From Heterotrichella gracilis (taxonomy: Eukaryota; Sar; Xanthophyceae; Tribonematales; Xanthonemataceae), in contig JAULBX010002667.1 in assembly GCA_032358255.1 (NCBI GenBank), positions 62,001-126,000 of the forward strand: DNA of 64,000 nucleotides, in the 5' to 3' direction. The notes under the pieces were generated by a model that was not told the origin of the DNA, ran no database searches, and saw only the letters and a list, made by a program, of their open reading frames with translations. Below are positions 1-64,000 of this stretch, one piece after another (within the stretch, counting starts at the first letter, position 1; every line of letters begins with the position of its first letter). Position numbers and translations under genes: made by a program.

Positions 1-2859
1 AGGGCGCGTGGTGCAAACCCCCTCCAAACCCCACCCTTGGTATATGCAGCTCCCCTCAGTGAGCGGACGACTGTGGGATCAGTCCGGATCAGAGCTGCAA
101 CATACCATCAGTGTGTATATATACCAATAGCCTCCTTTCCCGCACCTGCACAGCAGCTGGGCAGTCCCATCCCCTTGCGACCCCACCCCCTTCCCGCCGT
201 AAATCCTCCCCTGGATGGGCCCATACCCCAAAACCCTGTGTAGGGCAGGCGCCGTCAGCTGTTGGGGGCACGAGGGGCCTGCCAGTGCATCAAATTGGGC
301 TTGGGCCTCACACATTAAGGCCCCCACTGCCGCTGCATCTCCGGCGCTGAGGGCCACAATGGCTCTGCTGGTGATGTCTGTGTTGACAGACCCTAATAGG
401 GTGTGAAGGCCTTGGTGGGTGGGGGTGGAGGGGTGCGGGAAGCCCGCCTGTGGGAAGGAGGGGGACATAGGGGTCAGCAACGAGTGGTAGCGGTGGGTAG
501 CGGTGGTAGAGCGGGTGGTGTAGGCTTGACAACCCCTTATGAGTTCTGGCCTCGGTATTTTTAGCGGCATGCGTACAGCTGCCACTAAACAACTACCCAA
601 GCACCAAGATGTGGGTCTGGAGGAGTGAAATGACACCAACATACCTGCATGGCGCCTAGTATGGCCACGGTATCCTTGCCCTCCAGAAGATCCACCAGCA
701 CAAAGTACAGCGGTGCCCCCAACATGACCGGAACCACATGCAGCACGTCGCCATCGTAGGTCATGAGCACGGGAGTGTTGCCAAAAGCACAGGCCTGGTC
801 CATGCGCCCGCACTGGGAGGGTGTCAGCCTCTCCCCCTCGTACGCGTGCTGCATTTCCCCCCTTACAGTCAGCTTCAGGTCGTAGGCGCGGTTGAAAGCG
901 CGCGCCACCTGCGAGATGGGTTGATGTGCTGGTTGGAAACACCGTGGGTAAGGGTTTTCGTGCAGTGCGGGAACCTTGGGTGAGGGTTTTGGTGGTGTCG
1001 GGGGCGTGAGCCTCTACCCATTGAACGCATGCTACATCTCTTACAGTCAGCTTCAGGCTCTAGGCGAGATTGAAGGTGCGCACCTTCTGCAGGGTGTGGG
1101 GATGCGGTATGGGAACCCTGGGTAAGGTTTTTTGTGCTCGGCATCAGGCCGCACTGGGTAAGGGTTTCCATGCTTCCGGGTGGAAATATCCTTTGTGGGG
1201 TGTTCCGGGATGGTGTAGGGATCCAAGTCCTCTGAGTTCAGTACCACACACTGCAGCCAATTTTAGGGTTTTTGGTAGGGTTCCCACCCTACCAGCACAC
1301 ACACAGCCGCCGATGACGACAGCCCCTTCTTCAGAGGCAGCGTTGTCTTGTAGTTGCTGATCTCCATGCCGCCTATATGATGCTCTGTGCACAGCTTGTA
1401 CAGCACACCCGCCACGTAGGACCAGAACCCACCCTGCACGCGCGCAAGAAGGTGAAACCCTCGGCAGGGTTTTTGGACATGATAGCTGTGAGTCCTGTGC
1501 ATGGGGATTCTAACGGCACATAAGATCAGAAGCTGCCCTGCACAGGCGCAAGGTTGGTGACCCCTGCGAGAGGGTATTTGGACATGGTGGCTGTGAGCCC
1601 TGTGCTGGGTATTTCAATGGGGTGCAGACTCGTGTGGACCCAGTGCAAGGGTTGATGAAGGTGACCAAGCTGTGCAACATTGGACCAGGACCCTGCACGC
1701 GACAGCAAAATGTTGGCGCCAGTAGGTCAACCCTGTGCAAGGGTTTTCAACAGGCGCATGCGCATCGAGGTGCTTGGAGCGGGAGCACTAAATGAAATTG
1801 ATTGGTTGATGCGTCCACGAGGTGTATGCATGGCGCGGGAACAACCCATCAGTACCGCCACGCCCACCCATCCACCCTTGACACCACCTATACCCACATC
1901 TGTACCCCACCTGCGCACCCAGCACTGTGGAATCCAGTGACAAGCACTGTGGCCCACCTCGCCCACGCCCACCCTAAACCCATCACCCCAACGACCCCCA
2001 CTGTCCCCACCCACGACCATGCCCTTACTCCACCCCCATCCACCCACCCATGCCTGCATTCCCACATTCTGCCACATACGCTTTACCTCCCACCTGTTGC
2101 GCCTGCTCAGCCAGGGCTTCCGGGTCCAGCGGGAAGGTGCGTGGGCCCATCACCTGGCCGGTGTCGGTGGTGGTGGTCATGACCAGGACCTGCTCCGCTA
2201 AGGGTTTTGCCCTGGCAAATAAACCCTGCTCCGTGCCGATGACGATGGTCTTGCCGGGTAGGATGTCGGGGTTCATCCTGGGGTGCAGGGTGTATTTGAT
2301 ATGATGCAAAAATATAGTAAAATTTAATACACAAAAATAAAAAGAGTTGCAAATTCTGCTTGGTGTTCGTGCCATGTTGACAGTGGGCTTGCTCGGCAGT
2401 TTGCTGGGGTTTAATTTGGGGTGCAGGACAGTGTCATACAACACAACAAAAGCATTTGTGTTATGTTTAATACGGAGATATCTCCCCCCGGCCCTCCAGA
2501 GATACATACAGAGATCAACCCCTGTGCGCGCCCAGTGAGGATGGACTTGCTGAGGTGAGGTGACCAATGGCAGCCAGAGCTGCATGTGCCAGGGTATCAC
2601 TCATATGGATACGGCCTGAGAAGCGCGCATCCCCAGCGAGGGGAATCCTCTGCGAGGGGCTGCCGTGCTGGTGTTGGCATGGGGTCAACCAAGGCTTTTA
2701 GGGCCAAAGACTGCCGTATTACAGCTGTTTTCTGTCCTTTTCTCACCTTCTGTAGCTCCCAGCCCAGTCTGAGTGCTCCCCAAACAGGCACAGCCTCCCG
2801 GGGACGAATAGCTCGAAGCACCCATGGTCCTGGGAAGGCGAAGTGTCAGATGGACACAT
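1..2859 (-). CDS. GHMP-family small-molecule (sugar) kinase, 3' end off window
   Basis: Predicted ATP-dependent GHMP kinase of the galactokinase/mevalonate-kinase superfamily, phosphorylating a small alcohol or sugar. Exons on the minus strand: 2859-2747, 2277-2094, 1433-1293, 908-645 and 447-146, all with GT-AG junctions and consistent phase. Visible motifs in order: motif 1 PGRLCLFGEHSDWAG, TIVIGTEQGLFARA, the GGFWSYVAG turn, the ATP loop KKGLSSSAA, CGRMDQACAFG, and the C-terminal GGKGVGSQGDGTAQ. The GEHSDWAG form differs from true galactokinases, so the substrate cannot be named. ATG at 2859 is the first in-frame start; a cttcccag acceptor at 2830 leaves an upstream exon possible. The last exon ends in phase 2 at a GTGCGG donor and no convincing final exon is seen in 1-145, so the gene probably continues left. 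Introns hold decayed copies of the neighbouring exon ends. Confidence 0.85.
1005..1092 (-). repeat. decayed copy of the 5' end of GHMP kinase exon 908-645
   Basis: Degenerate copy of 820-915, including the intron acceptor and the start of the exon. In the frame of the functional exon it has a TAG codon where the real exon continues, so it is not usable as an exon. Confidence 0.75.
1535..1720 (-). repeat. decayed copies of the GHMP kinase exon 1433-1293 acceptor region
   Basis: The segment around 1535-1605 repeats 1428-1505 (ccctgcac-gcgcaag, then tttggacatg and gctgtgag). A further fragment, accctgcacgcgacagc, lies near 1690. All sit upstream, in transcript sense, of the exon they resemble. 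Confidence 0.65.
2385..2432 (-). repeat. decayed copy of the acceptor end of GHMP kinase exon 2277-2094
   Basis: Resembles 2247-2297, including the ggggtgcagg block that forms the acceptor. It lies in the intron just upstream of the real exon in transcript sense. Confidence 0.5.
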
Positions 2860-4481
2860 GGGTGTGTGGCCACGCTTGCTGCTGTTTGGTGGCGAGCCCT
2901 GGTCCGTATTGAGTGAGATTAAGTATGGAGGACTATTGCACCGGTGCAAAGACTGGGTCTTTCCCTCAGTATCTGCTGGGAGAGAGGGGGAATTGACTGG
3001 GATCAACCAGTTGTGTGGGGTTGAGTGTGTACCACCGGTGTTACAAAGAAGCGTGTCTTGAAGTGATCTGGTAGTCGAAAAGGGGTTTGAGACAGGGGTG
3101 CGAATAGGTGACGGGGTGGCAGCTGACTCGTGCCTAAAAATAGGACGGTACTAAGTGCAGTGGAGATGAAGTGCAAGCATGTACTATGTGACATTGACAA
3201 CTGTATTATTGTAATGCTTATGGGTATAGCAACACATTCTTAGGATATAGAGTTACGTTGGAAACCCCGTTCACAACTCGATGGCACCATTTGTATAGGG
3301 CTACTGATTGCTGTTTTATCAGATTCTGCAGATTTGAATGCATGCAATTTTCCTCCTCGTTTTCCGCCTCCCACGAAAACATGCATGCATACAAACCTCC
3401 GCTGAGGGTGCTAAAGCACGAGACAGTCTCCAAATGTTGCACCGTCAGACGAGTTGCTAGGAGGCTGCGTGTATTACAGCGGGCTGTCGTTGTAGCATCA
3501 ACTTGCACGCACTACCTGGGAGTGAGTGCGGTCGAACTTTTGGGACAGGCAGTCTAGATAACCCCCAAAAGCGTGTTGGACAACCTGCTGCAGCAGCGTA
3601 GCCCCACCTGGCACTTTTCCTCGTGATGGGACTAGGCATCAACGTACTACACAGCACGTTGTGGGGGGGAGTGAAAGGCAACGAACCACTCCAGGTACAA
3701 GGTTTTGCTTTCCACCCCGCTCAGTGCGCTGCCCTGTGTGGATATCAACCCGCACCAAACTGGGTTGCTGTGCTATGGTGAAGTGGGTGTGTGGGAAGAA
3801 CAGCAACGCGCTAAAGTCACTGCATTCCGCCTGGGGCATGCGTGCCCTTTCCACCCGCAATCATACCTTTCCCCCACCAATCAGCCACTCACTGTTGTTT
3901 CCAAACACCAAAGATCTCTGTCACGGATCCATCCATCCATGCATTCGGCCGGTGTAGCCGCTGCTAGCGGGCGCATGCCTTCAAACCTGATGCTCGCAGC
4001 GTCGCCACAAACCCTAAACCCTAAACCCTAAGAAAACCTCAACCACCCAACGCCAGTACATTCTCCACAGGCCATCATCATCCCCAGGGGCAATCCCCAG
4101 GACAAGCAAGCCCTGAAGTCATACGCCCACCCCTGGTACGCTACGGTAAAACAAGGTTCATAAGGGTATGCAAGTGCACTGTGGCATTGGCATCCTTACA
4201 CGCATCAGTCGGTGACCAAAGCACACACTACTTTTTATATTGTCCAGCATGTCATACCTGCTTGCGCATCCCCCTCCCTTAGTCTTTGCGGCCAGAGAAA
4301 CCCTAACCTTACCTATCAACTGATAAACTATAATCCCCCTCCCAGTGGCCCAGCCAGCCCTGCACCACCGCGCCACCCCTGCCAAGCGCGGTCAGTAGCA
4401 AGGTGTTTCCTCCCCAGGACACCCCTCTCCCGCCGCCGCTCGCGCCCCTTGCACCCCACCGCCCTACGGACAGTGTGCGCG
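2860..4481. other. divergent intergenic region with a telomere-like word
   Basis: Lies between the divergent GHMP kinase and sulfurtransferase genes, so it should hold both promoters and the 5' UTRs. No coding exon could be supported on either strand. A short interstitial telomere-type run sits at 4009-4031. An open frame continues upstream of 4482 to 4212 and is rich in Arg and Ser, which could extend the sulfurtransferase transit peptide. Confidence 0.5.
4009..4031. repeat. interstitial telomere-type repeat (CCCTAAA)3
   Basis: About three tandem CCCTAAA units. This is the plant/green-algal telomere unit, but it is embedded in single-copy DNA with genes on both sides, so it is not a chromosome end. 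Confidence 0.9.
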
Positions 4482-7400
4482 ATGTCCTCCCCATTCCCCT
4501 CCCTTGTTACGCCCCAATGGCTGGCAGACAGGTGGGTGCAGAATAAAAACAAACTAATAGAAATGGTATTCTTATGCGCCATGCATCAAGTGGGGAGTGT
4601 GCATGTTGCGGGATGGTGTGCGCATGTGAGCCGTTTGCATGCGATCAAGGAAGGCAGGGGCATGCATGCGAATCAGGCACATACGCATCAGTGTGGTGGG
4701 CACCCAGCATGTGCTCACATGACACCATATTGTCAGGTGCACGAGACTCTTGTCAATCACGTACAAGCAAATCAATTGACCACAACCACATGGGCTCATG
4801 CGCATAATGAGCCACGCCATGTAGCATAGCCATGGTGGGTCACGTGCGTGTGCACACTCTTACGGTGCCATGTGGCAGCTGCATGTGGGTCGGGTGCAGA
4901 CACGCAGGCCGTGTGCATGTGCGTACGCTGACGTGGCGCCATGTGGCGGTGCAGGCTGGGGGACCCCGACCTGGTGGTGCTGGACGGCACCTGGTACATG
5001 CCTAACATGGGTGAGTGGCAGATAGGGTTGAGGGGTTGTGCAAGGGGGTGTGCAGCCTACGCAGTGGACCCTGTGCATCTGTCTTGCATTCTCCTCAATA
5101 GTGCACATGCATGTAGCAACCATCCCTTTCACTAGAATTGCTTTCCATACGATCTGCAGACTGTAGGGGTTTATTCATTGAGTGATACGGGGATGCCCCT
5201 CAATATGCCTACCCCCAGAAATTCTGTAGTGAACCATCCAGAGCAATCCAGTCCCAACAAAGACCCCTTTCCCCCACCCACCCCTTTCTTACACCCATCC
5301 CCTGCCCCCGCAGCCAAGAACGCAAAGCAGGAGTTTGCAACCGCCCGAATCCCGGGCAGCAAGTTTTTCGACGTGGATGCAATCTGCGATCCCCACACCT
5401 CCATCCCCCATATGCTCCCCCCCGCCCTCGCCTTTGCAGCGGCAGCGGATGCGCTTGGGGTGGGTACTGACAGCATGGTGGTGGTGTATGATCGCAGCGG
5501 GATGTTCAGCGCGCCCAGGGTGTGGTGGACCTTTAGGGTTTTCGGCCACGACAGGTGCGGGGCAAGGGGTTTGGCGGGCAGTTTAGGTTTTTTTGGGTTT
5601 CGGTGTTCCGCGGGATTGGTGGAACTTGAGGGTTTTTGGCCATGACAGATGAGGGCTAGGGGGTTTGGTTGACAGTTTAGGGCTTTTAGGGTTTGACGTG
5701 CCTAGGGTATGGTGGACCTGTAGGGTTTTTGGCGAGGGGGGTTTGTGTGGACATATCGCTTACAGGAATATCCAGTTGGAACGGTCAGCATTGCTGGTTG
5801 CATGTAGGCTACCTAGGCATCTTTGTGATGTATCTGTGTCGAAGCTGCCCCCCCCGCTAGAGAACAAAAGCATTCTCTCGAACATCACACAGGATGCGAC
5901 AAGCCTTGTCTCCTCTTTATTGGGCCAATTTACACAGGAAATAGAAGACAGGTAAGGTTATTGGACACCTTTTTTATTGATGATTTGATGTAATCACAGG
6001 GTGGCTGTGCTGGATGGAGGGCTACCCGCCTGGTCCCATGCGGGCCTCCCCATGGACACCACGCCAGTGCCCTTGGACAGCCTTGAGGGGCCAGGGGTGG
6101 CGGCGCGGGAGGCGGCAGGTGGGGCTTCCTTGCAGAGTGCAGCATACGCTGCAACGCTGCAGGTACGTGCTGGAGCTTGCTGGCTAGGGCGTAGTTTAGG
6201 GTTGAGGTAAGCGCTGGGGTTGGACGTGCACCAACTGTGCATCACCGGGGTAAATTGGTTGATTTCAAGACAACAAATTTCATACCATTTCTCAAAATGT
6301 TTGCATTTTTACCGCACCACAAAGGAACAGGGCTGCAAAAAGATGTCACAAATAGAGGGTGCACCCAACTCATATCATGATGATCCCACTCATTCCTGAC
6401 AACAATTGCAGGCTGACCAGGTGCGGGATTTGGACCAGATGCTTGCCAACATAGCGGCCCAGGGGGAGGTGGTGGTGGACGCCAGGGGGGAGGGGAGGTT
6501 CAAGGGGAGCGTGCCTGAGCCGCGACCAGGAATAAGGGGAGGTCACATCCCTGGCAGCAAAAACGTGCCCTTTGATGCGGTGCTGCAGGATGGCAGGTGA
6601 GTGATCATGTCTGTATCGACCATGGTATGATTGGGACATGATGGTGTTTTGAAAAGCCTGGTTGATCTACCCAGGGGTGTTGCTGTTCAAGCCATTCCTG
6701 GTTTGTATTAACATCCTAATCTACCGTATAGCCCTGATTGGTTTTACAACAATAATGACTTCAAAATCGATTTAGCGTGCTTCGCAATGCATGCCATGCG
6801 GTGTACTCACAAATAAAAACCCACTCGTCCATCTCTATTTCAGGTACCGTCCAGCCCCAGAGCTTGCATCCATCTTCCAGCAAACGGGTGTGGACACCTC
6901 CCGGCCCGTGGTGGCATGCTGCGGCACTGGGGTAACCGCGTGCGTGCTGGCGCTGGCACTGGCGCAGGTAGACCCTGAGGCCAAGGTGAGACCCTAGAAC
7001 CCTGGTACCCTGGTATAGGTTTTTGCGATGATGTGGTGTGCGGAGGCAAGGGAAGGAGGTGCTGGAGAAAAGTGGTTCCAACTGTAGCTGCTGTGTTTGC
7101 CCTACCATAGGTGTAAGGTGTAGGGTGCATGCTGCGGCATAAGGTATTACTGCATGCGTGTTGGCGCTGGCACTGGCGCAAATAGACCCCGCGGCCAAGG
7201 TGAGACCCTATAACCCTGGTGTAGGGTTCTACATTGCTGGCGCTAGCGGTGGACGTGGTGGTGGATGTGAAGGGTGAGGGCAGGTTGCATGAATCTGATG
7301 GAACCCTATGGTAGGGTAAAATTTGTGCCCCAGCCAGCAATACTATGGAACTTCATTCATCTCCTAGAGCTCCATTTTTACACGACCCCGATACCCAAAA

Positions 7401-7530
7401 TCCAGCGCCATATCCTGCAGAACCCTAGTGGCTAACTCTGTGCATCCCTCTGCGGCAGGTATCGGTGTACGATGGCTCCTGGACAGAGTGGGGGGGCAGG
7501 GAGGATACACCCATTGATACTGACATCTGA
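4482..7530 (+). CDS. thiosulfate/3-mercaptopyruvate sulfurtransferase (two-domain rhodanese)
   Basis: Transfers sulfane sulfur from thiosulfate or 3-mercaptopyruvate to cyanide or thiols. Seven exons with checked phase: 4482-4531, 4955-5010, 5314-5554, 6000-6162, 6412-6596, 6844-6985, 7459-7530, giving 302 residues from ATG 4482. The N-terminal inactive rhodanese domain shows VTPQWLADR, VVLDGTWYMP, ARIPGSKFFDVD and PRVWWTFRVFGH followed by VAVLDGGLPAW. The C-terminal catalytic domain shows VVVDARGEGRF, GHIPGSKNVPF and the active-site loop CCGTGVTA, with the catalytic Cys at residue 258. It ends SVYDGSWTEWGG as in MST-type enzymes. The frame is open upstream to 4212 with an Arg/Ser-rich stretch, so a longer, organelle-targeted form is possible and the start is the least certain part. 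Conserved exon 3 itself contains a telomere-like tttagggtttt word. Confidence 0.93.
7126..7225 (+). repeat. decayed duplicate of the active-site exon end of the sulfurtransferase
   Basis: Copies about 6914-7015: the second half of exon 6, including the region encoding the active-site Cys loop, its GTGAGA donor and the following intron. The near-unchanged core is ggcgctggcactggcgca. Within the copy the Cys-loop codons are altered (ggcataagg for ggcactggg). Confidence 0.85.
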
Positions 7531-8209
7531 CACTGCAAACATTAACTCTTACAGTGGAGTGGAGCGCACAGCTGTTCCTTTTGCTTTTCCTGAGAAGGAT
7601 ATTAAATGGTCACTGCCAGTGGTACTGATCAGTTGAGCTGACATGTGGTGAATAGGGCAGAAAAGATTGGGAGGTACAAGATGATTTCAGTTTCCAGGGC
7701 GCTGAAAGGGATGCAACCTATCTCACGCCAGCCTGACGCATCCACGCCACAGGCTATGAGAGCGCATCCTATAGTGGACCAGAAACCCTAGACTTTGCCC
7801 CTAGTCTAGGGCCTTCACACAACATGCTATTGGGCAGAAACCCACCCTAGGCACCCAGCACAGGACAATCACACGGCTCCAAAACTGTGCAATTATTATT
7901 CTTGGAAAACAACAGACTGAGTGTTCTCAGGATCTAGGCTACGTTCGTGTTGCAGCGCTTTAGGGTTTGCTGGGCTCTGTAACACCCCCACGTTGCATGT
8001 CCCCCCATTCGCAATGAAGTGCTGTGTACCATTGAATCCAATTGTGAAGCGCACAAGCTTGGGTGCACGGGGATGCACGGTGCGCCACCACTGCTGCATC
8101 CCCGTGCATGTGCATGCCTGGACCGCCATCGCTGCTGCTGCTGCTGCTCCAAAATGCTCGAGACAAAACCTGAGAGCCTGAGTCACTCAGCGAAAGAAGA
8201 ACGCAAGAA
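7531..8209. other. intergenic, convergent gene ends
   Basis: Holds the 3' ends of the converging sulfurtransferase and J-domain genes. A CTG/CAG-rich stretch occurs near 8130-8150. No coding or RNA feature could be supported. Confidence 0.5.
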
Positions 8210-11200
8210 TCACAGCATCCCCGCGTCATACTGGCGTCGCTTGCGGGGATCCCTGAGCACCCCATAGGCCTCCACCAGCTGCTGAAATTTCCTGGTTGCC
8301 TCCCCCTTGTCCCGGGGGTCGGTGTGCTTGTCGGGATGCAGGCGCTGCGCCAGGGACCGGAAGGCGGCCTGGGTGGAGGTGGGGGGGGGGGGGTTGCACA
8401 ACCGAGGCCGTGCCCGATATATATGTAAGTACCTCATCCCCCCTCCCCATGTGTGCACTTTAGTTTGTTAATAAGAGTGGTCTCACCCACATGAACATCA
8501 TGTGCGGTGACACATCATTTAGTCCATTGATGCATGCATTTGCAGTAAAATTACGAAATCTGCGTAACAGAACAGTGCCCACCTGCACCTCCTCCTTTGA
8601 GCACCCTGGCTTGAGTCCCATGAGCCTGTAATACCCTTTAGGGTCGCCAGGGGCTACGCCGGCTGCCGCGGCTGCCCGCTGCTGGTAGGGGTTCCCCCCC
8701 CGCTGCTGCCACTGGTTTTGCCACTGGTTTTGGCCCCCAGGGTCCCTCCGCTCGTAGGACTCCTGCAGAAGCAATGGAAATTAGAAGCGAAACCTTAAAG
8801 GGGTAAATAATACTTTACATGCGTGACAAAGGGAGGGGATTTTGTCGGTATAATTATTTAAAGCCTCAACGGTTCCCCTCCCGCGCTGCAAATCCCTCTA
8901 GAAGGACCACTCATAGGAGTGCTGCACAGGCAAACTATCAAATTCCCAACAGATCTAAACACAGCGTTGTTGTAGTGTTTCAATAGGGTTCATTGGGTTT
9001 CCCCGCATCCTGCTTGGACCGTGCATTGTTGCAGGGTTTACTGGGGTTCAATAGGTTGATGAGGATCACTGCGGCCTACAAGGATTCCCATTTGTGACCT
9101 TAAGCCTGTGCACCAACACACCACATGGGTTCAACGGGGTTCACTAAGGGTATGTCAAGGGTTCACCAGGGTTTACTAGGGTTCACTAGGGTATGACATG
9201 GGAGCCCACCTCCTGCCTGAACCACTGCCCCTGTTGCCGATGCTGGGACTCGTGTGCAGAATATGCGCGCACCCTCTCAGAATCCCAGGGACCATCGTCC
9301 TGCACCACAGGTTTCGAAGAATTAGGCAGCTCCCCCTTACCCTCCTTCCAAACCTACCCGGACAAAATTTAATTTACCAAGCCAAGGGTGGCTGACATTC
9401 TTCCAAACAAATGGCCGTTGGCTAGAAATGCTAAATTTCCAAAAGAACTTCACAGAACATCATGCATTCAGCCCCAGGAGACAACGTGGGCTCACGAATG
9501 CGCGCGCACCTCCTGGAATTTTGCCATCCTTGCCAGCCACCGTGTCCTGAGCCACGCCTGTGCCGGCACAGCCATGCGCACAGCCAGGGCAGCCAGGACG
9601 AAGGGCAGGGCCACAAAACCCCACAGTAGGGTTTGCAGGGGCAGGGTCTGCCACAGCTCTGTCACCGCCACTCCAACCATGACAGAGGCAGCTGCAGGGT
9701 GGAGGGGTTTGTGGCTTAGGGACTGTTTAGGGTTTCAGGGTAGAGTGGCAATAGAGAGTTGGTTGAAGATTGCCCTAATGTAGGGATTTAAGGGCAAGGT
9801 GTGGCCCCATATATGTGACAACCACTATAAAATCACAGTCGAGGCTGGCTTAGGGTCAAGGCACTGGTTTAGGGTTTAGGCGCTGTTAAGATTGGAGGTG
9901 ACCATTGAGGCAGCTGTTAAAGAGGGATGAGGTACTGCGTGAGATGTGCGCAGGAGCGGGGAACCGGGGGATGTAGGTGGCTTGGAAATCTGCTCCCACT
10001 CCAATGTACTCATTCACCACAAGCACTGACTTGAATGCCTTCACTTCAAATTACGCCTCCATCCCTGACCCTGAAGCCTGTGTAGGATCTTGCTTTAGGG
10101 TCTTGCATGGCAAGGCCTTGCTTTAAACTTTTGGGTATTAAGGTTTTGGGTGCACCCACCTGCCATGAAGCCTGCCCTGGTTTCATTATACACCTGCACC
10201 CCTGCCGCCGCCCCCTCAACGCACCCAGACACCAAAGTTTGCACTGGATAGCCTGCAGCAAGGGGAGGAGGGTGAGCGGTAGACGGGGAAGGGGCGGGCA
10301 GTGTGGTGGGGGGCTGACACTTCGAAACACACACACAAAAGGTCCTGCTCTGGTGGTGCACTCACCCAGGTGTGTTGCGGTGATTAGGTACGCGGGGATG
10401 TACACTGGTGACAGCCTGAACCCTAGGAGGGTGATCTCGGCATCGATGTCGCGCACGTCATCGCACTTGACAGTCTGCCTGCACAAGGGAGGGGGAAAGA
10501 GGGGTTGATCACAATCACACCATCAAATTCAATGCCTGCCCCCGCAAGGTGATGTTGGTTTTCATGGCGCGCGCATGATTGCACTGCTGGTGAGTATGGG
10601 GCCACATTGCATTTGTGTGGTGGTGGAGGTATTTGAACATAAATGTTGCATTACTTTAAGAAACGGCTGCCACGTGTGGGGCCAAGCGGTTGACATTGCC
10701 AGACAACACGCAATGGCTCCCCTCCCTTCAACCCCCCTCCCCGACTCCATACTTGATCCACTGCTTCAGCGCCTCTTGCATGTCCACATGTGACTTTTTT
10801 TCAAGGGTTTCGTGCATTTTTGGCAACCCTAGACTATAATCCTCAAACCCTAAACCCAAGGCAAGGAAGCCCCCTTTCCCCACCCCCCTACTTGATCCAC
10901 TGCTTCAGCGCCCCTTGGAGGTCCTTCTGAAGCCACTCACGTGCCATCTCCTCACCCACATGGGGGGGCATGGTGAAGGGCTGAATGTTGCGCCCCCCGC
11001 CCCCCGGCGCCAGGACCATATCCGGGGACATTTGGCGCGCAATGGCCAATGTGGGGCCGGGGCGCATTTGCACCATGTCCCATTTGGGATATTGGTCCCC
11101 CGCGTACAGCTGCATCCCACGGGTTTCAGCGGGGTAGGGGCGGTGGAGAACCTGCGGTAGGGTTTTCAAGGGTCAAGACGGGGGTGCTTTAGACGCCCAG

Positions 11201-11993
11201 GAAGAAAGGAAATGTGTACAGCCCAGGGCGCATAGACCTTGACAGCATAGTTACATGCATTCCAGCAATACAGCCAGATTAGCAGTCGGTCTTGCACATG
11301 CGGCGCCACGCAGCTCTTTCCTGGCACTGTTTGAACCACTTATTGATCCCACGCGACTTGAGGTCCTTGACAGCATGCCTGCAGGTTATGCTCATAATCA
11401 TGACTGCGCATTGCACAATCACTGCGCCCATGCACCACTGCCAGCAGACCAAGTTCGCACGTGAATCCCGCTCCTATTGCGCGCAGTCCCTGCACACTAT
11501 TATGTCCCCGCCCCACCTGGCCATGAAACACCGCCCGCTGGTACCGCGTCTCCCACCGCCGCTCCCACCGCTTGCTCACGGGGTTGTAATAGCTGCCCAA
11601 ATAATTGAACCCCGCATCGGCCCCATGGAGCACCACATGGGCCTCACATGCCCCCACCCAGAAGGGGAGGAAAACCTCCTCCATGCCATCCACCCCTTGG
11701 GAGGGCGGCTTGTGGAGAAAATGGCTGGAGTGGTAGGTTTGGTAGTCTTCTAGGGCTTCGATTAGGGTTTTGGTGAAGGGCACGGCGCGGGCTTTTGCGG
11801 TGGGGGGTCCTTGGGTGGAGGAGGCGAATCCCCGGGAGAGGGTGCGGGAAATACCGGGATGGAGGGGGGCGGTGGGGTCCCGAAGCCAGCGGGAACGACC
11901 GCGGTGGGAGGAGAGGGGTGTGAGTGGTGGGGACCCTGGCAACCTCTCTGGTGATTGCGGAGTGTGCGTGCTGTGAGGCGCTGGTAGTGCCAT
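8210..11993 (-). CDS. membrane J-domain protein, probable mitochondrial targeting
   Basis: Predicted Hsp70 co-chaperone anchored in a membrane. Eight exons with consistent phase: 11993-11517, 11151-10892, 10478-10366, 10252-10160, 9691-9510, 9299-9210, 8762-8583, 8368-8210, giving 517 residues. The Arg/Ser-rich start contains GISRTLSRGFASSTQ near residues 50-65, typical of a mitochondrial presequence. Residues about 100-160 hold an aromatic-rich block with FWVGACEAHVV and YNPVSKRWERRWETR; I do not recognise this family. A transmembrane helix lies near 332-356. A Gln-rich linker follows. The J domain begins YYRLMGLKPGCS near residue 446, with HPD at 476-478, and ends the protein at YDAGML. A C-terminal rather than N-terminal J domain makes it a class III (DNAJC-like) protein. 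An intron carries a 13-G run at 8381-8393. Confidence 0.85.
10748..10786 (-). repeat. decayed copy of the 3' end of J-domain gene exon 11151-10892
   Basis: Repeats 10886-10924, the end of the exon encoding ALKQWIK together with its GTAnGG-like donor. It lies downstream in the same intron. Confidence 0.75.
11247..11385 (+). repeat. dispersed repeat, copy 1
   Basis: About 130 bp in the intron between J-domain exons 1 and 2. It matches, in inverted orientation, a segment of a CDC48-like gene intron at 35625-35770. Shared blocks include ccagattagcagtc, tacatgcggcgcca or its close variant, and gctctttcctggcactg. Two copies in unrelated genes suggest a mobile or dispersed short element; no terminal repeats or target duplication could be defined. 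Confidence 0.75.
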
Positions 11994-14900
11994 ACTGCCA
12001 CTGGATGGCTGGGGATTGCTCCAGCGCGTGCCCTTACCTGCGGATTGTCAGTCTGTCAGTATGTGCAATCAATATTGTTTGCATGACTGTTACGCCTCAC
12101 CCAGAGGTCAGTATTGGCCAAGGTTATAAAAAAAACCCTTGTTGGCGCTGTCTTTTATGTGTCACATGGGGGACAACCAGCCGTGCCGCTGATTGCGCTT
12201 GTGTGGTAGCAGGGAGCAACTGACGGTTGGAAAACATAACAATGGGGAGGTTCTGCCCTTACCTGCAGATCCTAACTGCAGGGATTCGACCAACCCTCCG
12301 GGAGGTGCACGCTGCTGTGATGTGAACGGCAGACGCTGCTGCAACCAGCTGCATTGTTGACGTGGCGTCTCGTGTGCAGAGTTCAAGCCATTGGTTGGGG
12401 TCGTGGCTAGGGATTGGCTGCACCGCACCGCAAACCCCTGCACAACCCTACTCCCCTGCCTGCCCTGCTGCCCCGCTCCCGCTGCATGCCACCTGGCAGT
12501 GGCGCACCCCACTGCAGATTGCACTGGCGACCTCCCCTGTGGTGTGAGGAGATGTAGCAATGCAGCCCCCTTGGAGGCCAGCGCCCTGCTCTCCCTTGCC
12601 ATGCTGTGGGTGACGGGTTTGAGGTCTAGGGTTTTGTCCGCCTGCTAGTCCTTGTATGGAGCTAGGTGAAATACAAGGCAGGTTTGCTGCCATTCTTTGT
12701 CATGCTGTGGGATGTTGCCTCTATGCTTCACGTGGTTACATGGAGCTGGGAGCAGGGGCGAGGCCGGGGTGCCAAGGTGGCGAGAAGGTGCTGGGCGGGA
12801 TCCGAGCTCTGTCTGAATGCTGCAACCTCGCCAATGGTCTCACTGTTGCCGAAGCCTATGCAGGTTCTGCTCTCTGAGAAAGTGCTGCGCAAGGTTTTGC
12901 TGAAAGCCCTGCGCCACGCGTCCCTAGGGCCTGTGGCAGTAACCTAGGGCGAGGGGGCTCACACCCTTAGTGAGGGTTTTGCACTGGCATGGCTGCGTGC
13001 CCACCCCCCTTCCCTCACGCTGTCGATACCCCCTGGTTTTGCTCACGGTTGATGATTGCGCTGCAAGGCGCGTTGGCACTTGAACGAGTAACCACTGAAA
13101 GCCCAAGGCTCTGGTCCCCGCTGGATAGTCCCTGGGGTTCATGATAGCGCTGGGGTAGGTGGTCACCAAACCCTGTTCAAGGGTTGATCCCCGCAGGGTT
13201 GCGGCTGCTGCAGTGCGGCTGTGCAACCTTGTTCACCTGTTGCAACAACATGGTGTGGGCGGGGGCCGCGTAAGCAAACCCAGAGGTCAGGCATCCTAGT
13301 ATGCAAGCACATAATCAGCAGCTTCCACAGAGTAAAACGCGCTGGTCTTGCGTGACGATGACCATGGCCGTGTGGGAATGGTGTGTTTTGCAACCGATAG
13401 CGACGCATTTGGTCTGGGCAAGGGTGGTGCAGCGTGTTTATGCATGCATGCATATGTCACTAAGGAGGGTGCAGCACCTGGCGCTCATATCCACCCCTCT
13501 TGCAGTACGCAGTTGTGAAGAATTATAACCCGCGGCCATGAGTTAAAGCTATTGAAGGACAAGTCCTTTGATTGTAAAACAGCTCCGTACCGTATATGGG
13601 TCCTCCACACTTGCGAGGTCTAAGCCTCCAGACTTGCGTGTTGAGACCAGTAAACAGTGGCAAGCCGCATACACATAGGAGGTGAGCTGGTATTGCTGTC
13701 GCAGTGCTGGTCGGTTGCTTGAACATCTACCGCACAACTGCTGGGTTGCCTAGGGTTAAAAGTTGGCCAGTAGGGTTTAGCAGGTATGGATGTAGGGTAG
13801 TAGAAGGGGTTGCTGCCAGCAACTGTTAAGAGCTGGAATGAGGGCTCAAGGAGGGCTATGCGAGCCTTGCTTTTTGGGTAAATTTGCCATAAAGTATGGC
13901 TTGACCCAGTGCACGGTACCGGTGTGCAGATGGTGTGCAGACCCAGTAGGCGTGGTTTAGGCATGAATACCATGGTGTGCACTGTAACAACCTCCTCTGG
14001 TGTCACCAGATCCCTCTCTGAAAGCGTTCATAACTGGTACCGCTTTAGTTTCCGGTAGGCAAGCCAGGCATGAACAGAAAACTCCAGTGGCATGCGTTGC
14101 CATGCATCCCAAACTGACAAAATTGCAGTGACACATGCCCTTTTCTGAATCAAGATGTATACATGTTCTGCTCAAGCCAGCGACCTCAAAATAGGCCTTT
14201 CTGTGCCCAAAAAATGTGCCTTCGGTACTTGTATTGGAACAACGCAATGGGCTGCGCTGGTTGGCACGCAAGGGGCATAAATATGGCGTCGTGGGGGCGA
14301 ACACTACTACGATACCAATCTGCTTTGGGACAAAGCAAACAAAAGCTGGAGAAAGGTTGCCAGCGATATTGAATAGCAGCCTTGCCCTCTTTCCTGCGAC
14401 GTATCTTGTGTGCCCTTGTGGCGTGGTCTTGACCCTGCAGGTATCCCTGCCAGCTGCGGATGCGTACCGCCTGCCACACTGCCTGGAGGTGCTCGACCAC
14501 CGACATCGCCACCCCAAGCTCAGGCAAGTGGCTGAATTCTTTAACCCTAAACCTGGTACACCACATTTAGAACTCTCACTAGCCTGATTTTCTATCGCAG
14601 GTTGTTTTTGGCCACTGTCTGTCATTAGCTAGCTGGCACCATTGTGTGTAGATGTGTACGATGTGCGGTGTCATGGCTAGCTGAAGTACTCGCTCATTTC
14701 ATAGGCTTTTGCACTAAATTTGTTTGCCTTTTGTAGCTTTTGTCTTCTAGCTTCGCTTTCTTCGCCGTGTTTTGTGTATAGTCACCGTCGTGTGCTGGGA
14801 AGACGGTTCTAGCCTGAGGGGCATGCCACCAGGTTTCCACCTGCGCCCACTGCTCATTGCCCATTGTTTTGCCTCCTACCAACCAGGGAAACCTAACAAT

Positions 14901-15201
14901 GCTGTGCTTGAACATGTTTTCGTGCCTAAAATTTGGCTGCAAGCAGCAGATTGCCGTCATGGCGTGTTGCGTCGGCTGTGTGTGCCATGCGCGTGGCATG
15001 CCACTGCAGAACACGCATTGATGCCAGTGGCATCCAGTGTACATCCAAACCCATGCGACGGGTGGTTTGGCGCGCTGTCTTGCACCCACAACGCCTTGGA
15101 TCATCCAAAATCACAAGCCACTTGGAAGTGAAATATCTGGCAAAACTTGACGTTCGCGCGCGCGTGCCTGACGGTCGCCCTTCCCCATTCCCACAGCCAA
15201 G
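11994..15201. other. 3.2-kb region without a supported gene
   Basis: Upstream of both flanking genes (divergent). Open frames exist, for example 12162-12602 (-) and 13957-14625 (-), but none shows a recognisable domain, consistent splice pattern or repeated family motif. An isolated exon-like block at about 14441-14528 has a tgcag acceptor and a GC-type donor (CAGgcaagt), but no partner exons. The region has several short internally repeated words. Confidence 0.4.
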
Positions 15202-17172
15202 ATGCAGCGCGTCGCTCCCTTCAGCGCGGCTGTGCTGCTGCTGCTGCTGCCCCTGTTGGCCAGCGCGCATATCCGCCCCAACCCAGACCAATTTGCGGCT
15301 GGCTCGAGCGGCTCCCTAGCCCTGAAGATAGGACATGGGTGCGATGGCGAGGCCACCAAAAAGGTGAGCACACGTCATCAACGGCCACTCTGACGTTTGC
15401 CTGTTGGTTTGACAACACATCCTGCCTTTCTAATTTCTAAAATCATACCTTAAAAAGAGCTTCCAAGCGGGTCCTGCACTGCTTAGATTGAGCTTTGCTG
15501 CCTTTCAAGCCCAACTTGAAGCCCTCCTTTCTAGCTATATCTGAGCATATGCATCCTGGGACATTGTAGACATTGGCAGGGACTGTCTGTCCCCATCAGG
15601 AACTCTCTTCAGCCTACTGTAGTGCTGCTGACCACCACCTCCTAACCCATTTTCTGCATACTTGCGTCTACAACCCCCCCACCATGCGCCACGCTCTGGG
15701 CACTAAAGTTATAACCCTTGTTACATCACGTTGACACCCTAAGAAGGGTCTGTCAATACCCTAACACCACCCTCCTCCCAATCTCCCGCCAGGTAGTAGT
15801 CCAGATCCCCGAGAGCCTCTTCAACATCACACCATCCAAACCCCCGGGGTGAATCACAACCTTTTCCAATCCCCACAGGTAGTTGTCCAGATCCCTGAGA
15901 GCCTGATCAGCGTTAAGGCGCGCGCCCTCCCCGGCTGGTCCATCGCATACAAAACCAAGAAGCTTGCCAAGCCAGCCAGCGTGTTTGGAAGCCCAGTGAC
16001 CACCACCATCGACACCATCACCTTCACCGCATCCTCAGGTGAGTACCTACCAGGGCCATGTCGGGCACATTGCTGGGCTGCCTGTCTAAGGTTTCCAACA
16101 TTGCTGCTTTGCGGCGTGCCGCCTGTTGCTGAAGCGTTGATTTTTTTCCTTTGTCTGTTTGTTGTGGTATGGGCAGGACGGCAATTTGCATCATGCATGT
16201 TAAATGCCCTTTGCAATGATTGCCCTTCCCTTTGCTAACTGAATGACTCACCCGATGAAGGATGGGGTGTATACTTATTTTGTATCGATATTTGTTTACC
16301 AGTAAAGCTGTTTTCTCTCGCCCATCAGGCAACGCGCTGCCTGACAACCAGGTGCAGTTGCTCGAGATTTTCTTCAGCGTGCGCAAGACCGCTGAGCTGG
16401 GCAGCCTGCCTGGCAAATACAAGCTGGACGGCAAGTACGGGCCCAACGGGTGGAGGCCAGCATACATCCCCGTCACACAGGTGCGCCCGTCCCTCCCCTG
16501 GGGACCCTAAACCCTAAACCCAGGTGGACAACAATTATTGCGTTTGTGCAGGCTAACTGATCAATTGGCAATCCCAAATAATGGCCCATGGCTGGTGCTG
16601 GTACTGCTTGGCCAGTTTGGGTTGCTTCACTGGGTGAGCCAACCCTTTCAAACCACTGACACCCCCAAGCGGCTGTTGGTGGGCACAGCACACCCTGCCA
16701 CTGTGCCAACGCCAGCCGCTGGTTGCTGCTTCACGCGGCACGCCATGCCATGCCACCTCTTTTTCAGCATACACCGTGGGGATGCCTGGTAGTATTTCTT
16801 ATTGGAAAATTCCCTCTCAGCAGTCACCCAAGCGGCTGTTTACCTAACAGCCATTGACGGGGGCTGTGTGCCTTTGCCTTACCTGCCTGGCACGTTGTTC
16901 CCCAGCCTGTCCTCACCCTCGCCGCCGCGCCTGCCACCCCCAGAAATTCCCTTTTAAATATCTTATTACTTTATTACTAAATTAAAGTAATAAACTCCCC
17001 ACAGGTGTGCTCCACCAAGCAAGTTGCCTGGACCGGCGTGTGGAAGCCCAACGGGGAGGAGCCCGACGAGCCTGCACCCATCATCTTCATCAGGGAGCCA
17101 AAGCCAAGCAGCGGCGCCAGCGGCTTCTACCCTGCCGAGGACGCTCGAGTCAAGGGGCGCAAGCTGCTGTGA
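15202..17172 (+). CDS. secreted YcnI-like (DUF1775) protein A, putative copper-binding
   Basis: Four exons, phase-checked: 15202-15363, 15879-16038, 16329-16480, 17005-17172, giving 213 residues. Residues 1-22 are a clear signal peptide ending in ASA, so the mature protein begins with His23. In bacterial YcnI proteins the N-terminal His of the mature chain, with a conserved Trp, forms the copper site. The body follows that family: PDQFAAGSSGS, IGHGCDGEATKKVVVQIPE, ALPGW, TITFTASSG, then QVAWTGVW and DEPAPIIFI. Cys47 and Cys160 could pair as in proteobacterial members. The acidic ligand described for the Bacillus protein is not obvious. No C-terminal membrane anchor is seen, so it is probably secreted or periplasmic-like (cell wall space). 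Function in an alga is inferred only from the family. A tandem paralogue lies 1.5 kb downstream. Confidence 0.88.
15785..15832 (+). repeat. decoy copy of the 5' end of YcnI-A exon 2
   Basis: A cgccag acceptor followed by a near copy of the first 30 bases of exon 2 (15879 on). The copy reaches an in-frame TGA at about 15850, so use of this acceptor would truncate the protein. Confidence 0.85.
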
Positions 17173-17267
17173 GGGGTGCAGCAGCTGTGGTTTTTAAGCC
17201 TTAACATTGCTTGACTATTCATTTAAGGGTTAAATCAGCTTTAAATGAAATTCAAATGAAGTTTAAT

Positions 17268-17325
17268 AGTTTCTTCCCTGCCAGGGACGCGCGCGTCAAG
17301 GGGCGCAAGCTGCTGTGAGGGTGGA
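17268..17325 (+). repeat. duplicate of the YcnI-A gene terminus including the stop codon
   Basis: Copies 17128-17176: the segment encoding the last residues (VKGRKLL) and the TGA. It is preceded by a ccctgccag that could act as an acceptor, so it could serve as an alternative last exon. Confidence 0.85.
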
Positions 17326-17441
17326 GGGTGCAACCAGTGGGTACTGTGGATAGGCTCTGGTGATCGAGGAGCGAGAGCAGCTGGGTGGGTGCTGGGTAGT
17401 TGTGGGGTGCAGTTGTTGATATGGAGAGCCAATCTGCAAAG

Positions 17442-17460
17442 TTTAGGGTTTAGGGTTTAG
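17442..17460. repeat. interstitial telomere-type repeat (TTTAGGG)2.5
   Basis: Tandem TTTAGGG units in intergenic DNA downstream of YcnI-A. Confidence 0.9.
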
Positions 17461-18669
17461 TGAGGGGTGGTGGGCTGCTGTCGAGGCCTCCGGCCTGATG
17501 GCTCTATTCCAGCCAAAGCAGGCACAGGGTGCAAATGTTGTCTGCCCACTATATGGAAAAGTAATAGGACCAGCAGCAGGGTGCCACGTGTGCCAGGTTC
17601 CTATCAGAGAATGTAACGAGAGTTGAGAGCAGCTGAATGGGTGTGGTGGTTGTGGGTGGTGTAATCCTTGCTCGCACAATGAAGACAACAGCGTGTGCCT
17701 CAAGCCCGAACAGTAGTGTGTAAGGTAGTCATACAAACTGTAAAACCTGCAACGTCACCCCCTAGTATGTGTCACAAACCTGCCATATACGTCAGTGGCT
17801 GCACATACGCATGCATGCATTATCGCATGCACACAAAGAGTCCTTCCCAGGGCGAGTACTACGCTGACAATACTTGCACCAGGAATAACATATTTAGGTT
17901 GTCGGTGTACCATAGCACCAGCAGTGCGGCAACCCTTTGGGATGAGCTATGCAAACATGCTACAAGTGCGCACATAGAGCATGCCCACCATGCAGAAGTC
18001 TGCAGTGTCTATACTTGCACACCGCTGTAAACTTTTGTGACAAGAGACCCGCACCTGGATGTCACCGCACATCAAAGAAAGCAAGTGGGCCCCAAGGAGA
18101 ACGATAGAAACTGTACCTGGCAAGTAGTACTCTTGCCAGGTGCACGTGACGTACAGGGTGACGTGACTCGGGGTCCCCCAGTCTCTGACAGAGCCACGTT
18201 TTGGTATCACTTGCAAGCGCACACATAGGTACCGCTCTGTGCTTTCACGATATCCTCTGCATTCTCCTCCACTTTGCAAATCAAAAGTTGGTATTGCTGG
18301 CCAAAACACAACTGGTACCAATTGTCAGCATTGCCACTAGTACACGTGTGCAGAAGGCAGCTTGCCTCTAAACAGCGCTAGCAAACGAACAGGTGAGCTG
18401 CATTGGCGTAGTGTGGTGTAAGAAACCTGCGACCATAATACTGTAGGGCTTGAGTGGATTGCCTTGCGGCCTTTTGAATTGTGTGCTGGCGATTCGCATT
18501 GCCCCCCATTGCCCTCTCCTTGCCAGGCTGCATTGGCCCTTTACGCCGCACTAGTCGCAGACGCATGCTAGCCCACCTCACACCCAGGGTACCACCCGCT
18601 TGTCTACCAATGCGTGCGCCCTCTTTCTGTGTCTCTCAGGCCCCGAGCCGAGCCAAGCAAGTCGTCACC

Positions 18670-21009
18670 ATGGCCATGCCACGCGTCACATTGTGCATCC
18701 TCGCCACCCTGGTCGCGTGCGTCACACTCGCCCAAGCAACCATCCAGACCCTCCCCGACACCTTTGTGGCGGGCACGCAGGGTTCTCTAGAGGTCCCAAT
18801 TGAGGAGGGGTGCGATGGGGAGTCGACCCGGCAGGTAAGCGTGCAACCATGGCTCCACGTGGCGGTTTTGACTGGCTTCCATGCCGGTTCGCATGGCACA
18901 CGTGTCCGCAGTTCAACCCACAGTGGCACAGCCCTTGGGACCCTGCAACAAGCAGGTCCTTTCCCACCTTGCTTCTTAGTTTGGTGTAGCTGCTCCACCT
19001 GGCGCATTCACCTGGCGCTGTCCTTCACCCAAGGTGTAATGGCATGCATTAGGGAATTAGCTTATGCATAGGCATGTAGTTGATGCGCACCTTGCCAAGG
19101 TGCCGACAATGCCAAGGCCAGTCAGTGTTGTGCCCTAGACTTGAGCATCCAACCCATCACGCAGAAATGGGTGGCAGAGGCTACCGGTTTCATAGCATGG
19201 CGTTTAGCGCCATGTCATTACGCCATGCAGGCCGACCCCCTAGGCTAGGGTTTGCCCAGCGCCACACCCTAAAGTAGTGTCTATCGCTCAACAAGACCAC
19301 CACCACCAAACCCACTGCACCCACCACTCCCCCTCCACCACCCATCCACCAACTCCCTCTCCCAAATCCCCGCAGGTCATCATCCAAATCCCCAGGAGCC
19401 TCGCCAACGTCGAGGCCCTGCCCATCCCGGGATGGGACGTTATCTACAACACACAAACCCTAGGGAAAACCCTAGCAGTGGAATCAGTCATCTTCACTGC
19501 CGCTGCCGGCAATCAGCTGCGGGATGGGGCGACCATGCTCTTTGGATTGGTCTTTGATGTGCGTCCAACCGCTGAGCTGGGGCCACTGCCAGTCCCCGGG
19601 GGACTGGACGGAGCCCCCATGAGCAACGGCTGGCGCCCTGCTTACCTCCCCGTCACCCAGGTGCGCTTCATTCCTTTGAAGAAGAAGAACTTAAATAAAT
19701 CGTTTGCAGATAAGGATTGAACAAAATTAACATAAATAAAAATACAAATTAAATGCCTGTTGCCCATGTGTGCCCATTCCTTTCCACTGTGTCCCACTTC
19801 AATCACCATTGCGACATTCCTATACATGCGCCATGCATTGGATCCGCAACCCGATCCCGCCAAACCATTCACTATTGTGCTTGACGCCATGCATTGGACC
19901 CCATACCCTGACCCCGATCCCGACTATTCGCACGTATGCGCACTACATAAATGCGCCCCCTGCACCTTCGAAACCCCTTGCCAGGATGTGCTCATGTGGC
20001 TGTGACCCCCCCACCCACCCCCGCTGCGCCGCCGCCCCCGCAGGTGTGCACCACCAAGCAGGTGTCCCACAGCGACATGTCACCCCACAACATGGCGGGG
20101 ATCCCCACGATCCCCACCGCCATCCCCGCCCCCCTCATCTTCATCCGGGAGCCCGGCTCCGCCCCAGCGCACGAGGCCCGGCACATGCTGCGGGAGGGCC
20201 CTCCCGGGGAGGGACCCAAGTCACCCAAGCCCTCCCCCAAGCCTTCTTCGCCCAAGTCCTCGCCCAAGTCCCACTCCCCAGAGCCAGCTGAATCTCCAGA
20301 GAGCCACAGCTCTCCCAAGAGCCCCAAGAGCAGCGGCAAGTCGCCCAAATCCTCGCCCAAGTCCCATTCACCCGAGCCAGCTGAATCCCCTGAGAGCCAC
20401 AGCTCGCCCAAGAGCCCCAAGAGCAGCGGCAAGTCACCCAAGCCAGACTCCTCCCCCAAGTCTTCACCCAAGTCCCATTCCCCTGAGTCACCTGAGAGCC
20501 ACAGCTCGCCCAAGCAGAATGGCAAGTCACCCAAGCCCGATTCCTCCCCCAAGTCACCAAAGTCCCATTCCCCCGAGCCGGCTGAGTCACCCAAGAGCCA
20601 CAGCTCGCCCAAGAGCAGTGGCAAGTCACCCAAGCCCGATTCCTCTCCTAAGTCACCCAAGTCCCATTCCCCCGAGTCGCCCGAGAGCCACAGCTCGCCC
20701 AAGAGCCCCAAGAGCAGCAGCAAGTCGCCCAAGCCCGATTCCTCCCCCAAATCACCCAAGTCCCATTCTCCTGAGCCAGCTGAGTCACCCGAGAGCCACA
20801 GCTCGCCCAAGAGCCCCAAGAGCAGCGGCAAGTCGCCCAAGCCTGATTCCTCCCCCAAATCACCCAAGTCGCATTCACCCGAGTCACCCGAGAGCCACAG
20901 CTCGCCCAAGAGCTCGCCCAAGAGCAGCGGCAAGTCTCCCAAATCCCCAAAGGCCGAGACTGAGAAATCACCCAAGGCAGGGGTCAGGAAGCTGAGGAAG
21001 GTGCTGTGA
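18670..21009 (+). CDS. secreted YcnI-like (DUF1775) protein B with Ser-Pro-Lys repeat tail
   Basis: Three exons: 18670-18834, 19376-19660, 20044-21009, giving 471 residues (ATG 18676 is an alternative start two codons later). A signal peptide covers residues 1-23, then a YcnI-like domain parallel to protein A: LPDTFVAGTQGSLEVP, EEGCDGESTRQ, VIIQIPRSL, PIPGWDVIYN, PTAELGPLP, NGWRPAYLPVTQ, VCTTKQV, APLIFIREP. The mature N-terminal residue is Thr24 instead of His, and QVAW of protein A is QVSH here, so both likely copper ligands are gone while Cys48 and Cys152 remain. From about residue 208 to 460 runs a tail of SPKS, SPEPAESPESH and SSGKSPKPDSSPK repeats, like hydroxyproline-rich glycoproteins of algal cell walls. 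The middle exon lacks the intron that splits the matching region of protein A. Confidence 0.88.
20215..20965 (+). repeat. coding minisatellite for the SPK-rich tail
   Basis: Six to seven imperfect units of roughly 90-115 bp encoding SPKSHSPE-(PAE)-SPESHSSPK-SPKSSGKSPKPDS. Units differ by whole-codon insertions and deletions (with or without PAE or SPK), which keeps the frame and suggests expansion by unequal exchange. Confidence 0.9.
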
Positions 21010-22045
21010 GCTTGACATGCGCTGCTGCAGAAAGAATTTTTTAAAGGATGGGAACGCAACAGGTGGAGTGCTTTGGCCTGAATTTTGCTTTTGGACAGTC
21101 AGAAAATTTTGGGCTGGAAGATTTGTGGAACATAGAAGTGTGGAACTTTCGTGCTGTGAGGGGTGGACATTTATCATCCCAACGTGCAACTCTTCAAAGC
21201 AGTGAAATTTGTTTAGCAAGAAAATACAGGTATAAGAATTCTATGGCTAGCCAGTGATAGTGTGCAACACGCCATGGCGCATTTTACAGACCTTTGCATT
21301 AGCAGCCGATTTTCACGCTGGAGACTGTGACAGCCTGTGATGTGACACAATTCCTTTTTTTTGTTTTTGGCAGCAAAACTTGTTGAGCATAAATTTCAAT
21401 TCAGTCCTGCCAATGATTGTTGCACCTGGTATAAAATTAAATGTTGCATGTCATGATCATCTGATGTGATTCGTTCATGTACATTTCCTTTAAAAAATCT
21501 GTTGTTATAATTTTCGCTGGCCATGCTTGCCTTTGTTGGATAGATAGCCTTGTGACACACTGTGCCATCGGGGCATTGCCAACTGGTGGCACATTTTGAA
21601 TACTCAAACCTGTAAAACACACACTTCGCCCTCAAGTTGGCTTGGAAGTTGTGGGCTTTACGGTAAAGTTTCCGAATCCCTGCAATTCAAGGCAAGCTGT
21701 ACCTTGGGAATGCTGTGACGATGTTTCACAAGAACTGGCAACTGTCGCGAGCCTCAAAACGACTCGCACTGGAGCTGCAGCTTCAAGCAAGTTGTTGAAA
21801 TGTTCACTCAAATAAAAAATATGTGCACGCATCACTACACGTGACCTGTGGCCACTATCCTAGGGCCTACTAGGTGCCTCGAGCAGGCGCTCACCCTGGT
21901 TTTTGTACCTGATTGAGCTTGTCAATGTCGTTGAGGGTTTGTTGCAATGGTGGCCCATGGCACTTGGCATTACCTCCCTTGGTGGTAATAGCATCCATTC
22001 AAAACAATGCGTCGCCCATACGGGGTACATGCCGCACCAGCCCCC
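21010..22045. other. intergenic, convergent gene ends
   Basis: Between the 3' ends of YcnI-B and the TBL-like gene. A/T-richer than the flanks, as expected for 3' UTRs. Nothing else recognised. Confidence 0.5.
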
Positions 22046-25000
22046 TCATCCCCCCTCCTCCTCCCCTGCCTCCCGCCACACCCCCTCCAAGTGCAGCACC
22101 CCCCTCCTCCCCTCCTGCAGCAGCCGCACCAGCAGCCCGGTCCAAAGCTGGTAGGCGCTGGGATGGCAGTACCTGCGGGTTGGAGGGGAGAGCTGGGATA
22201 AGAAACAGAGAATAGTGCAAAGCAAAGCACCGTGCAGCAAATGGTGAAAATGGGCAAAAACAGTGCACGAGAATACACATGGCAGGTATGGTGACAGATA
22301 CCGGTGTGGCATACGCACGTGCTCAGCTTGAAAACAATTACTGATGTTTTTACATCACATGTGTCCCCATCGTCATTGTGATCAATATGCTGAAATTTCT
22401 GTGATTGATTCTCTATAGTTGCACCTGATGCAGTCCGATCCGCCCAGGTGGAATGCCCACAGGGGGTGCGTTGCGCGCCAGATGCGCAGCACAGGGAGTG
22501 ACAGCGCCTCCATGCGTGCACTGGCCAGGGTGTTGTGCCTGCCGGGGTGGGGCTTGGTGCCCAGGCGGGTGCAGTTGGCGTCGCCTGCGTGGGAGTTGCG
22601 AGGGGGAGTGAGGGGGGTCGTTCAGGGAGGGAAGTCGTTCGAGTGGTGTCGTGTGCAGGGTTGGTGTGTGTGTGTCTGTGTGAAAGCTTTGAGCTTGTAG
22701 GGGGCTGCTGTGCCCTATAGGGTACATTGATGCACCACCCATTTATCCTTTTTAGGGTTAACGGTGTTTATGCTGAGCACCAAGCAGGGCATCTATGTAC
22801 AATTCTTGGGACAGGTACTACTATTTCAATTGGGGCTATGCTGTGCAACCGCTTTCGTCTTTGTATCAACCATAGCAACTCTGGTATTGCTTGGGCGGCA
22901 TTTGCATCACATCATGTGGACACCCTCTCTCATCCCTCTTAACCAACGCCAGCAGCTCGCTGCCGTATGCCCCATACCCACACTCTCAAGGTTTAACGGA
23001 CCTTGGAACTTGTTGTGCAATCCAAAACCCTGAGCATACTTCTAACCACCCACCTTCGCCCGTGTACCACCCATGCCTGCTCTGGTAGTGCTGGGGAGGC
23101 GTCTCCATCCACATCATCTGTGGTAGCTGCTCCTTTTTCTCCTCAACAAACGCCAGGAGGTCGCTTATATCCCTGTCATATGCCTCCATGTGGGTGGGGG
23201 AATGTGAGTATGCACCCCCAAAATTGACCAGCATGATGTCGTTGTGCAGGGTGGATGAGTGGTCCAGGAGCGCGGGGAGGAAGGTGGAGACGAGCGTGCT
23301 GCCCCTGGCAAAGATGAGAGTGCATATCCTGCAACAGCAATAAATTATAATAAAATGATTTAATGTTTGTCACATAAATGTGTAATTCTTGCCAGGACCG
23401 ACACAGATATGAGTGCTTACAGAAATGAGGGTACCCTGCAACAACATTAAGTGAAGTGCTTTTCCTTGCCTGGAGCAAAAGATAGTGCATTTTAGTTCTG
23501 CTGCATGTTTTGCCAATGCTGTGGAGTGGTAAAGCACAGCGGGGAAAGGAGGTGGGAAGGAGGGTGCCGAACCCGCCAAAGGTGGGGGTGCATACACCGT
23601 GCCATAAACAAGAAAACCCTAAACCCTACAACTTTCTTTTGATCAAACGCTGTGACGAGACGTGGACACGAACAGGCAGGCAACATGTGCAACTCTAAAA
23701 CTACCTCAGGATTTTCCACTCACCGGGTATTCAAATACAGGGTGAGGCACAGGGGCGCCCGGTCGACCTCCGGAATGCTGCTATCCTGCAAGATCTCTGC
23801 TAAAGCAGCAATCCCGAGGGGGGCCACACGGCGCAGAGAGGGTGCCAGGTCATGCATGAAGCACTCCACTGCCCGGTACAAGTGTCGCATGCTGGTATCA
23901 CCCAGCAGCCACAGCGTGACACCCTACACAAGGGTCTTGGCGTTAGGGTGATAAGCTAGGGTCTGGCATCATGATGTGAAGCACCCCAGTGCCCGGTACA
24001 GGTGTCGCCCAGCAGCGCGACACTCAACACAAAGGTTTGGAGCTAGGGTCTGGCATCATAGATAGGGTTTGGATTCAAAGAAATCCTTGGAAGAAGTACT
24101 GAGGACTGCGAACTTTTTTCAACGGTCTAGGGATTAGAATACCGGTAATCCCACCCACCTGTGTCACATTCAGCAGGTCGCACAGCACGTTGTCATCAAA
24201 CTGAGATAGCCCCAATGGCCCCATACTTTCCCACTAATCCATGCAACGTCTCCCTTGAGGCAGTCACGCTGCACAGCTCTGCATCCTCCACCTGGCAAAC
24301 CTCACCCAGGTCTTTTCAAGACCCTCCCTTTTAGAGTATTTCCCACCCACCTGCGTCACATTGAGCAGGTCGCAGGGCATGATGTCATCGAAATCCAGCC
24401 CCATGCTGGCCCCATACTTGCCCACCAGCCCATGCACCGCCTCCCTTGAGGCAGTCACGCTGCACAGCTCTGCGTCCGCCACCTGGCACACCCCGCAGCA
24501 GGTGGGGTCGGAGGGTTGGCAGCCAGTGCATGCAGTGGCGGCCACATTGGCATATGATTGGTAGTCGAAGAGGGGAGGGTTCACCCGGGTGTAGGGCTGG
24601 CGCCGGTACTCTGGGGGCGGGAAAGGGGGATTGTTGCCGAGTTTCACCAGGACAGGGTCTTGAAATAAAATTAAATGCATGGTTTTACCAAAGCAGTATC
24701 AAGGGTTTTGGATGGGTCATGTCCCTCTCAAAACCCATGCGCCATCCGTTTGTTGCATACCCCTGTCACCGCCACCACCTATGCCCTGCCATGCGATGAA
24801 ACACCTTACAGTTCTCATGCCCTTCATAAAACCCTATGCTAGGGTTCATGCACACCTTCGCTTTTGTTGCACACCCGCGCCACTGCCACCAGCTGCGCTT
24901 GCCATGCTAGGGACGATGACTCCCCTTCGGGAGGTAATCGCATCTCCCCCCCTGATGCACCGCTGCTGCCCTCTTCACCCTCCCCCGCCCCGGCCTCGTG

Positions 25001-25237
25001 CTTTTTCCGGTTTAAATAAAACCCCTTGTGGTGTCCCCGGTGGCGCGATTTCTCCGACAGGGACCGGCCGCGGTCCCCAAGGTGTGCGGGGCGATGGGGA
25101 TGGGGCTGCAAATGTGGGCCAATTCCCTCTCCCGGTTCTGCCTTGTATAGATCTCCCCTGGTGGCTGTGGTGGCAGAGAGGGCTAGTAGGAGGGAACACA
25201 GGGCGGTCCTGGGGGAGAGCTGCAGAAATACACACAT
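22046..25237 (-). CDS. secreted TBL/PC-esterase-like SGNH-family protein
   Basis: Six exons, all phases consistent: 25237-24856, 24658-24351, 23923-23724, 23328-23054, 22584-22425, 22172-22046, giving 483 residues. An N-terminal signal peptide (TALCSLLLALSATTATRG) is followed by a low-complexity basic/acidic linker. A Cys-rich stretch (CTGCQPSDPTCCGVCQ) follows. The SGNH block starts LWLLGDTSMRHLYRAVECF, then IMLVNFGGAYS, MMWMETPPQHY, and a C-terminal SDCIRYCHPSAYQLW. This order matches PC-esterase/trichome-birefringence-like or Cas1-like O-acyltransferases, which acetylate cell-wall polysaccharides. Two expected catalytic positions deviate: GDS is GDT (though a Ser follows) and the DxxH-like box is DCIR, so activity is uncertain. 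Three introns carry decayed exon copies. Confidence 0.7.
22875..22985 (-). repeat. decayed copy of part of TBL-like exon 23328-23054
   Basis: Resembles 23082-23195 (the segment encoding DRDISDLLAFVEEKKEQLPQ and PPQHYQ). Lies in the following intron in transcript sense. Strongly diverged. Confidence 0.6.
23970..24050 (-). repeat. decayed copy of the 5' end of TBL-like exon 23923-23724
   Basis: Repeats about 23870-23945, including the GDTSMRHLYRA coding block and the preceding intron (ctagggtctggcatcat). Lies upstream of the real exon. Confidence 0.75.
24158..24312 (-). repeat. duplicate of the 3' half of TBL-like exon 24658-24351
   Basis: About 150 bp copying 24348-24498, including the region encoding VCQVADAELCSVTASRE through LLNVTQ and the GTGGGT donor. 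It has small deletions, so it is probably not a functional exon, but the donor is intact. Confidence 0.85.
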
Positions 25238-26815
25238 GAAGGTATATTGAAAATAAACAAAATACAGTGCGTGCGGTCACGGTCCTTGCGAATTACAGGC
25301 GGCATGCTGGGAGCAGGGGCATCTCGGCAGCAGAGGTGTGCAGGCCATGCATGGGGTGGTGAGTAAGCTGCACACTCCAATGCACAGATGGGCAAACCAA
25401 TATAGACCCCGTGCAGCTGGAAATACCCAGGAATAAACCATTGGTGCAATGTAGATAAAAGTAGTGTAACAAATGTGAAATATCTCATGTATGTTATGCA
25501 GATAAATCAGCATTATCATTATGGATCTACCTTTTCAAGTGTCCATGGAGTGTTGCGTTGCCTCAGGGCAAGCCACATATGCATGCATATACGAAATGCT
25601 TGCAGTCATAATGTCCACCATACTGTGCGTCACTAAGTGCAGCTAGTACACTAAGTCGCACCCAGATACGTCGCTTCTCCCGTGCCTTGACCATTGGCGC
25701 GCAACGCCTCACCCGGCGCCCATGGTGGAACCTCTCGTGGTCCTTGCGCGCAATTGCATGTACGTATTGCGCTGCAACTGCAGTGTTTACATAACCTGTC
25801 CCAGGCGGTGTTCGGTTGTTGACATCACCTATACGATGGTGTATCCGGTATTGATAGTGAACTGTACCGGGCGTGGGTTGCAAAGTGCTTCAGGGACTGG
25901 GTGGGTTGGCTTGGTTGCTAGGTATGGTGCAAGATGAATCGTTTGGGAGAAACTCACGGAGCTGTAAGTGGATAGTCGGAAAGGTGAGCCACAGGTGAGC
26001 CGTGTTTCAGACCAATACTCGTCGATCGCAGAGTCAAAGGTGCCTTTTTAACAACTCAACACCCATGCAAACACCCACACTGTTTGTTTTCGATATTGGA
26101 AATGATTTTGTTTTTTGGGACCACACACTTGTGCCAACAGCTATTTAGGCTGGTACATGCAACCTGTAAGCGAGCAGATAAGAAAAACTAATCAAAGACA
26201 CTTGCGTTTTAGCTGCTTGGCGTGACTACAAGTTGTAGTACAAGTGGCGTTCCTCAGGTCAGCGTAGCCAAGGTAAGTCACGTGCATGCATTATAGTCAC
26301 AACGTATTTGTGTGCGGGTCGCACGGCCATTTGTATCCTAGGTTGGCCGGTTGTAACGCGCCCATTCAATACAACCAAGGAGTAGTAAAGCACACTGGTG
26401 GGGCGTGGCTGGTCGTCGACATCTACACTGCATGCATGCATCACAATCCCCACAACCCTCAACATGCCTGGTTGAGGCGATAACGGACCAGCCACACCCA
26501 TCAGCTCAAAGCAAAACATCTGTTCTGCTTTATGTAATATGGCATGATTTTGTAACGGCGAAATCTGGGGAGCGCTTCTCATCCCACCATCTCACTGGCG
26601 CCATGCACCCGAGGGACCACTGACCAGTGCTCTGGTTTATACGTCTACACTAAATTTTACACAGGGTGACACTGTGCGGCTCCAGCAGATGCCCCTGTAC
26701 CACTCGATGTACCCTAAACCCTACGAGTTTTCTGCTCATTGCAGGCTTACTTCCTCCGCCCTGCCAGCTAGCTTCCCTTGGATTACCCTAATCCTACACA
26801 GGGCGGCACTCTACC
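25238..26815. other. intergenic, divergent promoters
   Basis: Lies between the TBL-like gene (-) and the plastid protein gene (+), so it should contain both promoters. No coding or RNA feature could be supported. Confidence 0.5.
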
Positions 26816-29090
26816 ATGGTGGCTCCAGCAGCTGCCCTGCACCACTCCCCCTTCCAAGCCAACGTGGCGCAGCATAAGCAAAACCCTAGGCTAGGGCGAG
26901 CGAGGCCAGCCTCACGGGCACAGCGGCAGGAGCAAAACCCTAGGCTAGGGCGTGCAAAGGCAGTGCAGAGGGAGGGTCAGCAAGGGAGGCATGGTATTGA
27001 GGGCATCTCCCGATCACAGCTGCTGCGACTGGCTGCCTCCACAGGTAAGGGTCTTGGGAAAAGCACGACAGAAATTCATTGCAACACAGATGCAGTTGGC
27101 GGGCACCAGCCCTCAACCGCCTGTGAGGCGCCCAGGGCTGGTGCCCTTCCCACGAATCCGGTATAATCATATTGTGTATGTTTTTGTTGGAAAGGCGGCC
27201 TTTACCGTTTTAATATTAAGGCTGTGCATCAAGTCTTTCATCGAGTCTGTTTGTGACATCATCCCCAGCCTCCCTGCTTCTCTCATCTCCGGCAGCCCCA
27301 GGCCCAATGCCACAAATTTCCTTTCCTTTACAATATCTAGTTCACGTTTTATAATATTTTCTCACTTGCATCCCCAGGCCTGCTGTCTTCTGCTGCTGTG
27401 GCCGTCCCCCAAGCAGTCTCCCCCCCACTGGCCCTGGCACAGTCACAGGAGCCAGCCCCACCACAGCTGAAGCCAGGGGAGGTAGGCCAACCCTCGGTTC
27501 TTTGTGCCCCACGTTTGCATTCTTTATTGGCCAGTACTATTTCAATGGTCATATGTAAATGACTTTTTTTAATCAATTTGTAATGATGCATTGTATCAGT
27601 TTCTGTTGCACCACCTGTTCCAGGGGTGTAGCTTTGTTTGCTGGCGGCAGCCAGCTAATAGTGTCCAATCTACTTCACATTCGTAAATGCACAAATTCAC
27701 AAAATGCGCAATACAACTAATTTGCACTGATGTGTCCCCCCAGGTGTACCTCCAGGCGCTGAACGGCAGCCAGCTGGGAGTTTCCATCTACCCCATCTTC
27801 TCATACAACGCCTCAGGGGGTGGGGGCAAGGGATGGGTCACTAACCTCCCCGCGAGCTCATCTGAAGAAACCCTAGACCCTACCGAGGGCGAGGAGACCC
27901 TAAACCCTACTGAGACCGGTTCTCAGATCCTGAACATCACCTTTGATGCCGCCTCCCTATTCATCCCCCCTGTGGGCCCTGGCACCACCACCGTTGGGGG
28001 GGTACCCCTACCACCCCCCCTGCGGATCTCAATCGTCCCCACCAAATTGGAGGGCACTGTGGACCGAAGCACGGGTATTGTTGAGCTGGAATTCCTGGCG
28101 CAGTTCAACTTCACTGCTGGGCCGCTGTACAAGGTGGGTCAGGTGGCAAAACCCAAACCCTTATACCTAAACCCTCATTCCTACATCGATCAGCTGTTGT
28201 ACAAGGTGGGTCCAAAGGCAAAACCCTAGACCCTAACGCTCCCCGATGTCACCTGATGCAACCCCAGCCCCTCTCCGAGGGTAGGCCTCCCCCTCAGCAT
28301 GTCCAACTCCCTCACCGCACCACGCCACGCCATGCCACACCACGCACCACATGCCACCCATGTGTCATGACGGCCCCTTGTTATGTCCACCCGTTTCCCC
28401 ACCACCCCACACCTCATCACAGCCCCCACACACCCGCCACACCACCCACCACCACCATTCGCATCCCATTCCATAATGCATCCCCCCCGCATCCCTCACC
28501 CACCAACCTCCCTCCCCACACGCAGGCCGCCCCCCTGATCGTGTCCACCCGCCTCACCACCGAGTCCTCATCCGGACCCTTGCGCAGCGGCACGGGCAGG
28601 AGGATGGATGCAGATGGATACGCAAAGTACGATTAGGGTTTAGGGTTTAGGGGTAGGGAGGGATGCACAAGTTTACGCATTGCATACACACGAGCATAAT
28701 TGCTTTTTGGTGAAGTGGAGCTCCCAATGGGCTTAGGATCAAAGGTTGCGCTAACAGTAATGACTGGTGACGCCAGGCGATTGGGCACAAAATTGCGTGA
28801 ATGGGCAAGTGTGCGAGCCACAAGTTGGGCGCCAAAATGCATCATTTCCTGCTGGCATTTGCCCACAGGACTTCAGTATGTCCACACAAGTTAACAGTGT
28901 ATGTGAATAAATTTGAAAAGTCCAGTTCCTGGCATCTGCTGCAGCTGGCATTTGACCCCCGCTCCCGTGTCTGTGCAGGCTGGTGGGCGTGGCGCGCGTG
29001 CCCCTCACCGACGACGCCTTCTTGAATAACTTCCTCATGCTCCCCACGGATGCGCTGGCGGTGCTTGAGTCAAGGCTGCTGTTTGGATGA
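26816..29090 (+). CDS. probable thylakoid-lumen/chloroplast protein of unknown function
   Basis: Five exons with consistent phase: 26816-27044, 27378-27481, 27744-28133, 28526-28626, 28979-29090, giving 311 residues. The first 75 residues are basic and lack acidic clusters, like a chloroplast transit peptide. SRSQLLRLAASTGLLSSA then VPPLALAQ-like residues resemble a bipartite lumen signal, although a strict twin-Arg is absent. The mature part shows VYLQALNGSQLGVSIYP, ILNITFDAASLFIPP, LEGTVDRSTGIVELEF and VSTRLTTESSSGPLRSGTG. The C-terminus LVGVARVPLTDDAFLNNFLMLP looks strongly conserved in style, but I cannot assign a family. Exon 3 encodes a small tandem ETLDPTEGEETLNPTE made from telomere-like aaaccctaga/ccctaaaccct words. 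Degenerate copies of the last exon lie downstream. Confidence 0.75.
28190..28230 (+). repeat. decayed copy of an exon end plus donor (plastid protein gene)
   Basis: Repeats 28120-28156: ctgtacaaggtgggtc followed by ggcaaaaccc. The donor is retained. Confidence 0.7.
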
Positions 29091-30004
29091 GGGGCTTGGC
29101 GGGGTGCTAGTAAGTGGACCATCATCGGTGTGACTGGGTGTCTGAATCAGTTCTGGATCATGGTTTTGGTTACTTACCAGGCAAGGATGACATCGTAGTA
29201 TTTAGTGTTGGGGAATTGAATGACTTTGCATGCTCCCCACGTATGCACTGGCCCAGGGGGTTAATTGCAGTGCTAGGGGACAGACTGTTGCTTAGATGAG
29301 GGGCGAGTGGGCATCAAACGTTGTGACTCAGATTATTACCTGAGGGGGGACCATCGTGACATGCCAAGCCAGGTATCTTTTTGTGTCTTCAAATTTGAAA
29401 TTTGAAGTCAGTGGCTCAGTATTATCGTGCTCCCCAGTTACCCTCAGTGTATGCGCTGGCAGTGCCGCGTGGGGCATAGTGTGCGCTGGCAATGCAGCGT
29501 GAAGCAAGGCGTTGGGCAAGGTCCTTGCTGGAGCTTGGACAAATATAGTTGTAGGTCGTCCTCAACAATGGATGATGCATATTGTATTGGAAACCGCATG
29601 ATGACATTGCATGCAGCATATGGGTATCTATAATGTAAACATTTGACATGGCATGCATGTCATGTCAACCATTATGGAAGGACTACCTATTCTGGTGGCC
29701 TCATAATGTTTGCTGTGGACCGCATGCAGGATATTGATATCCATGATGCGAACTTTTATATCTTTCACATGACCTTGCTGAGAATCGTGAATTATCCACC
29801 CGTGAATTGGCCCGGCCCGGGATCAGCAGTACTGTCAGTGCACTCACCCAGTCTGGGCTGCAATAGCAAGAGTGCTACAAGGGTGCCACATTCACCTATT
29901 AGGATGTTAGTAACAGATAGGTAATTGTCTTGCCATTATGGTACGATACCCAGTCTTGCACATGGTCAACCTATGGGAATTTTGCAAACGACATGCATGC
30001 GACA
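29091..30004. other. intergenic with echoes of the plastid gene terminus
   Basis: 29225-29305 and 29425-29490 resemble 29028-29098 (catgctccccacg-atgc-ctgg, and in the first copy a gatgagggg gene end). Otherwise no coding feature. Convergent gene ends. Confidence 0.5.
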
Positions 30005-31425
30005 TTAATCATTGCTGTCTCCCTTGCTGGGCTTGGAGTATGCCTGCTTCAGCAACCAGGCCTTGGCAGAGGCATACTCCGCAAATTGCGCAGCAGAGTC
30101 TGGTGGGTCCATCAGCTGCCCATCCTCAACCGAAAACAACTGGCTGATAGCAATTAAAGATGGGTGGAAGTCTACCTGCTGCATCATGTACCTCCCGTAC
30201 GCGCCTTGCAAGGCAACTTTTGGACCGGGAGGCTCAGGCAACATAATAGCCAGATTGGCACCACTGCGCCTGTATACATAGGATAAGACAGGGTTGCAGC
30301 AGAGGCAGCGCAGGTCTGGGTGCATCTGGTGGGGCATGGGAAGCTCAAAGCTGGGCGGGCGTCTGCGGTAATCACAGTCAAGGCCCGTCAACACCAGCCG
30401 CGTCAGATTGGGCATGGCTGGAATGGTGAACACTTCATTTTCCTTGTTGGATGTGACCCCAAGCTCCTCCAGGTGTGTGAGCCTTGACACTATGGCGGCC
30501 ATGTCGCTGATGGGGAAGCTCAGCACCAGTAGCTTGCGCAGGTTGGGCAGTGGGGCGAGGGCGGGCAGGAGAGCTGGGAAAAGCCCCATCACCTCCTTCT
30601 GCAGGAACTCATTTCCATCTACAGTCCCGCGCAGCTGGAGGTCTACCAGCGAGGAGGGAAGACAGCTGCCTGGGAACTGCACATGGGCGATGCCGATTGT
30701 CATCAAGGTGAGGCTGGTAAGGGAAGTCAGCTGGGAGAGGTTGGCTGGGACTGAGCAAGGCCCAAAGGAGAACAGGTCAACACGCAGCGCTGCAAGTTGG
30801 GCAGGCTGCGCACTGTCTTGTCAGTTGGCATAAACCATGCAGTGAGTAGGGTGACGCTGGGCAGGTAGAGAAGCGCCCCTGCCGCCTCCCTGGCGCTACT
30901 TCTAATTTCCAGCTCCTTCAGTTGTGTGAGGGTTTTGAGCTGGGTGAAGCTGCCAAACGATTGCGCGCTGTGATCGACTGCTTTTAATTCCAGGCGAGTG
31001 AGGCGAGTCAGAGCACAGAGCTGCCTGCAAGTGTCTGCAGCGTTGATTGGATCTGGTGATAGTCGCAGACTTGCAAATGACTGCAGCACCGCTGGATTCA
31101 CGGCAGCCAGCAGATGTTGACAAACTTGGGTCTGCCAGTTGTAGCCCCATCCCAAGTTTAGTTTGCTGGTGCCCGACAGCCTGTTCCGCAACCAAGCAAG
31201 GAGGTCCTGCTGACTTACTAGGTCTAAGCTGGGCCTTGCCCCTAGGATGATGGTATCCCACACGGCGCTGGGCCCTTGCAGCAGGTCCCGCCACTTGGAA
31301 CACACCAGGGAGAGCTTAGCTGTTTTTCCAGTGTTGGTCCAGGGCAGCTGGTTGACCTTCACGAAGATGTTGATGAGGCAGTCGTCCGGCAGGTCATGTA
31401 TGTGCAGGGTGTTGCTGCGCGCCAT
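30005..31425 (-). pseudogene. F-box/LRR-like gene with a 1-nt frameshift (paralogue 1)
   Basis: Intronless. Starts MARSNTLHIHDLPDDCLINIF (ATG at 31425), an F-box that would bind Skp1 in an SCF ubiquitin ligase, followed by leucine-rich repeats. The reading frame breaks at about 30780-30795: up to RSLPNLQRCVL it matches the paralogue at 32667-34076, then it is one base short and hits a stop near 30727. The second part, from CSVPAN-like codons through QFPGSCLPSSLVDLQL, PNLRKLLVLSFPISDMAA and the C-terminus, continues in another frame to 30005. Apart from this single lesion both halves are intact, so a recent pseudogene, a sequencing error or a short intron are the alternatives. Confidence 0.75.
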
Positions 31426-32666
31426 GTCGCACCCAGCTGTGATATGCACTGCAAAACAGTAGTGTACAGTCACTAGTAGAGCCTCTTTGGACCCTCTTTG
31501 GACACGGCGGGGTAAACCTGAAAGTAACTGCTGAAGAGGAAACAAAGCGCTAGAACAGGGCGAGGAAGACCACTGTGACACGCCTATGTGTGACTGCAGA
31601 ATTCTACTGCAAAAGCACGATGTGGGCGATATTGGGTAAGAGCTATAGCTCAAACCCAGTAGCACCCACGTCGCATTTTTCCGTTGTTAGCAGTGTGTAG
31701 CTTGTTTGACTTGCTCCTTGGGTCTTGACAAGTTGTCACAAGTCAGATGCCATCAGCAATCCGGTATATATCTAGATGCATCGCAGAGTATGGCTTACTC
31801 ACCTCAGCGTTGTGCGTTTGGTATATTTTTAGCTTGTCACAACATTGTCTGAGTATTAACTGCGGGTGAAACTGCTTCCAGGGCTTCTACGTCGGTTGCA
31901 TGCATGAGACTTCAAATCTCTGAACCTTACCCTGCTGCTGCTGCTGACTCTGCCAGCGTTCGTTTAGGTTTCCTCGATAAACTGCGCTGGCTTCTACTGT
32001 TCTGCCACCTGACGTGCAAGCCGTGTTTTGTGCGTATTTTTGACGTGCCGCCCGGGTTTAGGTTTGTTTCCAATGCATGCGTATGGCAAAAATGCATGCA
32101 TGCGTATTACATGGACAACGATAAGTTGGGTAGACCAGTTGATGCACGACACAGAAACCACAGACGCAAAGTTAAGGGATAACTTTGTTGGAGGACTTAC
32201 ACTAACAAGATACTTTGCGCTACGGTATTATTTGTGTGATTTTGGGGGGGAAATAAATAAGCTTCACTCAGGAGGGACACCCGGAACACCCAGAGAAAGG
32301 CATGAAGCGAAGCCTAGAAGTTGCCACCACGTTAGACTCTTAAACTGGCGCACATATCCTGAGGTGGGTTGTACGGTTTCAGCCGAGCCCTGCAAGCTCA
32401 TGCATAACCCAACCTGGGCTACTGTCAAGAGTGTGTTGCGGATCACTTCAAAGCTGACCTCAAGCTACTTATGCCTGTGTCAGGAACAATTCTACACCCA
32501 ATTGCAGGTGGGTGTTTTGAAGCTTTGCTCTCCTACCGCATTTCCCCTCTTTACAGTGCCTTTTCATCGCTGTCAATGCATGCATATGCGTGCCCGAGGA
32601 GGCTCTACAGCTCACTACTAAGTGTACACTACGTGTATTGCAGTGCCCATCAGAGCTGGGTGCGAC
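31426..32666. other. head-to-head F-box promoter region
   Basis: Separates two divergent F-box paralogues. Both genes share similar codons just before the ATG (encoding AV-I-AGCDMA), so duplication extended into the 5' UTR. Open frames within (for example 32028-32621) have no recognisable domain. Confidence 0.5.
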
Positions 32667-34076
32667 ATGGCTTGCAGCAACACCCTGCACATACACGACC
32701 TGCCGGATGGCTGCCTCACCAACATCTTTGTGAAGGTCAACCAGCTTTATCGTGGAGACCCTGCCCCAACAGCCCGGCTGGCCCTGGTGTGTTCCAAGTG
32801 GCGGGACCTGCTGCAAGGCCCCAGCGCCGTGTGGAAAACCATCAACCTCAAACCCCTCAGCAGATATGCAGGTCATCCTGCGAGACTGCAGGAGCTCTTT
32901 GCGTGGTTGCAGAACAGGCTACCCGTCACCAACAAGTTCACCATGGGATGGAACCACAGGGAAAGCCCCCAGGTTTGGCAGCAGCTTCTGGCTGCCCTGA
33001 ACCCAGCTGTGCTGCAGTCACTTGAAAAGCTGGTGCTGGTGCACACAGCCAGCGTCGCAGACGTTTGCAAGCAGGTATGCGCCCTGACTAGCCTCACTCG
33101 ATTGCGGCTAGCCGCTGACTCCAGCACAAATGCTTTTGGCAGCTTCACCCAGCTGTCCACCCTCACACAGCTGAAGGAGCTGGATCTCACTACTTGGGAG
33201 CAAGAACACCCCTTCACGCCGCACCTTCCCTACCTGCCCAGCGTCACCCGCCTCACTGCTACTTTCATGCCAGCCGAAGAGACAGTTCGCAGCCTGCCCA
33301 ACTTGCAGCGCTGCGTGTTGGAGATGGGTCGCTGTGGGCCCTGCTCGGTCCCAGCCAACATGACCCGGCTGACTTCCCTCCTCAGCCTCACTATAGAGAC
33401 AGATGATGACACCCCTGTGCGGTTCCCAGGCAACTGTTTGCCTTCCTCGCTGGTAGAGCTCCAGCTGGTTGGAATCTATGTAGGACACGACCTTCCAGAG
33501 GATGCGGGTGAGCATCCTCCAACACTGCTGCCGTCCCTCGCCCCGCTGCCCAACCTGCGCAAGCTGCTGGTGCTGAGCTTCCCCATCAGCGACATGGCCG
33601 CCATGGTGTCAAGGCTCACACACCTGGAGGAGCTTGGGGTCACGCACACCCCGGAGGTGGATGAAGTGCTCACCATTCCAGCCATGCCCAACCTGACAGA
33701 GCTTGTGTTGACGGGTCTTGAATCCCATCCGCCCAGATTCATGCTTTCCATGCCTCACCAGATGCATCCAGACCTGCGCTGCCACTGCTGGGATCTTGCA
33801 GTATGGTCACCCGATGAGGCCTGCCTGGGCTTTTTTCTGCCCGATTTGGAGGATACAGGCCCAAAAGTCACCCTGCAGGGCACTTGTGGCAAGTACACAA
33901 TGCAGCAGGTGGAGTTTAAAATCAATTTCAGCTTTTGTCAGGATTTTTCACCAGAGGATAGGCACTTGGGTGACACAGCAGACATTGCTGCACAGGCTGC
34001 GGAGTACGCCTCTGCCAAGGCCTGGTTGCTGAAACAGGCATTTGTCAGGCCCGCGGAGGTACGCAATGACAAATGA
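32667..34076 (+). CDS. F-box/LRR-like protein (paralogue 2, intact)
   Basis: Single-exon gene of 469 residues. The ATG at 32667 is chosen because the F-box LHIHDLPDGCLTNIFVKV follows within ten residues and the paralogue shares this start; the frame is open upstream without ATG. After the F-box come WRDLLQGPSAVW and about eight leucine-rich repeats of plant-like spacing: LTSLTRLRL, LTQLKELDL, LPSVTRLTA, LPNLQRCVL, LTSLLSLTI, SLVELQL, LPNLRKLLVLSFP, LTHLEELGV and MPNLTELVL. It is likely a substrate receptor of an SCF ubiquitin ligase; the target is unknown. The C-terminal 120 residues are outside the LRRs. Lack of introns contrasts with every other multi-domain gene here. Confidence 0.85.
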   Translation: MACSNTLHIHDLPDGCLTNIFVKVNQLYRGDPAPTARLALVCSKWRDLLQGPSAVWKTINLKPLSRYAGHPARLQELFAWLQNRLPVTNKFTMGWNHRESPQVWQQLLAALNPAVLQSLEKLVLVHTASVADVCKQVCALTSLTRLRLAADSSTNAFGSFTQLSTLTQLKELDLTTWEQEHPFTPHLPYLPSVTRLTATFMPAEETVRSLPNLQRCVLEMGRCGPCSVPANMTRLTSLLSLTIETDDDTPVRFPGNCLPSSLVELQLVGIYVGHDLPEDAGEHPPTLLPSLAPLPNLRKLLVLSFPISDMAAMVSRLTHLEELGVTHTPEVDEVLTIPAMPNLTELVLTGLESHPPRFMLSMPHQMHPDLRCHCWDLAVWSPDEACLGFFLPDLEDTGPKVTLQGTCGKYTMQQVEFKINFSFCQDFSPEDRHLGDTADIAAQAAEYASAKAWLLKQAFVRPAEVRNDK

Positions 34077-34986
34077 TGTCAATGATATGGTTTGGATTGT
34101 TTCACCGCTCGTTAATGTTTATTGGACCCAATTTGCTGCAGCCAATTTCTGAACAGCCGTGTACATTGTGATAGCGAGTGAAATCGGCGTTGGTACCAAT
34201 TACACTCAGATATTTTAAAGCGTGGGGTGGTAATTAATTACCACCACACAATTGTGATGGGCCTCTCCCGCTGGATGCGACTCAGTGAGACGACAAGCCA
34301 TTTGCAGATGGCATGCCAACTTAAAGGCTTGGGAGGATGTATGTAAGAGTGCCACACGGTTACCGGTGTCAAATTTACATTTCTCTGTTTCTAACAAAAA
34401 AATAGAAAGGACATCCGGCTGTGGACTGCCGCAGTGTGGCACTGACCCGAGCCTCGGATGGTAAAGTCAGTGCCTGTCAGAGAAGCTAGAAAAGAAAAGA
34501 AAAAACGGCTTTATCTACTGTCACAGTGTCCGTTGGCGCGGGGGCGTAGCTCTCAAATTATACCAAGTTGGACCTCTGGATAATTTAGCCAGGAAGAAGC
34601 CAAGGCTCCTTACAAGCATCAATGGCAGCACAGCAGAATAACTCTACGCATTCATGATTCAATCGTAAGTAACCCAATAGCATTTGTAAGATTACTGCAT
34701 GTCAGTAAAACCATCCGTCAGAGAAATGATGGGTGCAGAACCTTTTACTAACTCAGCTTCCCTACGGGCTTGATTTGCTTGGAACTTAGTGTTGGTTTGT
34801 CAAATCCAACAACAAATTAATCATGAATGATCATCATCCCAATCTGGCAAATAAATGGGGCATGCGAGGATAGGAGCTCCTCCTCACTAGTGCATGGCAT
34901 GAGACTACTACTGGGTGGCCCACCCCTGCGGCTCTTTCTGTATCTGTCATCATTGATCATCCCTGCAGCTGACGATCCCCACAACC
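34077..34986. other. intergenic, convergent gene ends
   Basis: A/T-rich. Holds 3' UTRs of F-box paralogue 2 and the CDC48-like gene. No gene recognised. Confidence 0.5.
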
Positions 34987-41022
<6,036 letters not shown>

Positions 41023-42035
41023 CTACAAAGGGTGAAGACGGGTGTGGGTGTGGAGGCCGGTGTTGGGCAAAGCGCTCAAAACTAACAACATTGTCCCGAC
41101 TCATTTTCCAGTAGAGCAGAGCAGGTCGTTCTGTGTGCTGGGTTGGAAAGGGTGGGAGGCAGATCCATATGCATGCGAACTTGACCCTGAGCAGGATGTC
41201 GAATACTTTGGTAAGCAAACCGCAAGCGAGCAGACAATAGGCCAAAGAAGTGCCTTGCACATGCTTCGGACATCCGGTTCGACCGAGAAGAGTGGCATGC
41301 AGGGCGTTAACCTTCCCCATTGGACCAGTGTGCACTGACTTACAGGGAGGTCTTCCCTTGCGTGCCAACCTCGGCGACGGTTTGACCTGCCGTCATTATG
41401 GGAGAGGGGGTGTAGAGATCGAAACTCTCGAGACGACTATGCGGAATCCAGACGGTTGCAACTATTGTCTTTGGCACCCAATGTCACATGCCGGCACTGA
41501 GTTGCAAGCAAGGAATGACAGTAAACACGGCTTGACAGCAGTCATGTTATGCTTTGGAAAGTCAGTGAAGCACTGGCTATATTGCTTTGCGAGTTTGGGA
41601 AGGCATGCTGTGCATTTGAGCCACGCTGCACCCTGCCTTGTTGCTCGAGCTCGATCGACTCCCTGCACCGTGGCCCATCAGAGGACCACAGGTTCGCTTT
41701 GGCGCCCTTTTTCACATCCCGGGACAAGTCAAGTGGGGACCATTACAATCCCAAAACGGTTATCGCATTTTCTGTTCAAAAATGGTTTCAAAGTGGTCGT
41801 GTGCCCAAACGGTTTGTGATGGTTGGTCGGTTTAGGGCGCACTGGCTATTCTCTCACACCTTTAATGCTAGCCTGCAGCCGCTATCTGTAGCAATTCCTT
41901 CACGGCTGCGTGGTTACTTGAAGTTGCTCTCGGTGGTTTCCTTGTACGACAGCTGGGCATAGCCCCACACCCCATATAACCCACACCCACCAGGCCTGCC
42001 CCCCACCCACCCTCTCTCCACCCGCCACGAATGGC
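41023..42035. other. divergent promoter region of the CDC48-like and LIG1 genes
   Basis: Should contain the missing first exon and promoter of the CDC48-like gene and the LIG1 promoter. A minus-strand ATG at about 41104 followed by SRDNVVSFERF is a possible first exon, but no valid splice to 41022 was found. Confidence 0.4.
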
Positions 42036-45000
42036 ATGTTGGTTCGCCTGGTGGCGAACGTGTTCCGTGGTAGACTGCTGCTTCAGCCTCGCACGCACAG
42101 CACGCATGGCATCCTGACACAAAGGCAGCGCGTGCTTGGACGAGGCCTACAGTGGCCACACCCACCGATGAAGCAAAGCAACCTATCACGGTTCTTCACG
42201 AAACCTGCCGCTACTGGTGGCAATGCTGGCGAGGCTGGGGCATCAACCTCAAAGACTGAGGTGCCTGCACCTGCCAAGAACGCCTTTGACGTGTTGAAGG
42301 AGCGAAAGGTACGGTTGCTAACTTCCCTGGTTGTTGGTGACGTATTTGTGGGTGATTTTTTGAAAGGTTGTCAGCAATATCGAGGTGGTGCAATTGTGTG
42401 GGCTATGGGTCGTGGGTATGCAACTCGTGCTCTATATGCATGCATGTGCCATATGCCCACCTGCCAATAAATGGGTCTGCTGCCAACCCAGTTGCACTAT
42501 ATGTTCCTCGTCTCCTTAAAATGTGCAGCTAAGCAATTAACGCACCAACCTGGGATCTGGGTGCCCCCCCTATTTTCCAGCATGTCCCATGCCATAGCTG
42601 CTGCAGTGGTACTCGTGTCCGTCCTACTGTGAGAATTGTGTGTGCCGCAATACCATACCTGTGTTAGTGCTACATTTGGGATCTTTATGCTTGGTGTGCG
42701 GAATAGACTGTTAGCTGTATGTTGTTATCATGCTTGCACCGGTAGTGGCCATCAGCCCACTAAAAACTCACAGATGTGGGGCATTGGCTCCACGCCTTGG
42801 GTTTGCAACGGTCGAGATTTTTATACATAAAAGGAAACTGCAACTATTATTGAACACATCATGAGCTGGTAATGCCCGTAAATAGTATGGGTATTGAAAT
42901 AGTAAGGACCCCTGCAGCAATTCGGTTGACGCACGGGTCAACCATGGGGCGGGGATTCCCAGCGCTGAAGAGGATTTTGCGACCAGTGGGGTGCATGCTG
43001 GCTTTTCAACCCCTTGCTGTACCTCCCTCCTCCCCTTTAAATTTGCACCCTTGTCGTCCTCATTGCGCCAGACACCCTGCAACCTCAAACTTCTCCACGT
43101 ATCCCCCTTGCAGCAGAACAAGGAGGGCCCTGCCAAAGCGACAGCCTCCCCTGCCCCTGGCACCAAAGGAGCCGCAGGCACGCGGAAAAGGCTGCAGAAA
43201 AAAGGCGCAGATGTGGGCAAGGCCGATGCTGCCGCAAGCGCTGCACCTGGGTTGGAGGACCTGGATGATGCGGCTGAGGAGCCCACAGCGGCATCGGCCA
43301 ATGAGAATGCGCCGGCTCGGGTGGTCGCCATGATGGTGCGTTGCATTGACGCCTAAATCCAGCCTAAATCCTAAACTCTAATCAAGCCTAAATTAATGCT
43401 AAACCTTCATCCATATCATCGCTTGATGAGGAACCGCCAGCTGTGGTATATGCCATCCTGTTGAGTTAAAATGATGCTAAAGCTCAAACCCTAACGAGAA
43501 CGGGTTAGCTGCGGTGCTCAATTTTTGGACCCTCGAGCTTAAATCCCACAGAAGCTTGTATGGTACTGGCAGCAAATGACACCCCTGGTTCTTCCTGGCA
43601 CAAACTTATCTAATAATGAATAACAGAATAATGATGAAAATAGTAATCAGTGTTTGCCCCGCAGGAGTCGGATGATGATGCCTCCCCTGCTCCTGCGCCC
43701 CGCAAACGCAAGTCCCCTCCGCGGGCCAAGGCTTCCTCCAAGGGGGGCGAGCCCACTGCGTCGGGGTCGAGCGGGGAGGAGTGGGGGGCTGCAGGGAAGA
43801 GGTCCAAAGGGGAGGAAGCAGGTGCGGGGGACGGGCTTGACGTGGCGTTTGGGATGGTTTGTGCTGCATGGCATGTGGGTATTATGGTGCATGCATTGTC
43901 CACCCACATGGCTTGTAATGACCACCAACACACATTGCATGTGGGTCTCATGGTGCATGCATTGTCCGCCCACATGGCTTGCATTGACCGCATGGTGTGT
44001 GGGTCTCACTGCGCACCCTGCACTTGCCACCTGGCATACACCCACAGACCGCCACCTGGCATGGCAATGCATGCATGCATGGAGTCAATGGCATTGACCG
44101 CCAAATGGCATGCGCTGACGGCTCACATGGCAAATGGGGCTCATTTGTGCAAATGCACCCGACCCTCACATGGCATGGCACATGCAGACTCTGGCGATGC
44201 GTCCGACCTGGAAGGGGTGGTAGAAGACAAGGAGGAGAAGGTGGTGAAAGCCAAGAAGGGCAAGGCTGCAGGCAAGAAATCAGAGAAGAAGGCGCTTCTG
44301 GCGGGTGTCAAGGATGCTAAGGTGGGTAGTACCTTCTTGGGAAACTCTGTCCAGGGTACTTGTAATCTTGTACTTGAAAGCAGACAAGTTGATTTTGGTC
44401 AGCACATGGATGCCGTGTATGTAGGCCCTCTTGGAAAACCCCTATGCAATGTGTTTGAAACCTTGAAAGAGGCTGTTCTGGGGCAGCATGGCGCTAAAGT
44501 TGGCAGCACCTTATGGAAAAACCCTGTGCATAGAGCTTGAAAGCCTGTTTAAAATTATTTCCTCCCCATGCAGGTGGAGGGTGTCGGCCTGGGTGCCCTC
44601 AAGGCCGCCGCCCAGCACGCCTCCTTCGACCTCTCACAGATTGCCACGTGGCAGCCAGGCACCCCCGTGCCCTTCTCCTTCCTGGCAAACACGTTCGAGG
44701 CGATTGCGGAGGAATCCAAGCGTTTGATCATCACCAATCTGCTGATTAATGCGTTTCGGGCGATCACCGCACACACGCCCGAGGATTTGCTGCCCACTGT
44801 GTATCTGTGCACGAATCGGGTGGCGCCGGCGCACGAGGGGGTGGAGCTGGGGATTGGGGATTCCACGCTCATCAAGGTGGGGACTGGGTTTTGTATTCCG
44901 GGCCAGGAATTGAGCTGGGGATTGGCGTGGTATGTGAGTGTCCCAGGGTGTTATTATTTGTGTTGGGTTGGGGACTAAGGGTGCGACATTTGTCATGATG

Positions 45001-48000
45001 GGGATTGAGGTGGGGATGCCTCAGTCATCAAGAGGATTGAGCATATGGTAACTATACTGGAAGGGCCGAAATGCATCATGTGTTTTCCCCTTCAATGTCT
45101 GTCATCAGCAGTACTTTGTGGCATTGTTCATCGTCATCATGTGATACCCTCCCCCCCCCACCCCACCCCCCGCATCCACCCATCACATGGCCTCACAACC
45201 CACACACCCTTTCAGGCACTGGCCACCGCTACCGGCCGCAAGGAGAGCGTAATAAAGAAGGAGTATGAGGAGGAGGGGGACCTGGGGGTGGTGGCTGTCA
45301 CATCCAGGGGCAAGCAGAGGACAATGTTCACGCCCGCGCCTCTGACGATACGGGGGGTAAGCAGCAAAACCCTAAACTCTAAGCAGGGAATCCCTATACT
45401 GAGCCAGGACAGTTTTTATGCTGGACCGAGCACATGCCTGGTATATGCTGCCCTTACTGGCGATGTGTGTGTGCCATGTGGTTGTGTAAGCTTTCTCAGT
45501 CATGCGGTTGGAGAACTTGCCACGGGGAGACATCACCATATCTGTGCCATGACTGACCTGCAACCACCCCACCGCCCCACCACCCACCAACCCCTATAAC
45601 CCCCTCAGGTGTTCAAGACATTTGGTGACATTGCCAAATGCGAGGGGTCCGGCAGCCAGGAGCGCAAGAAGGCCCTCATCGGCAAGCTGCTGGTGGCTGC
45701 GCATCAGGGGGAGGCGGGCTACATCATGCGCGCGCTGCAGGTGAGGGCTAGGGTATGGGTCATGTAAGGGTTTTGGTGAGGGTTTTGCTAGCGGCAGCAG
45801 GGCTGTACGGGTATGTATGTGGGCACCACAGAGGGTTGGGTTATGGATAAACTTTTTGAATTCTTTGCTTCCTTTTGTGGGTTACATTAACAGTCAAAAC
45901 AAAAGGTATGCAAGGTGGCAATGGCTTACCCTTTTATTTGTGGACTATAAAACTGGATTCACCCCCATTCCTCTGATCCGGCTCATACCCAAACCCCTCC
46001 GCCACCCTGCAGGGCAATCTGCGCATTGGCCTGGCTGAACAAACATTGTTTGGTATTCCTTTTTTGCTCCAAGTTGGATATAACAATCATATTTCCCCCC
46101 CATTGTTGATTCTTAAATTGTCCCGCCCCCTTGCAGGGCAAGCTGCGCATCGGCCTGGCCGAGCAAACGGTGCTGACAGCGCTGGCACACTCTGTGCTGC
46201 TACAGATTGGGAGCAAGGCGTACAAGGGGGATGAGTAAGTCAATGCGACCCCAACCCAAACTCTAGACCCTTAATTCTTCATGCCGTGTACCTAGTCCTA
46301 GACCCAGTTCCAAATCTAGTACCAGTGACTCATGGGGTAGTGCTGGCTTTCAGGATTAAGGATGTCAAGGGGTTGCTATGGGGTCACTTTTCTGTACAAG
46401 CAGCGGCGGTGATTGCTGCTGCATGCCTTCCGGGGATTGGGACTCGCTCAGAAGGGGATGATGCAAGGGTTGAAACAAACACCATCCCTCACCCCAATAT
46501 TTAGCTAAATACTTCTCTAAACATCAAGCATGAGCCGGAATTGAGGAAGGGTGGTAAAAACAATTGCTTCTACAGGCTGGCCAACCACCTTGAGGAGTCC
46601 TCCCAGCGGGTGAAGGCAGCCTTCAGCGCCTGCCCCTCCTACGACGTCATGATCCCCGCCATGCTGCACCACCCCTTGGATGAGCTGGCGCAGCATGTGC
46701 ACTTCATGGCGGGGGTGCCGGTGAAGCCCATGCTGGCAAAGCCCACCTGTGGGGTCAGCGAGGTGCGCGGGGTGGAACCCTAGGGTAGGGTTTGATACCC
46801 AGCTTGCTTGCCCCTTTTGTGCACATCGTAGCTGTGAAATTTTTGCAGCAGAGTTTTTGAAAATAGCCCATGTTGCACCCCTGTTATTGTTCGCCTGTTG
46901 TATCCCCCCCTGTGCAGGTCCTTGACAAGTTCACCGACCTGGAGTTCACGTGTGAATACAAGTATGACGGGGAGCGGGCGCAGATTCACGTGCTGGAGGG
47001 GGGGAAGGTCAAGGTGGGTGAGCAGGGAAGGGGAGTAGGCCTTCGGAGGTCCATGGATTAGGACAAGGATTAGGGTTATGGTGCAGATGCACGTGCTGGA
47101 AGGGGGAAGGTCAAGGTGGGTTAGCAGGGGAGGGAAGGGTGCTAGGGTACCATTTAGGGGCCCAGGGTGGCATGCGAAATAACCTTCCTGATTCTCGTCA
47201 CAGTGGCTTGGGTGTTCAGCGATGTGTGGCTCAGGTTCCCGGTGGCATGTCAAGGCTTTCTACTATAATCTAGCCCAGAGGCTCACGTGATCTGGGATTC
47301 CTTGTGAGCCGACTCCCCTCCAACGCTAAACCCTAAACCCTAAACCGTACCTAGGTAGGGCTTGCCGAAGACACGCACGACACACTTTTGCAGTTTCATT
47401 GCCATACCTGTCCCCTTTCCTGTCAAAATTCCCCCATCCACCCCACCCCCACCCCCACCTCCCGCAGATCTACAGCCGCAACAGCGAGGACAACACCAGC
47501 AAGTACCCCGACCTTGCTGCGCTGGTGCCGGGGCTGCTCAAGGAGGGGGTGCGGGATGTGGTGCTGGACTGCGAGGCGGTGGCGTACAACAGGGAGGATG
47601 GAAAGATCCTGCCATTCCAGGTAGGGTTTTTCACTAGGGATTTGTTAGGGTTTGGTATGAGGGGTGTGGTGCTGGACTGCGAGGCGGTGGCGTACAACAG
47701 GGAGGATGGAAAGATCCTGCCATTCCAGGTAGGGTTTTCACTAGGGATTTGTTAGGGTTTGGTATGAGGGATGTGGTGCTGGACTGCAAGGCAATGGCAT
47801 ACAAGAGGGCAAGGGCCCTACCAGGTGCAGAGTTGATTATTTGGTATTTATTATGATTTTGGCGTGGAGGACATCAAGGTGCAGATACACATCCAGTTTA
47901 CTTTCATGTTGAAAATAATGCATTTAGTGTTTTATGAGATATTATAATATAAGTATATTTTTAACTCCAAAGTGAAATCCCAGCACCAAAATCCCAGCAA

Positions 48001-50359
48001 CCCCCCTCTGTGCAGGTCCTGAGCACCCGCGCCCGCAAGGACGTGCGCGTGGAAGACATCAAGGTGCAGGTGTGCCTCTACGCCTTCGACTGCCTATACC
48101 TCAATGGGGAGGAGCTCATGCAGCGGCCGCTCACTGAGCGAAGGGCGGCGCTGCACGCTGCCATCAACCCTAAGGAGGGTGAGATGCAGATAGCCACAGC
48201 CAAGGTGGGTTGTGGGGGCTGGGAGGAGGTTTTTTAAAATCCTAAACCCTATGCATTCATTGGAGGCCCTAAACCCTATGCATTGGGCTGTTTGCACCTC
48301 AACACGCGAGAGCTCATTGGCTGACGCAGCACAGGGCGGCGCTGCATGCTGCCATCAATCCCAAGGAGGGGGAGATGCAGATAGCCACGACGGAGATGAG
48401 TTGCAAGGTTTAGGGCACCCTATCACAGATTTAGCCCAAATGCTCACGTGAAGTGTCCACCCGCCAGGCTTCATAAGGCAGTTCCTGGAAGAATCTAGTG
48501 CCCAATAGTGCTGGGGCATGACTTTAAATTTCCTAGACTTCACGTACAAACCTACGTGTTCCTACTCCCCACCACTGCACCCCTCTCCCCTCCCCTCTCA
48601 CCCCCCGCCCCACCCCCCACCCCTTGCAGGTCTCCCGGGAGCTGGAGGAGCTGCAGCAATTCCTGGACGAATCAGTGACTGCGGGTACCGAGGGCCTAAT
48701 TGTGAAAACCCTAGACTCCACCTACGAACCCTCACGCCGCTCCGTGAACTGGCTGAAGCTGAAGAAGGACTACCTGGATGGGGTGGGGGACACCTTTGAC
48801 GTGGTGGTGGTGGGCGCGTGGTATGGCAAGGGGAAGCGAGCAGGTGTGTGCAGAAGGGTGGGGAGGAAATCGTGGGTGGAAAGGTGTACTCAGGCTGGCT
48901 GGTTCGCCTGACTCTGGTTGTGGTGGGCGCGTGGTACGGTAAGGGGATGCGGGCAGGTGAGTGAGTGCAGTGTGGTCATTCCAGACTCATAAATCCCCCG
49001 CCACTGCCTATGTCTTACCAACATTGGTAAATTACGCCGTGCATTCCTATCCAGCACTAACACTCACCAAAACCCCCACCTTGGAAACAGGCAAGGGCAA
49101 GCGGTTCCAGACCTGTCCTTTGCCACAAAATTGCGCACCCCTCAAAACCCTACTCTACCCTAACCCCTCTAAAACCCAACCCCTCAAAACCCTACTCTAC
49201 CCTAACCCCCCCCGTCTCGGGCACTCACCCTAGCCAAAACACCCTCCACCCCCCCAGGCGGCTTTGGCTCCTACCTGCTTGCTGTGTACGATGGCGAGGG
49301 GGAGCGGTTCCAGACCATCAGCAAGATTGGCACTGGGTTCAGCGAGGAGCTGCTGGTGAGCCTGAGTGAGAGACTCAAGGAGCACATCATACCGGGGCCA
49401 AGGGCGTACTACAGGTGAGGGCGCGGTGCGGTGGGGTTGCTATCACCATGTGTGTAGATCTGACTCGTGGCGGGATGGGTGGGCCATGCCCTCTCCTCCT
49501 CTCCCCCTGGGTCAACTTTGCACCCACCCCACCCCCCACCACACGCACACACACCTGCACCCACATTTTTATCTCAAACACATTTTTTACATAAATATAT
49601 CAATTTTAATTTTAATTTTAATAAGTTTAGAGCGCTACTACCCCCCTCCTCACCCTCCAACCCCTATCCCTCGCAGCTATGGGGAGACGCTCACCCCCGA
49701 CGTGTGGTTCGCCCCCAAGGTGGTGTGGGAGGTGAAGGCCGCTGACCTCAGCATCAGCCCAGTGCACAGGGCAGCAGAGGGGATGGTGGATCCAAGCAAG
49801 GTGAGGGTGGGCGGGGATGGAGGGGGCAATGGCGGTGGGTGCCAGTGGGGGTGGGATGTGAAGGCGGTTTGCATACAATATCCCCTCCCCCAGGCTCCTT
49901 CTAAGGGTGGTGCAGAAGGTGGGACTCCCCGCCCGCCGCCTTCAGGTGGGCGGGGGCTGGGGTTGGCGCTCAGTTGCATGGTAACGGGCGCGGAGCATGT
50001 ACAACTTTGGTGGCATGCCCCCCTTGACGAGGGGGGTGACGCCAGCCCTCACATGGTTGTGGCACCTGTCCACGCAGGACATATGCACCCCCCGCCTGGT
50101 CTGCGTGCATGCGTGACGACAAATCCTCGCCAACCACCACCTTAGCACTATACCCCTACTCACCATCTCCAGCCCACCCACACCCACACCACTCCCACCC
50201 CACCCGCAGGGCATCTCCATCCGCTTCCCCCGCCTGGTGCGCGTGCGTGATGACAAGTCCCCAGAGGATGCAACCAGCGCGGAGCAGGTGGCAGAGATGT
50301 ACAGGCGACAGGCGGTGATGCAGCAGGGGGGCCCGGCTGCCGCAGTGGATGAGGACTAG
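42036..50359 (+). CDS. LIG1: DNA ligase I (ATP-dependent), dual start
   Basis: Seals nicks in Okazaki fragments and repair. Sixteen exons, phase-checked: 42036-42308, 43114-43335, 43665-43821, 44188-44321, 44574-44876, 45216-45356, 45609-45740, 46137-46234, 46576-46762, 46918-47013, 47468-47620, 48016-48204, 48630-48843, 49258-49414, 49677-49800, 50210-50359; 909 residues. Residues 1-44 are basic and resemble a mitochondrial presequence. A second ATG (42168, residue 45) begins [10 protein letters not shown], a PCNA-interaction box. A charged disordered region follows. The DNA-binding domain starts about residue 264. The adenylation motif is [10 protein letters not shown] with Lys564 as nucleophile; further motifs are [31 protein letters not shown] and, at the C-terminal fold, [13 protein letters not shown]. 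Yeast CDC9 and plant LIG1 use similar dual starts. Nearly every intron has exon-end duplicates. Confidence 0.96.
43868..44010. repeat. minisatellite in LIG1 intron 3
   Basis: About two units of 65-75 bp containing atggtgcatgcattgtcc(a/g)cccacatggcttg and a gcatgtgggt(c/a)t block. Weaker partial units continue to about 44180. Confidence 0.8.
44905..45030 (+). repeat. fragments of the LIG1 exon 5 end in the following intron
   Basis: gagctggggattgg at 44913-44926 and ggggattgaggtgggg plus cagtcatcaag near 45000-45030 echo the exon 5 end (44848-44876) that encodes [12 protein letters not shown]. Confidence 0.55.
45985..46045 (+). repeat. decoy copy of the LIG1 exon 8 start with acceptor
   Basis: An acceptor (ccctgcag) and about 40 bases matching exon 8 (46137 on) with a few changes. 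Lies in the preceding intron. Confidence 0.88.
47080..47125 (+). repeat. copy of the LIG1 exon 10 end with donor
   Basis: Repeats 46980-47022 (cacgtgctgga-ggggaaggtcaaggtgggt) with a 1-2 base length difference in the G run. Lies in the following intron, donor intact. Confidence 0.88.
47326..47346. repeat. interstitial telomere-type repeat (CCCTAAA)3
   Basis: Three tandem CCCTAAA units inside LIG1 intron 10. Confidence 0.9.
47553..47815 (+). repeat. 108-bp tandem repeat across the LIG1 exon 11 donor
   Basis: About 2.4 units. Unit 1 is the end of exon 11, its GTAGGG donor and 40 bases of intron. Unit 2 is nearly identical, differing by about two bases. Unit 3 is partial and diverged. The donors at 47620 and 47728 are 108 bases apart with no stop between them. 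Confidence 0.95.
48300..48405 (+). repeat. copy of the LIG1 exon 12 end
   Basis: Repeats 48110-48205 (gagctcat-g, agggcggcgctgca-gctgccatcaa, ggagatgcagatagccac). The donor region is changed (gagatgag for aaggtggg). Confidence 0.88.
48905..48965 (+). repeat. copy of the LIG1 exon 13 end with donor
   Basis: Repeats 48800-48848 (gtggtgggcgcgtggta-gg-aaggggaagcg) followed by a gcaggtgagt donor, which is a better donor match than the gcaggtgtgt one assigned to the exon. Confidence 0.88.
49085..49120 (+). repeat. short copy of an internal LIG1 exon 14 segment
   Basis: acaggcaagggcaagcggttccagacc resembles the exon 14 region at 49285-49316 (gcgagggggagcggttccagacc). Confidence 0.65.
50080..50142 (+). 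repeat. decoy copy of the LIG1 last-exon start with acceptor
   Basis: Acceptor (ccacgcag), then cgcctggtctgcgtgcatgcgtgacgacaaatcc, resembling exon 16 at 50230-50262, which encodes [10 protein letters not shown]. Lies in the preceding intron and is frame-disrupted. Confidence 0.85.
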
Positions 50360-51718
50360 CTTTTGGGTGTTTCTGTTGGTTTCTGTTTTAGTGGTGCGGG
50401 TAGGCGCCAGCGCCGGGAGGGTATTTACAGGCAACACTGCGGTATTATAGATGCAGGGAAAGCACGAATGCAGACAATTCAGCTTGATGTATCACCTGAG
50501 GGGTGCTCAGATGAGGAAATAGATGCGGGTACACAAGGGGAGGTGGGTGGTGAGCCCTTTGAATGGCGCTTGTGCTCAGCGGGGGGATGTTGCGGAGACC
50601 CAGTGATCCCAAGCTTGCACCACCAACATACCTGATAGTTCCACGCACATGCCTGCTGCAAGGCCATAGTGCCCTTTGTAAGTATAGGTCCGACCCGGTC
50701 GACATATTCATGATACACAGGCTGCTAGACAGAGCTTGGTGCACCAATGGGTGCAAGCGGTTGCTCCAGGTGTTGCTATTCTGGCTGGAGGAAGTAAATA
50801 AACAAACGATAAGCTACCGTGCTATTACTGCTGCACCCATATGCATAAAGACTGTGGTATCATTCACACCAGCTAGCTTCTCACAGGCTACAGCCTGTGG
50901 GGCTAGCCAGGCTGCTTGGGGGCAATTTTCTCGATGGACCCCTACAATTCTGCACGGTGGGAACTCACGTTGCTCGACGGTTTGGCGATACAAGGTTGGA
51001 TGGTGGGGGTCGTGTGTGTTGGTCCTAAGCGAGGCGTCCTTGGCATTTTCGTACCCCTGCTTCTCACACAGGAGAGGGTTACCAAACCAGCACCAAACCC
51101 TCGAGTGCACCTCGTGTGGGAATGTGTGGAGGCGAAACGACGGTCGTGCGCAATCAGATTCTGCAACGTTTGCGGACGAGCGCACCGAACGGAATGATGA
51201 AAGTCACGCTGGAGGTTTGCGCGCTCACCATTCGCCCACGACTGCGTCAGGCAGGGGAGTTGCAGCTGACAAAATATCTGGCTGCTTCTGAGCCAGGGAA
51301 GTCCCTTATGTAAGCCGTTCTGCTGTTTAGCAAACCGCTCGCGGCGTGGAGAGTGGGGTTAGCAAAGCACGCTCAGGGTTACGGTAGCATAACTCGGCGC
51401 CTCTAGCACTTGCTGCTTCACAAACCCAACACATAAAGAGCAACAGAATACATAGTATTGCAAAGCGAACCAAGTTGCCTACGACCTGCTACGCCGTAGT
51501 TCCCATCGCAACCCATCCATGTGGTCGTCCCTCCTGCCGATTTGAAACCAACAGCCCAGCTTGAAACCCGCTACCAGCCACTTTCAACTCCAGTTGGTGC
51601 CAACCGGCAAGCATATCACCTTACTCGTCCAAGCGAGTGCGGGAAAGGGTTGTACTCTCCCCGATTTGTTGCCATCTCCAACAATCCACAGCCCATCGTA
51701 CAGCAACTGTGGCCCGCC
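50360..51718. other. intergenic between LIG1 and the PP2C-like gene
   Basis: Holds the LIG1 3' UTR and the PP2C-like promoter. The frame of the PP2C-like first exon is open back to 51521 but contains no ATG there, so an upstream exon is possible. No other gene recognised. Confidence 0.5.
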
Positions 51719-53971
51719 ATGTTGAAGGGCAGCCGACGGGTCATCAAGGCCGCCTTCAGCGCGCCTTTGAAGGCAGTCAGGCGCACCCGGTCCGATGAGC
51801 CCATCGCAAAGCAAGCTGGGCCAAGCGAGGAGGTGTATGTGGGCAGCACTGCGTTCAGAACAGCAGACACCCTAACGCACACCTTTGACAACGCACCCGT
51901 CGCCAGTGTGTCATCCTCTGTGGCTGGGTACCAAGCTATGGACCCTTATGCGGACGATTACAGCGTTCAGGTGAGGAAGGAGCCCTCGATTGTGACTGTT
52001 TGGCGTGACATGTGCCCCATCGGCGCCCCTCCCGCAGTGCCTGCATCGCTTGACATGCCATCTGTGTACAGCCTCGGATTGTGTCACGGATCGAGCCTTG
52101 GTACCTCACCATGCACGGTGCAGCACGTCTCTACGCCTACTCCGACCTGATGTTGTGGTTCAATTAGCGTCATGTGGTCGTGGTCGCATGTTCTGGGCGT
52201 TCACGTGCTGGTGTAGCTAAGACGCAGTGGCTGCTTTGACGACCACAGTAACGGGTTACCTAACGCACGTTTTTGGCAATGCATCGGGCACCACGCACAT
52301 CGGCTTCATCCCTGCGTCCTAGCGACCCTTGCTATTGGCATTCACACACTTTTCCAGTCTTAGGTTCTGCCATTTTTTTCTCGAAGGTTCTGTCAACCCC
52401 CGCACAGCATGCCATGCCATGCTTCGCATGCTGCACTGACCTCCCTCGTTTCCTCCCTCATTCCCGCTGACGCCACTCTTTCCCTCTTGTTCCACAGGTG
52501 GACAGCCGAGGCAAGCACCGGCACGTCTTCGCCCTCCTCCTGACCAACTCCAAAAAGAACCATTCTTTGAGCTTCCTGAAGCGCAACCTCTACAAGCAGC
52601 TGCTGCAAGAGGTGGACGCCTCGCCCAACAACATACCGGCGGCCCTGCACGCCGCGCTGGCCACCGTCGACGCGCGGTTCCGCGGCATCCACCACTTCAA
52701 CGGCAGCGTGGTGGAGGGCATGTCGGTCTCAATGCTTTACTTCGACACTACCACCTCGCACCTGCACATGGCCCAGTACGGGAGCGGCACCCAGGGGGTG
52801 CTGGTGCCTGAGACAGGGAGGGAGGACGGGGCCGAGCTGGCGGCGGTGCTGCAGCGCCAGGTGGCGAGCTTCGGCGGGCGCCGCACCAACACCCCCCTGC
52901 TGGAGGTCACCACCTATGAGCTGACCAGGGACGTGGAGGCGGTGGTTCTGGGCTCAGCAGGACTCTGGTGAGTGGCAAACCCTTGCAGAACCCTAGCGCT
53001 TACCCTGTCCCAAGTTAGCACAAGCCCTCCGCTGCCTGCTTGCCCCGCCATCGGTCCACACACTGCACCCATATGCCAGCCACGCGCTTACAAGACTCTT
53101 CCAGTCCTTGCTATCTATTTGCCCTTGTCACAACTTATGTGCTGTGCATTCAGTGTGCACACTGCCATTCCCCGCACGCTCTTTTAGTGGGTACATGCCT
53201 GGCCTGTGCAAACTTGTGTCAACCCAAAACCCTGACCAGTCAAAACCCCAAGCCAAAACCCTAACCAATGCCCTCTCCTTCCCCCGCAGGTCTGAGCTGT
53301 CCCCCTCCAAGGCCGCCCTCCGCATGCAGCACTACTTCGACACCACCCCCTGGGCCACCAGCGGCAACGCCGCCGCCCACCTGGTGCAGTTCGCCCTCCA
53401 GACCGTCAACCGCCGCACCACCCGCACCACCGACGCGCGCATGTCCAGCCTGCGGGACACCACCCACCTGCAAAGCCTGCTGGTCGGGGACCGCAGCAAC
53501 TACCGCTACGCCGGTCGCCAGGTGCTGCGGCGGCGACGGGGCGACGTCCACAAGGACCTGACAGCCATCACCATCAAGCTAGAGTGGAGCCCCGAGGCCG
53601 CGCCATCCGCATCATCGGGCGGCGGCATGGCAATGTTCCGGCGGTCGCCCACGGGCTCCGCCCCGCTCCGCAGGCGTTGGTCCTCGGCATCCAGCATGCA
53701 ATCCGCCAGCTTCGGCAAGAGCTCGGCTCTGGCGACATCGGCGGCGGCGTCGGTGGCTGCGCAGCGGCATTGGGACCTTGTGCGCATGCATGTGCGCGGG
53801 TTTGGGGCGGAGAGCCGCGCCGCCACGCTGCGCAAGTGGTGGGATGTGGCGGAGCAGCTGCGTCTGCAGGAGAGGCGGGCTGAGGCTGGGAAGGGTGGGG
53901 CGCCAGTGGGGCTGCCGCTGCCGGTGATCACCGCACCCACAGCCCAGATGCTTGCAGCCGCTGCCTTGTAG
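51719..53971 (+). CDS. PP2C-like protein lacking metal-binding residues (probable pseudophosphatase)
   Basis: Three exons: 51719-51970, 52498-52967, 53290-53971, phase-consistent, 467 residues. From residue about 85 the fold order matches PP2C/PDP-type phosphatases: an FALLL strand where VFDGHGG is expected, an FLKRNLYKQL helix, AALATVDARF, EGMSVSMLYFD, LHMAQYGSGTQGVLV, TYELTRDVEAVVLGSAGLWSELS, NAAAHLVQFALQ and GDVHKDLTAITIKLEW. The metal-binding Asp residues are missing: no DGHGG, GSAGLWS instead of GSDGLWD, and HKDLT instead of RDDIT. Phosphatase activity is therefore unlikely, and a binding or regulatory role is inferred. The C-terminal 130 residues are Ser/Ala-rich, then amphipathic helices. 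The start at 51719 is the first in-frame ATG and is not certain. Confidence 0.75.
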
Positions 53972-56737
53972 GTGTGCTGACGGGCCGCCTATTTCGTATT
54001 CCATGTTGTTACTTGAGGTGTGTTCAGGCAGTTTTTGCAGTGTGCCTGTCACAGCCGCTCTGTTGATATGCCAGCCAAGTAGTTAAAACTCATTGTTACC
54101 CCTGTGTTCCGAGTTTGTGGGGGGAGAAGAAATTTTTTTTGTGCTGGTTTTATAGCTCCCCCAAAGTGTTTCTATACGTGCGAGTTTAAAGAGCATGTGA
54201 AGCTGCGGGTGGAATTAAAAACTTCGTTTTTGCTGCAAGTTTGCAAGTGTCAGTTCTGCTAGTATTCAGTAGTGACCTGGGCGGCCATTCGGTTCTTTAT
54301 TTTCTGGCCATTGAAAATTTGCCAGTCTTTATTTAGGTAGGCAGTTCAACCAATTGAACAAAGGGTGACACAGCTGACACCTTTTTAGCAGTTGCATGAC
54401 CTGCTGTGAATTTTACAGCATGTCGCCCTAGAGGTTAATATTGGACTGCGAGTTGTGATCAGTACTTGCCAGCAATAACTCGTGGCTTCCAACATTTGGT
54501 ACTATTCTGGCCCACTCCGTTTGGCCGATGCTGTAACTCAGACCACAATCAAATTCTTGATACTGCAACTTCACCAGCTATCAGCCTTGGTTAATTATAT
54601 TGGATGGCTTTTGGGGCAAACCCCCACAGGTCCCTGGTGGCACTGCGCCCTGCAATCTGACTGTTTGGTTGTTTGGTATATAGAACTGTGGTTGCAACCA
54701 CTTGTACATATTCTTGGAGCTTTGATCAGGAGTGCAAGCAACAACTGGAGTGCCGCACATCAGTGATATAACCCGGCATAAAGAAATTGCAGTCCAGACT
54801 TATTAAGCCTGTGACTATGGCTTGCCTGTGACAGGGGTTGCTTGGCGACACCTACACCTGGTATGGCACATGGACAGATGCAGCGTGGGGAGGCCGAAAC
54901 TTCACGACCTGACACCGTGCCCCGCTAATTAATCTCAACGGGTTGAGTTTGTTTATAACTGAATAGCCGTACCGTTGGAAAGCTTTGTGGGCAGTTAATG
55001 GTGCCCAAATGGGCCATGGCATGGTTCGAGTGAGCCGCGAACGTTGCAGCTCACGCGTTTCCCAGTTAATTGGGCGCCTTTCCGGCAAATTGACTGTACC
55101 AGGTCCATAGGTTGTACACGCCGCCAGCTGGCATCCACAAAGTGACCAGAGATTGCCACCTGGACACATGTCACTGGGATATTTAAATGCATGCAAATTT
55201 GCATGCATGCATCAGTCTTAGTCCTTTGTGTGGCACCAAGCTCGAGCAAGCGGTGCCTTAAACGTGTGTGCTAGATTTCAGGTCATTTAAACCAGCAAAT
55301 GCTGCTGCCGCCTCACCACCTTGCATCGTCGTCGTCGCCGCACATATGGTTTGACCAGCATGCTGCAGCATCGGCATTTCCTTGGTCCGCCCGTCTGACG
55401 CTGTGCTGGGCGCGGTTGTGCTGCCTTGCGCGAATCCACCTCGACTTTTAAGACACGTAACGTCTGCCTGTTGCCAACTGTGCCTGCGTTGGCTGTTAAA
55501 GCAGTGAAAAACCACTGCATGCATACTGGCAGGATTGGCCATGGTGTTCGTTGGAGATCAGCAACACTTGAAAACTGTATTCCCAACATGAATTCCTGCA
55601 CTAAAAAACCCAGTACTTCAGTTCCTATTTTGTGCACTATTTGTTGATCTCGAGATGAATTTCGAAGAGGCAGTGAGCTGAGTCAGGGATGGCGATGAAC
55701 TGACCGCCTGGCCATCCTAGCTGAGTTGGAGAGGAACGGGTTCTCTTGCACAGGACCAGCTGCTGATGGATTCATTCATATGCCAGTCGACATGTTGAAT
55801 CTGAACGCCAAGACTCTTGGCAAGAGAACGGCCTTGGTCACAGCGTCCACCCTGGTAGCAAAAGGCAAGCATGATGTAGTGTGCGCCGGGCTGTAACCTC
55901 GTGACTGCACCCAGGTTCAAAACCCAAAAGCAGGGCGTGCATTGCATCCCGTACACTCCAACTGGGTCCACTGCGTTGCAACAGATCCTGCACAGTGCGC
56001 ATGTACTTTTGACCTCTTTGTGGCTACATGTTTGCACACTCCCTTGGTTGAAAGACGCCTGTCACTGCCCTTACAGGCGCACTTGAAGGACACGAATTTG
56101 CCAACTTCCAGAACATCCTCCCAAGCATATTTGGCTGTTGGACCGGTAGGCAACCCATTGTGATCCTGTGCCCTGCACGAGAGTTGTTTCCTTTACTGCT
56201 GCCACACTAAACCCAGCAGAGCCCAACTAAAACTCACCCTACTGTCCACAGCCAGAAAACGGGCTTCTGAGGGCGATGCAGCTTTGGATGGAAAGAAGGC
56301 AACGTGGCTGGTTGTCGTTTGCAGGGATATGGCTAACTACATCATAGGCAACTGGCTGGCGTGTGTCCCATCGGAGTTGAAGCCCCTCACCATGGGTATT
56401 GAGTTTGTTGGCAGCATGGGATGTGGCTGCAAGTGTTTTCACATAACAGTAACAAACATTTCTTATATTTCTACCCAGTGCCTTGGGTGGTGAGGTGTTC
56501 CCTTTTGAACAAAGCCGCCCTGCACAGTCAGATTTCTTGGCGGGGCAGCAAAAAAATAAATAAACAAAGATCTACGCAGCCTGTCCTTGAACAGGCGCGT
56601 TGGTTAAGGAAGAGGATTGAGCGAAGAAAAGGGCATTGCCCTTCTGTCCACTGTTTCCCCTACCATATTAGTTGGGTGCACTCCCTTATGGTGTGGAAAC
56701 ACCACGAGTGCAGGGTGGCAGGTTAACCTACCCCCCG
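53972..56737. other. gene-poor region
   Basis: About 2.8 kb without a supported gene. Minus-strand open frames at 55287-55637 and 55717-56153 encode Cys- and Arg-rich stretches (for example RKCRCCSMLVKPYVRRRRR) that could be transposase debris, but no family can be named. A near-palindrome of gcatgcaaatttgcatgc type lies at 55187-55211. Confidence 0.45.
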
Positions 56738-57152
56738 TCACGATGTGTGCTGGTTGTTGCAGTGCAATTTGAAGCAATATATTTTGTGTAGCCATTTGAC
56801 TGATGTGAAATGTATCTTGGTCAGTGTCTTTTCCGCATCTGATTTGGAAACCCCCAATTCCATGAGTTTAGTTAGATTATCCACAAAAATGGTCCCTCCC
56901 ACTCCAATCACAATGGTGTTTCTAGATAATACCATGTTATGTGTTCCAAGGGGTATCCAGCAACTTGATGTACATGTTGCAAATGGTCATGTTGTTCTTG
57001 TGCCCTGATTTCTTGCCTTGTATTATCTGTATCAGCAGCATATTTAACTTCAATAATGTGGACTGTGCGGCATGGAATTGGTTGGGCCACGTCTGAGACT
57101 AAGAGGCCATCTGGTTTGAGGGAGCTTCTGATGGTGGGCGGTGCAGCAACCT
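56738..57152 (-). mobile_element. 3' remnant of a retroelement-type ORF with a PD-(D/E)XK motif
   Basis: Two minus-strand frames abut near 56935. The first (57152-56908) reads PDGLLVSDVAQ, then TVHIIEVKYAADTDN, a PD...ExK arrangement typical of restriction-like nucleases. The second (about 56935-56738) reads IVIGVGGTIFVDNLTKLMELG and ends near NNQHTS. The combination of an EVKY segment followed by a GVGGTIY-like strand and a helical end resembles the C-terminus of reverse-transcriptase-containing ORFs I know from green algal genomes; this is a recollection of style, not a search. No reverse transcriptase lies upstream, so only a frameshifted tail remains. Confidence 0.5.
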
Positions 57153-57947
57153 CTTACTGGCACAGTCTTGTGGACAGTTGGTTTTTGCCCGAAACTCCGA
57201 GTACAAATGATTTGTACAAGCAAACCACTTTGCCCTTGAATGCGCGCATACAAGCACAGACCCTTGCTGGTATATGAAAGGAAGTTAGCGTGTTAAAATA
57301 CAATTAGAGTACGTTCACAATGGATAGAAAGAAAGAATGGGAACGCACAGAGCTGTAGGTACAAGAGCGGCTTCCAAGTCAAGCACAATGTACTATGCAT
57401 AGCCATTTGACCGCATTGCGGTATGTGAAACATCTTGCATGGGGTTATGTCATGGTATGTGAACAATAACTGTCAGCGTTCGGGAAACCCCTGGCGCAAC
57501 TACAAAATGCTGAGCAACAATGGTTCAAGGGGTCAGAAATAAAAAGAGAAAAGTGGTTTTTTTCCTTTACTTTCTTTGAAGATATATTCTTTTTTAAAGT
57601 CATAGCTTCCTTACCACCGCCAGCTCCGTGATGCATCACGGCCTCCAATGGAAAAAGAAATTAAAAGCAGTTTGCAAAGGATTTGCCAGCTGTAAAAAAG
57701 CAAGAAAAACTAAAACGCCCCCACTGTGACACACAGCAGCACACCACAACTGACCACAAGTCAGCAATATTGACAAACGCTGTACATCACGACCACATGG
57801 CATCATGCCCCCGGTGGATGCAGCGTGGCACTGAGCAATCATGACACGCAATGTAACAGGGCCGCCCTGTTAATAGTATGCTGTTCACTTGTTGTCATTA
57901 ATTTGACAGCTGAGGTCTGGGTGTCATGCGCCGGATGTCTGCCACTT
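57153..57947. other. intergenic
   Basis: A/T-rich stretch downstream of the cysteine-rich gene. No coding feature supported. Confidence 0.4.
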
Positions 57948-60900
57948 CTATGCCCCCAAGCACATCATCAGTGTCTGTCCTGAGAGCAGGTTGACCCCAA
58001 AATGAGGGGCTGCTTTGGCTAGCTTCTTGCCCAGAGGGCACATTGCACAGCCCTTGGTGGGGTGGCAGCTGCCCAGGCAATCCAGGAACAGAGGGCAGCT
58101 GTTGCACTGAGTTACTGCATTGCCCTTGCCATCACTTGCCTTGGATCCAAAGAAGTCTTGTGCACAGCTGGTGCAGCCCTTGCCATCCACGCACTGTGCG
58201 CAGCCGGTGGGGCAGGGGGCGCAGGTGGTGGGTGTACCTGGCATCTTGTAGTACCCCTTGGGGCAGGTCTTGCAGCCCTGTCATGCACAGGCATCATGTC
58301 AAATTGATGGCGTTTACTACGCAACCCTGCATGCATCCTAACACAATACTGTCTGGGATCTGATACTATCTTCCGTAGTATGTATTCCACAATCCACACA
58401 TAACAGCAAAGGGTGCTACCAAGCTGCAAGGCCAATCAATGGTTGGACAGCGTACCTTGACAATATCGCAGTCGGTGCAGCCCACGCCTAGCACAGAGCA
58501 CTTGGTGCAGGTGGGGGGATCATATCTGCTCGTGTTGGCTTTGTTGGTTGTTCTAGGGATGTGCACATATCCCTCAGGGCATTTGCTGCAGCCCTTGCCA
58601 TCCACACATCCCCGCGCGGTGCAATCCGCCGCTGTGGTGGTTGGTGACGCAGGGGACATGTTGCAGGGCAGGCACAAGGTGTGACTAGCGTCCCACCTGC
58701 AATTGCACATGCACGGAAATGGTTGGTATGCCTGCATTGCAATGTTGTGGCGTCATTATGGCGAGAAATTGCGAATATGGATAAGTACTAGACAGGCTTG
58801 CAAGCTGACACCAATTTATATGTGTAATTTGCCCACATAATAATCCACCATATAGTACCGTACTCAAACCAGAAACATGTCCATAGACATCGCATAGCAT
58901 TTTAACCAGAGCCAGGGTTTATTGTTCAGTGCAGCGGCCTCCACACAGTCTGTTAATCCATTGTAATACAGTCACAACACCCAGCCAAGGCAGCCATGTG
59001 CACACAGCAGCAGGGAGCACTGCATGTTCAAGCACCGACACAAATACTTTGAGCACTCACTTGTAGTACCCTGGCTTGCAGGAAGTGCAGCCAATTGCCT
59101 GGGTGCAAGTAGCACAGCCATCTGTCTTTTGGTAGCCAGGGGGGAAAGCCAACCCATCAAGGTTGTCAGCTGAGAAGGTTCTGCATGTGGCGCATGATGA
59201 GTAGGTGCTCTGGACGTTCACTTGCCATGGCGAACCCTGGCCTGGAAGGAGGTAGTAGCCGGCCTGCAGCGGGGTTGGGAGTAGTTAGAGGTTGTTGGGT
59301 AGAGCTGTTAACATAGCCAGCAAGGTATGCTGCCTGGTTAATTGCTAGCATTCATAGCTGAGGTATGCATTCTAACAATTTGAGACAGCTCATGCAAGTG
59401 TTTTCCCTGATAGAATTTAAGCTTACCGTAGTAAGAAATACATTCCTATAAAGAAATAAGGAATTAACGTTGATACATGCTCAATCGCATTCGAATAAAT
59501 GTTTATAGAATGTCCAGATAGCACACTTCTTGTTGTTCATAGATCACAGACCATCCTTGTACTTCAGATGGATTTAAATATAATTACTCGGGTGTTCACT
59601 GCTGTTTGACTGTTACAATACACATTCCAATTGCCGGGTACATGCCATCGACTTGTAACCTTGTGTTCCTGCAATCTCATCAGCACTGGTGGATATCTCC
59701 GGATAAAATAATGGGTATGAACCCTTGCTACACTGCAGTGTATGCACACCTTGCATTTGAGGCACCCCTTGCCTGCTACACAAGCACCAACACAGCTGTC
59801 AGGGCACTGCACGCACACGTTGATACTGGTGCTGCCCTGTAGGTCTGGCTCCTGCACATTCACATGCAGCAGTCAGCCATTGACCTATTGAAGGCACCTC
59901 GTCTGTTGAGTCAGTGTTGACACATTGGTTTGTTGCCGCAACCAACAGCCTTCAATGTGCGCATGTGCGTGCCGTGGCAGCCTTGCTTGCAAAATGAGCT
60001 TAATATTGTAGGTGGCAACTGCTACTAAACGACAGGCAGTGCGCAAAATTCTTACCATACTGGATTTACAGATACACAAGGTAGCTGCACCAGGCCAGGA
60101 TGGCTGTGCGACCAGTGTGAATGCATCACAGGCATGAGCTGCATCGTACCTTTTTTAGGAAGTAGCCCCCCTTGCACGACGTGCACCCCTTGGCATCTGA
60201 CTTCGCACAATTGAGGTTGGTGATAGCAATACAGCGCACAGTAAAGAGATCCTGATAATATTGTAGAAAATAGCTATAGTAACTATTGCCTTGGGAAAGG
60301 TACCCCGGCTTGCAGGCTGTGCATCCCTTATTGTAGTCACAATTTGCGCAATTGGGGGGGCACGTTTCCAGGTGGACCGGACCATATGGATAGTCTTCTT
60401 CCACCCAGAAGCACCCCTTGGGTGTCTCGTCTTCAGTCACGGATGTGCACTTGTAGCCATCGCAAGCAGAGCAGCAAGAGCCAAACTGCACATGGAGGCG
60501 GTTTGGTTTCAGTGACGATGAAGCATATGGGATGCCTTGCTAGTCTGCTGCATGTCCACTGCAAGCGCGCCGCATGTCTTGGTTGCAGCACTCATCATAT
60601 TGGATGCCTTTGCTAGGCTGCTGAATCCCACTGCAATTACTCATTTATTTATATATTTCCTTATTCAATGCTTATTTACTTATGTATCTATTCCATTGCA
60701 AGTGTGGGGGTCTTGGTTGCAGCACTCACCATATCTCTACAGTTGTAGCAGCCTGCTGGGGTGGTCCATTCCACGTCGTTTTCCCCACTGTCCTGGTAAC
60801 TGAGTCCATGATGCTGTTCAGGTAGCCAAATCAGGCCCTTAGGGCATTTGAAGCAGCCTGTCCGGGCGTTCCAGTCATCGCAGCTGCTGCTGACGCAGAT

Positions 60901-63900
60901 GCCCTGGGAGTGTTGGTAACCAGAGATGTAGGGGGTGGACAGGGAGTTGCCTTTGGCTTGAAAAAGCTTGCCGCCCGCCTTGCATGTTATGCAGCCCTTC
61001 TCTGGCTTGGCGGTTGCACACAGGCTGGTGTCAACCGCGCACGTCTTCAGGCCAGCCAGGGAGGGGTAGACCTGGCTAAAATTGGCGGCAGTGGCTGAAA
61101 AGGAGTTGGCTGCATAAGAATGACAATGTGGGAGAGACTCGTCAGCTGAAGTGCACGTCAGGTAGACTCAACATTGCAACGTCTAGTGCTCTATAGAGAT
61201 GGCACGAATTCTACCGAAGAGGTGCACACATGTTTGCTGGAGATGCAGCTCCCGTTTGGACACAAGGAGAAGGCATCTTGCATGCATCAATCGATAGTGG
61301 CACTGATCTTACTAAATATGCAAATTTGGTGATGCAACTATGTGGTGGAAATCCATTGAATGACCATAAATGATGGTAACGTGGTGACTCACCTTTGTTG
61401 GGTGACCACGCTTCAAACAACGACAATGTATACAAATTCCTCAATTAAAAGTTTAAGTTGTTCCTCCCCATAATGACAAGCAGGTATCCTCACCTGGGCA
61501 GGTGCTGCTGCATCCAGTTTTCCAATTGCACTCCTTGCATCCCAGCACCTCCTGGCAGCTGCGGCACGCATGGGACCCTAGGAAATTCTTGACATCACGC
61601 ACCAGCAGGAAGTTCTTCGGGCAGGAGGTGCAGCCCTTAATAGGGTCGCACTTGGCACACCTGTGGCAAAACCACACAATGGTAAATGAGACAGGACACC
61701 CTTGAGTGGGTCAACCTCAGGCCATCCAATACTGCAGCATTGAAAGCATTTGCCATATTCCTTGGTTGATCATGTGTCCATACAACTTTGTATACAACTC
61801 TTCCTGCCCACCCTGTACAAGTCTTTTGCCCTGCAAACTGCAACAAAAAGCCACTCACCTGCCGTAGTCTGCACAGCTCTTGCACTGCGTGTTGGCCAGG
61901 TTGAGTGGCAGGCTGTGTGATGCCCCGCTTATCCTCATGCCTGCAGTGGGCTGGTACATCATGTAGCCCTGGTTGCATTGCGTACATGTTCCACTGGGGG
62001 CAACCCGCCTGTACAGGAGGAATTCGATCTATGTACTAAGCCTGCGCGCATCTCAATCCTGAATGCGTCCTAGGCACAACAGTCTCAACCCCTCCAGCAA
62101 TACTCATGCTGGCCTAGCTTTGCAAGCAGTGCACTCAATCTACTCCTCAGTGGGTGCTGCGCTTGCAGTATGGCATAAATCAATGGTGCGCACTCACTTG
62201 CAGGCTGCCTTGGTCGAGGGAAGCATGGAAAAGCAGGTACGTGTAGAGATGGGCACCTTAGGGTCCAAGCTGAACCCTAGGTACTTGCCAGCAGGGCAGG
62301 AAGTACAGCCAACACTGTCCTTGCAAGCAGTAGCGCTGCAGCCCAGCTTGGAGCAGGGCATGCAGGAGAAACCTGGGCAAGGATGTAACCATCATTAATG
62401 TATGCGAATAATTGCACTATCCTTGCACATACCGTCACTAACCACCATTGACACAAGTGTTTGACAACATGGTGCTGCAAGAAGGGACCACCACTACAGT
62501 ATTATGATGGGGTATCAGCTAGCTGCACTTTCAAATCACTTCCAGTTAGTCTCAACAAGCTTTCATGGCTGCAGTTGCAATATCGTATTCTGCCCTCCTT
62601 GCTTGTACTGCATGGCATTTGTAATAAAGTAAGTTTTGCATTTTTGCAACATTCTTCCAGTTTAAAGACAAATTAGCCCGGATGGCATTTGTGCGACATT
62701 ACAATTTCCTTCCACCCCCTGATACCTGTTGAGTAAGCAGTAAAGCTCCCTTTAGGCCCCATGGGTATGCTGTTGTTTGCCTGAAGGGCACGAGCGTTGT
62801 AGTAATATGCGTTTAGCACCCTGGAGGTCTCTGTAAATAGGGGGTCACAAGGGAAACATGAGAATGGGACAGTAGCGGCCAAGGGGCAGATGTGAGAGGA
62901 AGGACATGTCAAGCGTAATAGCGTTTTCAAGCGTAATAGCGTTTTCAGGCTTACACCAATAAAGAGGTGCCTGGTAAAGATGCACATGTGGCACTTTTGC
63001 TTGCGGGGCATGGGACAACAAAATGCACAGGCAGGACACCCTTTAAAGGTGCAGCATGTAAGCTAAATACACGCCCATGTTGCTACTGACAGTAACATCT
63101 ATGACCTATAGCAATACATATACCTAGGTCATGTAACAGTTGTTAGCAAGGGGCTGTACACACATAGCTGGTTGCACACCTCTGTGCTGACTTGCAGGCA
63201 TAAAATATACACAGATAGATAACACGCATGATAAATTTTGGTATTGAACACCCAGGTACGTGACACGCACGCACAGGGTATCCCTCTGTGGTTACCTGCA
63301 GGGCATGTGGCACAGCCCAGGAAGTCAACCGCTGTGGCGCACCCCAGGGATGCGGGCTTCACGCAGCGCTGCACCCGTGCGTTGACTAGACCAGGGGGAG
63401 CATTGGCGTCATAAATTGCGGGGATGAGCTCCTGCATGAGAATGTCCCCATCTGCGCATCGGCTGCAGCCAAGACCTGCAAGGGAACGGTAAATGATTGC
63501 AATCTTGGCTGCCGCTGATGCAAAATTGGTGGAATGGTAAGACATAGTGAGAGTGGGTGGGAGTAATTCCCATCTCTTTGCTAAAGCTATGTATTCACCC
63601 ACTGGTGCTCAAATTTGAAGAATGGCTTTCTCTGAACACAAGTCAGTGGTGGTCCCTGTCTCGAGGCCTACGGGCTAGGCACTCATTAAGGCCCATGTCA
63701 CAACTACAATTCCGACGTCGACGTCTTTTAGGTCATGAGCGGATGGCCTGGGCAGGGTTTATGGGTGCGGTGCGCACCTGGCATGCAACGTAAGTCGCTG
63801 GGGCAGTGCAAGTCCTTGCTGCAGCTGAAGCACTTGGACCACATCTCAGACGAAGCACCGTGCTTGTCAGTGCCGATCAGTGTGTACCCGGACTGGCACC

Positions 63901-63960
63901 TGCAGAGTACCAAGGGTTCAGGGGGTGCAGCAAGTCCCGGGGGTTAACCAATTGAAGGGG
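57948..63960 (-). CDS. large cysteine-rich repeat (furin/VSP-like) surface protein, 5' end off window
   Basis: At least twelve exons run right to left: 63899-63778, 63475-63296, 62830-62726, 62372-62198, 62008-61859, 61660-61494, 61109-60730, 60485-60150, 59851-59750, 59263-59061, 58696-58456, 58277-57948. Each encodes one or more units of the form C-x2-C...GC-x2-C-x(1-3)-GY/G, for example KGCTSCPKNFLL, GCTACKPGYL, KGCTSCKGGYF, GCTSCKPGYYK, KGCSKCPEGYV and CKTCPKGYYK. This spacing is that of furin-like, growth-factor-receptor-like and variant-surface-protein-like Cys repeats, which form disulfide-bonded extracellular rods. The last exon ends MMCLGA-stop without a transmembrane helix, so this end is probably secreted or joined elsewhere. 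The gene continues beyond the right edge; signal peptide and total length are unknown. Confidence 0.8.
60575..60630 (-). repeat. copy of a Cys-rich gene exon end and donor in the next intron
   Basis: gtcttggttgcagcactcatcatattgg at 60577-60604 repeats 60710-60738, the exon end and its donor. A nearby block, ggatgccttgctag / ggatgcctttgctag, is duplicated at about 60530 and 60602. Confidence 0.75.
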
Positions 63961-64000
63961 TGGTAATTGCCAAATTGGGTGAAGGTTATGTAACCAATCG

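Follow-up and report, generated by a model that had tools for sequence, protein, structure and literature searches.

The window, a 64,000-nt stretch of a Heterotrichella gracilis contig, carries ten multi-exon gene models plus a Cys-rich gene (about 57.9-61.1 kb, minus strand) that was overlooked by the gene finder. In LIG1, on the plus strand, the last 37 bp of exon 46918-47013, the donor and the intron start (together 46977-47035) are copied at 47080-47137 (period 103, 88% identity), with ATTAGGGTT in the spacer. An array at 47550-47809 holds 2.4 copies at a period of 108, each unit comprising the last 72 bp of the exon, the donor and a TAGGGTTT-rich intron start; the second copy is absent from human LIG1, so this stretch is extra. 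Two further exon 3' ends are duplicated: 48129-48197 at 48320-48388 (period 191, 87%), with two CCCTAAA-type tracts in the spacer (48241-48251 and 48267-48278), and 48802-48850, including its donor, at 48915-48963 (period 113, 88%), with a spacer that has no telomeric 7-mer. Also on the plus strand is an acceptor-side pair, in which intronic 45999-46044 matches 46123-46168, which takes in the acceptor of exon 46137-46234 (period 124, 87%). A 21-nt CCCTAAA tract (47326-47346, minus strand) also lies in a LIG1 intron. TTTAGGG, a telomere repeat of plants and green algae, is presumably also that of H. gracilis.

Pairs of the same kind lie in other genes. The GHMP-kinase gene (minus strand) has an exon end at 819-963 with an intron copy at 1002-1137 (period 183, 72%) and an exon edge at 1410-1509 with an intron copy at 1514-1613 (period 104, 76%). 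The sulfurtransferase gene (plus strand) has an array at 5523-5733 (2.3 copies, period 94) of an exon end and TTTAGGG-rich intron start, as well as a pair in which 7127-7220 repeats an exon end together with its donor, 6914-7006 (period 213, 86%). For the roughly 200-bp class of periods, an explanation by one element was rejected, as no decayed middle copy was seen by eye in the spacer of this one pair. The J-domain gene (minus strand) pairs an exon edge (10871-10924) with an intron copy (10732-10785; period 139) and has a CCCTAAA tract in the spacer (10845-10857). In the YcnI-A gene (plus strand), an exon start with its acceptor (15870-15904) has a copy at 15784-15818 (period 86), and an exon end with donor (17125-17175) is copied at 17271-17321 (period 146, 90%); part of the latter copy was called exon by the gene finder. 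The TBL-like gene (minus strand, 22846-24492) has pairs at 22846/23047, 23857/23977 and 24149/24341. In the CDC48-like gene (minus strand), the pair 39387-39518/39710-39841 (period 323, 74%) runs from intron to exon under the first gene models, with an exon assignment that varies between model runs; once the gene models were final, the best score for this model (34987-42037) did not exceed 31. The Cys-rich gene has a 25-bp pair (60576-60600/60710-60734, minus strand, 96%) that, judged by eye, crosses a donor. Isolated tracts include 20 nt of TTTAGGG on the plus strand at 28633-28652, beginning 7 bp past predicted donor 28626; 18 nt of CCCTAAA on the minus strand at 16504-16521, about 24 bp past predicted donor 16480; 20 nt of TTTAGGG on the plus strand just beyond the predicted YcnI-A gene end (17441-17460); and an intergenic 23-nt CCCTAAA tract on the minus strand (4009-4031).

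Self-alignment of the window gave 31 pairs, of which 4 are inverted; the other 27 are direct, and all but one of these are at most 600 bp apart. A sense copy scoring at least 38 was found in an intron or just beyond the gene end for seven of the ten multi-exon gene models, and the top antisense score for any window gene was 27. Gene models 18670-19720 and 30005-31425 have no copy above background. The sequence-only reading had claimed copies in at least eight of ten genes; we find them in eight of eleven, counting the Cys-rich gene, and the LIG1 cases at 46977/47080, 47550/47658/47765, 48129/48320 and 48802/48915 are as it described them.

The copies of exon ends in neighbouring introns are real, and they extend beyond the window. 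In a sample of 24 sequences (294 kb), the flanking exon end (nearest 150 bp, score at least 40) was copied inside 46 of 332 predicted introns, as compared with one of 664 antisense comparisons and none of 664 comparisons with introns of other genes; in the first sample, none of 366 comparisons with introns two away gave a copy. Repeat pairs in the sample were direct in 116 cases vs inverted in 5, and 109 of the 116 direct pairs had a period of at most 600 bp, i.e., the pairs are local. Periods around 140-170 bp are missing among them. Left out before counting were L001, which overlaps the window, the bacterial contigs L002, L003 and L028, and L008, which is all N; the gene-finder training set still included L028. 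The three bacterial contigs, from the same assembly, served as a control and yielded no local pairs in 30 kb. Duplicated regions, i.e., copies plus spacer, make up 11,983 of 128,934 intron bases (9%), so that the copies are present as the sequence-only reading had said, but its statement that they fill introns was too strong.

The pairs are concentrated at exon junctions. Pairs that span a junction number 41 of 74, vs 19.4 +- 3.6 under random placement (maximum 32 in 500 trials). With placements restricted to positions that keep the coding sequence intact, a test from which 24 of 88 pairs were excluded because they failed the survival condition, 51 of 64 pairs involve an exon end, vs 16.9 +- 3.4.

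Telomere-repeat tracts accompany the copies. Counting overlapping matches, the 68.5-Mb genome has 834 matches to (TTTAGGG)3 and none to the reversed control, and 5629 matches to (TTTAGGG)2 with five for the control; the (TTTAGGG)3 matches listed are spread along the contigs, away from contig ends. At the first 29 distinct (TTTAGGG)3 sites (loci L029-L056), taken in listed order and not as a random draw, the two 120-bp flanks contain direct copies of each other at 13 sites (score at least 28; 10 at a score of at least 40), and the other 16 sites have no flanking duplication. Controls gave 0 of 29 for inverted copies, 0 of 810 for mismatched flanks and 4.9% of 4000 random positions. The clearest cases are L048 (29-bp copies with 22 nt of pure repeat between them), L044 (copies of 28 and 27 bp, 24 nt between) and L047 (35-bp copies at 97%, 24 nt between). 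Bases at the break in register with the repeat, which priming by telomerase would predict, were counted by eye at four loci; they number two at L048, two at L044 and none at L031 and L029. Among the pairs, a telomeric 7-mer occurs in 26 of 46 spacers at periods below 150 bp (5.1 expected; 20 without), in 14 of 31 at 150-260 bp (4.0 expected; 17 without) and in three of five above 260 bp (1.1 expected). Copy identity has no significant link with the longest spacer tract (rho 0.17, p 0.26, n=46).

The tracts are also crowded at intron starts. Their density per 10 kb is 20.0 in the first 50 bp of the intron, 4.0 in mid-intron, 6.7 in the last 50 bp, 2.2 in intergenic DNA and 0.4 in exons. Genome-wide and independently of gene models, a donor-like motif is followed by a tract within 30 bp 621 times, vs 164 for the mirrored order and 246 for the same order at 100-130 bp; for opposite-strand tracts, the numbers are 601 vs 244. 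The telomere-repeat filler, its concentration just downstream of donors and the missing 140-170 bp periods did not figure in the sequence-only reading.

We regard breakage and patching near exon ends as the best explanation of these patterns, and hold it with moderate confidence. Staggered DNA breaks would favour exon ends, mostly across the 5' splice site, and leave the same overhang (about 25-90 bp) on each broken end. The overhangs would then be filled in, one end would gain or capture a telomere-repeat patch of about 20-45 bp, and joining would give copy, telomere patch and copy in direct orientation. Where the overhang covers an exon end, the outer, original splice site would stay usable and the protein unchanged, and the intron would gain one copy plus a patch per event. 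The inner copy would be free to decay, and the unit might amplify again into a tandem array. Telomerase synthesis predicts TTTAGGG beside copy 1 and CCCTAAA beside copy 2; judged by the nearest edge at the 13 loci, six agree and seven do not. As the tracts show no polarity, synthesis by telomerase is an inference, and the patch may instead be captured telomeric DNA. The genome does encode a telomerase reverse-transcriptase RNA-binding domain, on C626. CST, which is better known from telomere maintenance, would tie the fill-in to the telomere repeats; a CTC1 profile had no match in this genome, nor in any control genome.

The strongest competitor reverses the order of events: the tracts would come first as fragile DNA, and slippage or unequal exchange would duplicate exon end and tract as a unit, so that the tract is not filler. 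This would fit the tract found within each unit of several arrays (L017, L018, L019 and the window array at 47550) and, among the matches listed, the donor-plus-tract motifs at regular steps, such as C23:72995/73107/73219. It would also directly explain the telomeric 7-mer that lies within 40 bp after copy 2 at 7 of the 13 duplicated sites. The 7-mer is, however, missing from the 40 bp after copy 2 at the other 6 and from the 40 bp before copy 1 at 12 of the 13, so that at those loci the tract is limited to the junction, and the tracts just inside introns in both orientations are left unaccounted for. We consider this order of events rather unlikely.

Ordinary random tandem duplication would produce the same local pairs, and their share at exon ends might be raised by removal of duplications within exons and by the longer recognisability of exon copies; the codon-position pattern described below indicates that one conserved copy does aid detection. 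A simulation with both survival and detection bias nevertheless yields only 23-26% exon-touching pairs, vs 51 of 64 observed; in it, the indel rate and the exon constraint were guesses, ages were taken as uniform and purely intronic repeats were not deleted any faster. The exon-end excess also persists among pairs of at least 85% identity (27 of 32 vs 6.4 +- 2.2), and telomere filler is not predicted. Based on the placement tests and the simulation, random duplication with selection is ruled out as the sole cause, and we find it improbable as an account of the pattern; the view that copies are commoner at junctions than elsewhere is upheld.

Just as improbable is a small mobile element or retroelement tail with long target-site duplications and a preference for intron starts. 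A short insert between long direct repeats at one preferred kind of site is what such an element would leave, but the cleanest loci (L048 and L044) have only telomere repeat between the copies, and no other common spacer sequence is apparent by eye. We give marginally less weight still to retention of tracts near donors because they aid splicing: the fivefold density in the first 50 bp of the intron relative to mid-intron would fit, but the two orientations, which make different RNA, are about equally frequent near donors (621 and 601), and the flanking duplications are left unexplained. A reading of the copies as true exons, alternative or mutually exclusive, is very improbable and was rejected, since only 9 of 90 gap lengths are multiples of 3 and the first two codon positions, where mismatches should then be rare, show half the level of the third, even though the copies keep GT in 26 of 29 aligned cases and AG in 12 of 15.

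This frequent retention of the donor GT or acceptor AG had been pointed out in the sequence-only reading, and at about 10% divergence it probably requires no selection. Copy and exon differ at 21% of third codon positions vs 10% of first and second ones, a ratio that fits a conserved exon paired with a neutrally decaying copy; the intronic copies decay without coding constraint. The proposal of a continuing process that generates exon-end copies with splice sites is supported, and growth of the intron is a direct consequence of how the duplicates are arranged. For the suggested splice-site shift, the evidence covers a single case, in which the gene finder favoured the second LIG1 donor although comparison with human LIG1 marks that stretch as extra. 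The further suggestion of intron birth by junction duplication was not supported. Among 318 introns (14 of the 332 were too short for the windows), four have similar surroundings at the two junctions, compared with 0 of 308 in the control at the same threshold, and in none do the two splice sites fall at equivalent points of the repeat. With no clean case, intron birth is ruled out as the main process.

Primates, rodents and horse have interstitial telomeric sequences inserted at double-strand breaks, which are explained by staggered breaks and telomerase; the target is duplicated at 6 of 130 loci in rodents, 4 of 25 in primates and 3 of 66 in horse, where 2 complex loci are duplicated as well, and the intronic share in human is described as compatible with random insertion (PMC2246262, PMC7215372). 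Our loci resemble these in that small inserts of telomere repeat lie at a distance from chromosome ends and the target is directly duplicated at some of them. Whereas duplication occurs at a minority of the mammalian loci as reported there, in our set it affects 13 of 29 sites, intron starts are crowded and thousands of tracts lie in 68.5 Mb. Small tandem duplications also arise where Pol alpha-primase, guided by CST, fills in breaks that have 3' overhangs, with overhangs down to 43 bp (PMC8355091), and protruding ends are joined by end-joining (PMC5730883). The former are likewise direct and sized by the overhang, but the sections of these two papers available to us describe no telomere filler or exon-end preference. 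In intron gain by AGGT tandem duplication, as summarized in PMC4974935, a local tandem duplication bearing splice sites, as here, yields a new intron or exon; in our case, existing introns are lengthened, and none of them has a repeat that aligns donor with acceptor. Introners, as described in PMC9860276, are one element copied to many places, some families having 3-9 bp target duplications and some being algal. They too shape introns by repeated insertion, but each copy here derives from the adjacent exon, and only the telomere motif is common. Among the literature matches listed, we found no description of telomere filler with exon-end duplications; as far as this search goes, the patching of breaks with telomere repeats has a precedent in mammals, and the scale, the exon-end location and the intron growth appear to be new.

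Intron growth and splice-site look-alikes inside introns are standing questions. To our knowledge, traces of intron growth are lost in most genomes. Here, divergence between the copies dates each trace and the telomere repeat tags it, which allows events to be counted as they arise and decay and by where they fall. The crowding immediately downstream of donors would link splicing or transcription to DNA breakage, and the telomere filler would link telomere maintenance to gene structure. More tentatively, it is possible that breaks formed while a gene is transcribed or spliced, at 5' splice sites or close to them, are handled like telomeres, with repeats added, the complementary strand filled and the ends then joined, and that this would be a main engine of intron growth in the lineage, by which exon ends and splice sites enter introns at thousands of sites. 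For gene finding, caution is needed, as this genome is rich in almost intact spare exon ends whose splice sites look functional; in one case, in LIG1, the gene finder chose the second donor over the first.

Gene models were predicted with a purpose-written self-training gene finder, trained on the sampled sequences, from the 68.5 Mb assembly (903 contigs) that contains the window. The final models, with bacterial and withheld stretches left out, comprise 54 genes, 386 exons and 332 introns on 24 sequences (294 kb total), with a splice consensus of CAG|GTGRG at the donor and TGCAG|G at the acceptor. The genome belongs to a photosynthetic eukaryote, as indicated by 43 exon-level matches to the light-harvesting family PF00504. 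As a check on the models, LIG1 was compared with human DNA ligase 1; the two aligned segments (E 4.8e-192 overall) are separated by a duplicated exon end that is absent from the human ligase. The finder overlooks some genes, e.g., the Cys-rich gene, and the LIG1 model (window 42168-53971) runs beyond the ligase, maybe into a second gene; the two were probably fused by the finder. Contigs C1 (source of samples L002 and L003) and C100 (L028) have a GC content of 0.36-0.38 and seem to come from a bacterium, either a companion or a contaminant, with proteins that we take to be from Bacteroidetes; C1 is 894 kb long and gene-dense, with long bacterial-type ORFs.

Exon ends are matched in their own neighboring intron at 46/332 introns, compared with 1/664 for antisense introns and 0/664 for introns of other genes; in the first sample, no match was found to introns two away (0/366). 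Repeat pairs across the 24 sequences are overwhelmingly direct (116, vs. 5 inverted). The bacterial contigs of the same assembly contain no local pairs in 30 kb, which argues against an assembly or search artifact. The copies are also ruled out as exons: among 61 exon/non-exon copy pairs, mismatches at codon positions 1, 2, and 3 were 105/986, 96/985, and 207/969, and only 9/90 gaps were multiples of three. The doubled rate at position 3 fits an intronic copy that drifts freely, paired with an exon that drifts at silent sites only. Splice dinucleotides are largely retained in the copies (GT in 26/29, AG in 12/15).

The sequence-only reading held that copies of exon ends, with their splice sites, lie in neighboring introns, and this stands on firmer evidence than that reading could show. 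Junction-spanning pairs number 41/74, vs. 19.4 ± 3.6 under random placement; with placement restricted to coding-sparing positions, the count is 51/64 vs. 16.9 ± 3.4, and for pairs with at least 85% identity, it is 27/32 vs. 6.4 ± 2.2. A simulation that includes survival and detection bias predicts 23-26%, while 80% is observed. Copies are thus commoner at junctions than elsewhere, as judged on predicted genes and, for the simulation, assumed rates. Of the 51 exon-end pairs, 34 are donor-side and 17 acceptor-side.

Young copies are often parted by a (TTTAGGG)n-like spacer, in either orientation, which lies outside the copied unit. The distance between copies is bimodal, with 47/88 pairs below 150 bp (peak 100-110) and 32/88 at 150-260 bp; only 2/88 fall at 140-170 bp and 0/88 below 60 bp, leaving modes near 100 and 200 bp. 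In successive period classes, spacers with telomeric 7-mers number 26/46 (5.1 expected), 14/31 (4.0), and 3/5 (1.1), with expectations drawn from intron segments outside duplications. In L048, a 22-nt spacer between 29-bp copies is entirely telomere repeat; L044 has 24 nt of it between its copies, and in L047, 24 nt lie between 35-bp copies of 97% identity. The strongest test runs in reverse, from tract to flanks, using the 29 distinct exact (TTTAGGG)3 sites that come first among the matches listed genome-wide, with telomeric words masked. Direct copies flank 13/29 sites at a score of at least 28, compared with 0/810 for mismatched flanks, 0/29 for inverted flanks, and 4.9% of 4000 random positions, a rate above zero because the genome abounds in such pairs. 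A copy touches a predicted exon at 8 of the 13 duplicated sites.

Non-coding sequence holds 964 telomeric 7-mers (237 expected), and AAACCCT is the most frequent 7-mer in introns. Tract runs of at least 10 nt reach 20.0 per 10 kb in the first 50 bp of introns (33 runs), vs. 4.0 in mid-intron (38), 6.7 in the last 50 bp (11), 2.2 in intergenic sequence (19), and 0.4 in exons (3); 31/81 runs lie within 40 bp of a donor (9.2 expected). Genome-wide and independent of gene models, with overlapping matches included, AGGTGNG is followed within 30 bp by a tract 621 times and by an opposite-strand tract 601 times, compared with 246 and 244 at 100-130 bp, and with 164 for the mirrored order (one tract orientation). 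Among the matches listed, the donor-like motif and tract recur at 92-113 bp steps in G000 (the assembly) at C23:72995-73247, C11:65632-65881, C13:318011-318152, C25:43097-43216, and C34:107607-107735, which points to arrays.

The simplest account of the exon-end duplications is repair of staggered breaks. An overhang would be retained on both ends, and fill-in of both would yield two copies, with a telomere patch at the join. Schimmel et al. showed that small tandem duplications arise when CST guides fill-in by Pol alpha-primase at 3′ overhangs (PMC8355091), and in mammals, breaks are described that carry telomere repeats, in some cases together with a duplicated target (PMC2246262, PMC7215372); we infer that the two may be combined in this genome. 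Contig C626 carries two pieces that encode the RNA-binding domain of a telomerase reverse transcriptase. The preference for exon ends might reflect transcription- or splicing-linked breaks, as one guess. Several observations do not fit this account: tract polarity agrees with telomerase extension at six of the duplicated sites and disagrees at seven, a telomeric word also follows copy 2 at 7/13, no flanking duplication was detected at 16/29 (TTTAGGG)3 sites, and copy identity was not found to track tract length. The telomere link makes the duplications a variant of known repair scars, and we found none described at this scale and place in the literature searched. By its geometry, a duplication over an exon end leaves the outer site usable for splicing, is therefore tolerated, and lengthens the intron. 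The proposed intron growth is supported; intron birth by junction duplication is unsupported.

A single intron in L011 (3800-4540) contains upstream exon-end copies plus three downstream exon-start copies, each with a pyrimidine tract and an acceptor-like AG, with TTTAGGG-like sequence between copies. In the window, two adjacent YcnI-like paralogs (14914-19720) have exon-end copies in the first only. The genes at 30040-31506 and 34041-32589 (within 30005-34076) are related (73% identity) and inverted relative to each other; both are almost intronless and lack exon-end copies. Besides this pair, the only strong distant repeat is a dispersed inverted match of 126 columns at 88% (11248-11367/35636-35761), possibly a mobile element. 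The TBL-like gene model includes a tandem repeat in coding sequence (20233-20946), with units of ~93-99 bp.
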